A program made the translations under genes and the position numbers. The notes beneath the pieces are model-generated. The model was given only the letters and a program-made list of their open reading frames with translations. It did no database searches and was not told the DNA's origin. From contig NZ_FNIQ01000003.1 in the NCBI RefSeq assembly GCF_900104025.1, forward strand, positions 496,001 through 560,000: 64,000 bases of DNA. The letters are read 5' to 3'. The first letter of the stretch is position 1, and every line of letters starts with the position of its first letter. The DNA is from Geodermatophilus sp. DSM 45219 (GTDB lineage: Bacteria > Actinomycetota > Actinomycetes > Mycobacteriales > Geodermatophilaceae). This document shows, piece after piece, positions 1 through 64,000 of this stretch.

Positions 1-1005
1 GTGCAGTTCCACCCGGCGTCGCTGTCCCAGCACCTGGCCAACGGCCGGCCGTGGGACCTCGACCGCACCGACGGCGGGCTGATGGTGCTGCCGCCCTACC
101 AGGGCACCGACCGGGCTGGCTGGAACACCGGCACGGCGAACTCGCTGTGGCGGTACGCGCCGCTGGTCCGCGACTTCGCCGCCGACGCGGTGGTGGTGGT
201 GAGCGCCGACGCCGTCTACAAGCTGGACTACCGCGAGGTCGTCGACGCGCACCTGGGCTCGGGCGCGGAGGTCACGATGGTCACCACCGAGGTCGCCGCG
301 GACGACGCCTCGCGCTACGGCATCGTCGAGGTCGGGGAGGACGGCCGGATCACCGACTACGCCTACAAGCCCGACGAGCCGCGCAGCACCACCGCGACCA
401 ACGAGGTGTTCGTCTTCTCCCCCGGCCCGACGCTGGACCGGCTGGAGGCACTGCAGGACGAACACGGCGAGGAGGGCCTGGAGGACCTCGGCACCCACCT
501 GCTCCCGGCGCAGACCCGCGACGGCGCGGCCCGCGCGTACCGGTTCGACGGCTACTGGCGCGACGTGGGCACCGTGGAGTCCTACTGGCAGGCCCACCAC
601 GAGTTCCGCTCCCCCCAGCCGCCGCTGGACCTCGACGACCCGGACTGGGCCGTGCACACCCGCGGCGGGCGGCGCAGCGCCGCCCGGATCCTGCGCGGCG
701 CGGAGGTGGAGGACAGCCTGGTGTCCGGCGGCACCCGCGTGGGCGGCCGGGTGATCGGCTCGGTGCTCTCCCCCGGCGTCGTCGTGGAGGCCGGGGCGAC
801 CGTCGTCGACTCGGTGCTGCTGCCCGGCGCCCGCGTCCGGACCGGGGCCACGGTGACCCGCGCGGTGCTCGACGACGGCGTGGTGGTCGGCGAGCGGGCC
901 ACGGTGGGTGGGGACGAGGGAGTCAGCCTGGTCGGCCGCCGTGCGGAGGTGCCGGCCGGCAGCGAGCTCCCCGCCGGCGCCCGCTTCCCCGACCCCGAGG
1001 ACTGA
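1..1005 (+). CDS. glgC: Glucose-1-phosphate adenylyltransferase (ADP-glucose pyrophosphorylase), 5'-truncated by window edge
   Basis: Would make ADP-glucose from glucose-1-phosphate and ATP, the committed step of bacterial glycogen synthesis. The visible 334 residues carry the family's NTase middle (WNTGTANSLWR, VVVSADAVYKLDY, GYWRDVGTVESYW) followed by a C-terminal left-handed beta-helix of hexapeptide-like repeats (about 225-325). The N-terminal nucleotide-binding loop of the family is absent, and full-length GlgC is about 400 residues, so the gene starts before the window. The GTG at position 1 is probably an internal codon. Stop is TGA at 1003-1005, followed by a hairpin. Family assignment is firm; the start is unknown. 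Confidence 0.9.
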   Translation: MQFHPASLSQHLANGRPWDLDRTDGGLMVLPPYQGTDRAGWNTGTANSLWRYAPLVRDFAADAVVVVSADAVYKLDYREVVDAHLGSGAEVTMVTTEVAADDASRYGIVEVGEDGRITDYAYKPDEPRSTTATNEVFVFSPGPTLDRLEALQDEHGEEGLEDLGTHLLPAQTRDGAARAYRFDGYWRDVGTVESYWQAHHEFRSPQPPLDLDDPDWAVHTRGGRRSAARILRGAEVEDSLVSGGTRVGGRVIGSVLSPGVVVEAGATVVDSVLLPGARVRTGATVTRAVLDDGVVVGERATVGGDEGVSLVGRRAEVPAGSELPAGARFPDPED

Positions 1006-1007
1006 AG

Positions 1008-1050
1008 GAGCCCGACGGCCGGCAGCGCCGACTGCCGGGAAGTCGGGCTC
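1008..1050 (+). terminator. Hairpin terminator after glgC
   Basis: GAGCCCGAC (1008-1016) pairs perfectly with GTCGGGCTC (1042-1050), and an inner CGGCAG/CTGCCG pair extends the stem. It begins three bases after the glgC stop. There is no clear U-tract (TCCTCC follows), as is common in high-GC actinobacteria. It may also stop the convergent transcript of the triple-CheW gene ending at 1109. Confidence 0.6.
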
Positions 1051-1108
1051 TCCTCCAGCGCCCTGGCCCCGACTACACCGCAGTTGCGCGGGAACCGCCG
1101 CCAGCGGG

Positions 1109-2662
1109 TCAGCAGCCGGTGAGGACGACCTCGCGCAGTTCCTCCAGCCGTGGCTCACCCGTCCCGGAGAACTCGCGGGCCAGGGCCCGCAGGTCGATGT
1201 CGGGCAGCAGCCGGGCCTCGGACCCCAGCTGCACGAGCGGTGCCCTCTGGAGCACCCGCGGCCCGGCACCGGCCGGGCCCCGGCGCGCCTGCTCCGGGTC
1301 GCGCCAGGTGAGCGGCTCGATGCCGCGCAGCGCACCGATCGCGAAGGCGACCCGGGCACCGTCGACCTCGACGAGCAGCAGGCAGGAGGTCACCGACCCG
1401 CCGGCCGGGGACCGCCCCAGCACGGTGGCCAGGTCGACCACCGGCACCGCGGCGTCCCGGTGCAAGGCCACGCCCAGGACGGCACCCCCGACGTCGGCCG
1501 GGAGCAGGTCGGAGGGGAACGGCAGGATCTCGCCGACCTGGTCCAGCGGCGTGGCGACGTCCACGCCGGCCGAGTGCAGCAGGTAGGGACGGCCGGCGCC
1601 GTCGACCGCGTCCTCGGTGCCGGAACGCGGCGTGGGCACCGCCGGGTCGGCCGCGTCGCTCCGCGTGTTGACCGTGGCGAGGCTGACCAGGTCGGGCTCG
1701 GCCATCAGCGCCGTCCCGTCGAGGACCAGGCAGGCCGCCGCCCCGCCGGGCTGCACCGTCCCGGTCAGCAGGTCCGGCCGGCGGGTCGCCGCCGGTGGGA
1801 AGGGCAGCACACCGGCGGCGGGGACCTCCAGCAGGTCCAGCAGCTCGTCGAGGGCGAGCACGACGTACCCGTGCCCCAGGTCGAGCACGAGACCGGCCCC
1901 CGCGTCGCCGTCGGGCATCCGGCCCAGGCCCAGCAGGGCGAGCGGGTCGACGACGGGCACCTCGGAACCGGCGAAGTCGACGACGCCGCGGCACAGCGGC
2001 CCGGTCAGCACCGACGGGCGCGGCGTGAGACCGGGCAGCGTGGTGTGCACGGCGGCCACGTCGAGAGCGAGGACCGACTCGCCGCAGCGGACGGTGACCA
2101 GGCGCCGCACGGGCGCGCCGGTGCCGTCGCCCGGCTCGTCGAGCGGAGCCGCGGCCCGCGTCAGGTCGCGGACGACGGGGACCCCCGGCCGGCCGAGGAC
2201 CGCCGCCGCGTCGAGCACGCTGACCGGGCAGCCGGTCTCCGGGTGGAGGAACGCGGAGGCGAACAGCAGCTCACCCGCGGTGGCGGTGACCGGGACCAGC
2301 GCCGCCTCCCGCACCCGCACCATGCCCCGCACCTCGTCGACGAGCAGGCCCAGCGCCGAGCCGCCGTGCGCCACCACGACGGTGACCTGGTCCGGGCCCC
2401 GGTCCGCCGGCCGGCCGATGAGCGGCCGCAGGTCGAGCACCGGGAGCACCAGCGTCCGCAGCGGCATCGCCCCGAGCAGGCCGTCGGCGGCCGCCGGCAG
2501 GCCGGCCAGCCGCGCCGGGCACGGCACCACCTCGCGCAGCGAGGCCAGCGGGACGGCGACGTCCATGTCGGCCAGCCGGAGCAGGCCGAAGACGGCGTCG
2601 GCTCCCGTGGGCGCCGCCGGCGTGCCGGTGGCCGGGGCGGGGGAGGTCGCGGGGGACACCAC
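1109..2662 (-). CDS. Chemotaxis coupling protein with three CheW-like domains
   Basis: CheW domains link chemoreceptors to the kinase CheA. This 517-residue protein is three such beta-barrel domains in tandem with no other recognisable domain. Domain 1 spans about 22-165 (start VFGLLRLADMDVAVPLASL), domain 2 about 185-330 and domain 3 about 350-505. Ordinary CheW is about 150 residues with one domain. It lies 2 bp downstream of the four-PAS receptor on the same strand, so the two are surely co-transcribed. I infer a scaffold that joins several receptors or CheA units. Start is GTG at 2662. Domain 2 is the most divergent and could be a weaker binder. Confidence 0.8.
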   Translation of the reverse strand: MVSPATSPAPATGTPAAPTGADAVFGLLRLADMDVAVPLASLREVVPCPARLAGLPAAADGLLGAMPLRTLVLPVLDLRPLIGRPADRGPDQVTVVVAHGGSALGLLVDEVRGMVRVREAALVPVTATAGELLFASAFLHPETGCPVSVLDAAAVLGRPGVPVVRDLTRAAAPLDEPGDGTGAPVRRLVTVRCGESVLALDVAAVHTTLPGLTPRPSVLTGPLCRGVVDFAGSEVPVVDPLALLGLGRMPDGDAGAGLVLDLGHGYVVLALDELLDLLEVPAAGVLPFPPAATRRPDLLTGTVQPGGAAACLVLDGTALMAEPDLVSLATVNTRSDAADPAVPTPRSGTEDAVDGAGRPYLLHSAGVDVATPLDQVGEILPFPSDLLPADVGGAVLGVALHRDAAVPVVDLATVLGRSPAGGSVTSCLLLVEVDGARVAFAIGALRGIEPLTWRDPEQARRGPAGAGPRVLQRAPLVQLGSEARLLPDIDLRALAREFSGTGEPRLEELREVVLTGC

Positions 2663-2664
2663 GG

Positions 2665-4749
2665 TCAGGAACCGGTGTCGACGGTGGCCAGCTCGTTGAT
2701 GAGCTTGTCCACCTCCTGCGAGGCCGCCTGCTGGACCCGCGTGGACTCCGAGATCGTCCTGATCGCCTCGTTCGTGCGGGCCACGCTGCTGGCGATCCGC
2801 TCGAACGCGCCCTCGGCCCGCTTGGAGACCTCCGAGCCCTGGTCCACCCGCTCGGCGGACTCCTCGATCAGCTTGCCGATCTGCTGGGCGGCCTCCGACG
2901 ACCGCTCGGCGAGCTTGCGCACCTCACCGGCGACGATGGAGAACCCGACGCCGTGCTCGCCGGCCCGCGCGGCCTCGATGGAGGCGTTGAACGCCAGCAG
3001 GTTGGTCTGGTTGGCGATCTCGCCCATCACCCGCACGATCTCGCCGATCGACGTCGAGGACTTCTGGATCAGGCCGATCGCCTCCAGCGACGCCCGCAGC
3101 GCCTCCACGCCCTGCTCGGCGTTGCCCGACGTCTCCTGCGCCAGGTCGGTGGCCGTCCGCGAGCTGCGGGAGATCTCGTCGATGGACGTCGCGAGGTTGC
3201 GCACCGTGGCGGTCATGTCCCGGGCGCCCTGGGCGACCTTCTTCTCCTTCTCCACCTGCTCGGTGATGTCGAAGGCGTACTTGACCACCTTGAACGGCGT
3301 GCCCGACAGGTCGAGGACCGGCGTGTACGTCGCCTGGATGTAGACGTCGCGGCCGTAGTTGCCCTTGCGGTGGAACCGCCCGGCGACGCTCTCCCCCCGG
3401 CCCAGGCGCAGCCAGAAGTCGCGGTACTCCTGCGACTGCTTGTAGTCGTCGGAGCAGAACATGCTGTGGTGCTGGCCGGTGATCTGGCGCAGCGAGTAGC
3501 CCATCGTGCGCAGGAAGTTCTCGTTGGCGGCCAGCACGGTGCCCTCGAGGTCGAACTCGATGACCGCCTGGGAGGCGTCGACGGCGTTGATGCGCGCCTC
3601 GATCTCGGCGTTGCGCAGCTTGGCCTCGGAGACGTCGCTGGCGAACTTGACCACCTTGAAGGGCCGGCCCTCGGCGTCGAAGATCGGGTTGTAGGTGGCC
3701 TGCAGCCAGATCTCCTGCCCGTTCTTCCTCAGCCGCTTGTACTCCCCGCCCTCGAAGTGGCCGGCGCCCAGCCGCTCCCAGAAGTCGGCGTACTCCTGGC
3801 TCTGCGCCAGCTGCGGCTCGCAGAAGACCCGGTGGTGCTTGCCCTCGATCTCGGCGAGCCGGTACCCCATGGCGTCGCAGAAGTTCTGGTTGGCCGTGAT
3901 GATCGTGCCGTCGAGCGCGAACTCGATGACCGCCTGAGCCCGGTCCAGGGCAGCGACCTTGCCGAGGTACTCGGCGGTGCGCAGCTGGTCCGCGCTGATG
4001 TCGCTGGCGAACTTGACGATCTTGACCGGCCGACCGGTCGGGTCGAGGATCGGGTTGTAGGTCGCCTGCAGCCACACCTCCCGGCCGCCCTTGGCGAGCC
4101 GCTTGTACTGGCCGCTCGTGAACTGGCCGCGCGCGAGGTCGTGCCAGAAGTCGGCGTACTCGGGGCTGGCGGCCAGTTCCGGCTCGCAGAACACCCGGTG
4201 GTGCTTGCCCTGGACCTCGGCGAGCGTGTAGCCCATCGTCTCGAGGAAGTTGGCGTTGGCGGTGAGCACCCGGCCGGACAGGTCGAACTCGATGACGGCC
4301 TGCGCGCGGTCGATCGCCGTCACCTTGCCGAGGTGGTCGATCGTGGCGAGCTTGGCGGCGGTCACGTCGCTGGCGAACTTGATCACCTTGACCGGCACGC
4401 CGTCGCCGTCCAGGACCGGGTTGTAGCTGGCCTGCAGCCAGATCTCGGTGCCGTCCTTGCGCAGCCGGCGGAACTCGCCGGACACGTGGGCGCCGCCGGC
4501 CAGCTGGACCCAGAAGTCGGCGTACTCCTGGCTCTCGGCGTGGGCGGGGTCGCAGAAGATGCGGTGGTGCTGGCCGCGGACCTCCTCCAGCGACCAGCCC
4601 ACGGCGTCGAGGAAGTTGCGGTTCGCGGTGATGATCGTGCCGTCGACGGCGAACTCGATGACCGCCTGCGAGCGGTGGATCGCGTCGATGACGCTCTGGA
4701 ACTCGTGCAGCGTCTGGGTGACAGGGGTCTTGTCGGCAGCCGAGGCCAT
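2665..4749 (-). CDS. Soluble methyl-accepting chemotaxis protein with four PAS domains
   Basis: A cytoplasmic chemoreceptor of 694 residues without transmembrane segments. Four PAS/PAC repeats of about 120 residues fill residues 20-505. Each has AVIEF near its start, a central (R/K)HH or QHH motif ([10 protein letters not shown] in repeats 2 and 3), IWLQATYNP-type strands and a closing [10 protein letters not shown] short signalling helix hairpin follows, with tip [19 protein letters not shown]. Architecture resembles the multi-PAS BdlA/Aer-2 group; such PAS domains can bind haem or flavin, but no ligand can be assigned here. The signalling region is shorter than in the transmembrane MCPs nearby, so it may sit in a separate array. 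ATG at 4749 has GGAAGG nine bases upstream. First gene of a two-gene unit with the triple-CheW gene. Confidence 0.88.
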
Positions 4750-4909
4750 GGGTGAGCGCCTTCCGGGACGTGTGCGCCCGGACCTCTGTGACCGGGACGC
4801 CGGGACCTTCGGCCCTGGCCGCCCTGGCCTTGAGTCCAGTTCCGTTCCGGCTCCCCGCTAGGGGTGAGGAATCCGCCGCTCCTCGCCCGGGACGCGCTCC
4901 CGGGGCGTC

Positions 4910-5791
4910 CTACGGGAGGCGGACGGCCAGCACGGCCGCCGAGGTCGCGTCGAGCAGGTCGGCCATGACGATGCCCTGCACGCAGCCGGCGACGGCGTTC
5001 CAGGCCCCCGCGGCGGCGGAGGAGGGGTCGAAGCCGCCGTCGAGGAACGCCCGGACGGCGAGCAGCTGGGCGGTGGCCAGCGTCCGGGTGCGGCCGGTGA
5101 CGTGCGCGGCCCAGGACGCCTCGTGCATCGCGGCCGCCCACGGACGGCGCTCGGCGCGGGAGGCGTCGACGGCGGTCATCCAGCGGGCCCGCCCGGCGGC
5201 GTCCAGGGCGCGCAGGCCGGTCAGCAGCCCGGACAGCTCGCCGGTGGCCGGGCCCAGGTCGAGCTCCGGCGTGGTGGCGACCCCGGTGGCGACGGCGACG
5301 CCGAACGGGCCGGTCAGCTGGCGGTGCACCAGCGGCGGCAGCACCGCGGCGGCCCAGGAGCCCACGGCGGCGTCGGCGAGCACGTCGGCCGCGGCGTCCC
5401 GCACGTCCGGGTCCACCAGGGCGGCAGCCGGGTGCTCGGGGCCGAGGACGTCCTCGCGGAGCACCCGCTCGAGGGCGGCGGCGTCCCCGATCGTGCTGCG
5501 CTCGAGCTGGGCGACGAGCACGGCGGCCCGGTCGCTGCCGGGCAGCGGGTCGGCGGCGGTGCGCAGGTGCGGGACGGCGGCGGCCAGCTCGCGTGCCTTC
5601 CGCGCGCGGACGGCGACGACCGCGCGCTGCTCGCGGTCCCGGCCGGCGGCGGGGTGCACCGCGGCCAGCCGCTCGAGCGCGGGGGCGTCGGCGGCGAGCC
5701 CGGCGAGGAGGGTGTCGGCGACGGCGCGGCCGGCCGGCAGGCGGACCAGGTCGAAGCCGAGCGTGGCGGCACTGACCAGCGAATAGGGCAC
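4910..5791 (-). CDS. Unrecognised protein between the two chemotaxis units
   Basis: I do not recognise a family. The product is about 293 residues, alanine- and leucine-rich, probably all-helical, with no signal peptide or clear membrane span. Codon use is typical for the window. I place the start at GTG 5791 because GGGAGG sits six bases upstream; the frame stays open to 5917, but that upstream stretch is arginine- and proline-rich and looks non-coding. Stop is TAG at 4910. It lies between cheW and the four-PAS receptor on the same strand, so a chemotaxis or motility role is possible, but this is only position. Confidence 0.7.
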   Translation of the reverse strand: MPYSLVSAATLGFDLVRLPAGRAVADTLLAGLAADAPALERLAAVHPAAGRDREQRAVVAVRARKARELAAAVPHLRTAADPLPGSDRAAVLVAQLERSTIGDAAALERVLREDVLGPEHPAAALVDPDVRDAAADVLADAAVGSWAAAVLPPLVHRQLTGPFGVAVATGVATTPELDLGPATGELSGLLTGLRALDAAGRARWMTAVDASRAERRPWAAAMHEASWAAHVTGRTRTLATAQLLAVRAFLDGGFDPSSAAAGAWNAVAGCVQGIVMADLLDATSAAVLAVRLP

Positions 5792-6057
5792 GGCAGGCCT
5801 CCCAGACGACGTCCCCCGAGGTGAGGTCGCTCCAGACTGACCGTGACCGGCGCGCAGCGCCACGTGAGCGTCACCCGGTGGCCGGACCCCCCAGGGGTGA
5901 GCCGTCGCGCGCCGCACTGGACCGTCCCCACGCGATCACACTCCGTAGCCGGACGTGCGCCGACCCCCGGCCGGACGACCCTCCGGAGAGAGGGGCCGCC
6001 GACCGGGGGTCGGGGGAGGAGCGCAGGCCGCCGGGGAAGGTCCGGCCGCGCCCGAGT
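5792..6057. other. Intergenic region with a large inverted repeat
   Basis: No gene is supported here. A 15-bp near-perfect inverted repeat (5960-5974 with 5999-6013, one mismatch, arms rich in GACCCCCGG) could form a strong hairpin. The promoter of the unrecognised gene at 4910-5791 should lie in the part next to 5791. The dispersed repeat at 6058-6133 closes the region. Confidence 0.5.
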
Positions 6058-6133
6058 GGTGAGGTGCTGGAACGGCCACCCTTCAGGGACCCGCGCCGAG
6101 CGGGCGAGGCGTGGGGGGAAGGGTGGTCCTTCA
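6058..6133 (-). repeat. Family A dispersed repeat at the 3' end of cheW
   Basis: On the minus strand it starts with the cheW stop (TGAAGGACCACCC) and ends GGCCGTTCCAGCACCTCACC. Outer arms ACCACCCTTC/GAAGGGTGGC pair to a hairpin. The same layout recurs at 21440-21516, 26207-26276, 28193-28320, 29200-29280 and 34925-34990, always read in the sense of the gene it follows. A terminator or mRNA 3' end element is the likely role. Confidence 0.7.
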
Positions 6134-6586
6134 GGGGCTGACGGCCTTGTGCACGTCGAGGGCCAGCAGCAGCTGACCGTCGAGCTTGAACGCGCCGCGG
6201 ATCAGGTCGCGCGCCTGCCCGGCGAGGGTGTCCGGCGGGGCCTCGAAGTCGGCCGGGTCGACGTCGACGACGTCGGCGATGGCGTCGACCAGCAGGCTCA
6301 CCGCCTCCCCGTGCAGCCGGACGACGATGACGACGGCGTCGGTGCCCTCGGGGCGGCTGGGCCGGCCCAGCCGCTCGCGCAGCTCGATCGCGGTCACCAC
6401 CTGCCCGCGCAGGTTGATCAGGCCGGCGACGGCGGCCGGCGCCAGCGGCACGCGGGTCAGGCCCTGGCTCTTGAGCACCTCCTGCACGTGCGCCACCTCG
6501 ACGCCGTAGAGGTCGCCGTCGAGCCAGAAGGTGGCCAGCTGGCCGCCGATGGCTGCTGCCGGGCGAGCGGCCTGGGCAGTGGTCAC
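6131..6586 (-). CDS. cheW: Chemotaxis coupling protein CheW
   Basis: Single-domain CheW of 151 residues that bridges CheA and MCPs. Features include the N-terminal FWLDGDLYGVEVAHVQEVL strand-helix, the GLINLRGQVVTAIELRERL segment typical of CheW, and a C-terminal AFKLDGQLLLALDVHK. Start GTG at 6586 overlaps the cheA stop by four bases (GTGA), so the two are translationally coupled. Its stop is the first codon of a family A repeat. Confidence 0.95.
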   Translation of the reverse strand: MTTAQAARPAAAIGGQLATFWLDGDLYGVEVAHVQEVLKSQGLTRVPLAPAAVAGLINLRGQVVTAIELRERLGRPSRPEGTDAVVIVVRLHGEAVSLLVDAIADVVDVDPADFEAPPDTLAGQARDLIRGAFKLDGQLLLALDVHKAVSP

Positions 6587-8976
6587 AGGGAGACCTCCAG
6601 GAGGGACGCGGGGACGCCGTCCGGCGTCCCGGGGACGGGGGCGGAGTAGAAGGCGGGGTCGGCGGCGAGGATCGCCGCGCGCACGTCGAGCAGCTCGGTG
6701 ACCTTGTCGCCGAGGACGGCCGAGCCCAGCAGGCCCATGTCGTCGATGTCGCTGCGCACTGCCGCCTCGCCGTCGACGATGTCGAGGATCTCCTCGACCA
6801 CGATGGCCACGCTGCGCCCGTGGTCGGTGTAGACGATCACCTCGAGGACCTCGCGCTCGCTGTCGCCGAAGGCGCCCAGGTGCCGGTCGAGCCGGACGAT
6901 CGGCAGGATCGCGCCGCGGTACTGCACGACCTCGCGGTTGCCGACGCGCTCGACCGACTCGGTGCGCACCTGCTCCAGCCGGGTGACCGTGTCCAGCGGG
7001 ATGGCGACCCGGCGGCCGCCGCCGATGGCGGCCAGCAGCATCCGCTGGCGCTCGGCGTCGGTGGCCGCGGCCTGCAGCGCCGCCGTGCGGGACTCCTGTC
7101 GCTCGCTGGTCTCGGTGCGCAGTGCCCGGCGGGCCAGTGCCTGCACGTCGAGGATGAGCGCCACGGTGCCGTCGCCGAGCACGGTCGCGCCGGAGTAGAG
7201 GCCGATCGCCTTGAGCTGGCCGCCGACGGCCTTGACGACGATCTCCTCGGTGTTGATCACCCGGTCGACGACGAGGCCGAAGCGCCGGCCCTCCGAGCGC
7301 AGGACGGCGATGACCACGTGCCCGTCGTGCCGGTCGGAGGTCAGCCCCAGGACGTCGGTGAGCCGGACGAGCGGCAGCAGCTCGCCGCGCAGCCGGTAGA
7401 CCGGCGCGCCGCCGACCTCCTCGACGGCGTTGGCCGCCTTCTCGGCGTCGAGGGAGACCAGCTCCTGCAGGCTGATCTGCGGGATGGCGTAGCGGTCACC
7501 GGCGCACTCCACGGTCAGCGCCGGGACGATGGCCAGGGTCAGCGGGATGCGCAGCCGGGTGCAGGTGCCCCGGCCGGGGACCGACTCGACCTCGATGGTG
7601 CCGCCGATGGACTCGATGTTGGTCTTGACGACGTCCATGCCGACGCCGCGGCCGGAGACGTTGGTGACCTTCGCGGCGGTCGAGAACCCGGGCAGGAAGA
7701 CCATCTGCAGGATGTCCTGCGGGCTCATCCGGGCCAGCGCCTCGGCGGTGACCAGCCCGCGCTCGACCGCCTTGGCGCCGATCCGGGCCGGGTCGATGCC
7801 GGCGCCGTCGTCGGCGACCTCGACGACGACCTGGCCGCTCTCGTGCCGGGCGCGCAGGGTCAGCACGCCCTCGGCCGGCTTGCCGGCCCGCACGCGCGCG
7901 TCGGCGTCCTCGATGCCGTGGTCGACGGAGTTGCGGACCAGGTGGGTCAGCGGGTCCTTGACCGCCTCGAGCAGGGTCTTGTCCAGCTCGGTGTCGCGGC
8001 CCTCCATCTCCAGCCGGATGGACTTCTCCAGCTGCAGGCCCAGGTCGCGGACGACGCGCGGCAGCTTGGACCAGATGTGGTCGATCGGCTGCATGCGCGT
8101 CTTCATGACGCCCTCCTGCAGCTCGCTGGCGATGAGGTTGAGCCGCTGCGAGGCGCGCACCAGGTCGGTGTCGGTGGAGCGCCCGACGTACTGGACGATC
8201 TGGTTGCGGGTGAGCACCAGCTCCCCGACCAGCAGCATGAGCTCGTCGAGCAGGTCGACGTCCACCCGGATGGTGCTGTCGGCGACCGCCCGGCGGGTCT
8301 GGCCGGTGCCGCTCTCGGCGGCGGGGACGGCGTCGCCGTCGGGCGCGGCGGGGACGGCGTCGCCGTCGGGCGCGGCGGCCTCGGGCTCGGGGGCGGACTC
8401 GGCGACCGGCGCCGGCCGCGGCGCCGGGACCTCGGCCGCGGGGGCCGGCACCTCGGCGGCGGGCGCGGTGTCCGCGGTGGCCTCCGCGGCCTTCGTGGCG
8501 GCCGCCTTCTTGGGGGCGCGCTTGCGCGCGGGCGCCTTGGCTGCGGCAACCGGCTCGGCGGGGACCGGCGCGGGCGCCGGCTCGGCCGGGGCGTCCTCCA
8601 TCGCGGCGCTGATGCCCGCGACGACGGCGGAGACGTCGACCGACCCCTCGCCGCCGTTGGCCTCGATGGAGGCGAGCAGGGAGCGGACGGTGTCCACCAT
8701 CTGCAGCAGCACGCTGGTCCGCTGCGGGGTCAGCTCCAGCGCGCCGTCCCGCAGCCGGGAGAGCATGTTCTCGCCGACGTGGGTGACCTCCTCCAGGCGG
8801 TGGAACGCCAGGAAGCCGCTGGTCCCCTTGATGGTGTGGATCGTGCGGAAGATGCTCGAGAGCCGCTCGCGGGAGTCGGGCTCCTGCTCGAGAGCGACCA
8901 GGTCGGCGTCCAGCTGGTCGAGGTTCTCGTGGCTCTCGACCAGGAACTCCTCGACGATGTCGTCCAGACCGTCCAC
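6583..8976 (-). CDS. cheA: Chemotaxis histidine kinase CheA with two C-terminal CheW domains
   Basis: Autophosphorylates on histidine and passes phosphate to response regulators. Domains: HPt about 1-105 with phospho-acceptor His47 in FRTIHTIKGTSG; a long Ala/Pro-rich linker about 130-235; dimerisation helices from ELMLLVGELVLTRNQ; a GHKL ATPase with N-box HLVRNSVDHGIED, ADDGAGID and GRGVGMDVVK; a CheW/P5 domain at about 465-600; and a second CheW-like domain at about 640-785. No P2 (CheY-docking) domain is evident, because the linker is low-complexity. Usual CheA is about 650-750 residues with one CheW domain. Start is GTG 8976 with a weak AGAAGAG upstream. Confidence 0.95.
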   Translation of the reverse strand: MDGLDDIVEEFLVESHENLDQLDADLVALEQEPDSRERLSSIFRTIHTIKGTSGFLAFHRLEEVTHVGENMLSRLRDGALELTPQRTSVLLQMVDTVRSLLASIEANGGEGSVDVSAVVAGISAAMEDAPAEPAPAPVPAEPVAAAKAPARKRAPKKAAATKAAEATADTAPAAEVPAPAAEVPAPRPAPVAESAPEPEAAAPDGDAVPAAPDGDAVPAAESGTGQTRRAVADSTIRVDVDLLDELMLLVGELVLTRNQIVQYVGRSTDTDLVRASQRLNLIASELQEGVMKTRMQPIDHIWSKLPRVVRDLGLQLEKSIRLEMEGRDTELDKTLLEAVKDPLTHLVRNSVDHGIEDADARVRAGKPAEGVLTLRARHESGQVVVEVADDGAGIDPARIGAKAVERGLVTAEALARMSPQDILQMVFLPGFSTAAKVTNVSGRGVGMDVVKTNIESIGGTIEVESVPGRGTCTRLRIPLTLAIVPALTVECAGDRYAIPQISLQELVSLDAEKAANAVEEVGGAPVYRLRGELLPLVRLTDVLGLTSDRHDGHVVIAVLRSEGRRFGLVVDRVINTEEIVVKAVGGQLKAIGLYSGATVLGDGTVALILDVQALARRALRTETSERQESRTAALQAAATDAERQRMLLAAIGGGRRVAIPLDTVTRLEQVRTESVERVGNREVVQYRGAILPIVRLDRHLGAFGDSEREVLEVIVYTDHGRSVAIVVEEILDIVDGEAAVRSDIDDMGLLGSAVLGDKVTELLDVRAAILAADPAFYSAPVPGTPDGVPASLLEVSL
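8321..8374 (-). repeat. 27-bp perfect tandem duplication inside the cheA linker
   Basis: Two identical 27-bp units (8321-8347 and 8348-8374) encode a repeated nine-residue Ala/Pro/Asp segment in the interdomain linker. The duplication keeps frame. It is a likely length-polymorphic site between strains. Confidence 0.85.
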
Positions 8977-9070
8977 GTTGCTCTTCTCTCTTCGTACCGG
9001 AAGCGGGGGATGCGCTCTGGTGGGTGTTCGGCGGGAGTGGTGCTCAGGTCAAGCCCAACGGCCGACGTGG

Positions 9071-9101
9071 GCCCGCCGGCCGGGAGACCCCGGCCGGCGG
9101 G
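9071..9101 (-). terminator. Hairpin terminator after the MCP ending at 9108
   Basis: A 14-bp perfect GC stem (9071-9084 with 9088-9101) and a 3-base loop lie 6 bases past the MCP stop and upstream of cheA. It would limit readthrough from the MCP genes into cheA. Confidence 0.75.
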
Positions 9102-9107
9102 CGGTGC

Positions 9108-10736
9108 TCAGTAGCTGAAGCGGGAGACGCCGGTCCGCAGCTCGGCGGCCATCCGGGACAGCTCGTCGATCGCGACCCGGGTCTGGGTCAGCGCCTGGGT
9201 GGTGGAGTCCGCCGCGGCCGAGACCCCGGTGATGTTGTCCGCGATCTGGCCCGACCCGCTGGCCGCCTCGGTCACCGACCGGGACATCTCGTTGGTCGTC
9301 GCGGTCTGCTCCTCCACCGCCGAGGCGATGGTGGTCTGCCGGTCGGAGATCTGCGCCACGATCGAGGAGATCTCCCCGATCGCGGCCACCGCCGCGGTGG
9401 TGTCGCCCTGGATCGCCTGCACCCGGCGGGCGATGTCCTCGGTCGCCTTCGCGGTCTCCTGGGCCAGCTCCTTGACCTCGTTGGCCACCACCGCGAAGCC
9501 CTTGCCCGCCTCCCCGGCGCGCGCGGCCTCGATGGTGGCGTTCAGCGCCAGCAGGTTGGTCTGCTCCGCGATCGAGGTGATCACCTTGACCACGTTGCCG
9601 ATCTCCGCCGAGGACTCCCCCAGCTTCGCGACGGTGGCCGTCGTGGTCTCCGCAGCGGTCACCGCACGCGCGGCGACATCGCTGGCCTCGGCCGCGTTCG
9701 TGGCGATCTCCCGGATGCTCGCGCCCATCTGCTCGGCACCGGCGGCCACGGTCTGCACGTTCCGGCTGACCTCCTCGGCCGCCGAGGACACCACACCGGA
9801 CTGGGCCGAGGTCTCCTCCGCCGAGGCCGAGATCTGCGCCGAGGACGCCGACAGCTCCTCCGACGACGCGGCGACGGCGTCCGCCGAGGCCACGACCGAG
9901 GCCATCACCTGACGCAGGTTGGCCACGGCCTCGTCCAGGGAAGCGCCCATCCGACCCAGCTCGTCGTTGCTCTCCAGCCCGGCGGTCCGGGTCAGGTCAC
10001 CGGCAGCCAGCCCCTCGGTCACGTCCTGCACCCGGCGCAGACCCCGCGCGATGCCGGTCGCGACCCACAGGCCGACGCCCACGGCGAGCCCGATGCCGGC
10101 GACCAGGATGACCAGCGAGGTGGTCCGCTGGGTGGCGGCGGCGTCCGCGGCGGCGACGGCGGCGTCCTCGGCCTCCGCCTTCTCGATCTCCAGCAGCTCG
10201 TTGAGGTCGGTCTCGACCTCGCCGGCCAACGGCCCCACCGTGGTGTCGTTCGCCGCGACCCAGGCGTCGACCTGGTGCGTGAGGGCGAGCGGGGCGAGGA
10301 CCGTGTCGGCCTGGCTCCGGTACTCCTCGTAGTGCTCGGCCAGCTCGGTCGCCAGCTCCCGCTTCTCCGGCGCCGAGGTGTCGGCGAGGTAGGTGTCGAG
10401 AGCCGTCTGGAAGCGGGCCCCGACCTCGTCGATGGCATCGAGCGCCTGCTGCGCCTCGACCGGGTCGGTGGTGAGCACGGCGTCGCGGGTGGCCACCCGG
10501 GTGTCCTTGACCGCGCCGCGCATGGCCGCCACGTTCGTGATGCCGTGGACGTTGTCGTCGAGCATCTCCTGGGTCCGGTGGGCGGACGCGTTGAGAGCCT
10601 GCAGGCCGAGGAGGCCGACGACGGCGGCGACGAGCGAGGCGACCCCCACCGCGAGGAGCACCTTCGTCTTCACCCCCCGGTCGGCGAACCAGTGGGCGCG
10701 CCGCCGGCCGGCGGCGGGCAGGGACGTGGTGCTCAT
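9108..10736 (-). CDS. Methyl-accepting chemotaxis protein (transmembrane)
   Basis: Chemoreceptor of 542 residues. A short basic N-terminus precedes TM1 (about 24-46). An all-helical periplasmic four-helix-bundle sensor spans about 47-188, TM2 about 189-213 and HAMP about 214-265 (LAAGDLTR). The cytoplasmic coiled-coil has the tip [19 protein letters not shown]. There is no CheR-tethering pentapeptide; it ends VSRFSY. I place the start at ATG 10736, preceded by AGGAG, rather than at the upstream in-frame codon at 10928. The last 283 bp before the coiled-coil tip are identical in DNA to the MCP at 16368. Ligand unknown. Confidence 0.95.
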
Positions 10737-10955
10737 GGCGTTCTCCTGGGAAGAGATGGGGGGTGCTGGGTCGGCCGCCATCTCCCCGAGGGGCATTCGG
10801 CCGTGCGCAATGAATGTGACGGCACACCCGCCGTTTTGTGCACCCGAACACGCCCCGTCGGACCAATCGTTACCGATTGTGCGGGTGACCGGACAATGGC
10901 GGTCCCCATGTCGACACAGGTGCTCCACGCCATTGTGGGCCTCGACCGGGAATGG
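10737..10955 (-). promoter_or_regulatory. Upstream region of the first tandem MCP with a GTGTCGAC box at 10908-10917
   Basis: No gene here. On the minus strand GTGTCGACAT lies 172 bases before the ATG. Related boxes precede the other three clustered MCPs at comparable distances. A promoter or operator role is inferred only from recurrence. Confidence 0.4.
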
Positions 10956-10995
10956 CGACGGGGCGACAGCCGGGACCCCGGCTGCCGCCCCGTCG
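10956..10995 (-). terminator. Hairpin terminator after the MCP ending at 11018
   Basis: Arms 10956-10974 and 10977-10995 (19 bp, one mismatch) form a very stable stem 22 bases past the MCP stop. It is analogous to the hairpins after the other MCPs in the cluster. Confidence 0.7.
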
Positions 10996-11017
10996 GGAAC
11001 GGTGGCGAACGCGCGCG

Positions 11018-12619
11018 TCAGTAGGTGAAACGCCCCACCGTGGTGCGCAGGTCGGCGGCCATCCGGGAGAGCTCGTCCACGGCGGTGCGGGTCTGGGTCA
11101 GCGCCTGGGTGGTGGAGTCCGCCGCGGCCGAGACCCCGGTGATGTTGTCCGCGATCTGGCCCGACCCGCTGGCCGCCTCGGTCACCGACCGGGACATCTC
11201 GTTGGTCGTCGCGGTCTGCTCCTCCACCGCCGAGGCGATGGTGGTCTGCCGGTCGGAGATCTGCGCCACGATCGAGGAGATCTCCCCGATCGCGGTCACC
11301 GCCGCGGTGGTGTCGCCCTGGATCGCCTGCACCCGGCGGGCGATGTCCTCGGTCGCCTTCGCGGTCTCCTGGGCCAGCTCCTTGACCTCGTTGGCCACCA
11401 CCGCGAAGCCCTTGCCGGCCTCCCCGGCGCGGGCGGCCTCGATGGTGGCGTTCAGCGCCAGCAGATTCGTCTGCTCCGCGATGCTGGTGATCACCTTCAC
11501 CACGTCGCCGATCTCCTTGGACGACTCCCCGAGCTTGCTCACCGTCGCCGTGGTCGTCTCGGCGGCACTGACCGCCCGGTGCGCCACGTCGGAGGCCTCG
11601 GCCGCGTTGCTGGCGATCTCCCGGATGCTCGCGCCCATCTGCTCGGCACCGGCGGCCACGGTCTGCACGTTGCGGCTGACCTCCTCGGCCGCACCGGCCA
11701 CCACCCCGGACTGCGCCGAGGTCTCCTCCGCCGACGCGGCGATCTGGGCCGAGGACGCCGACAGCTCCTCCGAGCTGGCCGCTACCGCATCCGCCGACGC
11801 CACGACCGACGACATCACCGCGCGGAAGCCGGCCACGGCCTCGTCCAGGGAGGCGCCCATCTGGCCGAGCTCGTCACGCGAGGTGACGCCGGAGGACGCG
11901 GTCAGGTCACCGGCAGCCAGCGCCTCGAGCGCGGCCTTGACCCGCTGCAGCGGCCGGGTGATCGACCGCATGATCAGCCAGCTGATCGCCAGGATGAGCG
12001 CGACGCCGATCCCCGCCACGACCTGGGTGATCGTCCCGGTGCGGTCGATGCTGTCGACCAGGGCCCCCTCCGCGTCCTCGGTCGCCGCCTCGAGCGCGTC
12101 CTTGGCCGCGCCGACGGTCCCGTCGGTGAGGTCGTTGGCGACCTGGATCTGCTCGTAGCCGGCCCGCGCGGCGGCCTGGTCGGCGACGGCGGTGTCGACG
12201 AACGCGCCGACCGCGGCGGTGTAGTCGTCGAAGCTCGCGCGCAGCTCGGCCACGGCCGTGGCGCTCTCGCCGGTGAGCTCGATCTCCGAGAGCTCGGTCA
12301 GCAACTCGTCGGCGGTGGCGGTGTCCTCGGCGACCTCGGTGCGTGCCTCGGCCGGGACCTCGCGGACCAGCGCGCGGAACGCGTCGACCTTGAGCTCGCT
12401 GGCCCGGGTGTCGAGCTGGAGGACGAGGCCCTGTGCGTGGACCAGCGCCGTCATGTCCTGGTCGGCCTCTCGGGCGGCGCTGTTGCCGACGAGGACCGAG
12501 CCGACGAGGCCGCCGAAGGCCAGGACGCTGACGCCGGCGAGGGCGCCGAACTTGACCGACAGCGGCCGGTCGGCGAACCAGCCGGAGCGTCCTGCGGTCG
12601 GGGGAGTGCGATCGGGCAT
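11018..12619 (-). CDS. Methyl-accepting chemotaxis protein (transmembrane)
   Basis: Second member of the tandem array, 533 residues. TM1 ([20 protein letters not shown]) is near residues 21-42. A helical sensor domain reaches about residue 190, then TM2 ([20 protein letters not shown]), HAMP ([12 protein letters not shown]) and the conserved signalling hairpin with [19 protein letters not shown]. The sensor domain differs from its neighbours, while the C-terminal half is nearly identical, so the copies share output but probably sense different signals. Start ATG 12619 has AGGAG seven bases upstream. Confidence 0.95.
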
Positions 12620-12783
12620 GGTGCTGCTCCTGGGGAAGGGAGGTGCAGGGGATGTCGCGAGGAATTGCGGTGCTGGCTCGCGGCGCAATGGTGTGCCATT
12701 CCGCGAGGCGGGCGGCTCCGTCGAGGTGCGTGTCGCACCGGGGGTTGCGAGAATTGTCGGCGACCGTTCTCCGCCCGTCCTCT

Positions 12784-12792
12784 TGTCGACAC
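12784..12792 (-). promoter_or_regulatory. GTGTCGAC box upstream of the MCP starting at 12619
   Basis: Minus-strand GTGTCGACA, 165 bases before the ATG. Same motif and nearly the same distance as at 10908 and 18144. The function is inferred. Confidence 0.35.
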
Positions 12793-12811
12793 GGGCAGCC
12801 ATTCCCGAGCG

Positions 12812-12845
12812 CCGGGCGCGGTCGGCCCCGTCCGACCGCGCCCGG
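12812..12845 (-). terminator. Hairpin terminator after the MCP ending at 12851
   Basis: A 14-bp perfect stem (12812-12825 with 12832-12845) and a 6-base loop, 5 bases past the MCP stop. Confidence 0.75.
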
Positions 12846-12850
12846 GTCCC

Positions 12851-14458
12851 TCAGTAGCTGAAGCGGCTCACCGAGGTGCGCAGCTCGGCGGCCATGCGGG
12901 ACAGCTCGTCGACCGCGGTGCGGGTCTGGGTCAGCGCCTGCGTGGTCGATTCCGCGGCCGTCGAGACGCCGCCGATGTTCTCCGCGATCTGACCCGACCC
13001 GGCGGCGGCCTCGCTGACCGACCGGGACATCTCGCTGGTCGTCGCGGTCTGCTCCTCCACCGCACTGGCGATGGTGGTCTGGTAGTCGTTGATCTTGCCG
13101 ATCACCTCGCTGATCCGCCCGATCGCGGCCACCGCACCGGTGGTGTCGCCCTGGATCGCCTGCACCCGCCGGGCGATGTCCTCCGTGGCCTTCGCGGTCT
13201 CCTGGGCCAGCTCCTTGACCTCGTTGGCGACCACCGCGAACCCCTTGCCCGCCTCACCGGCACGCGCGGCCTCGATGGTGGCGTTCAGCGCCAGCAGGTT
13301 GGTCTGCTCCGCGATCGAGGTGATCACCTTGACCACGTCACCGATCTCCTTGGAGGAGTCACCCAGCTTGGTGACCGTGACCGTCGTCGTCTCCGCCTCG
13401 GTGACCGCCTGCGCGGCCACCCGCGCCGCCTCCGCGGCGTTCTGGCTGATCTCCCGGATCGAGGCACCCATCTGCTCCGCGCCGGCCGACACCGTCTGCA
13501 CGTTCCGGGAGACCTCCTCGGCCGCACCGGACACCACACCGGACTGCGCGCTCGTCTCCTCCGCCGACGCCGAGATCTGCGCCGAGGACGCCGACAGCTC
13601 CTCCGACGACGCCGCCACCGCGTCCGCCGACGCCACCACCGACGCCATCAGCTCGCGCAGACCGTCCACTGCGGAGTCCAGCGAGTCGCCCATCCGGCCC
13701 AGCTCGTCCCGCGACGCCAGGTCGGCCCGGACGGTGAGGTCGCCTGCGGCCAGCGCGGCGGCGACACCGCCGACCGAGCGGACGGCGGCGACGATCTGGC
13801 GGGCCACGACGACACCGAGCCCGAGGGCGACCAGGCTCCCCACGAGGAGCGCGATGATGATCGTGGTGCGCGAGTCGGCGTAGGCGGCCTGCGCCCCGGA
13901 CGCCCGCTCAGCGGCCTGCGCCTCCTCGGCGGCGAAGGCGGCGGCCAGGTCGGTCTCGGCGACCTGGATCGCCGGGATGAGCTGCGTGTCCCGCGCCTGC
14001 TGGTACGCAGCCAGGTCGTTGACTCGGGACAGCGGGATGACGACCCCGTCGCGGATGCGTCCGACCTCCTCCCAGTGCTCGGTGAACGCCTCCACCGCCG
14101 CCGGGTCGGCGGCGCTCGGCCGGTAGGAGGAGAGCAGCTCGGCCAGCTCGGCCTCGTGGTCCTCGATCGCGATCTCGATGCGGTCCATGGACGCGGCGTC
14201 CAGGCTGGTCGCGTGGTTGAGCGTGTCCAGCCGCAGCTGCATCGCCGTGCGCTGTGCCTGGGCCAGCACGGTCATCGGCTGGACGTTCTGCTCGTACATG
14301 GCCTGGGTCTCGTCCGCGGTCTTCCCGAGGTTGACCAGGCCGAGCAGCCCGACACCGACGGCGACGACGAGCGTCACGAGGACCGCACTGAGGATCTTGA
14401 CGAGGACGGGGAGGTCGCGTGCCCGGGCGAGCACGGAGCGGGAAGCGGGGACAGGCAT
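12851..14458 (-). CDS. Methyl-accepting chemotaxis protein (transmembrane)
   Basis: Third tandem MCP, 535 residues. TM1 is near residues 19-41 (ILSAVLVTLVVAVGVGLLGL). The helical sensor starts with the MCP four-helix-bundle pattern NLGKTADETQAMYEQNVQP. TM2 is about 192-214, then HAMP ([12 protein letters not shown]) and the signalling hairpin. Near the membrane-proximal end of its C-terminal half it differs from the other copies ([14 protein letters not shown]), like the distant MCP at 47162. Start is ATG 14458. Its upstream region runs into the IS element, so its original promoter context was altered only beyond about 440 bp. Confidence 0.94.
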   Translation of the reverse strand: MPVPASRSVLARARDLPVLVKILSAVLVTLVVAVGVGLLGLVNLGKTADETQAMYEQNVQPMTVLAQAQRTAMQLRLDTLNHATSLDAASMDRIEIAIEDHEAELAELLSSYRPSAADPAAVEAFTEHWEEVGRIRDGVVIPLSRVNDLAAYQQARDTQLIPAIQVAETDLAAAFAAEEAQAAERASGAQAAYADSRTTIIIALLVGSLVALGLGVVVARQIVAAVRSVGGVAAALAAGDLTVRADLASRDELGRMGDSLDSAVDGLRELMASVVASADAVAASSEELSASSAQISASAEETSAQSGVVSGAAEEVSRNVQTVSAGAEQMGASIREISQNAAEAARVAAQAVTEAETTTVTVTKLGDSSKEIGDVVKVITSIAEQTNLLALNATIEAARAGEAGKGFAVVANEVKELAQETAKATEDIARRVQAIQGDTTGAVAAIGRISEVIGKINDYQTTIASAVEEQTATTSEMSRSVSEAAAGSGQIAENIGGVSTAAESTTQALTQTRTAVDELSRMAAELRTSVSRFSY

Positions 14459-14890
14459 GGGAGGTCTCTCTCGGGGGGCGGGGGCGGCGTCCGGAATGGC
14501 GCCGAGAGAAGTGTGGGGACAGCGACGCCCCCAGCCCACGCTTGAGGGTCTCAAGCGACGAAATCGTCACCGACCAGGCGGGTCAGCCATTCCCGCGCGG
14601 CGATGTGTCGACTTCCGGTGAGAAGTCGTCGTCCGGTGTGGAATGGCGTTCCGGGGTCCGGCCGATGCGCGGTCGGGCAGGAGTGCGCAGGTCGCCGGCC
14701 GAGCGCCTCACGGCGGGAGCGCCCCGGGCCTTCGCTGGAGGGTGCACAGGTCGACACCGCAGGGACGGTGACCGCCGGGCGCCCGGCCGGTGAGTTCCGG
14801 ACACGGTCGTCCGCAACCGAGTTGCGCCCTCCGGCGTCAGTCCAGCGCGTCGGCGAGCCGCCATGCCGGGTGCCTCCGCAATCGGCGCGA
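14459..14890 (-). promoter_or_regulatory. 432-bp upstream region of an MCP, no gene
   Basis: I see no credible coding sequence. It holds a GTGTCGACC box on the minus strand at 14749-14757 (291 bases before the ATG) and a weaker AGTCGACA at 14606-14613 (148 bases before). The 17-bp word around the distal box matches the one at 18144-18160 at 16 of 17 positions. The region ends at the IS target duplication. Confidence 0.4.
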
Positions 14891-14898
14891 ACCGGCCC
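14891..14898 (+). repeat. Left 8-bp target-site duplication of the IS element
   Basis: ACCGGCCC here and at 16311-16318 directly flank the two terminal inverted repeats. Eight base pairs is the usual duplication for IS256-family insertion. Confidence 0.85.
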
Positions 14899-14975
14899 GG
14901 TGACGTCCCTGGACGTGGTGTAGCTGGTCGGAGGTCGTGAGCTCGTCGGCGAGGTGCTGGCGTGCGAGGGGCCAC

Positions 14976-15027
14976 CGCGTGGATCTTCTGCGTGGACCCG
15001 CCAAGGTTCACTCAGAAGATCCACGCG
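14976..15027 (+). other. 15-bp perfect hairpin abutting the transposase start
   Basis: CGCGTGGATCTTCTG (14976-14990) and its exact complement (15013-15027) flank a 22-base loop, and the second arm ends directly before ATG 15028. In an incoming transcript this would fold over the translation start. Structures like this in other IS elements limit transposase synthesis from readthrough mRNA; that role is inferred here. Confidence 0.6.
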
Positions 15028-16310
15028 ATGGCCCTGGACCAGTCTGCCCTGCTCGAGCTGCTCGAGGCACTCGAGCTCTCCGACGTCGACGACCGCATCC
15101 GCACCGCCACCGAGACGCTCCACCAAGCGCTGATCGAGGCGGAGTTGACCGCGGTGATCGGCGCCGGCCCGCACGAACGCACCGAGAGCCGCACCGCGCA
15201 GCGCACCGGCTCCCGGCCCCGCACGCTGACCACCACCGCCGGGGATCTGGAGCTGAGGATCCCCAAGCTGCGCGCCGGGTCGTTCTTCCCCTCGCCGCTG
15301 GAACGCCGCCGGCGGATCGGCCAGGCGCTGGTCACCGTGGTCATGGAGGCCTCCCTGCACGGCGTCTCGACGCGGAAGGTCGACGACCTGGTCCGCGCTC
15401 TCGGCGCCGACACCGGCATCTCCGAGTCCGAGGTGAGCCGGATCTGCGCCGACCTGGACGAGGAGGTGGCTGCCTTCCGGGACCGCTCGCTGACCGGGAC
15501 GGCCTGTCCCCACGTCTTCCCGGACGCGACCTGCTGCAAGGCCCGGGTCAACCGCCGGGTCATCTCCCAGGCCGTGGTGATCGCCACCGGGGTGGCCGCC
15601 GACGGGCACCGCGAGGTGCTCGGCTGCGCGGTCGGCGACAGCGAGGACGGCGCCTTCTGGACGGCGTTCCTGCGCTCGCTCGAGGGCCGCGGCCTCGCCG
15701 GCACCCAGCTGGTCATCTCTGATGCCCACACCGGCCTGGAGGCCCGCGATCGAGGCGGTGCTGCTGGGGGCGGCCTGGCAGCGCTGCCGGGTGCACGTCA
15801 TGCGCAACGTGCTGGCCCGGGCGCCCAAGGGCAACGCCGAGATGGTCGCCGCGGCGATCCGCACGGTCCTGGCCCAGCCCGACGCCGAGCACGTGCACGC
15901 CAGCTCGACGTCATCGCCGGCATGCTCGGCCGCCGATCTCCGCAGGTGGAGACGATGCTGCGCGGTGCTCGCGACGAGCTGCTGGCCTCCACCGGCTTCC
16001 CGGTGAGCCACTGGAAGAAGATCTGGTCGACCACCCGCTGGAGCGGCTGAACGAGGAGGTCGAGCGGCGCGCCGACGTCGTCGGCGTCTTCCCCAACCCC
16101 GCCGCCCTGCTCCGCCTGGCCGGCGCGGTCCTGGTCGAGGCCCACGACGAGTGGCAGGTCTCCGACCGCCGCTCCCACTCCGAGGCCTCCATGGCCCTGC
16201 TCCAGCGATCCGCTGAGGAGGTGGCACAGCCAGCCCTGATGGCGTCATGGTCCAACCTGCAGGAGACCCCGCGGGCCGGACCGGACTACACCACCGGGCG
16301 GGACGTCACC
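15028..16310 (+). pseudogene. IS256-family transposase, three frameshifts
   Basis: Recognisable as a mutator-type DDE transposase across three frames. The N-terminal part (ALDQSALLELLEALELSDVD) runs to VISDAHTGL. The middle (EAVLLGAAWQRCRVHVMRN) is shifted by an extra C near 15751. QLDVIAGMLGRR returns to the first frame after a missing C near 15895. The C-terminal LERLNEEVERRADVVGVFPN lies in the third frame after a lost base near 16035. The final frame has no stop before the right end. All three lesions are single-base changes in short runs, so sequencing error should be excluded, but together they suggest true decay. The frame broken at 15751 already removes part of the catalytic domain. 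Confidence 0.87.
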
Positions 16311-16318
16311 ACCGGCCC
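16311..16318 (+). repeat. Right 8-bp target-site duplication of the IS element
   Basis: ACCGGCCC, identical to 14891-14898. Seven of its eight bases also form the outer part of the left arm of the MCP terminator hairpin at 16312. Confidence 0.85.
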
Positions 16319-16355
16319 GGGTGGCGGTCGCGAGGACGACCGCCACCCGGGCCGG
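16312..16355 (-). terminator. 19-bp perfect hairpin terminator after the MCP ending at 16368
   Basis: Arms 16312-16330 and 16337-16355 pair without mismatch around a 6-base loop, 12 bases past the stop. The IS element inserted directly at its foot and left the hairpin intact. Confidence 0.8.
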
Positions 16356-16367
16356 CGAACGGCGTGC

Positions 16368-17978
16368 TCAGTAGGTGAAGCGGGAGACGCCGGTCCGCAG
16401 CTCGGCGGCCATCCGGGACAGCTCGTCGATCGCGACCCGGGTCTGGGTCAGCGCCTGGGTGGTGGAGTCCGCCGCGGCCGAGACCCCGGTGATGTTGTCC
16501 GCGATCTGGCCCGACCCGCTGGCCGCCTCGGTCACCGACCGGGACATCTCGTTGGTCGTCGCGGTCTGCTCCTCCACCGCCGAGGCGATGGTGGTCTGCC
16601 GGTCGGAGATCTGCGCCACGATCGAGGAGATCTCCCCGATCGCGGCCACCGCCGCGGTCGTGTCGCCCTGGATCGCCTGCACCCGCCGGGCGATGTCCTC
16701 GGTCGCCTTCGCGGTCTCCTGGGCCAGCTCCTTGACCTCGTTGGCGACCACCGCGAACCCCTTGCCCGCCTCACCGGCGCGCGCGGCCTCGATGGTGGCG
16801 TTCAGCGCCAGCAGGTTGGTCTGCTCCGCGATCGAGGTGATCACCTTCACCACGTTGCCGATCTCCGCAGAGGACTCCCCCAGCTTGGTCACCGTCGCCG
16901 TGGTCGTCTCGGCGGCACTGACCGCCCGGTACGCCACGTCGCTGGCCTCCGCCGCGTTGCTGGCGATCTCCCGGATGCTGGCCCCCATCTGCTCGGCACC
17001 GGCGGCCACGGTCTGCACGTTCCGGCTGACCTCCTCCGCGGCCGACGCCACCACACCGGACTGCGCCGAGGTCTCCTCCGCCGAGGCCGAGATCTGCGCC
17101 GAGGACGCCGACAGCTCCTCCGAGCTGGCCGCCACCGCATCCGCCGACGCCACCACGGACGCCATCACGACGCGCAGGCTCTCCTGCGCCGTCCCCAGGG
17201 CTGCAGCCATCTGGCCGACCTCGTCGGCCGAGGACACATCGGCGTCCCGGGTGAGGTCGCCGGCCGCCATGGCGTCCAGCGTGTCCTTGACGCGGTGCAG
17301 CGGGCGCACGATCAGCCGGCCGATGACCAGGGCCAGCGCGGTGCCGACCAGGGCGCCGACCAGCAGGATCACCCCGACCTGCACCACGCCGGCGCGGTGG
17401 GCCGCGGCCGCCTCGTCGTGCGTCACCTCGACGGCCGCGACCTGCGCGTCACCCAGCCGGTCGCCCAGCTCGACGACGACGGCGAACAGGCGGTCGCACT
17501 CGGCCAGCACCGGGGCGACGTTCGGGTCCAGGGCGCGGCTGGCCGGCAGGATGACGGTGTCCCGGAAGGTCCGGTAGTCCTCGACCGCGGCGAGGTACTC
17601 GTCGAGGAGGGCCTGGTCGGGGAAGGTCGTGCTCAGAGAGGCGATCTCGGCGTCGAACTTGTCGTCGAGCTCGGCGATCTGCTGCTCGCGAGCCGGCTTG
17701 TCCGCCACCGGCCCGGCCAGGTGCAGCAGCACCCGCTGGCGCATGCCGCCGTTCGCGACCCGGGCCTCGGACAGGTCCTTGAGCGGGACGGCGCCCTCCG
17801 CGTAGCTGCTCTCTGCTGCCGCCGCGACGGCGTTCAGCTGGACGACCGCCGCCCCCCCGACCGCGCCGGCGACGGCCAGGAGGACGCCGAGCAGCACGAG
17901 CAGCTTGGTGTTGACCCGCCGGTCGGCGAACCAGCCGCCGCGACGGCGGGCCGCGGGGGGAGGGGCGGTGGTGGGCAC
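16368..17978 (-). CDS. Methyl-accepting chemotaxis protein (transmembrane)
   Basis: First gene of the tandem MCP array in transcription order, 536 residues. TM1 ([20 protein letters not shown]) is at about 26-47. A helical sensor domain of about 145 residues follows, then TM2 ([20 protein letters not shown]), HAMP ([12 protein letters not shown]) and the common signalling hairpin, ending VSRFTY. I choose GTG 17978, with GGAGG six bases upstream; the frame is open further upstream but without a ribosome site. DNA from 16376 to 16658 is identical to 9116-9398, which suggests recent duplication or gene conversion. Confidence 0.94.
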
Positions 17979-18315
17979 GGGGTTCCTCCAGGAGGGACGG
18001 CGGGCGAGCGACCCGGTATGCAGTGGAGGCGTTCTCGCCCCGGAGGAATGATGGGACGCCTCTCGATTGCGTACCGCACAACTGCGCCCCAGGTATCCGG
18101 ATCGTTCTCCGACCACCGGGTCACCGTCTCTCCGTGGGGCACAGGTCGACACACGCGGACCGGCGTCCGTCCGACCGGCCAGCGGCGGGCCCGCGTCGTC
18201 CCGCCCCGCCGGTGCCCCCGGTGGACCCGTGTCGACACCGCAGCGGTCGGTGACCGGCAGGGAGGGGGACGGTCATCCCGCCACCCCCCGGGACACGCCC
18301 CGGAGCGGCGGTCGC
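17979..18315 (-). promoter_or_regulatory. 337-bp intergenic region with two GTGTCGAC boxes
   Basis: No gene is supported. GTGTCGACC at 18144-18152 (166 bases before the MCP start) and GTGTCGACA at 18230-18238 are read on the minus strand. The far end contains the 3' flank of otsB. The boxes match those before the other tandem MCPs. Confidence 0.4.
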
Positions 18316-19089
18316 TCAGTCCAGCGCGTCGGCGAGCGTGTCGAGCAGGACGACGACGGCGGCGGGGTCCGCGACGCGGTGGCCGGCCACCGTCTCGCCC
18401 TCCCCGACCTTGACCGTGAGGTCGCCGGGGGACAGGGCGCGGAAGGCGTCCTCGTCGGTGCGGTCGTCGCCCAGGTAGAGCGTCGCCGCGGCACCGAGGT
18501 CGTCGCGGAGGCGGAGCAGCGCGCTGCCCTTGTCGGCGTCGGTGACGGCGAGCTCGAGCACCTCCTTGCCCGGCTTCTTCGTCAGTGACGGATCGGCCGC
18601 AGCATCTGCCTGCTCGATCAACGCGGCGGCCGCAGCGCGGTCGGTCACCTGCCGCACGTGCACGGCCACGCTGGCCGGCTTGACCTCCAGCCGCGCGCCG
18701 GGAACCGCCGCGACCAGTGGGGCCAGCCGCTCGGCGAGCGCGTCGCGCCGCGACGCCAGCTCCCCGCTGAGCGGACCCCCGTACTCCGCCCCGTGGCTGC
18801 CGATCCAGCGGTAGGGGCCGGCGAAGCCGCTGACGGCCTGCAGGTCGGCCACGCCGCGGCCGCTGACGAGGGCTACGACGACGTCCTCGTGCGCGGCCAG
18901 CCGTCCCAGTGCCTCCGCCACCCCGCTCTGGGGGACGGCGGCCGAGGGGTCGCCCACCAGGGGGGCGAGGACGCCGTCGTAGTCACTGGCCACCAGCAGC
19001 GGCCGCTGCCGTGCCAGCTCGGTCAGCGCCGCGGTCAGCTCCGCCGGCAGCCGGACGGGGGAGGGGAGCGGGGCGGCCGGCCCGGTCAC
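18316..19089 (-). CDS. otsB: Trehalose-6-phosphate phosphatase
   Basis: Removes phosphate from trehalose-6-phosphate to give trehalose, a compatible solute and desiccation protectant. A 257-residue HAD-superfamily enzyme. Motif I is [12 protein letters not shown] (nucleophile and acid/base Asp), SGR is motif [10 protein letters not shown] is a trehalose phosphatase signature and [10 protein letters not shown] is motif IV. Start GTG 19089 overlaps the otsA stop by four bases, so OtsA and OtsB are made in balance. Confidence 0.95.
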
Positions 19090-20507
19090 GCCTGCGCCTG
19101 CAGCGCCTCGAAGAACGAGCTCGCCCAGTGCTCGAGGTCGTTCTTCGCCAGGTGGCGGCGCATCGCGCGCATCCGCTTGGCGCCCTCGGCCGGCTCCAGC
19201 CGCAGGGCCCGCACCAGCTGGTTCTTCACCCCGGCGATGTCGTGCGGGTTGACCAGGAAGGCCTGCTTGAGCTCGGCGGCGGCACCGGCGAACTCCGACA
19301 GCACCAGGGCGCCGCCGAGGTCGCTGCGGGCGGCGACGTACTCCTTGGCGACCAGGTTCATGCCGTCGCGGTAGGGCGTCACGAGCATGACGTCGGCGGC
19401 ACGGTAGAGGGCGGCCAGCTCCTCGCGTGGCACCGACTGGTTGATGTAGTGCACCGCAGGGCCGCCGAGGGTGCCGTGGACGCCGTTGATGTGGCCGACC
19501 TGCTGCTCGATCGTCTCCCGCATGTGCACGTAGTGCTCGACCCGTTCCCGGCTGGGCGTGGCGACCTGCACCATCACCGTGTCGGGGGCCTCGACGACGC
19601 CGTCCTCCAGCAGCTCCTGGAAGGCGTCGAGCCGGACGGTGATGCCCTTGGTGTAGTCCAGCCGGTCCACGCCGAGGATCAGCTTCTCCGGGTTGCCCAG
19701 CTCGGCGCGGATCTCCTTCGCCCGCTGGACCACCTCCGGCGAGCCGGCCAGCTCCTCGAACGCCTTGACGTCGATCGAGATCGGGAAGGCACGGGCGGTG
19801 ACCGTCCGGCCGTCGTACTCGATCGTCGAGGAGCGGGTCGGCAGGTCGTGCAGCCGCCGGGCGAGCTGGACGAAGTTGACCGCCGCGCTCGGTCGCTGGA
19901 ACCCGACGAGGTCCGCCCCGAGCAGGCCCTCGACGATCGCGGACCGCCACGGCAGCTGGGTGAACAGCTCGTAGGGCGGGAACGGGATGTGCAGGAAGAA
20001 CCCGATGGTCAGGTCGGGACGCTGCTGGCGCAGCAACGCCGGCACCAGCTGCAACTGGTAGTCGTGCACCCACACGATCGCGCCCTCGGCGGCCACCTCC
20101 GCGGCGCGGTCGGCGAACCGCTTGTTGACCTGCACGTAGGCGTCCCACCAGGTGCGGTGGTACTCGGGCTTCTCGACCACGTCGTGGTACAGGGGCCACA
20201 GCGAGGCGTTCGACATGCCCTCGTAGTAGCGGTCGACCTCCTCCTCGGAGAGCGGCACCGGGATCAGCGACATCCCGCCGGACTCGAAGGGCTCCGGGGC
20301 CTCGCCGGCCGAGCCCGACCAGCCCACCCACGCGCCGCCCCGCCCGGCCACGAACGGCTCCAGCGCGGTCACCAGGCCGCCCGGGCTGCGCTGCCAGCGG
20401 GTGCTGCCGTCGGGCTCGGTGACCTGGTCGACCGGCAGCCGGTTGGCCACCACGACGACGGGGCTGTCCGCCCGGTCCTGGTCCTGTCCTGCCGTTGTCC
20501 CAGCCAT
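19086..20507 (-). CDS. otsA: Trehalose-6-phosphate synthase
   Basis: GT20 glycosyltransferase that joins a nucleotide-activated glucose to glucose-6-phosphate. It is 473 residues, the usual length. Seen motifs: [66 protein letters not shown] and [13 protein letters not shown] choose ATG 20507, with GGAG four bases upstream. It lies 47 bp downstream of the crcB pair on the same strand, so weak co-transcription is possible. Confidence 0.97.
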
Positions 20508-20554
20508 ACCGCTCCCGACCCTAGTGAGTGCCGCCACAGCCGGCAGCGCCAGGC

Positions 20555-20908
20555 TCATCCGGTGGCCAGCAGGTACCCCAGTGCGGCCGCCCCCACCCCC
20601 AGGACGACGGTGGCGGCGAGGTGGGCCAGCCCACGGGCGAGCTGCCGCTGCTCGACCATCCGCACGACGTCGGCCCCGAAGGTCGAGAAGGTGGTCAGCG
20701 TGCCGCAGAAGCCGGTGCCCACCAGGGCGACGACCGCCGGGGGAGCGGCGGCCGCCCCGAGCAGCAGGCCGAGCAGGGCGCTGCCGGCGACGTTGACGGC
20801 CAGCGTGCCCCGCGCCGGGTCCCCGCCGCCGCGGGAGGCCAGCCGGATGACCAGCAGCCGCACCGGGGCGCCGACCATCGCGCCGGCCACCACCAGCAGC
20901 GGCGTCAC
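20555..20908 (-). CDS. crcB: Fluoride channel CrcB/Fluc subunit
   Basis: Small four-helix membrane protein (117 residues) that exports fluoride as an antiparallel dimer. Family marks are the N-terminal [20 protein letters not shown] helix, the [11 protein letters not shown] segment with its conserved Asn, and [12 protein letters not shown]. Start GTG 20908 overlaps the upstream paralogue's stop (GTGA). Two adjacent crcB genes usually give a heterodimeric channel. Confidence 0.92.
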
Positions 20909-21279
20909 GGGGTGCGGCTCCGGACCGCCAGGGCGCCGGCGGCCACGGCGAGCACCCCGCCGAGGACCGAACCGAGCACGTACGCGAGGGCCAGCAGCGG
21001 GGCACCGGCCTCCACCATCCCGACAGTCTCCACGGCGAACGCCGAGTACGTCGTGTAGCCGCCCAGCACGCCGACGGCCAGGAGCGGGCGCACCCACCCC
21101 GGCTCCGGGACGCGCGCGGCCAGGGCGGCGGTCAGCGCGCCCAGCAGCAGGCAGCCGGTGAGGTTCACCAGCAGGGTCGCCCAGGGCCAGGCACCGGGGG
21201 AGTGCGGCAGCGCCGTCGCCACGCCCCAGCGGGCCAGCGCCCCGAGGGCGCCGCCCAGCGCCGCGAGCAGGTACGCCAC
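20905..21279 (-). CDS. crcB: Fluoride channel CrcB/Fluc subunit, second paralogue
   Basis: 124 residues, four predicted membrane helices, with [14 protein letters not shown] and [13 protein letters not shown], the counterparts of the conserved Asn and the TTFSTF region. I prefer GTG 21279, which has a purine-rich GGAGGGAGGGG just upstream, over ATG 21309. First of the crcB pair. No fluoride riboswitch could be recognised upstream. Confidence 0.9.
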
Positions 21280-21439
21280 CCGACCCCTCCCTCCGTCACC
21301 GACGATCATGACGTCCCCGTGGCGACACGCCGCGCGAAGCCGGCGCGTCCCCACCCCCGGCCCATGGTGGTCGCGCCGCTGCGGATCGGTGCCGGCCTCG
21401 TACTCGGACCGCCTCCCTGCAGGACCCGTCGCGGGGCCC

Positions 21440-21516
21440 GGTGACGTCCCGGAACGGCCACCCTCCAGGGGCCCGCGCCGAACGCGCGGGCGGGGGGGCA
21501 GGGTGGTCCTCCCTCA
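21440..21516 (-). repeat. Family A dispersed repeat at the 3' end of the NAGGN synthetase gene
   Basis: On the minus strand it begins with the stop codon (TGAGGGAGGACCACCC) and ends GGCCGTTCCGGGACGTCACC. Arms ACCACCCTG and AGGGTGGC can pair. Sense orientation as for all other members. Confidence 0.65.
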
Positions 21517-23274
21517 GCGCCGGCGGGTCTCGGGGAAGAGCAGGTCCACGAAACGCTGCACGGTCGGCTGCGGCTCGTGGTTGGCCAGCCCCGGCCGCTC
21601 GTTGGCCTCGATGAACACGTGGTCGGGGCCGGCGACGTCGGGCACCAGGAAGTCCAGCCCGGTGACCGGGATACCGATGGCCCGGCTGGCGCGGACGGCG
21701 GCCTGCGCGATCTGCGGGTGCAGCTGCGCGGTGACGTCCTCGATGGTGCCGCCGGTGTGCAGGTTCGCCGTCCGCCGCACCCGGATGCGCTCGCCGGCGG
21801 GCGGGACGTCGTCCATCGCGTAGCCGGACTCCGCGACCACCTCGGCGGTGGCGTCGTCCAGCTGGATCCGCGACTCCCCGCCGGTGGCCCGCTCGCGCCG
21901 CCGGCTGGTCGAGCGGACCAGCTCGGTGACCTGGTTGCGGCCGTCGCCGAGGACCTCGGCGGGACGGCGCACCGCGGCGGCCACCACCTCGTGGTCGATC
22001 ACCACCACCCGGAGGTCGTCGCCGGCGACCAGCTCCTCGACGAGCACGTCGGGGCAGAAGTGCAGGGCGGCATCGACCGCCCGCTCCAGCGCCTCGGGCG
22101 AGGTCACGCCGACGGTGATGCCCCTGCCCTGCTCGCCGCGCGCGGGCTTGACGACCACCTCACCGCACCCGGCCAGCAGCGCGCGGGCGGCCGCGAGGTC
22201 GCCGTCGGTGGCCGTGGCGCCCCGGGGGACGCGGACGCCGGCCCGCTCCACGATCCGCCGGGTGACCCGCTTGTCGTCGCAGCGGCTCATCGCGACCGCG
22301 CTGGTGTACTCCGACAGCGACTCGCGGGTGAGCACTCTGCGGCCACCCAGCGACAGCCGCATCTCGCCCCACCCGGCGTCGGTCACCTCGACGCGCACGC
22401 CCCGCTTGAGGGCCTCCTCGGCGATGATCCGCGCGTAGGGGTTCAGGTCCTCCAGCCCCTCCGGGCGGGAGGCGAACAGCGGGCTGTTGATCGGGTTCTT
22501 CCGCTTGACGCAGACGGCGGGCGTCCGCTGGAAGCCGAGCTTGCGGTACAGCGCGATCGCGCCGCTGTTGTCGTGCATGACCGAGAGGTCCAGGTAGGCC
22601 CGTCCCCGCCCCACGTAGCGCTCGGCCAGCACCCGGACCAGCGCCTCCCCGGTCCCGGGCGGGGCGTCCTGGGCGTGCACGGCCAGGCACCACAGGCTGG
22701 ACCCGTTCTCGGGGTCGTCGAAGGCGAGCACGTGGTCGACCCCGGTCACCGTGCCGACGATCCGCCCGGTGCGCCGGTCCTCGGCGACCAGGTAGGTGAA
22801 CGTGCGGGTGCGGTGGTTGGTCCACATCGTGGCCGGGTCGCCGGTGACCATGCCGTTGCGGGCGTAGATCCCGTTGATCTGCTCCATCTCGGCCAGCGAG
22901 GTCACCGTGCGCACGAAGACGCCGCGGATCAGCTCGTGCCGCGGCCGGTACCGGTGGAGGTCGAGCCGGTAGGTGTAGCTGGGGTCGATGAACAGCTCGT
23001 CGGGCGCCAGCCCCACCAGCACGTGCGGGTCGCGCGGGTAGATGCAGATGTCGCGGCGGTCGCTCTCCTCGGCGCGCAGCGCGTCGACGATCCCGCGGAG
23101 GTCGGAGAAGGTCTGCCCGAACACCAGCCGGCCCCAGGCGAGGTCCAGGACGACGTCGTACTCCATCCCCTGCCGCTGGTGCTCCGAGGGTTCCTGCCAC
23201 GACCGGCTGGTGAACGACGGGGGCTCGGTGACGGCCGCGCGGCGGCGGTGCCCGGCGATCCGGGGCACGGTCAC
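21514..23274 (-). CDS. ngg: N-acetylglutaminylglutamine synthetase (GNAT plus ATP-grasp)
   Basis: Makes the dipeptide N-acetylglutaminylglutamine, precursor of the osmolyte NAGGN described in rhizobia and Pseudomonas. 586 residues. The N-terminal half is a GNAT acetyltransferase (LWCLAVHAQDAPPGTGEALV, then VMHDNSGAIALYRKLGF). The C-terminal half is an ATP-grasp ligase (VVVKPARGEQGRGITVGV and FIEANERPGLANHEPQ). GTG 23274 overlaps the upstream amidotransferase stop (GTGA). Bifunctional architecture and partner gene both match the known NAGGN pair. Confidence 0.92.
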   Translation of the reverse strand: MTVPRIAGHRRRAAVTEPPSFTSRSWQEPSEHQRQGMEYDVVLDLAWGRLVFGQTFSDLRGIVDALRAEESDRRDICIYPRDPHVLVGLAPDELFIDPSYTYRLDLHRYRPRHELIRGVFVRTVTSLAEMEQINGIYARNGMVTGDPATMWTNHRTRTFTYLVAEDRRTGRIVGTVTGVDHVLAFDDPENGSSLWCLAVHAQDAPPGTGEALVRVLAERYVGRGRAYLDLSVMHDNSGAIALYRKLGFQRTPAVCVKRKNPINSPLFASRPEGLEDLNPYARIIAEEALKRGVRVEVTDAGWGEMRLSLGGRRVLTRESLSEYTSAVAMSRCDDKRVTRRIVERAGVRVPRGATATDGDLAAARALLAGCGEVVVKPARGEQGRGITVGVTSPEALERAVDAALHFCPDVLVEELVAGDDLRVVVIDHEVVAAAVRRPAEVLGDGRNQVTELVRSTSRRRERATGGESRIQLDDATAEVVAESGYAMDDVPPAGERIRVRRTANLHTGGTIEDVTAQLHPQIAQAAVRASRAIGIPVTGLDFLVPDVAGPDHVFIEANERPGLANHEPQPTVQRFVDLLFPETRRR

Positions 23275-25052
23275 ACCCCGTGGGTCTGCAGCCAGAGCTC
23301 GAGCAGGCCCAGCTGCCACAGCTTGTTGCCGCGCAGGGGGGTGAGCTCACCGTTCGGGTCGGCCAGCAGCGCGTCGACGTACTCGGGGCGGAACAGCCCG
23401 CGCTCGCGGGCGGCGTCGTCGGACAGCGCGTCGCGCACCAGGTCGAGCACCTTGCCCTCGAGGTGGGTGATCGCCGGGACCGGGAAGTAGCCCTTGGGCC
23501 GGTCGATCACCTCCGGCGGGATGATCCGCCGGCCGATCGCCTTGAGCACGCCCTTGCCGCCGTCGGCCAGCTTCAGCTCCGGCGGGCAGGCCGCCGCGAG
23601 CTCCACCAGGTCGTGGTCGAGGAAGGGGACCCGGGCCTCCAGGCCCCAGGCCATGGACATGTTGTCCACCCGCTTGACCGGGTCGTCGACCAGCATGACC
23701 TCGCTGTCCAGGCGCAGCGCGGCGTCGACGGCGGTCTCGGCGTGCGGCGCGGACATGTGCCGGCGGACGAACTCCAGGCTCGGGTCGCCGTCCACCGCGT
23801 ACCGGTCGGCGACCAGCCGGGCCGTGTCCGCGGCGTCGCGGTCGAAGAACGCCCGGGCGTACCGCTCGACCGCCTGCTCGCGGCCGACCCCGGCCAGCGG
23901 CGGGTACCAGTGGTAGCCGGCGAACACCTCGTCGGCGCCCTGCCCGGACTGCACCACCCGGATCGACTGGCTGACCCGCTCAGACAGCAGGTCGAAGGCG
24001 ACGACGTCGTGGCTGACCATCGGCTCGGCCATCGCCCCGATGGCGTGGCCCAGGGCCGCGGCGAGCTCGTCGGAGGCCACCCGGATGCGGTGGTGGTCGG
24101 TGCCGAAGCGCTCGGCGATGACGTCGGAGTAGACGAACTCGTCGCCCTCGCGGCCGCCGACGGCCTCGAAGCCGATCGAGTAGGTGGCCAGCCCGGTCTG
24201 CCCCTCCTGCGCGAGCAGGCCGACGATGAGGCTGGAGTCCAGGCCGCCGGACAGCAGCACGCCGACCGGGATGTCGGCGACCAGCCGCCGGCGGACGGCG
24301 ACCCGCAGCGCCTCCTCGATCGCGTCCTCCCAGTCGCGGGCCGACCAGGAGGCGTGCTCGGGACGGCGCTCGTAGCGGGCCTCCCAGTAGCGGTGCTCGC
24401 GCGAGGTGCCGTCGGCCTCGACCACCCGCACGGTGGCCGGGGGCAGCTTGCGGACGCCGTTCAGGATCGTCCGCGGCGCCGGGACGACGGCGTGCCAGGT
24501 GAGGTAGTGGTGCAGCGCGACCGGGTCGATGGAGGTGTCGACGTCCCCGGCCTGGACCAGGGCGGGCAGCGAGGAGGCGAACCGCAGCCGCCCCGGGGTC
24601 TCGGCGAGGTAGAGCGGCTTGATGCCCAGCCGGTCGCGGGCCAGCACCACGCGGCCGGTGTCGCGCTCGGTGACGACGAAGGCGAACATGCCGTGCAGGT
24701 GCTCCACCACGGCGGCGCCCCAGTGGTGGTAGCCCTTGAGGATCACCTCGGTGTCGGAGGTGGAGAAGAAGCGGTAGCCGTGGCCCTCGAGCTCGGCGCG
24801 CAGCTCCTTGTAGTCGTAGATGCAGCCGTTGAAGACCGCCGTCAGGCCGAGCTCGTTGTCGACCATCGGCTGGCTGCCCGCCGGGGACAGGTCGATGACC
24901 GACAGCCGACGGTGCCCGAAGGCCACCCGCCCGTTGCTCCAGGCCCCTTGACCGTCCGGCCCGCGGGGGACCAGGCACTCGACCATCCGCGCCACGGCGG
25001 TGGTGTCGGCCAGGGAGCCGTCGAACCGGATCTCGCCGGAGAGGCCGCACAT
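23271..25052 (-). CDS. asnO: N-acetylglutaminylglutamine amidotransferase (AsnB-like)
   Basis: Converts the dipeptide's terminal carboxylate to an amide with glutamine as nitrogen donor, giving NAGGN. 593 residues. A class II glutaminase domain starts with Met-Cys (MCGLSGEIRFDG, Cys2 as nucleophile), and an asparagine-synthetase ATP domain contains VGVLLSGGLDSSLIVGLL. I set the start at ATG 25052 because the nucleophile must follow the initiator; the open frame upstream is spurious. Translationally coupled to ngg. No permease or peptidase of the NAGGN system is adjacent. Confidence 0.93.
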   Translation of the reverse strand: MCGLSGEIRFDGSLADTTAVARMVECLVPRGPDGQGAWSNGRVAFGHRRLSVIDLSPAGSQPMVDNELGLTAVFNGCIYDYKELRAELEGHGYRFFSTSDTEVILKGYHHWGAAVVEHLHGMFAFVVTERDTGRVVLARDRLGIKPLYLAETPGRLRFASSLPALVQAGDVDTSIDPVALHHYLTWHAVVPAPRTILNGVRKLPPATVRVVEADGTSREHRYWEARYERRPEHASWSARDWEDAIEEALRVAVRRRLVADIPVGVLLSGGLDSSLIVGLLAQEGQTGLATYSIGFEAVGGREGDEFVYSDVIAERFGTDHHRIRVASDELAAALGHAIGAMAEPMVSHDVVAFDLLSERVSQSIRVVQSGQGADEVFAGYHWYPPLAGVGREQAVERYARAFFDRDAADTARLVADRYAVDGDPSLEFVRRHMSAPHAETAVDAALRLDSEVMLVDDPVKRVDNMSMAWGLEARVPFLDHDLVELAAACPPELKLADGGKGVLKAIGRRIIPPEVIDRPKGYFPVPAITHLEGKVLDLVRDALSDDAARERGLFRPEYVDALLADPNGELTPLRGNKLWQLGLLELWLQTHGV

Positions 25053-25127
25053 GGCATCGATCCAACCCCACCCGCCGGGCCCGCGCGACCGCCCCGGGCC
25101 CACGTCACACGGAAGCAACACGGCCCT

Positions 25128-25141
25128 GTTCCACGTGGAAC
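25128..25141. promoter_or_regulatory. parS-like palindrome, copy 1
   Basis: Perfect 14-bp palindrome GTTCCACGTGGAAC between two divergent genes. It resembles ParB-binding parS (consensus close to GTTTCACGTGAAAC in Streptomyces), with one symmetric change per half-site. Further exact copies lie at 34000-34013 and 51777-51790. Confidence 0.6.
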
Positions 25142-25255
25142 GGCGGGGCGTCCCCGTGCGGGAACCGTCCCGCCGCCCGGGTGCAGCGGGCGGCTCGCGA
25201 CCGCCGGTGACAGGCTGTGGCCCGGCGCGCGAGCTGGTCGAGGACGGGAGACGAC

Positions 25256-26209
25256 GTGCAGGCGGTGTTCTACGAGCGGCCGGGTGGCCCCGAGGTGCTG
25301 ACGGTCCGCGAGGTACCCGACCCCGAGCCCGGCGACGGCGAGGTGCTCGTCGACGTCGAGGCCGTGGGCGTCAACTTCCGCGACGTCTACGAACGCGAGG
25401 GCCGCCCGCCCTACGCCGCCGGCCCGTCCGCCGTGATCGGCGTGGAGGGGGCGGGCACCGTCGCCGGCACGGGGGAGCGGGTCGCCTGGCTCGACGTCCG
25501 GGGCAGCTACGCCGCCCGGGTGGCCGCACCGCGGGACAAGCTGGTCCCGGTGCCCGACGGCGTGCCCCTCGACGTGGCCGCCGCCGCCATGCTGCAGGGC
25601 TGCACCGCCCGGTACCTGGTCGCCGACTCGTACCCGGTGGCCGAGGGCGACTGGGCGGTCGTGCACAGCGCGGCCGGGGGAGTGGGGCTGCTGCTCACCC
25701 AGCTGGTGCGCGACCGCGGCGGGCACGTGCTGGCCACCACCTCCACCGAGGAGAAGGCCGAGCTGGCGCGGGCGGCCGGCGCCGACGACGTCGTCGTCGG
25801 CTACGACGGCTTCGCCGAGCGGGTCCGCGAGCTGTCCGGCGGCGAGGGCGCCGCGGTGGTCTACGACGGGGTCGGCCGGACGACGTTCGCCGCCGGGCTG
25901 ACCGCGCTGCGGCCCACCGGCCGGATGATCGTGTACGGCGCCGCCAGCGGGCAGCCCGAGCCGCTGGAGGTGCACTCCCTGGCCACCCACGGCTCGCTGT
26001 ACGTCCAGCGGCCGACGCTGGCGACCTACACGCGGACGCCGGAGATGCTGCGGGAACGGGCCGGCGCGGTGCTGGACCTGGTGGCCGCCGGCCGGCTCGA
26101 CGTCCGCATCGGCGACCACCACCCGCTCGCCGGGGCCCGCCGCGCCCACGAGGACCTCGAGGGCCGGCGCACCACCGGCAAGATCCTGCTGCAGCCGCAG
26201 GCGTCCTGA
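25256..26209 (+). CDS. Zinc-independent quinone oxidoreductase (MDR family)
   Basis: NADPH-dependent reductase of quinones or similar acceptors. 317 residues, with the family's FYERPGGPEVLTVREVPDP opening, GVNFRDVYERE (zeta-crystallin signature), the nucleotide-binding GxGxxG-like AAGGVGLLLTQL and the C-terminal GKILLQP. No zinc-binding cysteines. I prefer GTG 25256, which has GGGAG five bases upstream. Divergent from the NAGGN operon, with a parS-like site between. Confidence 0.88.
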   Translation: MQAVFYERPGGPEVLTVREVPDPEPGDGEVLVDVEAVGVNFRDVYEREGRPPYAAGPSAVIGVEGAGTVAGTGERVAWLDVRGSYAARVAAPRDKLVPVPDGVPLDVAAAAMLQGCTARYLVADSYPVAEGDWAVVHSAAGGVGLLLTQLVRDRGGHVLATTSTEEKAELARAAGADDVVVGYDGFAERVRELSGGEGAAVVYDGVGRTTFAAGLTALRPTGRMIVYGAASGQPEPLEVHSLATHGSLYVQRPTLATYTRTPEMLRERAGAVLDLVAAGRLDVRIGDHHPLAGARRAHEDLEGRRTTGKILLQPQAS

Positions 26210-26276
26210 GGACGGCCCCTGCCCCCGCCACGCGCAGGCTCGCGGCGGGGGCAGGGGGCCGTTCCAGGACCTCACC
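26207..26276 (+). repeat. Family A dispersed repeat, hairpin between convergent genes
   Basis: Begins at the quinone reductase stop (TGAGGACGGCCCC) and ends GGCCGTTCCAGGACCTCACC, directly against the mazF-like stop. Arms 26213-26228 and 26245-26261 pair over about 16 bp. A bidirectional terminator is likely. Confidence 0.7.
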
Positions 26277-26624
26277 TCACAGCGACAGGTGCAGCCGCAG
26301 GGCGTCGTCCAGGGCGGCCGTCGCTGCGAGCGACACGCTGCCCAAGGCGGGTCCGAGCCGATCGACCGACACGGCCCGGACCTGCTCGGCCTGGGCCTTG
26401 GAGTCCACGTCCAGCCCGGTCTCGTCCGCGGTCAGCAGCACCTGGAACGGGAAGACACGGGTGGTGTCGCTCGTCACGGGGACCACCGTGACCACGCCCC
26501 GGCCCAGCCTTCCGGCGACCGCGTCGGCCTGGTCGTTGCTCACCACGACCGTCGGGCGGCGGCTGCCCGCCTCACTGCCACGCACGGGGTCGAGGTCGAC
26601 CAGCCGGACCTCGCCACGGCGCAT
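26277..26624 (-). CDS. MazF/PemK-type endoribonuclease toxin
   Basis: 115 residues with the CcdB/PemK fold marks: MRRGEVRLVDLDPVRGSEAG, RRPTVVVSNDQA (the usual RP-V-VSND motif) and TVVPVTSDT. Such toxins cut mRNA when not bound by antitoxin. Its ATG shares one base with the stop of the antitoxin gene upstream (TGATG). Complete, no damage seen. Confidence 0.9.
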   Translation of the reverse strand: MRRGEVRLVDLDPVRGSEAGSRRPTVVVSNDQADAVAGRLGRGVVTVVPVTSDTTRVFPFQVLLTADETGLDVDSKAQAEQVRAVSVDRLGPALGSVSLAATAALDDALRLHLSL

Positions 26625-26842
26625 CAGCGGAGCCCATCGGCGGTGACGCCCTCCCAGACCTCGTGGTCACCGGAGTCGTCCCACTCCTGCCAGGCCGCCG
26701 CGTAGTCCTGCTCGAGCTGCTGGCGCGTCAGCAGGCGGATGGCGCACTGCACCGCAGCCGACCTGGAGGGCAGACCGGCGGTCCGCACGTGCTCGTCGAG
26801 AGCGGCCAGGTCGGCCTCCGACAGGCTGACGCCGAGTTCCAC
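26624..26842 (-). CDS. Ribbon-helix-helix antitoxin of the MazF-like toxin
   Basis: A 72-residue RHH/MazE-like antitoxin. ELGVSLSEADLAALDEHVR forms the beta strand and first helix, then SRSAAVQCAIRLL, with an acidic, Trp-rich tail (AAWQEWDDSGDHEVWEG) that would cover the toxin. I choose GTG 26842, which has GGAGGAG nine bases upstream; GTG 26878 is the alternative. It should also repress its own promoter. Confidence 0.87.
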   Translation of the reverse strand: MELGVSLSEADLAALDEHVRTAGLPSRSAAVQCAIRLLTRQQLEQDYAAAWQEWDDSGDHEVWEGVTADGLR

Positions 26843-26917
26843 ACCGCGATGCTCCTCCGGTGGCACCGTGACCACCACCGCGCCGCTGGAGTCGAGGGCC
26901 TCTCCGCGCCGGACCGG

Positions 26918-27109
26918 TCACGACCAGAGGACGCCGATCCGGCGTCCGGCCAGCTCGTGCACCTCGACCTCCACGTCGAACACCGTGCGCAGCAGCTCCG
27001 GCGTCATCAGGTCGGCGGTCGGCCCCTCGGCGACCAGCTGCCCCCCGCGCATGGCCGCGATCCGGTCGGAGCAGCGGGAGGCCACCTCGACGTCGTGGAC
27101 GACGAGGAC
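26918..27109 (-). pseudogene. C-terminal remnant of an iron/siderophore-type ABC transporter ATPase
   Basis: About 63 codons match the end of FhuC/BtuD-type ATPases: VLVVHDVEVASRC (H-loop HD), DRIAAMRGGQLVAEGP, DLMTPELLRTVFDVEVEV. No Walker A, signature or Walker B region precedes it, and no start is present. The break lies near 27110. It is a degraded leftover, perhaps from a deletion that also brought in the toxin-antitoxin pair. Confidence 0.72.
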
Positions 27110-27208
27110 TCTCCTACTGGGGTGCGGCTCGGCCAAGTGAGGCCTGACTGACCTGCCACACGACCCGTTGCACGTGTCAACCAGGAGCGAGCGGGCAGAG
27201 GTGTGGCC

Positions 27209-28195
27209 ATGGAGACACGCACACTGGGACAGCTGACCGTCTCGGCCCAGGGGCTGGGCTGCATGGGGATGAGCGAGTTCTACGGGACCGGCGACCAGGC
27301 CGAGGCCGAGCGCACGATCCGGCGGGCGCTGGACCTCGGCGTGACCTTCCTCGACACCGCCGACATGTACGGCCCCTTCACCAACGAGCAGCTGGTCGGC
27401 CGGGCCATCGCGGGCCGGCGGGACGAGGTGGTGCTGGCGACCAAGTTCGGGGTGGACCGCCGTGACGGCGGCCGCGCCGTCGACGGCCGGCCCGACTACG
27501 TCCGCCACGCCTGCGACGCCTCCCTGCAACGCCTCGGCGTGGACGTCATCGACCTCTACTACCAGCACCGGGTGGACACCACCGTGCCCGTGGAGGACAC
27601 CTGGGGCGCGCTGGGCGAGCTGGTGGCGGCCGGCAAGATCCGGCACGCCGGCATCTCCGAGGCCGCGCCGGAGACCATCCGGCGGGCGCACGCCGTGCAG
27701 CCGGTGACCGCCGTGCAGACCGAGTACTCGCTGTGGACCCGCGATCCCGAGGACGACGGCGTGCTGGCCACCTGCGCCGAGCTCGGCATCGGCTTCGTCG
27801 CCTACTCACCCATCGGCCGCGGCTTCCTCTCCGGGCAGATCCGCAGCGTCGAGGACCTCGCGCCCGACGACTTCCGGCGGTCCAACCCGCGGTTCCAGGG
27901 CGAGGCCTTCCAGCAGAACCTCGCGCTGGTCGACCGGGTGCGGGAGATCGCCGACGAGAAGGGCGTGACCGCCACCCAGCTGGCACTGGCCTGGGTGATG
28001 GCGCAGGGCGGGCGCGGGAGCAACCCGGCCGTCGTGCCGATCCCGGGGACCAAGCGGGTGGCCTACCTGGAGGAGAACGCCGCGGCCGCCGACGTCCGGC
28101 TGACCGACGAGGAACTGCGCCGGCTCGACGAGGCCGCCCCCGTCGGGGCCGCCTCGGGCGACCGCTACCCCGACATGTCCGGCATCCACCGCTGA
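27209..28195 (+). CDS. Aldo/keto reductase
   Basis: NADPH-dependent reductase of the AKR superfamily, 328 residues, TIM barrel. Catalytic tetrad: Asp and Tyr in [20 protein letters not shown], Lys in VLATKFG, His in LYYQHRVD. C-terminal cofactor segment is [18 protein letters not shown]. It resembles the YajO/AKR13-like group of soil bacteria; substrate unknown. ATG 27209 has AGAGG seven bases upstream; a GTG two codons earlier is too close to it. A family A repeat begins at its stop. Confidence 0.92.
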
Positions 28196-28320
28196 AGGAA
28201 GAGGGCCTCCCTGCCCCCCGCCCACTCGCGAGCTCGCGGCGGGACCCTGCAGGGAGCCAGCGGGACCCGGGACGGGGCCGGCGGCGGGCCCCTGCAGGGG
28301 GGCCGTTCCAGGACCTCACC
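28193..28320 (+). repeat. Family A dispersed repeat, long variant
   Basis: Starts at the aldo/keto reductase stop (TGAAGGAAGAGGG), contains GAGCTCGCGGCGGGACC and a second arm GCCCCTGCAGGGGGGCCG, and ends GTTCCAGGACCTCACC. At 128 bp it is longer than the other members and may be two nested copies. Confidence 0.65.
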
Positions 28321-28363
28321 GGGCGGTGACCGGCACGTTCCCGGCACGCGGGAGGATGGCCCC

Positions 28364-28399
28364 GTGCCCGACACCGCCGTGACAGGGGCCTCCCGGTGA
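28364..28399 (+). CDS. Possible 11-residue leader peptide coupled to a membrane protein
   Basis: GTG 28364 opens MPDTAVTGASR and stops in a GTGA overlap with the GTG of the next gene. GAGGAT lies six bases before the GTG, the spacing expected for a -10 box of a leaderless transcript. The overlap suggests translational coupling. Too short to be certain. Confidence 0.3.
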   Translation: MPDTAVTGASR

Positions 28400-28761
28400 C
28401 CCCCGTGCTCGTCGTCGCGGTCACCGTGGCCGCCGCCTTGCTCACGCTGGCCGGGATCGCTTCGACCCTCGCCCGGCGGCGGATCGGCCTGCTGCACCTG
28501 GCGGGCACGGCGGTGCTGGAGGCGCTGCTGCTGGTGCAGGCGGTGCTCGCCGTCGTCCGGCTGGTGCAGGGCGAGCGCCCGGCCGACACCCCGACCTTCC
28601 TCGGCTACCTGGCGGGCATCGTGCTGCTCCCGGTGGCCGGGGCGCTGTGGGCGCGCAGCGAGCCGACCCGCTGGGCGGGCAGCGTCCTGGCCGTGGCGGC
28701 CGCCGCGGTGGGCGTGATGGTGTGGCGGCTCCAGCAGCTGTGGGAGGCAACGGGTGGCTGA
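28396..28761 (+). CDS. Small integral membrane protein, function unknown
   Basis: 121 residues with four predicted membrane helices (about 3-23, 33-56, 65-85, 92-110), a short basic loop after helix 1 (LARRRIG) and no catalytic motif. It overlaps the following membrane gene by 8 bp, so the two may form one complex. Start is GTG 28396. Confidence 0.7.
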   Translation: MTPVLVVAVTVAAALLTLAGIASTLARRRIGLLHLAGTAVLEALLLVQAVLAVVRLVQGERPADTPTFLGYLAGIVLLPVAGALWARSEPTRWAGSVLAVAAAAVGVMVWRLQQLWEATGG

Positions 28762-29179
28762 GCCGTCGGGGGAGCGGCCGGCGGGGGAGCCGCCGCCGGC
28801 CGCCGGTGGACCGGGCCGGCTGCTCGTCGCGGTCTACGGCGTCTTCGCGCTGGCCACCGGCGCGCGGGCCGTCGTCCAGCTGGCGACCCGCTACGCCGAG
28901 GCGCCGGTCGCCTACCTGCTGTCCGCCCTGGCCGCCGCCGTCTACGTCGTCGCGACGGTGGCCTTGGCCCGGGGCGGACGGCGGACCGCGCTGGTCGCGA
29001 TCACCGTCGAGCTGGTCGGCGTCCTGGTCGTCGGCACGCTGTCGCTGCTGGAGCCGGCCGCGTTCCCCGACGAGACGGTGTGGTCGGCGTACGGCCGCGG
29101 CTACCTCTTCATCCCGCTGGTGCTGCCGGTCGCCGGCCTGCTGTGGCTGCGCCGCACCGCCCGGACGCCGTCCCGCTGA
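28754..29179 (+). CDS. Small integral membrane protein, function unknown
   Basis: 141 residues. A Pro/Gly-rich cytoplasmic N-terminus (about 1-20) precedes four predicted helices (LLVAVYGVFALATGARAVV, a central pair, and LFIPLVLPVAGLLWL). It ends in an Arg-rich tail. GTG 28754 lies inside the previous gene. I do not recognise a family. Confidence 0.72.
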   Translation: MAEPSGERPAGEPPPAAGGPGRLLVAVYGVFALATGARAVVQLATRYAEAPVAYLLSALAAAVYVVATVALARGGRRTALVAITVELVGVLVVGTLSLLEPAAFPDETVWSAYGRGYLFIPLVLPVAGLLWLRRTARTPSR

Positions 29180-29199
29180 TCGAGGACGGCGGCTCTTGC

Positions 29200-29280
29200 C
29201 GGATCCCGTCGGCCCCGTCCCGGGTCCCGCTCCGAGCCTGCGAAGGGTGGGGAGGAGGGGGTCCTCCTACGAGGGATGGG
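29200..29280 (-). repeat. Family A dispersed repeat, divergent copy
   Basis: On the minus strand it reads GGAGGACCCCCTCC, then CGCAGGCTCGGAGCGGGACC and CGGGACGGGGCC, matching the copies at 34925 and 28193. It lies past the stop of the minus-strand Gly-rich gene (29297), again in that gene's sense. It lacks the usual end block. Confidence 0.5.
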
Positions 29281-29296
29281 GGGACGCGCGGTCCAC

Positions 29297-29998
29297 CTAG
29301 AACTCGCCGCCGCCGAAGTCGCCCCCGAAGTCCCCACCCGGGTCGGCGCCGCCGGCGAGGTCCCCGCCCGGGTCGCCGCCGTAGTCGCCCCCGGCGTCCT
29401 CGTGGCCCTGGGCGTAGGCCTCCTCGTCACCGCCGCCGAACAGGCCGCCGTCCCCGAGCCCGGTGTCGAACAGCGCGTCGGCGACCGCCGTCCCAACCAC
29501 CAGGCCACCGACCGTGCCGAGCAGGCTGGCGCCCACCATGCTCCCGAAGCCGGGTCCACCCCGGCCGTACCCGCCGCCGTACCCGCCCCCGTACCCGCCG
29601 GGGCCCGGTCCGAAGGCCCGCTCCAGCGTCCCGGGCTGGCGCACCTCGGCGCGGGTGGCCGCGCGGGCGAGGGTGCGGGGGTCGTCCGAGCGCGGCCGCT
29701 CCGACGAGGGCACCGCAGCGGCGAGCTGCACCAGCACCTCCTGCCGCTGCTGCGGGGTGAGCTGGGCGAACGCCTCGGCGTGCGCCTCCTCGATCTGGTC
29801 CGGCGGCGCCGTGCGCAGCAGGTAGCGGTAGCGCTCGACGGCCTGCTGGTCGGTCGACGTCCCGCCCTGCGGCGGGGGCGGTGGCTGGTGGCCACCTCCC
29901 TGGTAGCCGCCGTACTGCGGCGAGACGTGCTGGTACCCGTCGTATGCCTGGTCGGAGCCGGAACGGCGGCGGCCGAACAGCCGGTCGAGCAGTCCCAT
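29297..29998 (-). CDS. Gly-rich protein of unknown function
   Basis: 233 residues. An N-terminal basic amphipathic segment (MGLLDRLFGRRRSG) could bind membrane, followed by a Tyr/Gln/Pro-rich stretch. A helical region (about 48-125, LTPQQRQEVLVQLAAAVP) comes next, then GGY repeats (about 130-145), a hydrophobic GASLLGTVGGLVVGTAVADALF segment and an acidic Gly-Asp tail that ends GGDFGGGEF. ATG 29998 has GGAGGGAG upstream. The tail resembles GGDFGGG termini of several actinobacterial membrane-associated proteins of unknown role. Confidence 0.7.
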   Translation of the reverse strand: MGLLDRLFGRRRSGSDQAYDGYQHVSPQYGGYQGGGHQPPPPPQGGTSTDQQAVERYRYLLRTAPPDQIEEAHAEAFAQLTPQQRQEVLVQLAAAVPSSERPRSDDPRTLARAATRAEVRQPGTLERAFGPGPGGYGGGYGGGYGRGGPGFGSMVGASLLGTVGGLVVGTAVADALFDTGLGDGGLFGGGDEEAYAQGHEDAGGDYGGDPGGDLAGGADPGGDFGGDFGGGEF

Positions 29999-30136
29999 GT
30001 CGATCGTCTCCCTCCGGTGGGGCGCCGGCGCACCCCGCCGGAGGGGTTCCCGCCGAGCCGCCGGCCACACCTCCGCAGGCGCAACCGCTGGTCAGACGGC
30101 TCACCCCCGTGGTGGCTGGCAGGGCGGGAGCCGCAC

Positions 30137-30142
30137 TACTGT
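30137..30142 (+). promoter_or_regulatory. Putative -10 box (TACTGT) for a leaderless transcript
   Basis: TACTGT ends seven bases before GTG 30150, with no ribosome site between. This is the typical geometry of leaderless actinobacterial mRNAs. Confidence 0.4.
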
Positions 30143-30149
30143 CGTTCCC

Positions 30150-32405
30150 GTGCCGGCCGAGCGGGACCGTCCGCGGGACTCGTCCCCCGTCCAGCGCCCC
30201 GACGGCGGCATGGGCCGCGAGGAGGCCGGGATCCTCACCGCGGCCGCCACCCTGGTCTCCGAGCGGGAGGGCACCGCATCGGCTGCCCTGCCCGGCGTGC
30301 TGGCCGACGTCCCGGTGGCGGTGCTGCTCATCGACCGCGGCGCCGGCTCGGTCACCTACGCCAACAGCGCGGCGGTGGAGCTGGCCGGCAACGTGCGCCT
30401 CCCCGTCGACGTCGACCGCTGGGGCTCCTCGGTGGGCCTCACCGACCTGGGCGGCCAGCCGCTGGCCAGCACGTCGGGCCCGCTGTCGCTGGTCGCGCAG
30501 GGCCTGCCGGTCACCGGCGAGGCGGTGCGGATCGCGCCGGGCGGAGGCAGCGACCAGGACGGCACCGGGAGCGACCAGCTGCTGTGGGTCACCGGCTTCC
30601 CGCTGTCCGGGCCCGACGGCGAGGAGCAGTTGTCCCTGGTGGTCTTCCTCGAGGTCGAGGGCGACGGCCCGGCCGAGGACCACCTGCAGGCGCTGCGGGA
30701 GCGGGCCGTCGTCGCCACTGACATCGCCTTCACCATCACCGACCCCCGCCAGCCGGACGACCCGCTGATCTGGGTGAACCCCTCCTTCACCCGCATCACC
30801 GGCTACGAGTACGGCGAGGCCGTCGGGCGCAACTGCCGCTTCCTGCAGGGCCCGGCCACCGACCCCGCGGCGGTCGTCGAGATCCGCACCGCGCTCGAGG
30901 CCCGGCAGCCGGTCACCACCACGCTGCTCAACCACCGCAAGGACGGCACCGCCTTCTGGAACCAGCTGTCGATCACCCCGGTGTTCGACGGCGCGGGCGA
31001 GCTCGTCAGCTTCGTCGGCGTGCAGACCGACGTCACCGAGCGGGTGCGCGTCGAGCGCGAGCGGGAGGCCGCCTTCGCCGCCGAGCGGGCTGCCCGTCAG
31101 GAGGCCGAGCAGGCCCGGGCCGACGCCGAGCGGGCCCGGGCCGACGCCGAGCGCATGCAGGGCCGGCTGGCGCTGATGGCCGAGGCGACGAGCACGCTGA
31201 TCGCCACGCTCGACCTCACCGACGTCCTCGACCGGCTGGCCCGGCTGTGCGTGCCGCTGCTCGCCGACTGGGTGTTCATCTCCATGGTCGACGACGCCGG
31301 GACCGTCCGGGAGACCGCCTCCCGTCACCGCGACGGGTTCGCCGACGAGCTGGCGCTGCTGGCCGCCCAGCACGCCGGGCAGCTGCCGGAGACCTCCCCC
31401 ACCCGCCGCAGCATCGCGACCGCGCGGCCGGTGCTGGTGCAGCACGCCGACCTCGACCTCGACGCGCTGTTCGCCAGCGCGGGGACCCGCGAGGCCGCGG
31501 CGCGCCTCGGTGCGGCCTCGCTGCTCGCCGTCCCCATGGTGGCCCGGCGGCGGACCCGCGGCGCCATCCTGCTCGCCCGCAGCGACGCCGAGCGCCCCTT
31601 CACCCAGGAGGACGTCGACCTCGCCGAGGACCTCGCGCGCCGGGCCGCGCTCGCGATGGACAACGTGCGGCTGTACCAACAGGAGCACGCCGTCGCCGAC
31701 ACGCTGCAGCGGTCGCTGCTGCCCGACCTGCCCTCGATCGGCAGGGTCGAGTCGGCCGCCCACTACGTCAGCGCCTCGACCGCCGCCGACGTGGGAGGCG
31801 ACTTCTACGACCTGCTCGAGCTGCCCGACGGGTCGATCGGGGTGGTCGTCGGCGACGTCGTCGGCCACGACATCGCGGCCGCGGCGGCGATGGGGCACCT
31901 ACGGGGGCTCCTCCGGGCCTCGGTGTGGGAGGCGCCCGACCCCGACCCGGCGGCCGTGCTGGCCCGGGTCGACCGGCTCGTGCAGGGCCTGGGTGTCGCC
32001 TCGATGGCGACGATGGTCTACGTCCGGGCCGAACGCCCGGAGCAGGACGGCGCACCGTGGCGGCTGCACCTCGCGAGCGCCGGCCACCCGCCGCCCCTGC
32101 TGCGCACGCCCGACGGCGCGGTGCAGCTGCTCGACGGCGTGACCGGCCTGCTCATCGGCGTCGACGACAGCCTGCCCCGTACCTCGACGTCGATCGACCT
32201 GCCGCCCGGCACCACGCTGGTGGCCTACACCGACGGGCTCATCGAGCGGCCCGGTGCCGACCTCGACGACGGCATCGGCGAGCTGGTCGGCCGGCTGGCC
32301 GGCGCCCGGGCCGGGGCCGGCCCCCGGGAGCTCTGCGACGCCGCGGTCGCCGGCTCCCTGGACGGCCGGGACGACGTCGCGCTGATCGCCGTCCGGTTCT
32401 GCTGA
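30150..32405 (+). CDS. PAS-LOV-GAF-PP2C (SpoIIE-type) phosphatase, probable blue-light sensor
   Basis: About 751 residues. An N-terminal PAS-like domain spans about 45-180. A LOV domain spans about 187-300 with the photoactive-cysteine motif GRNCRFLQG (Cys229) and the flavin contacts NHRKDGTAFWNQLSI and FVGVQTDVT. A coiled coil follows (AERAARQEAEQARADAERA), then a GAF domain (about 345-505). The PP2C/SpoIIE domain has metal-binding GGDFYDLLEL, VGDVVGHD, SAGHPPPLL, YTDGLIE and DDVALIAV. Such proteins dephosphorylate anti-anti-sigma factors. No anti-sigma or STAS gene adjoins it. Start at GTG 30150 fits a leaderless promoter; ATG 30210 is the alternative. Confidence 0.9.
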   Translation: MPAERDRPRDSSPVQRPDGGMGREEAGILTAAATLVSEREGTASAALPGVLADVPVAVLLIDRGAGSVTYANSAAVELAGNVRLPVDVDRWGSSVGLTDLGGQPLASTSGPLSLVAQGLPVTGEAVRIAPGGGSDQDGTGSDQLLWVTGFPLSGPDGEEQLSLVVFLEVEGDGPAEDHLQALRERAVVATDIAFTITDPRQPDDPLIWVNPSFTRITGYEYGEAVGRNCRFLQGPATDPAAVVEIRTALEARQPVTTTLLNHRKDGTAFWNQLSITPVFDGAGELVSFVGVQTDVTERVRVEREREAAFAAERAARQEAEQARADAERARADAERMQGRLALMAEATSTLIATLDLTDVLDRLARLCVPLLADWVFISMVDDAGTVRETASRHRDGFADELALLAAQHAGQLPETSPTRRSIATARPVLVQHADLDLDALFASAGTREAAARLGAASLLAVPMVARRRTRGAILLARSDAERPFTQEDVDLAEDLARRAALAMDNVRLYQQEHAVADTLQRSLLPDLPSIGRVESAAHYVSASTAADVGGDFYDLLELPDGSIGVVVGDVVGHDIAAAAAMGHLRGLLRASVWEAPDPDPAAVLARVDRLVQGLGVASMATMVYVRAERPEQDGAPWRLHLASAGHPPPLLRTPDGAVQLLDGVTGLLIGVDDSLPRTSTSIDLPPGTTLVAYTDGLIERPGADLDDGIGELVGRLAGARAGAGPRELCDAAVAGSLDGRDDVALIAVRFC

Positions 32406-32409
32406 GACC

Positions 32410-32919
32410 TCAGTTCGGGAAGGCCTCCAGCAGGCCGTAGGCGCCCCGGTGGAACAGCAGCGGCCGCCGCCCCGGGTCGGCGCCGAGGTCCAGCACCCGG
32501 GCGGCGACCAGGGTGTGGTCGCCGCCGTCGTACTCCGCCCACAGCTCGCAGTCGATCCAGGCGACGACCCCCTCGAGCACCGGCTGGCCGGTGCGGCTGG
32601 ACCGCCACGGCACGCCGGCGAACTTGTCGGCGCCGGAGCGGGCGAAGGCGACGGAGAGTTCGGTCTGGTCCTCGGCGAGCACGTTGACGCAGAAGCGGCC
32701 CAGCTCGCGCAGCCGCGGCCAGGTGCGCGACGTGCGGGCCGGTGCGATGACGACCAAGGGCGGGTCCAGCGACAGCGAGCTGAACGACTGGCAGGTGAAC
32801 CCGATGGGCCCCTCCTCGCCCTGCGCGGTCACGACCGTGACCCCGGAGGCGAAGTGACCGAGGACGTCGCGCATGGTGCGGGGGTCGACCACCCCGTCCC
32901 CGGACGGTGGCTGGCTCAT
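32410..32919 (-). CDS. Flavin reductase family protein
   Basis: 169 residues, FMN-binding split barrel of the HpaC/flavin reductase type: LGHFASGVTVVTAQ, GFTCQSFSSLSLDPPLVVIAPA and FCVNVLAEDQTELSVAFA. It would reduce FMN or FAD with NAD(P)H for a two-component monooxygenase, but no oxygenase is adjacent. Start is ATG 32919. It converges with the LOV phosphatase; only four bases separate them. Confidence 0.9.
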   Translation of the reverse strand: MSQPPSGDGVVDPRTMRDVLGHFASGVTVVTAQGEEGPIGFTCQSFSSLSLDPPLVVIAPARTSRTWPRLRELGRFCVNVLAEDQTELSVAFARSGADKFAGVPWRSSRTGQPVLEGVVAWIDCELWAEYDGGDHTLVAARVLDLGADPGRRPLLFHRGAYGLLEAFPN

Positions 32920-33016
32920 GGCCTCCAGCCAACCACGGTGCGGCAGGTCACCCGGTGCCCACCGGTCGGGGTCCGCCCCTCGCTCGCTGGCGCTCGCTGC
33001 GGTGCTCCCGCCGGCG

Positions 33017-33955
33017 TCACCCGACGACGGGCAGTGGCCGCGGCACCGACCGGCCACCCGCCCGGTACAGCGAGCTGGGCAGCTCGTGGCCCACGGCGTC
33101 CTCGGTGACCCGGGCGGCGGCCAGCACGGCGTCGAGGTCCAGCCCGGTGCGCACGCCGGACTCCTCGAGCATGTAGACCAGCTCCTCGGTGGCGATGTTG
33201 CCGCTGGCGCCCGGCGCGAACGGGCAGCCACCCAGCCCGCCCACCGACGCGTCCAGCTGGGTGGCCCCCGCCTGGACCGCGGCCAGCGCGTTGGCCTGAC
33301 CGGTGCCCCGGGTGTCGTGGAAGTGCACGCCCACCTCGATCCCGGGACAGGCCCGGCGGACGGCGTCGAGCAGCTGCACCACCCGCAGCGGGGTGGTCGT
33401 GCCGATGGTGTCGCCCAGGCAGAGCCGGTCGGCGCCGGCGGTGACCGCGGCACGGGCGACGTCCACGGTGCGGGGGATGGGCGTGCGGCCGTCGAAGGGG
33501 CAGTCCCACGCCGTCGCGATGATGACCTCCAGCGAGCCGCCGGCGCCGTGCGCCAGGCCGGCCACCTCACCCACCGCGGCCACCGCCTCGGCCGTGCTGC
33601 GGCCGGCGTTGGCCCGGCTGTGCCCGTCGGCGGCCGAGACGACGTACTCCAGGTCGGCGATGCCGGCGTCCACGGCCCGGACCGCGCCGCGGGCGTTGGC
33701 GACGAGCGCGGAGAAGGCGACGCCGTCGAAGCGGTGCAGCTCGGCGGCCACCTGGTCGGCGTCGGCCAGCGCGGGGACGGCCTTGGGTGAGACGAACGAG
33801 GTGACCTCGATCCAGCGGACGCCGGTGGCCACCAGCGCCTCCAGCATCGCCAGCTTGCCCTCCAGGGGCACCGCCGCCTCCAGCTGCAGGCCGTCGCGCA
33901 TGCCGACCTCGCGGACGTCCACGGTCGCGGGCAGCACCAGGTCGAACTCGTTCAC
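33017..33955 (-). CDS. mvaB: Hydroxymethylglutaryl-CoA lyase-like enzyme
   Basis: Cleaves HMG-CoA to acetoacetate and acetyl-CoA in leucine degradation. 312 residues, DRE-TIM fold: VREVGMRDGLQLE (Arg-Asp catalytic pair), IEVTSFVSPKAVPALADAD, GVHFHDTRGTG (metal His) and GGLGGCPFAPGASGN (active-site Cys loop). GTG 33955 has GAGGAGG upstream. It stands alone without leucine-catabolic neighbours, so a related acyl-CoA substrate cannot be excluded. Confidence 0.92.
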   Translation of the reverse strand: MNEFDLVLPATVDVREVGMRDGLQLEAAVPLEGKLAMLEALVATGVRWIEVTSFVSPKAVPALADADQVAAELHRFDGVAFSALVANARGAVRAVDAGIADLEYVVSAADGHSRANAGRSTAEAVAAVGEVAGLAHGAGGSLEVIIATAWDCPFDGRTPIPRTVDVARAAVTAGADRLCLGDTIGTTTPLRVVQLLDAVRRACPGIEVGVHFHDTRGTGQANALAAVQAGATQLDASVGGLGGCPFAPGASGNIATEELVYMLEESGVRTGLDLDAVLAAARVTEDAVGHELPSSLYRAGGRSVPRPLPVVG

Positions 33956-33997
33956 GGGCCCTCCTCGTCCGGTTGCGTGCCATCCTGCCCCGGCGCG

Positions 33998-34015
33998 GCG
34001 TTCCACGTGGAACGC
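33998..34015. promoter_or_regulatory. parS-like palindrome, copy 2 (extends to 18 bp)
   Basis: The 14-bp core GTTCCACGTGGAAC (34000-34013) is extended by two bases on each side to the perfect 18-bp palindrome GCGTTCCACGTGGAACGC. It lies between the divergent HMG-CoA lyase and GGDEF genes. Confidence 0.62.
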
Positions 34016-34039
34016 AGACCCCCGGTGGAAGGAGGTGTG

Positions 34040-34927
34040 GTGGACGCTTCGGGCGTGCTGCCACCCGCTGACCAGCGCACCGTGTTCACCCACGCCCCCA
34101 TGGGCATCCTCATCGCCACGCCCGCGGGGACGGTGACCGCGGCGAACCCGGCGCTGGCCGGGATGCTGGGTAGCGGCGCCGAGGAGCTGGTCGGCAGCCA
34201 GGTGCTCGACTGGGTGCACCCCGACGAGCGACCCGCGACGGCGGAGGCCTACACCGACGTCGTCGAGCGGCACCGGGTGATGCGGCACGAGACCCGGCTG
34301 GTCCGGCGGGACGGCAGCGTCGTCCCCACGCAGATCACCTCGGCCTGGGTGGACGAGACACCCACCGGGGACGCCGCCCACCTGGTGGTGATCGTCGAGG
34401 ACATCACCGAGCGCAAGGGCCTGGAGACCGCGCTCGTGCACCGGTCGCTGCACGACCCGCTCACCGGGCTGCCGAACCGGGCGCTGTTCACCGACCGGCT
34501 GCGGCACGCCCTCGAACGCGGCCGCCGCGAGGGGACGCCGACGAGCCTGCTGGGCATCGACCTCGACGGCTTCAAGCGCATCAACGACGTGCACGGGCAC
34601 CCGGTCGGCGACGAGGTGCTGGTCGCCTTCGCCGGGCGGCTGACCTCGGTGCTGCGCGCGAGCGACACCGCGGCCCGCGTCGGCGGCGACGAGTTCAGCG
34701 TCGTGTGCGAGAACAGCGGGCGGGTCGACGCCGAGGCGCTCGCCGCCCGGCTGCGGCGCGCGGCCGCCGAGCCGCTGCGGCTGGCCGGTGGGCTGGTGCT
34801 CCCGCTCTCGATGAGCATCGGGATCGCCACGGTGGAGGGCGGCGCGGACCCGGAGCAGGCGTTCGGGGGGCTCGTCCGCGCCGCCGACGCCGCGATGTAC
34901 GCCGACAAGGGCGCCCGCCGGGGCTGA
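34040..34927 (+). CDS. Diguanylate cyclase with PAS sensor
   Basis: 295 residues. A PAS domain (about 12-125: APMGILIATPAGTVTAANPA, LDWVHPDERP, DITERK) is followed by a complete GGDEF domain (DPLTGLPNRALF, DLDGFKRINDVHGHPVGDEVL, RVGGDEFSVV). It would make cyclic di-GMP from two GTP, tuning motility or surface growth. No inhibitory RxxD site is obvious five residues before GGDEF, and no EAL domain is present. The GTG at 34040 is four bases after GGAGG; the adjacent GTG 34037 is too close to it. Confidence 0.92.
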   Translation: MDASGVLPPADQRTVFTHAPMGILIATPAGTVTAANPALAGMLGSGAEELVGSQVLDWVHPDERPATAEAYTDVVERHRVMRHETRLVRRDGSVVPTQITSAWVDETPTGDAAHLVVIVEDITERKGLETALVHRSLHDPLTGLPNRALFTDRLRHALERGRREGTPTSLLGIDLDGFKRINDVHGHPVGDEVLVAFAGRLTSVLRASDTAARVGGDEFSVVCENSGRVDAEALAARLRRAAAEPLRLAGGLVLPLSMSIGIATVEGGADPEQAFGGLVRAADAAMYADKGARRG

Positions 34928-34990
34928 AGGAGGACCCTCCTACCCCTCGCCACCCGCAGGCTCGCGGCGGGACCCTGCAGGAGGGCCGCC
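34925..34990 (+). repeat. Family A dispersed repeat that also encodes a protein C-terminus
   Basis: Begins at the GGDEF-gene stop (TGAAGGAGGACCCTCC), contains CGCAGGCTCGCGGCGGGACC and closes with CCTGCAGGAGGGCCG. Arms GGACCCTCCT and AGGAGGGCC pair. On the opposite strand it supplies about the last 16 residues of the M20 peptidase. Confidence 0.7.
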
Positions 34991-36076
34991 CCAGCGGGCG
35001 ACGACGGCGGAGAAGGCGGCCGCCGCCTGCTCGACCTCGGTGACCTCCACGTACTCGTCGACGGCGTGCATCACCGCGGGGGTGCCCGGACCCCAGACCA
35101 CGACGGGTGCACCGCCGACCACCCGGACCAGCACCGACGCGTCGGTGAAGTAGGTCGCCGGCGTGGGGCGGACGGCCGCGGGGAGGGAGGCGACCCACGG
35201 GTCGTCGGCGGGGGTTCCGACCGGCGGCAGGTCGACCCGCACCTCGACGTCGGCGACCTCGGGCTGGTCGCGCCACCAGCGCAGCAGGTCGCCGGCGTCC
35301 CCGACGGTGCGCATGTCCACCACCGCCTCGGCCCGGTCGGGGACGACGTTGGGCACGGTGCCTCCGGCCACGACGCCGGGGTTCCACGTCTCGGTGCCGA
35401 GGAACGGGTCGGTGCGCAGCGGCAGCGCGCCGGCGGCCCGGCCCAGGACGGCCACCAGGTCCAGGACGGCGTTGTGCCCGCGCTCGGGCGTGCTGCCGTG
35501 GGCCGCCCGGCCCGCCGTCCGCACCGCGAGCCACAGCGCGCCCTTGTGGCCGAGGACGACCTGGTTGCCGGTCGCCTCGGGGACGACGACCGCGCCGATC
35601 CGCTGGTCGGCCACCGCCGACGCCGCTGCGGCGGCGCCCTGCGAGCCGGTCTCCTCGTCGCTGGTCAGCAGCAGCGCCACCGGCGTCTCCGGGTCGGCGG
35701 CGGCGAGCGCAGCCGCGGCGGCGACCACCCCGGCCTTCATGTCGCTCGTCCCGCGGCCCCACACCCGCCCCTCCTCGACGTCGGCGCCGAAGGGGTCGCG
35801 CGCCCAGGCGCCGGGGTCGGGCACCGGGACGGTGTCGACGTGGCAGGCGAACAGCAGCTGCCGGCGGTCCGGGTCGACCGGGGTGCGCAGCAGGGTCCAC
35901 GGCTGGTCGCGGTCGCCGCCCTGCGTCACCTCCAGGTGCGGAGCCCGCTCGCGCAGCACGTCGGTGAGCGCGCCGAGCAGGTCGCGCTGGGCGACCGCGT
36001 CGCCGGACACCGTCCGCCGGCCGGTCAGCTCGCGCACCAGCGCGACGAGGTCGAGGGCAGGACCGGTCGCCGTCAT
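34940..36076 (-). CDS. M20 family metallopeptidase (ArgE/DapE-like)
   Basis: A 378-residue zinc amidohydrolase. Metal ligands and catalytic residues are visible in FACHVDTVPVP, GRGTSDMKAGV, TSDEETGS and VPEATGNQ; the dimerisation lid follows AAHGSTPERGHNAV. It could be DapE, ArgE or a general carboxypeptidase; sequence alone does not decide. The last 16 or so residues (GGPPAGSRREPAGGEG) are encoded by a dispersed repeat and are probably not structural. Start ATG 36076. Convergent with the GGDEF gene. Confidence 0.88.
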   Translation of the reverse strand: MTATGPALDLVALVRELTGRRTVSGDAVAQRDLLGALTDVLRERAPHLEVTQGGDRDQPWTLLRTPVDPDRRQLLFACHVDTVPVPDPGAWARDPFGADVEEGRVWGRGTSDMKAGVVAAAAALAAADPETPVALLLTSDEETGSQGAAAAASAVADQRIGAVVVPEATGNQVVLGHKGALWLAVRTAGRAAHGSTPERGHNAVLDLVAVLGRAAGALPLRTDPFLGTETWNPGVVAGGTVPNVVPDRAEAVVDMRTVGDAGDLLRWWRDQPEVADVEVRVDLPPVGTPADDPWVASLPAAVRPTPATYFTDASVLVRVVGGAPVVVWGPGTPAVMHAVDEYVEVTEVEQAAAAFSAVVARWGGPPAGSRREPAGGEG

Positions 36077-36209
36077 GCGCCGATCCTGCTCCCCAGCCAC
36101 CCCGGGGCGCACCTCACCGGCTCAGCGACGGCCGGGGACGACAGCCAGCCGCGGTGGACCGGTCGCGGGGGCCCGGAGGGCCTCCCGACCGGGACACGGG
36201 CAGCGGCTC

Positions 36210-36259
36210 AACGGCCGTCGGGGACGGCCGTTGGCCGCGGTGCGGTCCGGTAGGACCGC
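36210..36259 (-). terminator. Two tandem hairpins after glpD
   Basis: AACGGCCGT/ACGGCCGTT (36210-36232, 5-base loop) and TGCGGTCC/GGACCGCA (36241-36260, 4-base loop) follow the glpD stop at 36263 in the minus direction. Confidence 0.6.
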
Positions 36260-36262
36260 AGA

Positions 36263-37993
36263 TCACACGAGCGCGCGGCCCACCGCGACGGCGCGGGTGT
36301 CCGGGGCGGCGATCCGCACCGCGTCGGCGGCCTGGTCGTCGGCGGCCTCCTGCGAGCGGCGCTCGGCCTCGACGCGGGCCCGGTAGCTGTCGACCTCGTT
36401 GCCGATCCGCACCTCGTCCCAGCCGAGGACGCCGGCCACGGCCCGGGCGACGGGCTCGGCGCTGACCACACCGCGGTGCGACGTCTCGATCGAGATGCGG
36501 GTGCGCCGGGCGAGCAGGTCGTCCAGGTGCAGCGCCCCCTCGTGCGAGGCCCCCCACACCATCTCGACCATGAGGTACCCCTCGGCGCCCGGGACCGGCT
36601 CCAGCAGCGAGCGGTCGTCTGCGGCGAGCCCGAGCACCTCGGGGGTCTCCGAGCCGTAGCGGTTGAGCAGGTGCTCGGCGCGGAAGTGCGGGATGCCCCA
36701 GCGCTCGCTCAGCCCGTGCAGCTGGTTGACCATCGCGTGGTAGCCCTCGGCGCCGACCAGCGGGATGTTCTCGGTCACGCTCGGCGGCACCGACCGGGTG
36801 ACGTCGTCGGCGACGGCGTCCACCGCGTCGGCGGCCATCGGCCGGTAGGTCGTGTACTTGCCGCCGGCCACCGCCACCACACCGGGCATCGGCCGCGCGA
36901 CCGCGTGCTCGCGGGAGAGCTGGCTGGTCACCTCCGACTCCCCGGCCAGCAGCGGCCGAAGCCCGGCGTAGACGCCGGTGATGTCGTCGTGGGTGATCGG
37001 GACGGCGAGCACCTGGTTGACGTGCTCGAGGATGTAGTCGATGTCGGCCCGGGACGCCGCCGGATGGGCCTTGTCCAGGTCCCAGTCGGTGTCGGTCGTC
37101 CCGACGATCCAGTGGCTGCCCCACGGGATGACGAACAGCACCGACTTCTCGGTGCGCAGGATCAGCCCGCTCTCGCCGTTGATCCGGTCGCGGGGAACGA
37201 CGATGTGCACGCCCTTGCTGGCCCGCACGTGGAACCGCCCGCGCCCGCCGACCAGGGTCTGGATGTCGTCGGTCCACACGCCCGTGGCGTTGACGACGAC
37301 CTCGGCCTGCACGTCGACCTCGGCACCGGTCTCCACGTCGCGCACCCGCACCCCGGTGACCCGGCCGCCGGCGTGGTGGAAGGAGATGACCTCGGCCGAG
37401 TTCAGCACGGTCGCCCCGTAGGCGGCGGCGGTGCGGGCGACGCCGAGGGTGTGCCGGGCGTCGTCGGCCTGCGCGTCGTAGTAGCGGACGGCGCCGACGA
37501 GCGCGTCGGGCTTGAGCGCGGGGAACAGCTGCCGGGCGCCGCGGCGACTGAGGTGCCTGTGCCGGGGCATGGGCGTGGACAGCGCGCCGAGGCGGGCCAG
37601 CTGGTCGTAGAGGACCAGCCCGGCGGTGACGTAGGGCCGCTCCCACACCCTGTGCTCCAGCGGGTAGAGGAAGGGCACCGGCTTCACCAGGTGCGGCGCG
37701 ATCCGGGTGACGCTGAGGTCGCGCTCGTGCAGCGCCTCGCGGACCAGGGTGAAGTCGAACTGCTCCAGGTAGCGCAGCCCGCCGTGGAACAGCTTGGACG
37801 AGCGGGACGACGTGCCGCTGGCGAAGTCGCGGGCCTCGACCAGCGCCGTCCGCAGGCCGCGGGTCGCCGCGTCCAGGGCGACGCCGGCGCCGGTCACCCC
37901 GCCTCCGACGACGAGGACCTCGAAGGGCTGCTCGGCCAGTTCGGCCCAGGCCCGGGCACGCTGATCGGGGCCGAGTGCGGGGACTACGGGCAT
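36263..37993 (-). CDS. glpD: Aerobic glycerol-3-phosphate dehydrogenase
   Basis: Membrane-associated FAD enzyme that oxidises glycerol-3-phosphate to dihydroxyacetone phosphate and feeds electrons to quinone. 576 residues. The FAD dinucleotide fold VLVVGGGVTGAGVALDAATRG, SSRSSKLFHGGLRYLEQFDF and GGKYTTYRPMAADAVD are family signatures. ATG 37993 has GAGGAG five bases upstream. It is transcribed away from the IclR regulator, with a palindromic operator between, so its control by that regulator is likely. Confidence 0.96.
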   Translation of the reverse strand: MPVVPALGPDQRARAWAELAEQPFEVLVVGGGVTGAGVALDAATRGLRTALVEARDFASGTSSRSSKLFHGGLRYLEQFDFTLVREALHERDLSVTRIAPHLVKPVPFLYPLEHRVWERPYVTAGLVLYDQLARLGALSTPMPRHRHLSRRGARQLFPALKPDALVGAVRYYDAQADDARHTLGVARTAAAYGATVLNSAEVISFHHAGGRVTGVRVRDVETGAEVDVQAEVVVNATGVWTDDIQTLVGGRGRFHVRASKGVHIVVPRDRINGESGLILRTEKSVLFVIPWGSHWIVGTTDTDWDLDKAHPAASRADIDYILEHVNQVLAVPITHDDITGVYAGLRPLLAGESEVTSQLSREHAVARPMPGVVAVAGGKYTTYRPMAADAVDAVADDVTRSVPPSVTENIPLVGAEGYHAMVNQLHGLSERWGIPHFRAEHLLNRYGSETPEVLGLAADDRSLLEPVPGAEGYLMVEMVWGASHEGALHLDDLLARRTRISIETSHRGVVSAEPVARAVAGVLGWDEVRIGNEVDSYRARVEAERRSQEAADDQAADAVRIAAPDTRAVAVGRALV

Positions 37994-38062
37994 GCCGACT
38001 CCTCTGGCGGGGACTGCTCGCCGTCAACGGTAGGCGCGCCCGCCGACGCGGGTCGACGTCGC

Positions 38063-38083
38063 GCGTTCGACATCGTCGTACAC
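38063..38083. promoter_or_regulatory. Putative glycerol-regulon operator, copy 1
   Basis: An imperfect 21-bp palindrome centred on ATC. Its core CGACATCGTCGTACA is identical to the core of 40381-40395. It lies between glpD and the IclR gene, overlapping the -35 region of the latter. It is probably bound by the IclR-type regulator. Confidence 0.65.
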
Positions 38084-38091
38084 CGAGGGCC

Positions 38092-38097
38092 TAGGGT
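38092..38097 (+). promoter_or_regulatory. Putative -10 box (TAGGGT) of the IclR gene, leaderless
   Basis: TAGGGT ends eight bases before GTG 38106 and no ribosome site is present. The same hexamer precedes the DUF3291-like gene at 54086 by seven bases. Confidence 0.45.
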
Positions 38098-38105
38098 GAC
38101 GCGCC

Positions 38106-38854
38106 GTGCCGGGCACCGTGCAATCGATCGAGCGAGCCGCCACCCTGCTGCACGCCATCGCCCAGTCAGGCGGCCAGATGGGCGTCACCGAGCTGGCCGG
38201 CGCGGTCGACCTGCCCAAGACGACGACGCACGGGCTGCTGCGCACCCTGCTGTCGGTGGGTTTCGTCGAGCAGGACCCGCGCACCGGCCGGTACTCCCTC
38301 GGCGCCGGGCTGCTCGGCCTGGGCACGCACTACCTGGACGCCAACGAGCTGCGGTCCCGGGCGTCGAACTGGGCGGACTCGCTGGCCGCCCGCAGCGGCT
38401 TCGCCGTCCGGCTCGGGACGCCGGCGGGCCTGCAGGTCGTCGTCGTCCACCACGTCTTCCGGCCCGACGACTCGCCGCAGGAGATGGAGGTCGGCGCGTT
38501 GCTGCCCGCGCACGCCACGGCGGTGGGCAAGGTGCTGCTGGCCTCCCGGCCCGCGGTGGCCCGGTCGCTGACCGACGTCCCGCTGGACGCCCTGACGCCG
38601 CGCACCGTCGTCGACCCGGCGGCGCTGCTGGCCGAGCTGCAGGCCACCCGCGCCCGCGGCTGGGCCGAGCAGCGGGGGGAGTACCGGCTGGGCGTGGCCG
38701 GGATCGCCGCGCCGGTGCACGGGCCGGGCGGGCTGGTGGTCGGGGCGCTGGGCATCAGCGGCCCGGTCGAGGAGCTCGACGCGCCGGGGGCGCGGGGGGA
38801 GCTGCGGGCGATGGTGGTCGCGGCGGCGGCGTCCGTCACGCGGGAGCTCCTCAC

Positions 38855-38858
<4 letters not shown>
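38106..38858 (+). CDS. IclR-family transcriptional regulator of glycerol genes
   Basis: 250 residues. The N-terminal winged helix (QSIERAATLLHAIAQ, MGVTELAGAVDLPKTTTHGLLRTL) and C-terminal IclR effector domain (LLPAHATAVGKVLLA, YRLGVAGIAAPVHGPGG) are complete. It is the likely counterpart of Streptomyces GylR, which represses glycerol catabolism until glycerol or its phosphate is present. It shares a 4-base overlap with the first glycerol kinase gene. Confidence 0.92.
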
Positions 38859-40363
<1,505 letters not shown>

Positions 40364-40375
40364 CGGCCGGCGGCA

Positions 40376-40396
40376 CTGTCCGACATCGTCGTACAG
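40376..40396. promoter_or_regulatory. Putative glycerol-regulon operator, copy 2
   Basis: The core CGACATCGTCGTACA is identical to the copy at 38068-38082. Here the flanks CTGT and ACAG extend it to a 21-bp palindrome with one mismatch between half-sites. It is placed 120 bp before glpF, just upstream of a possible -35 (TTGTCC, 40403). Confidence 0.68.
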
Positions 40397-40515
40397 CAGC
40401 CGTTGTCCGCTCTCCACCGGTGTGAATAGCGTCACCGGCCCGGTCGTCGTCCGCCCGCACCCGCGGCGCGGTCGCGATCCGGAGCACCCGCATCACCGGC
40501 GATGAGGAGCACCGC

Positions 40516-41238
40516 ATGAGTCTGTGGACAGTCTTCGGCAGCGAGGTCGTCGGGACCGGCATCCTGCTGCTCCTCGGCATCGGGGTGGTGGCCAACGTCG
40601 TCCTGCCCAAGACCCTGGGCAACGGCGGAGGCTGGCTGCTCATCAACTTCGGCTGGGGCATCGCCGTCTTCGCCGGCGTGTTCGCCGGCGCCAGCTCCGG
40701 AGCGCACATCAACCCGGCGGTGACCCTCGGCCTGGCGGTGAGCGGCGCCGACGAGTACGCGCCCGGCGTGCCGATCACCCTCGCGTCGTCACTGGTCTAC
40801 GTGATCGGCCAGCTCGTCGGCGCCTTCCTCGGCGCCGTCATCGCGTGGGTGGCCTACCGGCGGCACTACGACGAGGCGACCGAGCCGGTGCTGGGCACCT
40901 TCTCCACCGGCCCGGCGATCGCGAGCCCCGTGTGGAATGTGGTGACCGAGGCCATCGGAACGTTCGTCCTCGTCTACATCATCCTGCGATTCGGCGACAC
41001 GCCCGGCGAGCTCGGCCCGCTGGCCGTGGCGCTGCTCGTCGTCGGCATCGGCGCCTCCCTCGGCGGGCCGACCGGCTACGCCATCAACCCCGCCCGCGAC
41101 CTCGGCCCGCGCATCGCGCACGCCGTGCTGCCGATCCGCGGCAAGGGGGACAGCAACTGGGGCTACGCCTGGGTGCCGATCGTCGGGCCGCTGATCGGCG
41201 CCGTCCTGGGCGGCCTGCTCTCGCGCGTCCCCATCTGA
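40516..41238 (+). CDS. glpF: Glycerol uptake facilitator (aquaglyceroporin)
   Basis: MIP-family channel, 240 residues, six membrane helices and two half-helices with NPA boxes [11 protein letters not shown] and [13 protein letters not shown]. The Asp after the second NPAR motif is typical of glycerol-conducting GlpF rather than water-only aquaporins. ATG 40516 has GAGGAG six bases upstream. It is followed after 46 bp by the second glycerol kinase, the usual glpF-glpK order. Confidence 0.95.
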
Positions 41239-41284
41239 CCGCAGCTCTCCCGAACCCCACCGCGACGAAGCGAGAGGAACCACC

Positions 41285-42802
41285 GTGAGCCAGTACGTGG
41301 CCGCCATCGACCAGGGCACGACGAGCACCCGCTGCATGATCTTCGACCACGAGGGCGCCGTCGTCTCGGTCGGGCAGAAGGAGCACCAGCAGATCTTCCC
41401 GCGCGCCGGGTGGGTCGAGCACGACGCCAACGAGATCTGGGCCAACACCCGCGAGGTGGTGGGCCAGGCGCTCGCCCGGGGCAACGTCGGCACCTCCGAC
41501 GTGGTCGCCGTCGGCATCACCAACCAGCGCGAGACCGCCGTCGTCTGGGACCGGAGCACCGGTCAGCCGGTCTACAACGCGATCGTCTGGCAGGACACCC
41601 GCACCGCGGGGATCGTCGAGCAGCTCGGCGCCCTCGGCGGCGGCGCGGACCGGTACAAGGACAAGGTCGGCCTGCCGCTGGCCACCTACTTCTCCGGACC
41701 CAAGGTGCGCTGGATCCTCGACAACGTCGACGGCGCCCGCGAGCGGGCCGAGCGCGGTGAGCTGCTCATGGGCACCATCGACTCCTGGCTGATCTGGAAC
41801 ATGACCGGCGGGGCCGACGGCGGGCTGCACCTCACCGACGTGTCCAACGCCTCCCGCACGATGCTCATGGACTACCGGACGCTGGCCTGGGACGCCGACA
41901 TCGCCGGGGAGATGGGCATCCCGATGTCGATGCTCCCGGAGATCCGGTCCAACTCCGAGGAGTACGGCCGCGGCCGCAAGGCCGGCTTCCTCGCCGGGGT
42001 GCCGATCGCCGGCTCCCTGGGCGACCAGCAGGCGGCCACCTTCGGCCAGGTCTGCTTCACCAAGGGGATGGCCAAGAACACCTACGGCACCGGCAACTTC
42101 ATGCTGCTCAACACCGGCGAGGAGGCCGTCCCCTCGCAGAACGGCCTGCTCACGACGCTGTGCTACCAGCTCGGCGACGGCAAGCCGGTGTACGCGCTGG
42201 AGGGCTCGATCGCGGTCACCGGGTCGCTGGTGCAGTGGGTCCGGGACAACCTCGGGATGATCTCCAGCGCGCCGGAGATCGAGGACCAGGCGCGCTCGGT
42301 CGAGGACAACGGCGGCGCCTACTTCGTGCCCGCGTTCTCCGGGCTGTTCGCCCCGCACTGGCGCTCCGACGCCCGCGGCGCGATCGTCGGGCTCACCCGC
42401 TACGTCAACAAGGGCCACCTGGCCCGGGCGGTGCTCGAGGCGACGGCGTACCAGACCCGCGAGGTGCTCGACGCGATGAACGCCGACTCCGGCGTCGACC
42501 TGACCGAGCTGCGGGTGGACGGCGGGATGGTCGGCAACGAGCTGCTCATGCAGTTCCAGGCCGACATCCTCGACGTCCCGGTCATCCGGCCCAAGATCGC
42601 CGAGACCACCGCCCTGGGCGCGGCCTACGCGGCCGGCCTCGCCGTCGGCTTCTGGTCCGACCTCGACGAGCTCACCGCCAAGTGGGCCGAGGACAAGCGC
42701 TGGGAGCCGCAGATGCCGGCCGAGGAGCGCGAGCGCAACTACCGCAACTGGCAGAAGGCGGTCACCAAGAGCCTGGACTGGGTCGACGAGGACGTGAAGT
42801 GA
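41285..42802 (+). CDS. glpK: Glycerol kinase, second paralogue
   Basis: 505 residues and intact: [66 protein letters not shown]. It is closer to canonical GlpK than the first copy in the N-terminal and hinge regions. GTG 41285 has GAGGAAC upstream. Being downstream of glpF, it is probably the main kinase for imported glycerol. A perfect 18-bp hairpin follows. Confidence 0.95.
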
Positions 42803-42817
42803 CAGCGCAGCAGTGAA

Positions 42818-42858
42818 CGCCGAGGGCCCGTTCTCGTGAGGAGAACGGGCCCTCGGCG
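42818..42858. terminator. Perfect 18-bp bidirectional terminator between glpK and pgm
   Basis: Arms 42818-42835 and 42841-42858 pair without mismatch (CGCCGAGGGCCCGTTCTC and complement) around GTGAG. Both convergent genes end within 16 bases of it. Confidence 0.85.
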
Positions 42859-42866
42859 TCCACCGG

Positions 42867-44501
42867 TCACCCCCCGAGAGCAGCGGTGACGACCGCCTTG
42901 GCCTCCTCCTGCACCTGCGCCAGGTGGTCGGGGCCGCGGAACGACTCCGCGTAGACCTTGTAGACGTCCTCGGTGCCCGAGGGGCGGGCGGCGAACCAGG
43001 CGTCCTCCGTGGTCACCTTCAGCCCGCCGAGGGCCGCGTCGTTGCCCGGCGCGCGGGTGAGCTTGGCGGTGATCGGCTCGCCGGCCAGCTCGGTCGCCGT
43101 CACGTCCTCGGGGGAGAGCTTCCCGAGCGCCGCCTTCTGCTCGCGGCTGGCCGGCGCGTCGACGCGGGCGTAGGCCGACTCGCCGTACCGGGCGGTGAGC
43201 TCGGCGTGCAGCTGCGAGGGGGACCGCCCCGTCACGGCCTGGATCTCGCTGGCCAGCAGGGCCAGCAGGATGCCGTCCTTGTCCGTCGTCCACACGCTGC
43301 CGTCGCGGCGCAGGAACGAGGCGCCGGCGGACTCCTCCCCGCCGAAGCCGACCGACCCGTCGAGCAGGCCGGGCACGAACCACTTGAACCCGACCGGCAC
43401 CTCCACCAGCCGCCGGCCGAGACCGGCGACCACCCGGTCGATGAGGGACGACGACACGAGCGTCTTGCCGACGGCGGTGTCCTGACCCCACTCGGGCCGG
43501 TGCGAGAACAGGTAGGAGATCGCGACGGCGAGGAAGTGGTTGGGGTTCATCAGCCCGCCGTCGGGGGTGACGATGCCGTGCCGGTCGGCGTCGGCGTCGT
43601 TGCCCGTGGCGATCTGGAACTGCTCGCGCTTGCCGATGAGCGAGGCCATGGCCGACGGCGACGAGCAGTCCATCCGGATCTTGCCGTCCCAGTCCAGCGT
43701 CATGAACCGCCAGGTGGGGTCGACCAGCGGGTTCACCACGGTCAGGTCCAGGCGGTGCCGCTCGGCGATCGCCGCCCAGTAGTCGACGCTGGCGCCGCCG
43801 AGCGGGTCGGCGCCGATGCGCACGCCGGCGTCCCGGACCGCGTCGATGTCGAGCACCGAGGGCAGGTCGTCGACGTAGTCGCCGAGGAAGTCGTGCGGCC
43901 GCGCCGCCGCCCGGGCGCGGGCGAACGGGACCCGCCGGACGCCCTTCAGGTCCTCGCGCAGCAGCTCGTTGGCGCGGGCGGCGATCACCTTCGTGGCGTC
44001 GGTGTCGGCCGGGCCGCCGTTCGGGGGGTTGTACTTGAAGCCGCCGTCGCGGGGCGGGTTGTGCGACGGGGTGACGACGATGCCGTCGGCGAGACCGGTC
44101 GATCGGCCCTGGTTGGCCCGCAGGATGGCGTGGCTGACCGCCGGGGTGGGCGTGTAGCGGTCGGCGGCGTCGACCAGCACGGTCACGTCGTTGGCGGCCA
44201 GCACCTCCAGCGCCGACGCCCAGGCCGGCTCGGAGAGCGCGTGGGTGTCGCGGCCGACGAACAGCGGCCCGTCGTACCCCTGGGCCGCGCGGTACTCGCA
44301 GATGGCCTGGGTGGTGGCCAGGATGTGCGGCTCGTTGAAGGCCCGGTCGAACGCCGACCCGCGGTGACCCGACGTCCCGAAGGAGACCTGCTGGGCGGGA
44401 TCGGCGGGGTCCGGGTCGAGGGTGTAGTACGCGGTGACCAGCGAGGCGACGTCGATCAGGTCGCCGGGGTCTGCCGGCTGCCCGGCACGGGGGTCGGTCA
44501 T
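42867..44501 (-). CDS. pgm: Alpha-D-phosphoglucomutase
   Basis: Interconverts glucose-1- and glucose-6-phosphate, linking glycolysis to the glycogen (GlgC) and trehalose (OtsA) genes of this window. 544 residues. N-terminal [15 protein letters not shown], phosphoserine loop [13 protein letters not shown], metal loop [10 protein letters not shown], sugar-binding [12 protein letters not shown] and phosphate-binding [13 protein letters not shown] are all present. ATG 44501. Confidence 0.96.
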
Positions 44502-44555
44502 GCGCCGATCCTGGCCCGGCACCCGTCGTCCCCGCGACCCCGGCCGGCGTGCGGC

Positions 44556-44978
44556 TCAGAAGCCGGAAGAGGCAATCCCGGCGACCAGCCCGAGGGCCAG
44601 GAACCCCACGCCGACCCAGCCGAGCACGATGCCGGCCGTGGCCATGCCGCCCCCGGCCTCGCCGCGCTCCCGGATCTGCTTCTTCGCGACGTAGCCGAAG
44701 ACCAGCGCCAGGATGCTGCCGATCCAGTAGAGCCAGAGGATGCCCAGCACCATCGAGGCGATGGCCATCCCGTTGGTGCGCTGCGGCGGCGCGTACGGGT
44801 AGCCGTAGGGCGGCGGGTAGCCGGCCCCGGGCGGCGGATAGCCCGCCCCGGGCGGCTGGTACGCCGGCGGCGGGGCCTGGTAGCCGCCGTACGGCTGCTG
44901 CGGCTGCTGGCCCCACCCGGCGTTCTGGCTGCCGTACGGGTCGCCGGCACCCTGCTGGTGCGGCCCTTCGTGTGCCAT
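44556..44978 (-). CDS. DUF4190-like small membrane protein
   Basis: 140 residues. A Gly/Gln/Tyr/Pro-rich cytoplasmic N-terminus contains PPGAGYPPPGAGYPPP repeats. Then come NGMAIASMVLGILWLYWIGS (helix 1), VFGYVAKKQIRERGEAGG and a second helix pair (GIVLGWVGVGFLALGLVAGI), as in DUF4190. ATG 44978 has AGGAG seven bases upstream. The function of the family is not known; it is often linked to cell-envelope proteins in actinobacteria. Confidence 0.8.
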   Translation of the reverse strand: MAHEGPHQQGAGDPYGSQNAGWGQQPQQPYGGYQAPPPAYQPPGAGYPPPGAGYPPPYGYPYAPPQRTNGMAIASMVLGILWLYWIGSILALVFGYVAKKQIRERGEAGGGMATAGIVLGWVGVGFLALGLVAGIASSGF

Positions 44979-45263
44979 CGGTTCGCTCCTGGGTCCACTG
45001 CGCGGCCGCCGGGGATCGGTGGACCGGCGTTCGCCTCCATCGTGACGCCGGCCGAGGCGACCGGGGGCAGGACGCGCGGCCCGGCCACTCCGACTGGGGA
45101 GACCGCGAGGGGCCTGCAGCGGGTCCGCCGCGCCGGTTCCTCCCGGAGCGGCGGCCACGGCCTCGAACTCGGCACGAGCAGGTCCATGGCCGCCAGCCGG
45201 GCGGTGCGTCGCTGCTCCCACGGCTGCCGCGCCGCCCCCGTCCGGTCATCGGGATCCGCGGGA

Positions 45264-47012
45264 TCACGAGTCGACGCGGGCGGTGTCCCGGCGCAGCGCC
45301 AGCCCCGCGAGGAGCAGGCCGCTCGCCAGAGCCGCACCCACGCCCTCTCCGGCGCGCATCCGCAGGTCCAGCAGCGGCTCACGGCCCAGGTCCTGCAGGA
45401 CCAGGTCGTGCCCGCGTTCACGGCTGCGCTGCCCGGCGACCAGGGCGGGCTGCACGCCGGGCTCCAGCCGCACGGCCACGAGGGCGGCGACCGAGGTGGC
45501 GTAGCCGTCGAGCACCACGGCGGACCCGGCCGCGGCCGCGCCCAGCACGACGCCCGCCAGGACGGCCAGCTCGGGGCCACCCAGCTCGGTCAGTGCGACG
45601 AGCGGGTCCCGCGTCAGTGCCGGAGAGCCGCGCCGGGCCCGGGCCACGGCCTCGGCCACCACCTGCCGCTTGCGCGCGAGGACGGCGGCGTCGGCGCCTG
45701 CCCCCAGCCCGACGGCGTCCTCCGGGTCGGCGCCGAGGAGGCCGCAGGCGAGGGCCGCCGCCACGGTGGTGTTGCCGACCCCGACCTCGCCCAGGGCGAC
45801 CAGTCCCGCGGCCGCCACCTGGCGGCCCAGGTCGCGGCCGGCGTCCAGCAACCGCCACGCGTCGTCCGGCGTCATGGCCGGCCGGTCGACGAGGTCCCCG
45901 CGCGGACCGGCGGGGCGGAGCACCGTCGCGCCCGGGACGGGGTCGCCGGAGACCCCAGCGTCCACGACGCACACCCCCAGGCCGGCGGTCCGGGCGGCGG
46001 TGGCTCCCAGCGAGGTGCCGGCGACGGATGCGCTGACCACGTCCCGGGTCACGGCCGGGGAGTAGGCCGAGACCCCGAGGGCGGCGACCGGGTGGTCGGC
46101 GGCGGCCAGCACCAGGGTGCCGCCGGAGGTCGCGCCGCCGCCGGCCGCCACGACGCCGTCCACGGCCCGGTCGAGGACGCCGAGCGAGCCCGGTGGGGTG
46201 AGCAGCCGGTCGGCGTGGTCCCGGGTGGCGACGACCGCCTGCTGGCCCGGCGCGCGCAGGTGGGACGGCGGCGCGGCCGGCGCTGCGGACTCATCCGGCC
46301 ACCGGTCGTGCAGGACGACGCCGGAGAGCGGCAGCCGCCGGGACCACCCGGCCCGCTCCAGGCCCGGGGCGGGCGGCCGTTCGTCGGGCCAGCCGAGGCA
46401 GAGCCAGCCCAGGGTCACGACGCCGTCGGGCAGGCCGAGCAGGCCGGCGAGCTCCTCGGGCCGGAACAGGGTCACCCAGCCCAGGCCCAGCCCCTCGGCC
46501 CGCGCCGCCAGCCACAGGTTCTGGATGGCCGCCGCGCAGCTCCACAGGTCCGCGTCGGGGAAGGTGGCCCGGCCCAGCACCCCGGCCGGCGGGGTCCGCC
46601 GGTCGCAGCAGACGACCACGCCGAGGGGCGCCTCACGCACCCCCTCCAGCTGCAGGTCGAGCAGCCGGCGGGCGGCGTCCGGCTCCAGCTGCGCGGCCTG
46701 GCGCAGCCGTTCCCGGTCGGTGAGCACCGCGGCCCGGTCCCGGGTCGCCGGGTCCTGCACGACGAGGAAGCGCCACGGCTGGCTGTGCCCGACCGACGGG
46801 GCGGCATGGGCGGCGGTCAGGACGCGCTCCAGGACGTCGCCGAGGACGGGATCGGGCCGGAACCGGCGAACGTCGCGGCGGCCGGCGACCACCCGGTGCA
46901 GCGCGTCGCGGACCTCCTCGCCCATCGCCCAGCCGGCGGGGTCGGCAGCCCGCTGCGACGCCGAGGTCCGGTCGCCGATCAGCGGCACCGGCCGTGGCCA
47001 CGTCTCCGCCAC
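45264..47012 (-). CDS. BluB-CobT fusion: DMB synthase and nicotinate-nucleotide:DMB phosphoribosyltransferase
   Basis: One 582-residue protein joins two consecutive steps of the cobalamin lower-ligand branch. Residues about 30-245 are BluB (RRDVRRFRPDPVLGD, SVGHSQPWRFLVVQD, WLAARAEGLGLGWVTLF), which converts reduced FMN to 5,6-dimethylbenzimidazole. Residues about 250-580 are CobT (LTPPGSLGVLDR, ALGEVGVGNTTVAAALACGLLG and a catalytic-Glu region near RMRAGEGVGAALASGLL). I place the start at GTG 47012; ATG 46925 is possible. No other cobalamin genes and no cobalamin riboswitch were seen nearby. Confidence 0.9.
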   Translation of the reverse strand: MAETWPRPVPLIGDRTSASQRAADPAGWAMGEEVRDALHRVVAGRRDVRRFRPDPVLGDVLERVLTAAHAAPSVGHSQPWRFLVVQDPATRDRAAVLTDRERLRQAAQLEPDAARRLLDLQLEGVREAPLGVVVCCDRRTPPAGVLGRATFPDADLWSCAAAIQNLWLAARAEGLGLGWVTLFRPEELAGLLGLPDGVVTLGWLCLGWPDERPPAPGLERAGWSRRLPLSGVVLHDRWPDESAAPAAPPSHLRAPGQQAVVATRDHADRLLTPPGSLGVLDRAVDGVVAAGGGATSGGTLVLAAADHPVAALGVSAYSPAVTRDVVSASVAGTSLGATAARTAGLGVCVVDAGVSGDPVPGATVLRPAGPRGDLVDRPAMTPDDAWRLLDAGRDLGRQVAAAGLVALGEVGVGNTTVAAALACGLLGADPEDAVGLGAGADAAVLARKRQVVAEAVARARRGSPALTRDPLVALTELGGPELAVLAGVVLGAAAAGSAVVLDGYATSVAALVAVRLEPGVQPALVAGQRSRERGHDLVLQDLGREPLLDLRMRAGEGVGAALASGLLLAGLALRRDTARVDS

Positions 47013-47110
47013 AGGCTGTCCCCCCACGCCGCCGTGCCCGGCCTCCCCGGGCGGCCGACTGTAGTTCCCGCCCGGCCGCGACGGCCGCACCCCCACCGGC
47101 CCGGGACGAC

Positions 47111-47147
47111 GACGGGCGCCGCGGACCCGGGGTCCACGGCGCCCGTC
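47111..47147 (-). terminator. Hairpin terminator after the MCP ending at 47162
   Basis: Arms 47111-47128 and 47130-47147 pair over 18 bp with one G-U-compatible mismatch, 14 bases past the MCP stop and upstream of the BluB-CobT gene. Confidence 0.7.
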
Positions 47148-47161
47148 GGAGGCTGCCACGG

Positions 47162-48766
47162 TCAGTAGCGGAAGCGCTGCACCAGCTCCTGCAGGCCCCC
47201 GGACATGCGGGCCAGCTCCTCGGCCGCCTGCCGGGTCTGCGCGACCCCGGCCGTGGTGGCCGACGCGGCGTGGGCGACACCGCTGATGGTCCCGGCGATC
47301 TCCCCGCTGCCCGTCGCCGCCTCGGCCACGCTGCGGTTCATCTCCGCGGTCGTGGCGCCCTGTTCCTCCACCGCCGACGCGATGGTCGTCTGGTAGTCGT
47401 TGATCTGGCCGATGATCGTGCTGATCCGGCCGATGGCGTCCACGGCGCCCGAGGTGTCGCCCTGGATCGCCTGCACCCGCCGGGCGATGTCCTCCGTGGC
47501 CTTCGCGGTCTCCTGGGCCAGCTCCTTGACCTCGTTGGCCACCACCGCGAACCCCTTGCCCGCCTCACCGGCACGCGCGGCCTCGATGGTGGCGTTCAGC
47601 GCCAGCAGGTTGGTCTGCTCCGCGATGCTCGTGATGGTCTTGACCACGTCGCCGATCTCCTGGGAGGAGGACCCCAGCCGGGTCACGGTGTCCGTCGTCT
47701 CCTGCGCCGCCCGGACGGCGGTGCCGGCGACCCGGGCGGCCTCGGAGGCGTTCTGCGCGATCTCGTGGATCGAGGCGCCCATCTCCTCGGAGCCGGAGGC
47801 CACGGTCTGCACGTTGCGGGAGATCTGCTCCGCGGCGGCGGCCACCGCGCCGGCCTGGTCCGCGGTCTGCTCGGCGCTGCCGGCGATCGCCTCGGACGAG
47901 CCGCTGAGCTGCTCGGCGGCGGCGGCGAGGGCGGCGGCGGACCCGGCGGTCGAGGCCACGGTGCTGCGCAGGCTCTCGGCCGCCTGGTTGAGGGCGCCGG
48001 CCATCTGGCCGACCTCGTCGCGGGAGGAGACCTCGACCCGCGCGGTCAGGTCCCCGGCGGCCATGGCGACCAGGCCGTCCCGGACGGCGGTCACCGGGCG
48101 GATCACCAGCTGGGCGACGAGCCAGCCGAGCGCGACGGCCAGGGTGAGGCCGAGGCCGAGGACGGCGAGGATCAGGGTGCGGGAGGACGCCGCGGTGTCC
48201 TCGGCCGCCTGCACGGCGACCTCCGCACCGGCGGCCTCGGACTCCTCGAGCCGGGTGAGGGCCTCGTTGAGGGCCACCGCGATGGGCTTGACCTCGGTGG
48301 TGCGCAGGGCCAGGTAGGCGTCCATCTGGCCGGAGTGGGCGAGCGCCAGCAGCTCACCGCTCACGATCTCCTCGTACGCGCGCCAGGAGTCGGTCAGGGC
48401 GTCGACGTCCGCCTGCTGCTCGGTGGTCAGCGCACTGCCCTCGGCGTAGGCCGCGATGGCGGCGTCCATGGCCTCGAGGTCGGCCAGGTAGGCCTGGTGC
48501 TCGACGTCCTCGGGACCCTTGGGCAACAGCTCGTCGGCGAGCGCGTCGACGCGGGTCTGCAGGTAGGCGCGCCGGATCTCGGCCAGCTGCATCGACGGGT
48601 CCAGCGCCTCGGTGTGCACCTCCTCCGCGCGCTCGGCCACGTCGGCCACCTGGCGGAGGGCGAGGAGACCGACGGTCAGGGCGACGACGCAGGCCACCGC
48701 GACCGCGGTGAGCACCTTCACCCGCAACGGGAGCGAGAGCAGACGGGAGGGGACGGAGAGTCGCAC
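47162..48766 (-). CDS. Methyl-accepting chemotaxis protein (transmembrane), unlinked copy
   Basis: 534 residues. TM1 is near 16-39 ([20 protein letters not shown]), then a helical sensor domain, TM2 ([20 protein letters not shown]), HAMP ([13 protein letters not shown]) and the same signalling tip [19 protein letters not shown] as the cluster at 9108-17978, but with a more diverged flanking coiled coil ([20 protein letters not shown]). GTG 48766 has GAGG six bases upstream. No GTGTCGAC box upstream, unlike the clustered copies. Confidence 0.94.
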
Positions 48767-48853
48767 GGAATACCTCGGGAGCCGATCGGATGGGGCAACC
48801 CGGGGTTTCGACCGATTCCGTCCGATCTCCAGTCGAGATCCTGGATCGGATCC

Positions 48854-49696
48854 TCAGCCCTCCACGCGCTCGAGGAACCGCCGGATCGTCTCCAGGAACA
48901 CCTCGGGCTGCTCCGAGTGCACCCAGTGCCCGGCCTTCTTCACCGTCACCAGCCGCGTCTCGGGGAACAGCTCGTCCATCCGGGCGCGGTCCTCCGGCAG
49001 CACGTAGTGCGAGTTCGCGCCCGCGATCCACAGCACCGGACCGCCGAAGCGGGCGCCCGGCGGCGGGTCGGGGAAGCCGCGCAGCTCGCCGAGGTCGCGC
49101 TCGAGCAGCTCCAGGTTCAGCCGCCAGCGCCAGCCGCCGCCGGCCCCGATCCCCTCACGGACGAGGCTCTGCATGAGGAACGAGCGGACCATCGTGCTGG
49201 GGACGGCGGTGCGCAGGGCGGCGTCGGCGTCCTCACGGGTGTCCACCGCGTCGAGGTCCAGCGCGCGCATCGCGGCGATGTACGCGGCGAACGGGGATGC
49301 CTCCTCGTCGGGGTCGTCGGTGCGGCCGCCGGAGACCGGGTACTCGACCGGGGCGATGTCGACGACGACCAGCGCGCGCAGCAGCTCCGGGTGGCGCAGC
49401 GCCAGCTGCATCGCCACCTTGCCGCCCATCGAGTGGCCGACGAGGGTCACCGGCCCGCCGGAGGAGGCGAGCTCGGCGGCGACCAGCTCGGCCATGTCGA
49501 CGTAGTCGACCCGGTCGGTCCACGGCGAGTGCCCGTGGTTGGGCAGGTCGAGCAGGGTCACCCGGTGGTCGGTGGCGAGCCCCTTGGCGATCGTCGTCCA
49601 GTTCCTGCCCTGGCCGAACAACCCGTGCACGAACACCACGCGCGGCCCGGCCGAGCCCAGCGTCCGGGCGTGCAGCCGCTCCTCCTCGTCGGTCAC
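48854..49696 (-). CDS. Alpha/beta hydrolase (YbfF/MenH-like)
   Basis: 280 residues. Oxyanion strand VVFVHGLFGQGRNWTTIAKGL, nucleophile elbow LVGHSMGGKVAMQLA (Ser), an acidic residue region LWIAGANSHYV and catalytic His in KKAGHWVHSEQPEVF are all present. An esterase or thioesterase acting on an unknown substrate. Start GTG 49696. Independent of the MCP gene downstream, apart from sharing the strand. Confidence 0.88.
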   Translation of the reverse strand: MTDEEERLHARTLGSAGPRVVFVHGLFGQGRNWTTIAKGLATDHRVTLLDLPNHGHSPWTDRVDYVDMAELVAAELASSGGPVTLVGHSMGGKVAMQLALRHPELLRALVVVDIAPVEYPVSGGRTDDPDEEASPFAAYIAAMRALDLDAVDTREDADAALRTAVPSTMVRSFLMQSLVREGIGAGGGWRWRLNLELLERDLGELRGFPDPPPGARFGGPVLWIAGANSHYVLPEDRARMDELFPETRLVTVKKAGHWVHSEQPEVFLETIRRFLERVEG

Positions 49697-49842
49697 CCGG
49701 TCATTGCACCAGAGTCCGCAGGGGACGCTCGGGGGCACCGGCGGCGACGGGTGGGTGGGTGCCAGGAGCCGGGGGCGCCCGCCGGGTCGCGGGCAGCCGG
49801 GAAGCACCCGCCGGCGGCGTCCCGGCTGCCGCCCTGCGGTGG

Positions 49843-50235
49843 TCAGCGCAGCAGGTCGACAGTGCACCGCAGGCCGGGCGCTCTGGAGAGCCGCCCGTCG
49901 CCCGTCACCAGCGGGACGTCGAGCAGCTCGGCGAGTGCCACGTACTGCGCGTCGTAGGCGCTGATCGAGTTCCGGAGCTCCCACGCCCGCGCCAGCAGCA
50001 GAAGGTGGGGATGGCGTTCCAGGGCCAGCTCGGCGTAGTCCTCCAGCGCCGCAGTGCCCCGCTCGCGGGTGAGCCGGCCACCCAGCACCTCGCGCCGGAC
50101 GACGGAGAGCACCTCCACGTCCGCGAGCTCGGGCGCGTGGACGTCGGAGCCCAGGAGCCGCTCGCGCGCCAGGGCACCGGCCGAGCCGTCGTCCACCAGG
50201 GCCGGCACGAGCACCGACGCGTCGGCGACGATCAC
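49843..50235 (-). CDS. vapC: VapC-type PIN-domain ribonuclease toxin
   Basis: 130 residues. The acidic PIN residues are visible: MIVADASVLVPAL (first Asp), PELADVEVLSV (Glu), ISAYDAQYVALAELL (Asp) and VTGDGRL (Asp). Such toxins cut tRNA or rRNA when free. Start GTG 50235 overlaps the antitoxin stop (GTGA). Appears intact. Confidence 0.92.
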   Translation of the reverse strand: MIVADASVLVPALVDDGSAGALARERLLGSDVHAPELADVEVLSVVRREVLGGRLTRERGTAALEDYAELALERHPHLLLLARAWELRNSISAYDAQYVALAELLDVPLVTGDGRLSRAPGLRCTVDLLR

Positions 50236-50465
50236 GTGCTGTCCTCGCGTCCGGCGGCCACGGCGGCGACCGCCTCGTCGAAGGAGAGCCGTCCGCCACG
50301 GCGAGCGGCCCGGGCCAGCACCTGGGCCTTGCTCGGCCGGGCAGCGACCGCCTGCAGCTCGCGCAGCACGTACTCCGAGAGGCTCAGTCCGCTCTCCGCC
50401 GCCCGTTCACGCAGCACGGCGTGCAACTCGTCCGGGACGTGGCGGACCTGCAACATCTTCGGCAC
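50232..50465 (-). CDS. vapB: VapB/FitA-type antitoxin
   Basis: 77 residues. An RHH DNA-binding N-terminus (MLQVRHVPDELHAVLRERAA, SLSEYVLRELQAV) is followed by a toxin-binding tail (RLSFDEAVAAVAAGR). Start is GTG 50465 or the ATG three codons later. The promoter region holds four phased ACATGTG-type repeats, the likely operator for self-repression by the VapBC complex. Confidence 0.92.
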   Translation of the reverse strand: MPKMLQVRHVPDELHAVLRERAAESGLSLSEYVLRELQAVAARPSKAQVLARAARRGGRLSFDEAVAAVAAGREDST

Positions 50466-50476
50466 GATGCCACTCT

Positions 50477-50515
50477 ACATGTGCCGCACATGTGACCACA
50501 TGTGGTGCGCATGTG
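50477..50515. promoter_or_regulatory. vapBC operator: four helically phased heptamers
   Basis: ACATGTG at 50477, 50488 and 50498 and GCATGTG at 50509 are spaced 11, 10 and 11 bp apart. Each contains the self-complementary CATG, so they sit on one face of the helix just upstream of vapB. This fits cooperative binding of RHH dimers. Confidence 0.75.
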
Positions 50516-50536
50516 CTCCGGGCCGTCCGACAGGCG

Positions 50537-50731
50537 TCACTCCCGTGGCTCAGGACCGTGCCAGTCCCACCGGGAGCGCCAGGTCCTCGGGGTCTGCAGC
50601 CCCTCGGCGAGGTCCGGCCACGGCGGGTGGGGCAGGGGCGTGCCGTCGAGGCGGACCGGACGCGTGCCGTCCCAGCCGTTCCGGAGGACCTCCGCGGCAT
50701 CGGTCGGCGGGGCCGGGAGGCAGCAGCTCAC
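50537..50731 (-). CDS. Possible small Trp/Pro-rich protein
   Basis: 64 codons with consistent high-GC third positions, product with a CC pair at residues 3-4 and a Trp-rich C-terminus (TWRSRWDWHGPEPRE). No ribosome site is clear before GTG 50731 and I recognise no family. It could be a short gene, or part of the leader upstream of vapB. Confidence 0.42.
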   Translation of the reverse strand: MSCCLPAPPTDAAEVLRNGWDGTRPVRLDGTPLPHPPWPDLAEGLQTPRTWRSRWDWHGPEPRE

Positions 50732-50904
50732 CGCTGCAGGAGCGCCGGTCTGCAGCCGTGCTCACCAGCAGGGCGGGGAAGGGCCCTCGGTCCGCAGGTC
50801 CGGCGCCCGGCGGGGCACCACGCGATCCGGCCGGGGCCGACGCACGATCCCGGGGTGGCACGGCCCGAACGGAGCCGCCGCCCGAGGAGAGGAGCACCTC
50901 GCAC

Positions 50905-52629
50905 ATGCCCGGACGGCGTCGGCGGACGACGAGCCGCTCGACCAGCACCACCCGCACCGCGACGACGACCCGCCGGAAGGCGCCGGCCCGCCGCACTGCG
51001 ACGCCGACGCCCGAGCGGCCGGTCGCCGGGCCGGGGGAGCGGGTGTGGGTGCTCGCCGTCCCCTTCCGGGCGCCGGCGCCGGGCGCCCAGTGGCGGGCGG
51101 ACCTGCAGGCCCACGTGTGGGTCGGCCGCGAGCTGCCGCCGGAGCTGGCCGCCTACGACCCGCCGCCGTACACCCTCGAGCGGTTCCTCGAGGACGAGCT
51201 CAACGACACCCCGCGGCCGGTGCCGCCGGGCCGGCCGCTGGTGCCGCGCGAGGAGCAGGCGACCGGCGCGGAGGCGGTGGTCGCCTCGGCTGCCGCGGGC
51301 CACCGCGTCTTCCTGCTGGGCGACGACCCGGGCGTGGGCAAGACGGGGACCGCCGTCCTGGCCGCGCGGGAGGTGTGCGAGATGCGCGGCGGGACGCGGG
51401 TACTGGTCGTCGCCGACCGCCCGGCGGCCATCACCATCCCGCACTGGACCCGCTCGATCGCCGGCTTCGGCGACGGCGGGCTGCGCTGGTGCGTCACCAC
51501 CTGGGACCGGCTGGCGAAGGTGGCGGAGCTGCGGTTCGACGTCGTCATCGCCGACGAGGCGCACATGGTCCGGCACACGACCACGCAGCGGTGGAAGCAC
51601 TGGAAGGCCGTCTCCGGCGGCGGCCGGAGCAAGGACGTGCCGTTCGTCGTCGCCGCCACCGCCACCCCGGCACACACGCCCCTGGAGCTGCCCTACCTCG
51701 CGCCGCAGTTGGCGCAGCGGCACGGGGAGCCGCTGCGCGCCTGGGCGGACCTCCCGGCGAAGCTCGCCGAGCACGGGTTCCACGTGGAACGAGGCCGCTA
51801 CGGGTGGGCGTGGACCGAGGACGCCGACGCCCGCCGTGCCGACCTCGCCCGGCTGCAGGGCTGGCTGGCCGCCGGCGACCCGCCCGCGACGCTGCACCGC
51901 CCTGCCCCGTGGGGCGCGGTGTCGGTCACCGGGACGCCGGTCGCCCTGACCCCGGCCGAGCAGGCCGCCTACGAGTCCGGGTGGCAGGAGTTCCGCGCCG
52001 AGATGCAGCTGGCCCGCAGGGCCCGGCAGACCGCGCGCGGCCGGGCCGCGCTGCTGCGGTTCCGGCAGAAGGCAGGCCTGATCCGCGCCCAGGCCACCGT
52101 CGACTGGGTGAAGGCGCAGGTGGAGGCCGAGCGGCAGGTCGCGGTGTCGGTGGAGTTCGTGGAGACGGCGGCCGACCCGATCCGCGAGGCGCTGCTGGAC
52201 TCCGGGATCGCGGTGGCGGGCATCTACGGCCGCGACCGGTTCGACGTCGAGGCCGAGCGGCTGCGCTTCCAGTCCGGGGAGGCACCGGTGTGCGTGTTCA
52301 CCGTGACCGCCTCGATCAGCCTGCACGCGGGGGAGCTGCTGCCCGGTGGCGGGACCGCCTCGACGGCGCCGCGGGTCGGGCTGTTCCACCAGCCGCGCTT
52401 CTCCGGCATCCAGGCCCGCCAGGTGACCGGCCGCACGCACCGCGACGGCCAGGTCTCGCCGTGGCGGGTCGCGTTCGCCGCGGACACCGTGGAGGAGCAC
52501 GTGGCGCGGGTGATGGTCGAGCGGCTGGCGGTCAGCGGCTCCGCCGCCGGTGCGGACACCTCGGCCCTGCAGGAGATCGCCGAGCTGCTCGACGCCGACT
52601 GGCTGCCTCCGGTCGCCCTCACCGACTGA
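50905..52629 (+). CDS. SNF2-like DEAH-box helicase/ATPase
   Basis: 574 residues. A basic Thr/Arg-rich N-terminus (about 1-40) precedes a superfamily 2 helicase: Walker A LLGDDPGVGKTGTAVLAA, Walker B VVIADEAHMVRH, motif III ATATPAHTP and, in the second RecA-like lobe, VCVFTVTASISLHAG and motif VI QARQVTGRTHRDGQ. The short form resembles SNF2/RapA-type helicases of phages and defence islands more than chromatin remodelers. ATG 50905 has AGGAG ten bases upstream. It adjoins vapBC but on the other strand. A parS-like site lies inside the gene. Role unknown. Confidence 0.85.
   Translation: MPGRRRRTTSRSTSTTRTATTTRRKAPARRTATPTPERPVAGPGERVWVLAVPFRAPAPGAQWRADLQAHVWVGRELPPELAAYDPPPYTLERFLEDELNDTPRPVPPGRPLVPREEQATGAEAVVASAAAGHRVFLLGDDPGVGKTGTAVLAAREVCEMRGGTRVLVVADRPAAITIPHWTRSIAGFGDGGLRWCVTTWDRLAKVAELRFDVVIADEAHMVRHTTTQRWKHWKAVSGGGRSKDVPFVVAATATPAHTPLELPYLAPQLAQRHGEPLRAWADLPAKLAEHGFHVERGRYGWAWTEDADARRADLARLQGWLAAGDPPATLHRPAPWGAVSVTGTPVALTPAEQAAYESGWQEFRAEMQLARRARQTARGRAALLRFRQKAGLIRAQATVDWVKAQVEAERQVAVSVEFVETAADPIREALLDSGIAVAGIYGRDRFDVEAERLRFQSGEAPVCVFTVTASISLHAGELLPGGGTASTAPRVGLFHQPRFSGIQARQVTGRTHRDGQVSPWRVAFAADTVEEHVARVMVERLAVSGSAAGADTSALQEIAELLDADWLPPVALTD
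51777..51790. promoter_or_regulatory. parS-like palindrome, copy 3, within the helicase gene
   Basis: GTTCCACGTGGAAC, identical to 25128-25141 and 34000-34013, encodes part of EHGFHVERGR. Location inside a coding region argues against a local promoter operator and fits parS, which can lie in genes. Confidence 0.6.
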
Positions 52630-52673
52630 GTCGCACCCCGCGCCGTACTCCGTGATCCCCCTCCTCCTCCCGA

Positions 52674-52744
52674 GTTGATCATGGGGTTGTTGCTCGACCG
52701 CGCGCCGTCGACCGCGCGCCCGACGGCGACAACCCCATGATCGA
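52674..52744. repeat. Family B inverted repeat between convergent genes
   Basis: Arms 52677-52693 and 52726-52742 (17 bp, one mismatch) with ends GATCATGGGGTTGT and ACAACCCCATGATC. A GC-rich loop contains a second small inverted repeat. It lies between the helicase and the TauE-type gene, whose stops face each other. Confidence 0.75.
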
Positions 52745-52784
52745 CTCCAGTGGGGGCGCTCGCTCCGAGGGGCGCCCGGAGAGC

Positions 52785-53528
52785 TCAGCCGAGCGCCGCG
52801 GCGATGCTGGCCGTCCCGGCCAGGGCCGACAGCGTCAGCCCGGCCGCCCGGAACAGGCGGACGTCGAGCAGGTGGAACAGCCGGCGGCCCGCCACGTGGC
52901 CGACGACCGCCGCCACCAGCAGCACCAGCACCACCTCGGGCCGGAGGGCCTGTCCGGCCCGCCCCGAGGCCGTGAGCACCGCGGCGCCGATCAGGTTGAG
53001 GGCGAGGAACAGCGCCGCGAGGGTGTCGCGCATCTCCGCCGGGGCCACCTGCCGCCGCTCGAGCCAGAGCACCAGCGGCGGCCCGTTGGTGCTGGTCGTG
53101 GTGGTGAGCAGGCCGGCGACCAGCCCCACGACCAGCGTGGCCCACCGGGACGGCCCCGTCCGGCCGGGGACCGGGCGCCGCAGGACCTGCAGCGCCACGG
53201 CGGCGAGCACGCCGACACCCACCGCGAGCTGCAACGCCGTCTTGCTGACGACGGCGAGCACCAGCACACCGGCCACGATCCCGGGCACGGCGGCGAGGGT
53301 CACCACGCGGACGTCGGTCCACCGGACGGCCGGCCTCGAGCCGCGGCGCACGAGCAGCAGGAGCAGGGTCGTGGTCGTGGCGAGCACCATCAGCGTGGTC
53401 ACCGCCTCGGTGGGGGCGAGCACGGCCACGAGAGCGGGCCCGGCGATGAGCGCCAGCCCGAACCCGGCGGCGGCCTGCACGGTCGCGCCCACCAGGACGG
53501 CGAGGGACGCGAGCAGCACACCGGCCAT
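52785..53528 (-). CDS. TauE/SafE-type membrane anion exporter
   Basis: 247 residues with about eight predicted membrane helices. The duplicated TauE signature is visible as VQAAAGFGLALIAGPALVAV and GLLTTTTSTNGPPLVLWL. Members export sulfite, sulfoacetate or related C2 acids. No sulfur gene adjoins it. Start ATG 53528. Confidence 0.88.
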   Translation of the reverse strand: MAGVLLASLAVLVGATVQAAAGFGLALIAGPALVAVLAPTEAVTTLMVLATTTTLLLLLVRRGSRPAVRWTDVRVVTLAAVPGIVAGVLVLAVVSKTALQLAVGVGVLAAVALQVLRRPVPGRTGPSRWATLVVGLVAGLLTTTTSTNGPPLVLWLERRQVAPAEMRDTLAALFLALNLIGAAVLTASGRAGQALRPEVVLVLLVAAVVGHVAGRRLFHLLDVRLFRAAGLTLSALAGTASIAAALG

Positions 53529-53573
53529 CCTGTCGCACGGCCCGGGTGCACCTGGAGCAGCCGGACGGCGCGC

Positions 53574-54086
53574 TCAGGCGGGGCAGAGCCAGTCGTCGGA
53601 GGTCTCCGCGCGCAGGTCGCCCGCGGACCCCGGCGACGGGAACGGCTGCCGGAAGGTAAAGGCCGCCGGCGTCGGGCCGTGGGCCCGCAGCAGCCGCACC
53701 CGCTCCTCGGCGTCCTCCGTCGTCGGGAGCGAACCGGCGGGCACCCACCACAGCGCGGTCGTCGCCTCGGCCGCCCGCTCGAACCACGTGCGGCGCCGCC
53801 GCATGACCTCGAGGTGCCGGCCGCCGAACACGTAGCCGGCGAGCGCCTCGACGTCCCGCCAGACGGTCAGGTTGACGATGACGCCGTGGCTGCCGCCGGC
53901 GTCCCACCCGAAGGCGCGGACGGCGGTGGCGTTGCCGTCCTCGGTCTGCAGCCGCCAGACGAAGCCGGGGGCGCGGTCGGCCTCGGCGTTGACCTCGTCC
54001 AGCGCGGCCATGAAGTCGGCCAGCAGCGGGCTGTCCAGCGGGGCGAGCAGCCGGGAGACGTTGACCTGGGCGAGGTGGTGGTCCAC
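53574..54086 (-). CDS. DUF3291-like monooxygenase-fold protein
   Basis: 170 residues. HHLAQVNVSRLLAPLDSPLL, FVWRLQTEDGNATAVRAF and LTVWRDVEALAGYVFGGRH match DUF3291, a dimeric alpha-beta barrel related to antibiotic-biosynthesis monooxygenases. No function is established. GTG 54086 is preceded after seven bases by TAGGGT, suggesting a leaderless mRNA of its own. Confidence 0.8.
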   Translation of the reverse strand: MDHHLAQVNVSRLLAPLDSPLLADFMAALDEVNAEADRAPGFVWRLQTEDGNATAVRAFGWDAGGSHGVIVNLTVWRDVEALAGYVFGGRHLEVMRRRRTWFERAAEATTALWWVPAGSLPTTEDAEERVRLLRAHGPTPAAFTFRQPFPSPGSAGDLRAETSDDWLCPA

Positions 54087-54112
54087 GGCGCGGACCCTAC
54101 GGGCGGCGCCGG

Positions 54113-55126
54113 TCAGGGGACGAGCACCGCGCGGCCCACGACGCGGCCGGCGCGCAGGTCGTCGAGCACCCGCGCGGCGTCGGCCAGCGGGTGCTCGGTG
54201 ACCGTGGTGACCAGCCGCCCGCGGGCGGCCAGGTCGAGAGCGGCGACCAGTTCCGCGCGCCGGTTGCCGACCGAGGTGACGATCCGCTGCTCGGGCACGA
54301 CCATCGCCAGCGGGTGGATCTCGACCCGGTCGGAGGAGTACCCGACGTAGACCAGCGTGCCCCGCTTGCCGAGGGCGGCGAGCGCGGCGGCGCTGGTCTC
54401 CTTCGTGCCGACGAGCTCGAACACCACGTCGGCCCCGCGGTCGCCGGTGGCGTGCCGGACGGCGGCGGCGACGTCCTGCTCCGATGCGTCCACCGTGACC
54501 GCGGCACCGAGCGAGCGGGCCAGCGCCAGCCGCTGCGCGCTGCGGGCCACCGCGGTCACCCGGGCCCCGGCCTCCCGCAGCACCTGCACGAGGGCCAGCC
54601 CGACCCCGCCGACGCCGTAGACCACCGCCTCCGTGCCGGCCGTGACGCCGGCGACCTCGACGGCGTGCAGCGCCGTCGTCCCGCTGCAGCAGAGCGTCGC
54701 CGCGGTCGGCAGGTCCACCCCGTCGGGGACGGGCACGACCGACGAGGCCGGGACGGCGAGCTGCTCGGCGAACCCGCCGTCGCTGGCGAAGGCCAGGAAG
54801 CCCAGCGGCGCGTCGCAGAGGTGGTCGTCCCCGGCCGTGCACCAGCGGCACCGGTGGCAGGCGTGCAGGTAGTGGACGGCGACCCGGTCGCCCACCGCCA
54901 CGCCGCCGACCCCCTCGCCGAGCTCGGCCACCACCCCGGCGACCTCGTGGCCGAGGGTGATCGGCGTCCGGGCCGGCGTGAGCAGCCCGTCGAGGAAGTG
55001 CAGCTCGGTGCCGCAGACCCCCGCCGCGGCGACGTCCAGCAGCACCTCGCCCGGGCCCGGCCGCGGGCGGTCGACGTCCTCGACCACGAGGGGCTCCCCG
55101 GCCCCGGAGAAACGGACAGCACGCAC
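54113..55126 (-). CDS. Zinc-dependent alcohol dehydrogenase (MDR) under TPP riboswitch control
   Basis: 337 residues. A catalytic-zinc domain (AAAGVCGTELHFLDG, LGHEVAGVV), structural-zinc loop CHRCRWCTAGDDHLC and Rossmann motif YGVGGVGLALVQVL make a complete NAD(P)-dependent alcohol dehydrogenase. It starts with GTG 55126, seven bases after GGGAGG, which is the 3' strand of a TPP riboswitch. Thiamine shortage should therefore increase its synthesis. The substrate is unknown; one may suspect an alcohol or aldehyde linked to thiamine precursors or to TPP-dependent carbon flow. Confidence 0.92.
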   Translation of the reverse strand: MRAVRFSGAGEPLVVEDVDRPRPGPGEVLLDVAAAGVCGTELHFLDGLLTPARTPITLGHEVAGVVAELGEGVGGVAVGDRVAVHYLHACHRCRWCTAGDDHLCDAPLGFLAFASDGGFAEQLAVPASSVVPVPDGVDLPTAATLCCSGTTALHAVEVAGVTAGTEAVVYGVGGVGLALVQVLREAGARVTAVARSAQRLALARSLGAAVTVDASEQDVAAAVRHATGDRGADVVFELVGTKETSAAALAALGKRGTLVYVGYSSDRVEIHPLAMVVPEQRIVTSVGNRRAELVAALDLAARGRLVTTVTEHPLADAARVLDDLRAGRVVGRAVLVP

Positions 55127-55133
55127 GGGACGG

Positions 55134-55218
55134 CCTCCCTACGCCGGCATGACCCGGACAGGTTCGAACGGTCGGCGGCCCCAGCCGCCCTCTCAGCCCG
55201 CTGGGTGCGGGCTCCCGT
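55134..55218 (-). ncRNA. TPP riboswitch upstream of the zinc alcohol dehydrogenase
   Basis: On the minus strand it contains GGGCTGAGAGGG, CGTTCGAACCTGTCCGGG and ATGCCGGCGTAGGGAGG, the conserved THI-element segments (CTGAGA, GAACCTG, the closing GGCGTAGGGA). The Shine-Dalgarno GGGAGG is part of the closing helix, so ligand binding should block translation. Confidence 0.92.
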
Positions 55219-55232
55219 GATCAGCGGCCCGG

Positions 55233-55260
55233 ACGCTACCCGCCCGGGCGGTGTTACGTT
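55233..55260. promoter_or_regulatory. Divergent promoters between two TPP riboswitches
   Basis: Plus-strand TACGTT (55255-55260) and minus-strand TAGCGT (55238-55233) are good -10 hexamers placed shortly before the two riboswitch 5' ends. The control regions fit in about 54 bp. Confidence 0.5.
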
Positions 55261-55271
55261 CGGGGAGCACG

Positions 55272-55346
55272 TGGCACGGGGTGTCCCCCTCGGGGACTGA
55301 GAGCACACCCGTCGAACCTGCTCCAGTTCGTACTGGCGAAGGGATG
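55272..55346 (+). ncRNA. TPP riboswitch upstream of thiM
   Basis: GGGTGTCCCC, GACTGAGAGCACACCC, GTCGAACCTG and ACTGGCGAAGGGA match the THI element in order. AAGGGA serves as ribosome site, ten bases before the thiM ATG, so control is probably at translation start. Confidence 0.94.
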
Positions 55347-55354
55347 TCACCGGC

Positions 55355-56143
55355 ATGCCGGCCGTCGACCTGCGCGCCGCCCGCGCGGCGCTGCGCGCAC
55401 GCACCCCCCTGGTGCACTGCCTGACCAACACGGTGGTGCAGACGATCACCGCCAACGCCCTGCTCGCGGCCGGTGCCGCCCCGGCGATGGTCGACGCCCC
55501 GGAGGAGGCCGGCGACTTCGCCGCCGTCGCCTCCGCGGTGCTGGTCAACGTGGGCACCGTGCACGCCCGCACCGCCGAGGCGATGCGGCTGGCCGCCCGC
55601 TCGGCGGGCGCGGCCGGGACGCCGTGGGTCCTGGACCCCGTCGCCGTCGGCGGCCTGGTCTACCGCACCGAGCTGGCCACCGAGCTGGTCGGGCTGCGGC
55701 CGACCGTCGTCCGCGGCAACGCCTCGGAGGTGATGGCGCTGACCGGCGCGGGCGCCGGCGGCCGGGGCGTGGACAGCACCGACAGTGCCGACGACGCCGC
55801 CAAGGCCGCTGCCGAGCTCGCGGCGCGCACCGGCGGTGTCGTGGCGGTCAGCGGCGAGGTCGACCTGGTCACCGACGGGCGGCGGACCGTCCGCGTCGGC
55901 GGGGGATCGGCGCTGCTGACGCGCACCACCGGTGCAGGGTGCGCGCTCGGCGCCCTCGTCGCCGCCTACGTCGCGGCCACCGGGGACGCGCTGACCGGCA
56001 CCGTGGCCGCACACGCGCACGTCGCCGTCGCCGCCGAGCGGGCCGCACGGGTGGCCTCCGGCCCGGGCACCTTCGCGCCCGCCTGGCTCGACGCGCTGGA
56101 CGCCGTCGACGCCGAGGCCCTGGCCGCGGCGGACCTCCGATGA
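55355..56143 (+). CDS. thiM: Hydroxyethylthiazole kinase
   Basis: Phosphorylates the thiazole alcohol for thiamine salvage. 262 residues, ribokinase-like: [42 protein letters not shown] and [15 protein letters not shown] (anion-hole GAGC with catalytic Cys). ATG 55355. First gene of thiM-thiE-thiD, overlapping thiE by four bases, under a TPP riboswitch. Confidence 0.96.
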
Positions 56144-56799
56144 GTCGCGCGTTCGACCCGACCCTCTACCTGGTCACCGACACCGCGCTGTCCCGCCCGC
56201 GGCCGGTCGCCGACGTCGTCCGCGCCGCGGTGGCCGGCGGCGTCACCACCGTGCAGGTGCGGGACAAGACCGCCTCCCGCCGCGAGCTGCTCGAGCTCAC
56301 CCGCGCGGTGCAGGCGGCGCTCGCCGACCGTCCGGACGTCGTCCTGTGGGTCAACGACGCCGTCGACGTCGCCCTGCTGGCCGGCGCGGACGGCGTCCAC
56401 CTCGGCCAGGACGACCTGCCCCCGGCCGAGGTGCGCGCCCTGCTGGGGGCCGACCGGCTGCTCGGGTTCAGCGTCTCCTCCGTTGCCGAGCTGGACGTCG
56501 CCCGGGCCCTGCCGGCCGGCACCGTCGACGTGGTGGGCATCGGCCCGGTGTGGACCACGCCGACGAAGCCGGACGCCGGGAGGGCGCTGGGCCCGGAGGG
56601 CGTCCGCGCGCTGGCCGCCGAGGCGCGTGCCGCCGGCTTCACCACCGTCGCGATCGGCGGGATCGACGCGGGCCGGGCCGGCGAGGTGGCGGCGACCGGG
56701 GTGGACGGCGTCTGCGTCGTCTCGGCGCTGTGCACCGCCGATGACCCGGCCGCCGCGGCCCGCCGGCTGCGCGCGGCGATCGAGGGGGTGCGGGTGTGA
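56140..56799 (+). CDS. thiE: Thiamine-phosphate synthase
   Basis: Joins HMP-pyrophosphate and thiazole phosphate to thiamine phosphate. 219 residues, TIM barrel: [63 protein letters not shown] and [12 protein letters not shown] 56140 overlaps thiM; its stop overlaps thiD (GTGA). Confidence 0.96.
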
Positions 56800-57611
56800 G
56801 CGGGGTGCCGACAGCCCTGACCGTCGCCGGCAGCGACCCGAGCGGCGGGGCCGGCATCCAGGCCGACCTCAAGACCTTCAGCGCGCTCGGCGTCTACGGG
56901 ACGGCGGTGCTCACCGCGCTGACCGCGCAGAACACCCGCGGGGTCACCGGGGTCCACGGCGTCCCGCCGGGGTTCGTCGCCGAGCAGCTGGCGACGCTGT
57001 TCGCCGACGTCGAGGTGCACGCCACCAAGCTCGGCATGCTGGGTACCGCAGACGTGGTGCGCGCCGTCGCCGCCGCGCTCGCCGACCGCCCGGCCGGCCC
57101 GGTCGTGTGCGACCCGGTGATGGTGGCGACCAGCGGGGACCGGCTCATCGACGACGCCGCGGTCGACGCCGTCCGCACCGACCTGCTGCCACTGGCCGAC
57201 CTGGTGACGCCGAACGTCCCCGAGGCCGCCGTCCTGCTCGACGCGCCGCCGGCCACCGACGTCGGCCAGCTGTCCGGGCAGGCCACCGCGCTCCTGGCGC
57301 TCGGCCCCCGTGCGGTGCTGCTCAAGGGCGGCCACCTGGGCGGCGAGGAGAGCGTCGACGTGCTGGCCACCGCGGACGGCGTGACGGTCACCCGGCGCCC
57401 GCGGGTGGACACCACCTCGACGCACGGCACCGGCTGCACGCTGTCCTCCGCGCTCGCCGCGCTGGCCGCCCGGCGCCGCACCGACGACTGGACGCAGCTG
57501 GTCGACCCCGCCCGGGACTACCTGCAGCGTGCGCTGGCCGCCGGGAGCAGCCTGGGCGTCGGGTCCGGCCACGGCCCCGTGCACCACTTCGCCGGCATCT
57601 GGAGGGTGTGA
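56796..57611 (+). CDS. thiD: Hydroxymethylpyrimidine/phosphomethylpyrimidine kinase
   Basis: Phosphorylates HMP twice to give HMP-pyrophosphate. 271 residues: [48 protein letters not shown] and [17 protein letters not shown]. With thiM and thiE it completes salvage of both thiamine halves; thiC and thiG are not in the window. A family B repeat follows. Confidence 0.96.
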
Positions 57612-57615
57612 CCTG

Positions 57616-57680
57616 CCGTGATCGTCGGCAGGTGGTCACCTGACACGCCGAGGCGGCCAGCCACCCGCCGATGATCACGG
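57616..57680. repeat. Family B inverted repeat between convergent thiD and flotillin genes
   Basis: Arms 57616-57635 and 57661-57680 pair at 18 of 20 positions, with outer ends CCGTGATC and GATCACGG. The centre is GC-rich. Both gene stops lie within 12 bases of the repeat. Confidence 0.75.
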
Positions 57681-57691
57681 GGGAGTCGGGG

Positions 57692-59224
57692 TCAGGGGGC
57701 GGGCTCCTCCCCGTCGGCCGTCGTGATCGGGACGCGGGTGGCGCCGTCCCCGTTCGGGGTCGCGCCGGCGAAGCGGCGCAGCAGCGCGGCGATGTCGACG
57801 CCGGTCAGGTCGCCGGACAGCTGCAGTCCCTGCGCCACGTTGGCCGCGACCGAGCGGCCCAGCGAGCCCGCGCCGTCGGCGGAGATGACGGTCATCTTGT
57901 CCACGCCGGCCAGCGGGGCCGCGGCGGCCTGCACGACCTCGGGCAGCACCTTGACCAGCATCTCCAGGACCGCCGCCTCGCCGTACTTGGCGAATGCCTC
58001 CGAGCGGGCGTCCAGCGCCTCCGCCTCGGCCTGACCGCGGGCCAGGATCGCGGCCGCCTCGGCCGAGCCCTCGCGCTCGACGGCGTCGGCGATCGCCTGC
58101 CGGCGCAGCTTCTCGGCCTCACCGCGCTTGGCGCCCTCCACCGCCTCGGCCTCGGCCAGCGCCGACCGCCGCGCCCGCTCGCCCTCGCCGGAGAGCCGGG
58201 CCTGCTCCGCGGAGGCCTGCGCGGCGGCGATCGTCGCCTGCCGCTGGGCCTCGGCGTCGAGGATGGCGGCGTTCTTGCGCGCCTCGGCCTCCTGCTCGAC
58301 CTTGTACCGCTGCGCGTCGGCGGGACGGCGCACCTGCGTGTCCAGCTGCCGCTCGGTCAGCGCCGCGGTCCGGACGGCGACCTTTTCCTGCTCGGTGAGG
58401 ATCGCCTGGTCCTGCGCGGCCTGGGCCAGCGGTCCGGCCGCGGCCGCACGGGCGGTGGCGGCGTCGGTCTCGGCGGTGATCTCGGCCTGCCGGAGCGCGA
58501 GCTGGCGCTGGGCGACCGCGATCGCCTCGTCGGCGAGCAGCTGCTCCTGCTGGGCGGCCTGCCGCGCGCGGGCCTCGGCGATCGACGCCTCCTTGAGCAC
58601 CCGGGCGGCCTCGGGGCGGCCCAGGTCGGCCAGGTAGCTGCCCTCGGCCTGGATGTCCTGCAGCTGGAAGGTGTCGAGCACCAGGCCCTGACCGGTGAGC
58701 GAGGACTCGGCCTCCTCGGCGACGGCGGAGGCGAAGGCGGCCCGGTCGCGGATGATCTCCTCGATCGTCAGCCGGCCCACGATCGACCGCAGGGCACCGG
58801 CGAGCACCTCCGAGGTGAAGGTGTCGATGCCCTCCTGCTGGTTGAGGAAGCGCTGCGCGGCGGCACGGACGGAGTCCTCGCTGCCGCCGACCTTGACGAT
58901 GGCCACACCCTCCAGGTCGCACTTGACGCCCTGCTTGGACACCGCGCCGCGGATGCCCACCGGGATGCGCCGGCTCGACAGGTCCAGGGTGTGCAGCTTC
59001 TGCACGACCGGGAGCACGAAGACGCTCGCGCCCATGACGACCTTCTGCCCGGAGGCGTCCCGCGACGTGATCCCCGACGCGCTGGTCACCTCGCGGCCCT
59101 GCCGGCCGGTGACGATGAAGGCCTGGTTCGGCCCGGCGACCTTGATCCGGGACAGCACGAACAGCACGAGCAGGAGCACCAGGGCGGCGATGCCGCCGAG
59201 GGCGATGAGCAGGGTCGGGTCCAC
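57692..59224 (-). CDS. Flotillin-like SPFH-domain membrane scaffold
   Basis: 510 residues. One N-terminal membrane helix (LLIALGGIAALVLLLVLFVL) is followed by an SPFH/Band-7 domain (about 25-200) and a long Ala/Glu-rich coiled coil (about 215-420, repeated EAEARK/AQASAEQARLSGEGERARRS patterns). Flotillins (YuaG/FloT) organise membrane microdomains. Start GTG 59224 sits 2 bp after the upstream NfeD-like gene, the usual NfeD-flotillin pair. Confidence 0.9.
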   Translation of the reverse strand: MDPTLLIALGGIAALVLLLVLFVLSRIKVAGPNQAFIVTGRQGREVTSASGITSRDASGQKVVMGASVFVLPVVQKLHTLDLSSRRIPVGIRGAVSKQGVKCDLEGVAIVKVGGSEDSVRAAAQRFLNQQEGIDTFTSEVLAGALRSIVGRLTIEEIIRDRAAFASAVAEEAESSLTGQGLVLDTFQLQDIQAEGSYLADLGRPEAARVLKEASIAEARARQAAQQEQLLADEAIAVAQRQLALRQAEITAETDAATARAAAAGPLAQAAQDQAILTEQEKVAVRTAALTERQLDTQVRRPADAQRYKVEQEAEARKNAAILDAEAQRQATIAAAQASAEQARLSGEGERARRSALAEAEAVEGAKRGEAEKLRRQAIADAVEREGSAEAAAILARGQAEAEALDARSEAFAKYGEAAVLEMLVKVLPEVVQAAAAPLAGVDKMTVISADGAGSLGRSVAANVAQGLQLSGDLTGVDIAALLRRFAGATPNGDGATRVPITTADGEEPAP

Positions 59225-59226
59225 GG

Positions 59227-59772
59227 TCAGGTGCCTCCGGTCTCGGGCAGGGGGTGGGGCGCGGTCGAGACGACGTGGACGGCGGTCTCGCTGAGCGCCT
59301 CGACGACGTACACGGGTGTGCCGGCGGGCAGCGGGGTGTCGCTGCGCGCCGCGAACTTGATCTGCTGGCCGGCGAGGACCAGGCGGACCTCGCCGTAGCC
59401 CGGGTGGGGCACGGCGGAGACGACGACGCCCTGGGTGCCGGCCAGGTGGTGGCGGGTGAGGGTCTCGGCGGTGGGCATGTCGCGCAGCCCGCGGGACAGC
59501 CGCACCGCGGCCCAGGCCAGCGGGACGGCGAGGACCAGCCCGGCGACCACCGCCAGCCCGGCCCGGCCGCCGTCCGCCATCCCCTCGGGCAGGACCGACG
59601 CGGCCGCGGCGCCGCCGAAGCCGACACCACCGAGGATCGCGGCGACCGCCGGGACGGAGAACGGGCCGTCGGCGTCGCCGAGGTCGCCGAGGTCGCCGAT
59701 CTCCCCGACGACCAGGGAGAGCACGAGGACGCCCAGGCCGAGCGCACCCACGACGAGGAAGACCGCCTCCAC
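59227..59772 (-). CDS. NfeD-like membrane protein, flotillin partner
   Basis: 181 residues. Helices at about 2-23, 42-62 and 70-90 precede a C-terminal OB-fold typical of YuaF/NfeD (LAGTQGVVVSAVPHPGYGEVRLVLAGQ). A GDLGDLGDADG repeat lies in the first loop. Start GTG 59772. Co-transcribed with the flotillin gene. Confidence 0.85.
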   Translation of the reverse strand: MEAVFLVVGALGLGVLVLSLVVGEIGDLGDLGDADGPFSVPAVAAILGGVGFGGAAAASVLPEGMADGGRAGLAVVAGLVLAVPLAWAAVRLSRGLRDMPTAETLTRHHLAGTQGVVVSAVPHPGYGEVRLVLAGQQIKFAARSDTPLPAGTPVYVVEALSETAVHVVSTAPHPLPETGGT

Positions 59773-59886
59773 GCTGTCCCTCCCCGTCGGTGTCCTGCGA
59801 CGCAGACTCCCAGCTCCTGCCCGGGATGATCAACGACTTCCTGTACCGGGGCGTCCGCACCTCACCCCTGAGGAGGACGGGCGACC

Positions 59887-61266
59887 ATGGGGGAGCCGGC
59901 GAGGACGACGAGGAGGTGGGGCGTGCAGCGGGAGGCGAGCATCCTGCACCTGGACCTCGACGCCTTCTTCGCCGCGGTCGAGCAGCGCGACAAGCCCTCG
60001 CTGCGCGGGCGGCCGGTGGTCGTCGGCGGCACGGGCGGCCGCGGGGTGGTGGCGACGGCGTCCTACGAGGCCCGCGCCTACGGGGCCCGCTCGGCGATGT
60101 CGACCGCCGAGGCGCGGCGGCGCTGCCCGTCGGGGACGGCGTTCCTCGGCGGCCGGTTCGCCGCCTACCGCCGTACCTCCGACGTGGTGATGGCGCTGCT
60201 GCGCGAGGTGTCCCCGCTGGTCGAGCCGGTGTCGATCGACGAGGCCTACGTGGACCTCGCGGCCGGCCCGGCGCACGACCTGTCGGTGGACGGCGTCACC
60301 GCACTGGCCCGGGACCTCAAGGAGCGGATCGCCGCGGCCACCGGCGGGGTGACCGGGTCGATCGGCATCGGCAGCTCCAAGCTCATGGCCAAGATCGGCT
60401 CGGACCTCGACAAGCCTGACGGGCTGGTCGTCGTCCCCCCGGGGCGCGAGCTCGAGGTGCTGCACCCCCTGCCGGTGACCCGGCTGGGCGGGGTGGGGCC
60501 GGCGACCGCCGAGCGGCTGCACCAGGTGGGCGTGAAGACCGTCGGGGACCTCGCCGCCAAGTCGCTGCCCGACCTCGTGGCGCTGGCCGGCCGGGCGCAC
60601 GGCACGGGGCTGTACGCGCTGGCCCGGGCCGAGGACGACCGGCCGGTGGTCGCCGAGCGGGAGGCCAAGTCGATCTCGCAGGAGGAGACCTTCGCCCGGG
60701 ACCTCACCGACCTGGCGGTGCTCGGCCGGTACGTCGAGAGCATGGCCGCGCGGGTCGGCGCCCGGCTGCGCGCCGCCGCCCTGTCGGGGCGCACCGTGAC
60801 CCTCAAGCTGCGCCGCTACGACTTCACCACGCTCACCCGCTCGCAGACGCTGCCCCAGCCGACCGACGACCCGCGGGTGATCGCCTCGATCGCGCACCGG
60901 CTGCTCGCCGAGGCCGGCACGCAGGGCGGGCTGCGGCTGCTGGGGGTCGGCGTCTCGGGGCTGTCGCTGTACGCCCAGGGCGACCTGTTCGCGGTGGACG
61001 ACGACCCGCAGCCGGACGAGGCGGTCGAGGACGAGCCGGCCGAGGAGGTGCCGGAGCCGGTGACCGCCGAGTCGCGGTGGTGGCCGGGCCAGGACGTGCG
61101 GCACGACGAGCTCGGCGCCGGGTGGGTGTGGGGCCGGGGGCTGGGCCGGGTCACGGTGCGCTTCGAGGGCCCGCGCACCCCGCCCGGCCCGGTGCGCACG
61201 CTGGCCGCCGGCGACCCCGCGCTGCACCCCGCGGAGCCACCGGAATGGCGCGCCGACGCGGGCTGA
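59887..61266 (+). CDS. dinB: DNA polymerase IV (Y family)
   Basis: Error-prone lesion-bypass polymerase, 459 residues. Catalytic motifs ILHLDLDAFFAAVEQ and VSIDEAYVDLA hold the metal-binding acids, with SIGIGSSKLMAKIGSDLDKPDG, a helix-hairpin-helix GVGPATAERL and a little-finger domain. After about residue 365 there is an acidic linker and an extra domain (WWPGQDVRHDELGAGWVWG) seen in some actinobacterial Pol IV proteins. A beta-clamp motif may be QGDLF. ATG 59887; a GTG 12 codons later is the alternative. Confidence 0.94.
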   Translation: MGEPARTTRRWGVQREASILHLDLDAFFAAVEQRDKPSLRGRPVVVGGTGGRGVVATASYEARAYGARSAMSTAEARRRCPSGTAFLGGRFAAYRRTSDVVMALLREVSPLVEPVSIDEAYVDLAAGPAHDLSVDGVTALARDLKERIAAATGGVTGSIGIGSSKLMAKIGSDLDKPDGLVVVPPGRELEVLHPLPVTRLGGVGPATAERLHQVGVKTVGDLAAKSLPDLVALAGRAHGTGLYALARAEDDRPVVAEREAKSISQEETFARDLTDLAVLGRYVESMAARVGARLRAAALSGRTVTLKLRRYDFTTLTRSQTLPQPTDDPRVIASIAHRLLAEAGTQGGLRLLGVGVSGLSLYAQGDLFAVDDDPQPDEAVEDEPAEEVPEPVTAESRWWPGQDVRHDELGAGWVWGRGLGRVTVRFEGPRTPPGPVRTLAAGDPALHPAEPPEWRADAG

Positions 61267-61296
61267 CCCGTCAGCGGGCCGCGCCACACTGGGGCC

Positions 61297-61746
61297 ATGG
61301 CGAGCTGGGCAGAGGTCGCCGCGGAGGTCCCCGACCTGGCGGCGCGGGTGCGGTCGGCGTTCGCGGCGGGCCGGCACGCGACCGTGGCGACGCTGCGGGC
61401 CGACGGGTCGCCGCGGATCAGCGGCATCGAGGTCGAGTTCGGCGACGACGGCGAGCTGCGGATCGGCTCCATGGCCGGCGCCCGCAAGGTCGACGACCTG
61501 CGCCGCGACCCCCGCTTCGCGCTGCACGGCCCGACCGCCGACCCGGGGGAGGACGGTGCGAACTGGCCGGGGGAGGCCAAGGTCGCCGGCCGGGCGGTGG
61601 AGACGCGCCGGCAGGACGACGGCGCGTCCGTGTTCCGGCTCGACCTCGTCGAGGTGGTGTGGACGGGGCTGACCGACGACCGGTCGGCGCTGCGGATCCT
61701 CTCCTGGCACCCCGGCCGCGGCCTCGAGGACCGCACCCGGACCTGA
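61297..61746 (+). CDS. PNPOx-like FMN-binding split-barrel protein
   Basis: 149 residues. HATVATLRADGSPRISGIEVEF, LRIGSMAGARKVDDLRRDPRFALH and AKVAGRAVE are the pyridoxamine-phosphate-oxidase-like fold marks. Related actinobacterial proteins bind F420 or FMN and reduce diverse substrates; the exact activity is unknown. ATG 61297 with only weak upstream signals; the gene may be leaderless. Confidence 0.85.
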   Translation: MASWAEVAAEVPDLAARVRSAFAAGRHATVATLRADGSPRISGIEVEFGDDGELRIGSMAGARKVDDLRRDPRFALHGPTADPGEDGANWPGEAKVAGRAVETRRQDDGASVFRLDLVEVVWTGLTDDRSALRILSWHPGRGLEDRTRT

Positions 61747-61798
61747 CCGCCACCCGGGCACGCCGGAGCCCGGCCGCACACCCGGCCGGGCCGGCGGG

Positions 61799-62062
61799 TC
61801 AGCGCGCCAGCGCGATCCACCCCGTGACCGTGAGGTCCTGGTCCACCCGGACGACGACCCGCACGCCTGCGCGGGTGACCAGGTGGGCCGAGTACCAGCC
61901 GGTGGGGTCGACCTCGACCCGGTCGACGACGGCATCCGGGTGGTCGACCAGGGCCACGGTGGCCACCTGGACGGCGACGTCCACGGACAGGTCGGGCTCG
62001 AGGCGCACCAGAGGTCGCGTCCGCAGCCAGAGGATCCTGCACTCGGTCGTGCTGGCAGCCAT
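61799..62062 (-). CDS. Small conserved-looking hypothetical protein
   Basis: 87 residues, mainly predicted beta strands (LVRLEPDLSVDVAVQVATVALVD at its core is amphipathic). No signal peptide or motif I can name. ATG 62062 has a strong GGAGG five bases upstream, which supports a real gene. It is divergent from the methyltransferase gene. Confidence 0.65.
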   Translation of the reverse strand: MAASTTECRILWLRTRPLVRLEPDLSVDVAVQVATVALVDHPDAVVDRVEVDPTGWYSAHLVTRAGVRVVVRVDQDLTVTGWIALAR

Positions 62063-62193
62063 GGCGGCCTCCTGTCGTCCGGCGGTCCCCGCTGGGCCGC
62101 TCGGATGCCGACCCTGGGGTGCGCACCTGTGGAGATGCTGGGTGCCAGGTGCCGGTTCCCTCGGGATCCGCACGGGTCGGCGAGGATGGGGCC

Positions 62194-62799
62194 ATGGTCG
62201 AGCAGAGCGCGTGGGTGCGGATGACCCAGCAGGACCCCGGCCACTCGGCCGCCTACGTCCAGCGGTTCCGGGACCTCGCGGCGCAGGGCTTCGACCTCGC
62301 CGGCGAGGCGCGGCTGGTCGACGCGATGCTGCCGCGCGGCTCCCGGGTGCTGGACGCCGGCTGCGGCCCGGGCCGGACCGGCGGCTGGCTGGCCCGCGCC
62401 GGGCACTCCGTCGTCGGGGTGGACGTCGACCCCGTGCTGATCGCTGCCGCGGAGGAGGACCACCCCGGGCCGCGGTGGCTCGTCGGGGACCTCGCCGAGC
62501 TGGACCTGCCCGCGCTGGGCATCACCGAGCCCTTCGACGTCGTGGTCTCCGCCGGGAACGTGATGGCCTTCCTGGCGCCGGGCACGCGGGTCGCCGTCCT
62601 GCGGCGGCTGCGCGCCCACGTCGCGCCCGACGGGCGGGCGGTGGTCGGCTTCGGCGCCGGCCGCGGCTACGCCTTCGACGAGTTCCGGGACGACGCCCGC
62701 GCGGCCGGCTGGGCCGAGGACCTGCTGCTGTCGACCTGGGACCTGCGCCCGTTCACGCCGAAGTCCGACTTCCTGGTCGCCGTCCTGCGCCCCGCCTGA
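62194..62799 (+). CDS. Class I SAM-dependent methyltransferase
   Basis: 201 residues. Motif I VLDAGCGPGRTGGWLARAG, motif II GVDVDPVLIAAAEED and motif III region VVSAGNVMAFLAPG show a complete SAM-binding Rossmann fold. Substrate unknown. ATG 62194 is six bases after GAGGAT, a possible -10 for a leaderless transcript. Confidence 0.87.
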   Translation: MVEQSAWVRMTQQDPGHSAAYVQRFRDLAAQGFDLAGEARLVDAMLPRGSRVLDAGCGPGRTGGWLARAGHSVVGVDVDPVLIAAAEEDHPGPRWLVGDLAELDLPALGITEPFDVVVSAGNVMAFLAPGTRVAVLRRLRAHVAPDGRAVVGFGAGRGYAFDEFRDDARAAGWAEDLLLSTWDLRPFTPKSDFLVAVLRPA

Positions 62800-62837
62800 C
62801 CGAGGACCGCCCCGCCCCGCTCCGCCGCGCTGACCCG

Positions 62838-62910
62838 CCGTGATCATGGGGGTCTTGCCGCCTACCGCAACGAGTCGCCGCGTGTCACGTGCGACACCGC
62901 CATGATCAAC
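62838..62910. repeat. Family B inverted repeat between convergent genes
   Basis: Outer ends TGATCATGG and CCATGATCA, arms imperfect further in, with the central word GTGTCACGTGCGACAC. Same end sequences as 52674-52744 (GATCATGG/CCATGATC). It lies between the methyltransferase and the PucR-type gene. Confidence 0.7.
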
Positions 62911-62928
62911 TCAGGGAGGGGTCGGCGG

Positions 62929-64000
62929 TCAGCGGTCGCCCGCGCCGAGTGCGAGGGTCAGCTCCAGCACCGCCTGCGGGTCCTCCAGGCGGTCGCCGTA
63001 GAGGTCGCGCAGCTGGCCCATGCGGTAGCGGACGGTCTGCGGGTGCACGAACAGCTCGGCGGCGACCTTCTCCCGCCGGCCGTGGTGCAGCAGCCACGAG
63101 CGCAGCGTCTCCACCAGCTTCTCCCGCGGACCGGGGCCCAGCCCGTCGAGCGGGGCGAGCACCTGTGCGCGCAGGTCGGCCAGCGCCTCGCCGTCGGCAC
63201 GCAGCACCAGCTCGGCCAGCCGCAGCTCGGTGTCCACCGGCAGCTCGCCGTCGGGGTGCAGGTCCAGCTGCAGCGCCCGCAGGGCCCGCGAGTAGGAGGA
63301 CCGGGCCTGCTGCCAGGGCCGGGGCGGGCCGACGACGGCCTGCCGCCCGGTCAGCGCCCGGAGCAGCTGGGTGCGGGCGTAGCCGTCGGCGTCCGGCACC
63401 AGCAGCACCGCCCGCTCGGTCCCGGACTCCGGGCCGGGCAGCTCCTCGCCGGCCTGCAGGGTGCGGACGTCGAGCACCCCGAGCGCCCCGCGGGCGCGGT
63501 CCTCCGGCAGCAGGACGGCGGTCAGCGTGCGGGGCGGCGTCCAGTCCGCGCGCTCCGCGGCGGTGGTGAGGTCGTACGGGGGCGCGCCGGTGAGCAGCAG
63601 CTCGGCCAGCCGCTCCAGGTGCCGCCGGCGCAGCCGCCCGCTGCTGTCGAGGTGGTCGGCGTGCCCGGAGGCGCTGGCGGCCGACAGCTGGTCGATGTAG
63701 GCGAACACCAGCTCGGCGAAACGGGCCAGCGACCCGGCGGGCATGCCGGCCGCCACCGCCGTCTCGCTCATGTGCCGCCAGGCCACCCGGGCGCCCACCC
63801 GGTAGGCGGCCAGCAGCGCGTCCATGGTGCGGCCGGTGCGCGCCTCGCCGCGACCGAGCAGGTAGGCGCCCTCCAGGGCCGGGCCGATGGGCCGGCTGGG
63901 GTCCGCGCCCCCCGCCGAGGTGGCGAGCTCCAGGAACCCGCCCAGGGCCAGCTGGACGGCGTTCTCGATCTTGCGGCCCATGGGCCCGGTGAACGCCTCG
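62929..64000 (-). CDS. PucR/CdaR-type transcriptional regulator, 5'-truncated by window edge
   Basis: The visible 357 codons end in the PucR C-terminal helix-turn-helix (LVETLRSWLLHHGRREKVAA, FVHPQTVRYRMGQLRDLYG). The central part is a GGDEF-like regulatory region of the CdaR type. The frame stays open through 64000 (EAFTGPMGRKIE), so ATG 63981 is probably internal and the start lies outside. Such regulators control purine, sugar-acid or amino-acid catabolism; the target is not visible. Confidence 0.88.
   Translation of the reverse strand, partial: EAFTGPMGRKIENAVQLALGGFLELATSAGGADPSRPIGPALEGAYLLGRGEARTGRTMDALLAAYRVGARVAWRHMSETAVAAGMPAGSLARFAELVFAYIDQLSAASASGHADHLDSSGRLRRRHLERLAELLLTGAPPYDLTTAAERADWTPPRTLTAVLLPEDRARGALGVLDVRTLQAGEELPGPESGTERAVLLVPDADGYARTQLLRALTGRQAVVGPPRPWQQARSSYSRALRALQLDLHPDGELPVDTELRLAELVLRADGEALADLRAQVLAPLDGLGPGPREKLVETLRSWLLHHGRREKVAAELFVHPQTVRYRMGQLRDLYGDRLEDPQAVLELTLALGAGDR

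What the first reader, a model, noticed from the sequence alone, without database searches (positions are those of the whole stretch)
25128..51790. Three exact copies of a parS-like palindrome
The perfect 14-bp palindrome GTTCCACGTGGAAC occurs at 25128, 34000 and 51777 (spacings about 8.9 and 17.8 kb). A chance 14-mer should be absent from 64 kb. It differs from the known parS core by one symmetric base pair per half. One copy is inside a helicase coding region, which fits parS better than a local operator. If true, the window lies in the origin-proximal domain and this lineage uses a shifted parS consensus.
Basis: partly seen in the sequence, partly recalled or inferred. Interest (0 to 1): 0.75.

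Follow-up and report, generated by a model that had tools for sequence, protein, structure and literature searches.

The report
Chromosomal parS sites in Geodermatophilus
Three copies of one short mirror-image DNA word are most likely centromere-like tags near the bacterium's replication origin, part of a larger set whose places are kept across related genera although the spelling of the tag differs within the family.

Summary
In detail: GTTCCACGTGGAAC is at 25128, 34000 and 51777, the window's only 14-bp palindrome with more than one copy. The 4.97-Mb draft genome holds 12 exact copies, all within 205 kb around parAB and dnaA, two of them in the parA-rsmG gap. It has one ParB-family match. 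The nearest named ParBs are Geodermatophilaceae. Sites recur beside the same genes in four relatives. The parS reading is supported; binding is untested. One correction: this 14-mer is already a known parS in Myxococcus and Pseudomonas. The shift is a lineage event: GTTTCACGTGAAAC is absent from 103 of 103 genomes in nine genera of the family and present in 9 of 9 in three others. ParB's conserved parS-contacting residues are the same on both sides of the switch; specificity position 184 is Lys in C-type and Arg in T-type genera. Least expected: half-variant sites (GTTGCACGTGGAAC) lying outside the main zone (18 of 19 on origin contigs).

The parts
25128..25141 (.). parS copy GTTCCACGTGGAAC in the gap between divergent genes (77.9 kb left of the parAB pair)
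   Evidence: 14 of 14 bases kept in five genomes, while 6% of flanking columns are invariant; also at the same place in G057, G085, G016.
34000..34013 (.). parS copy GTTCCACGTGGAAC in an 84-bp gap between divergent genes (69.1 kb left of the parAB pair)
   Evidence: kept in G146, G113 and G057, G085; absent from the homologous gap of G106 and G120, where the closest 14-mer has four mismatches.
51777..51790 (.). parS copy GTTCCACGTGGAAC inside the helicase-like gene, read G-F-H-V-E-R (51.3 kb left of the parAB pair)
   Evidence: 14 of 14 kept in five genomes and in G057, G085, G016; its GAA codon is the only all-GAA column among 21 invariant-Glu columns, 17 of which are all GAG.
23271..25052 (-). 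N-acetylglutaminylglutamine amidotransferase gene, left neighbour of the first site (start codon read from the sequence)
   Evidence: TIGR03104, 989 bits.
25256..26209 (+). NADPH:quinone reductase-like gene, right neighbour of the first site (start codon read from the sequence)
   Evidence: NF008024 below its curated cut-off, PF00107 above.
33017..33955 (-). hydroxymethylglutaryl-CoA lyase-like gene, left neighbour of the second site (start codon read from the sequence)
   Evidence: NF004283, 288 bits over its cut-off of 246.
34040..34927 (+). PAS-GGDEF diguanylate cyclase gene, right neighbour of the second site (start codon read from the sequence)
   Evidence: TIGR00254, PF00990.
50905..52629 (+). 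helicase-like gene (one weak ResIII match) that contains the third site
   Evidence: PF04851 at E 1.9e-6, 28.3 bits over 22.5; 567 codon columns aligned in seven genomes.

Best explanation
The three palindromes are parS sites of the chromosomal ParABS system of a Geodermatophilus-type actinobacterium. The genome's single ParB, encoded 37 kb to the right of the window beside dnaA, most likely loads as a CTP-dependent clamp on each 14-mer and slides into the flanking DNA. This marks the origin domain for ParA-driven movement and for SMC loading. Shown here: sites, clustering, parAB/dnaA neighbourhood, single ParB-family match, presence of an SMC gene, and conservation of many site places across genera. 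Inferred from known systems: binding, spreading, segregation and SMC loading. The fourth base of each half-site differs between genera of the family (T or C), at a position written as variable in other parS consensus sequences; the parS-contacting residues conserved among ParBs do not differ between these genera.
For: 12 exact copies, all within 205,550 bp of one contig, against 0.007 expected in the genome; chance of such a cluster under even scatter about 7e-15. parB at C6:597194-597727(-) and dnaA at C6:603171-604877(+) lie inside the cluster; the order dnaN, dnaA, yidC, jag, rsmG, parA, parB is read by eye from translations. A pair of copies sits in the parA-rsmG gap; a pair lies about 1.1-1.3 kb upstream of parB in 13 of the 16 nearest named loci, the other 3 being contigs that begin at parB. 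One ParB-family match in the genome. ParB has HTH_ParB, ParB_N and ParB_C. Seven site groups are shared by all five genomes compared, one of them with the half-variant in three. The site is intact where flanks are not: 14 of 14 against 6% (25128) and 15% (34000, three genomes) invariant flanking columns. The same 14-mer is bound by ParB in M. xanthus in vitro and in P. aeruginosa in vivo.
Against: No binding data. Relatives' stretches were picked because they hold the motif, so identity of the 14-mer is partly by construction; what is not by construction is that separate hits fall beside the same genes. Not all sites are kept: 34000 is missing from its homologous gap in G106 and G120, 641371 has a partner in one of four relatives, and 678729 in none. 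In the 613106 group the G113 site is offset, and two of 13 groups did not align base for base. The assembly is a draft, and no perfect DnaA box of the two forms searched was found in the 19-kb stretch with dnaA, so oriC is placed by gene neighbourhood only.
Confidence: 0.94

Rival explanations
1. The palindrome is the operator of a transcription factor whose regulon happens to lie near the origin.
For: Two of three window copies are in short gaps between divergent genes, a usual place for operators.
Against: All 12 copies lie around parAB/dnaA; one is inside a gene and kept there with an uncommon GAA codon; the genes beside the window copies have no common theme; identical to an established parS.
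Confidence: 0.03
2. The copies are chance or codon-bias matches in high-GC coding DNA.
For: Window GC is 75%; places with up to three mismatches are near the chance number (5 against 2.4; 10 of 100 shuffles reach 5), and genome places with up to two mismatches barely exceed the reversed control (25 against 23).
Against: Exact copies in the genome are more than 1000-fold over the composition estimate; the reversed control of the exact pattern gives 0; strong clustering; intergenic copies are kept between genera.
Confidence: 0.01
3. The sites bind another ParB-like or Noc-like DNA-binding protein rather than the chromosomal ParB.
For: Noc sites are related palindromes (PMC7383237, passages and section 9 read).
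Against: Only one parB_part match in the genome (22 candidates scored); its residues at Caulobacter positions 173, 178, 179, 201 and 204 are R, N, T, G, R, fitting ParB and not Noc (mapping by motif); the sites carry the parS bases at positions 1 and 6.
Confidence: 0.02

Closest known systems
Myxococcus xanthus parS (consensus TGTTCCACGTGGAACG)
   Same: Identical 14-bp core; many copies; ParB binds it in vitro (PMC3899335, passages read).
   Different: 22 copies packed in 3 kb about 4 kb upstream of parA; here 12 exact copies spread over 205 kb on both sides of parAB.
Pseudomonas aeruginosa / P. putida parS (TGTTCCACGTGGAACM / TGTTCCACGTGGAACA)
   Same: Identical 14-bp core, bound in vivo at four sites near oriC in P. 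aeruginosa (PMC5098823, passages read; table passages of PMC7022226).
   Different: Four strong sites; here 12, plus a half-variant class, part of it at orthologous places.
Streptomyces coelicolor parS (21 sites in the ori domain)
   Same: Actinobacterial, many sites in the origin domain (table passages of PMC7022226).
   Different: T-type consensus; printed there as tGTTTCACCTGAAACa.
parS of other families of the same order (mycobacteria, Micromonospora, Amycolatopsis and others)
   Same: Sites close to parA-parB.
   Different: 107 of 132 genomes outside the family hold GTTTCACGTGAAAC; at most four exact C-type copies in any of the 132.

Membership tests
chromosomal ParABS parS site | Palindrome fitting GTTNCACGTGNAAC | tested here: met
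   Exact at three window places and nine more in the genome.
chromosomal ParABS parS site | Several copies concentrated in the origin domain | tested here: met
   12 of 12 within 205 kb around dnaA.
chromosomal ParABS parS site | parAB operon near the origin, usually with a parS beside it | tested here: met
   parA-parB about 4-6 kb from dnaA; two copies in the parA-rsmG gap.
chromosomal ParABS parS site | A ParB with parS-type recognition residues | tested here: met
   G200, S202, R203, N208, T209, G231, R234 match the set named for ParB, by motif mapping; the equivalent of K171 is Arg in all 81 ParBs aligned.
chromosomal ParABS parS site | Site places conserved between related genomes | tested here: met
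   Seven groups shared by five genomes of four genera; others shared by fewer, one by none.
chromosomal ParABS parS site | ParB binds the site and spreads | not testable with these tools
   Needs ChIP-seq or purified protein.
chromosomal ParABS parS site | Loss of the sites impairs segregation or SMC loading | not testable with these tools
   An SMC gene is present; no phenotype data.
Noc-binding site (NBS) | A at position 1 and C at position 6 of the half-site | tested here: not met
   All 12 exact copies have G1 and A6 (definition in PMC7383237).

The most novel reading that the evidence does not exclude
Within one bacterial family the centromere word was replaced (T to C at position 4 of each half). 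In the same lineage the sites form a graded array: C-type copies in a core around parAB, and half-variant copies (GTTGCACGTGGAAC) in a fringe mostly 65-212 kb out on both sides; in one group the two forms replace each other at the same base position. ParB kept its conserved DNA-contacting residues, so the DNA moved along a position that ParB already tolerated, perhaps pushed by very high GC, with at most a conservative Arg-to-Lys change at specificity position 184. The fringe would be weaker clamp- and SMC-loading points that set the width of the origin domain.
Probability: 0.3. Interest if true: 0.6.

Novelty: new member of a known kind. Interest (0 to 1): 0.42.

Why it matters
It gives a natural experiment in centromere change: genera of one family with the old and the new parS word, gene neighbourhoods conserved enough to follow single sites, and nearly identical ParB recognition helices. 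That makes it testable whether parS sequence drifts neutrally within ParB's tolerance or is tuned for affinity. It also adds a well-supported parS set for a family in which my two searches of open-licence papers found no description of parS.

Tried and rejected
Recognition-helix explanation. Residue 204 of ParB (Caulobacter 174 by motif) is Ser in the window's and the 16 nearest named ParBs (17 of 17) and Pro in 63 of 64 other named ones, which suggested that it drives the C-type site. Rejected: of 14 ParBs read from the unnamed family f10, the 11 from genomes with C-type and no exact T-type sites all keep Pro, and all 8 ParBs read from T-type genera of the window's own family already have Ser (the ninth stretch held no ParB). 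Residue 221 (Thr 17 of 17 against Arg 64 of 64) varies among those genera (3 R, 2 A, 1 S, 2 T). Residue 214 (Caulobacter 184) is Lys in 17 of 17 and Arg in those 8; this does track the switch inside the family, but outside it Lys, Arg and Asn occur in 38, 14 and 12 of 64 mostly T-type loci, so I do not take it as the cause. One of the 8 has Ser instead of Thr at position 179.

GC drift alone. The C share at position 4 is high only in the bin of GC 0.73-0.76 (mean 0.83 of 12 loci, against 0.12-0.22 in four lower bins). The rank correlation is 0.86 inside the family (22 loci) and 0.02 outside it (62 loci), uncorrected for relatedness; 5 of 89 loci without a motif were left out. Kept only as a possible contributor.

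Two of 13 orthologous site groups did not align base for base and are not counted as conserved. In one search I aligned the wrong segment of G106 and G120 for the 34000 site; the right gap was read. Perfect DnaA boxes TTGTCCACA or TTATCCACA (recalled) were sought in the 19-kb origin stretch and not found; five one-mismatch forms lie around dnaA.
Full report
Observation. GTTCCACGTGGAAC occurs exactly three times in the window, at 25128, 34000 and 51777. Composition predicts about 0.0001 copies in 64 kb. It is the only 14-bp palindrome of the window with more than one copy. The first two copies lie in short gaps between divergent genes: between an N-acetylglutaminylglutamine amidotransferase and a quinone reductase-like gene, and between a hydroxymethylglutaryl-CoA lyase-like gene and a PAS-GGDEF gene. 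The third is inside a helicase-like gene, ATG 50905 to stop 52629.

Genome. The window is C6:496001-560000 of a 4.97-Mb draft genome in 12 contigs. The genome holds 12 exact copies, all on C6 between 473193 and 678742. With up to two mismatches there are 25 places, against 23 for the reversed control, so only the exact class and a few one-mismatch places are informative. The single parB match is at 597194-597727 (22 candidates scored, 1 match) and dnaA at 603171-604877. Two copies, 22 bp apart, sit between rsmG and parA; rsmG, parA, jag, yidC and dnaN were recognised by eye from translations. Under even scatter the chance of such a cluster is about 7e-15. Of 10 SMC-model matches one is over the curated cut-off. 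No base outside the 14-mer, within 15 on either side, is shared by all 12 copies.

Who it is. The closest named ParB is from Geodermatophilus chilensis (93% over residues 72-342), followed by Blastococcus, Modestobacter and Klenkia. The window is therefore from Geodermatophilaceae, probably Geodermatophilus; the species is not known. The first 16 of the 80 named loci are taken here as the family (15 so labelled, one labelled 'Frankiales bacterium').

Spread in relatives. In 150 genomes of the order, the 18 of the window's family have 7-15 exact C-type copies and none of GTTTCACGTGAAAC. The other 132 have 0-4 C-type copies (41 of 132 have any), and 107 of 132 have the T-type. For GTTNCACGTGNAAC the family has 11-23 copies and the others 0-15. 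In a class-wide draw of 246 genomes, of which only the window's own is from this family, the other 245 have at most 5 C-type copies (34 of 245 have any; 21 of the 245 were already in the order draw). In 112 genomes of the family, 103 of 103 in nine genera lack the T-type and 9 of 9 in three genera (g154, g155, g156) have one or two T-type copies. In all nine stretches fetched from these three genera the T-type copies are there, and in eight of them the stretch also holds parB. Several of these nine genomes are incomplete (74-98%). The change therefore happened inside the family. No tree was built, so the direction (T to C) is inferred from the T-type being usual in the other families. Another family of the order, f10, also has few copies that are mostly C-type.

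Positions are kept. I fetched the sites of four relatives (G146 of the same genus, G106, G120, G113 of three others) and grouped them by their flanks: seven groups are shared by all five genomes. Of 13 groups aligned at base level, those in gaps between genes show an intact 14-mer next to poorly conserved flanks: 14 of 14 with 6% invariant flanking columns at 25128 (five genomes), 15% at 34000 (three) and 24% at 572540 (three). The 473193 group is invariant except at position 4 (C in two, G in three). At the parAB pair and at 646424 the count is 13 of 14, through a mixed half-site in one row and an alignment gap in another. In the 613106 group the G113 site is offset, and two groups did not align. 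Misses: 34000 is absent from its homologous gap in G106 and G120, 641371 has one partner and 678729 none. Stretches were chosen for holding the motif, so the evidence is the shared neighbourhood rather than the identity of the motif. In the helicase gene the site's GAA codon is the only all-GAA column of 21 invariant-Glu columns, 17 of which are all GAG (seven genomes). Runs of four or more invariant codons occur at eight other places of that gene, so codon invariance as such is not special.

Fringe sites. GTTGCACGTGGAAC, with one half changed at position 4, occurs in the own genome and in the four relatives. On the contigs that hold parAB there are 19 such places; 18 lie outside the span of the exact copies of that contig (own 2 of 2, G146 5 of 5, G120 4 of 4, G106 6 of 6, G113 1 of 2, counted). 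Two more lie on other contigs (one in G106, one in G120), besides one GTTGCACGTGAAAC in G120. One group is C-type in two genomes and half-variant in three at the same base position (473193), and another (405396) is half-variant in four of four. This suggests weaker sites at the edge of the parS zone. I ran no codon-bias control for these, several lie in coding-like DNA, and in P. aeruginosa sites with two mismatches are not significantly bound in vivo (PMC5098823, passages read).

ParB. P0001 has the ParB N-terminal, HTH and C-terminal domains. By motif mapping its residues at Caulobacter positions 170, 172, 173, 178, 179, 201 and 204 fit those named for ParB. The motifs GERRLRA and ENIHR of the CTP pocket are present (labels recalled). 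None of the conserved contact residues that I compared (170-173, 178) separates C-type from T-type genera; position 184 does inside the family (Lys against Arg), but not outside it.

What is known. The same 14-mer is the core of the M. xanthus consensus TGTTCCACGTGGAACG (PMC3899335, passages), of the P. aeruginosa site TGTTCCACGTGGAACM (PMC5098823, passages) and of the P. putida site (PMC7022226, table passages). Position 4 is written N in one half of the B. subtilis and C. glutamicum consensus. Papers holding parS, ParB and Geodermatophil: one, a Streptomyces review; its parS and ParB passages do not speak of this family, though my whole-word search there could not match the full genus name. 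A search that ranks papers by the number of terms held put no paper with Modestobacter among its top ten for parS or centromere. The library covers open-licence papers only.

Verdict. These are very probably parS sites of an ordinary chromosomal ParABS system in a family for which I found none described. The newer parts are the switch of the parS word inside one family with many places conserved, and the fringe of half-variant sites.

Noticed in passing
own genome C6:386920 and 405396; origin contigs of G146, G120, G106, G113: Half-variant sites GTTGCACGTGGAAC lie outside the span of the exact parS copies (18 of 19 on origin contigs).
   Followed up: partly
own genome C11:660247 and 661982 (L017): CTTCCACGTGGAAC and the perfect palindrome CTTCCACGTGGAAG lie 1.7 kb apart on another contig; possibly a different operator or a partition site of another element.
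   Followed up: no
window 9108-18152 and 47162-48766: Five copies of a 300-nt stretch, three of them 97-99% alike. The three genes of these that I scanned (9108-10928, 16368-18152, 47162-48766) are chemoreceptors; the other two were not scanned. Recent duplication or gene conversion is likely.
   Followed up: partly
window 2665-4749 (-): Chemoreceptor with four PAS matches and a 366-bp tandem repeat.
   Followed up: no
L011 (C6:590000-609000): No perfect TTGTCCACA or TTATCCACA box in the 19 kb around dnaA; only one-mismatch forms near the start of dnaA and in the dnaA-dnaN gap. A one-mismatch parS copy (605187) also lies in that gap.
   Followed up: partly
ParB P0001 residues 204 and 221: Ser204 and Thr221 mark the window's and the 16 nearest named ParBs against 64 others (63 Pro, 64 Arg); neither explains the parS switch.
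   Followed up: yes
unnamed family f10 of the same order: C-type sites without exact T-type also occur here, as a set of one to three copies, so the switch may have happened more than once.
   Followed up: partly
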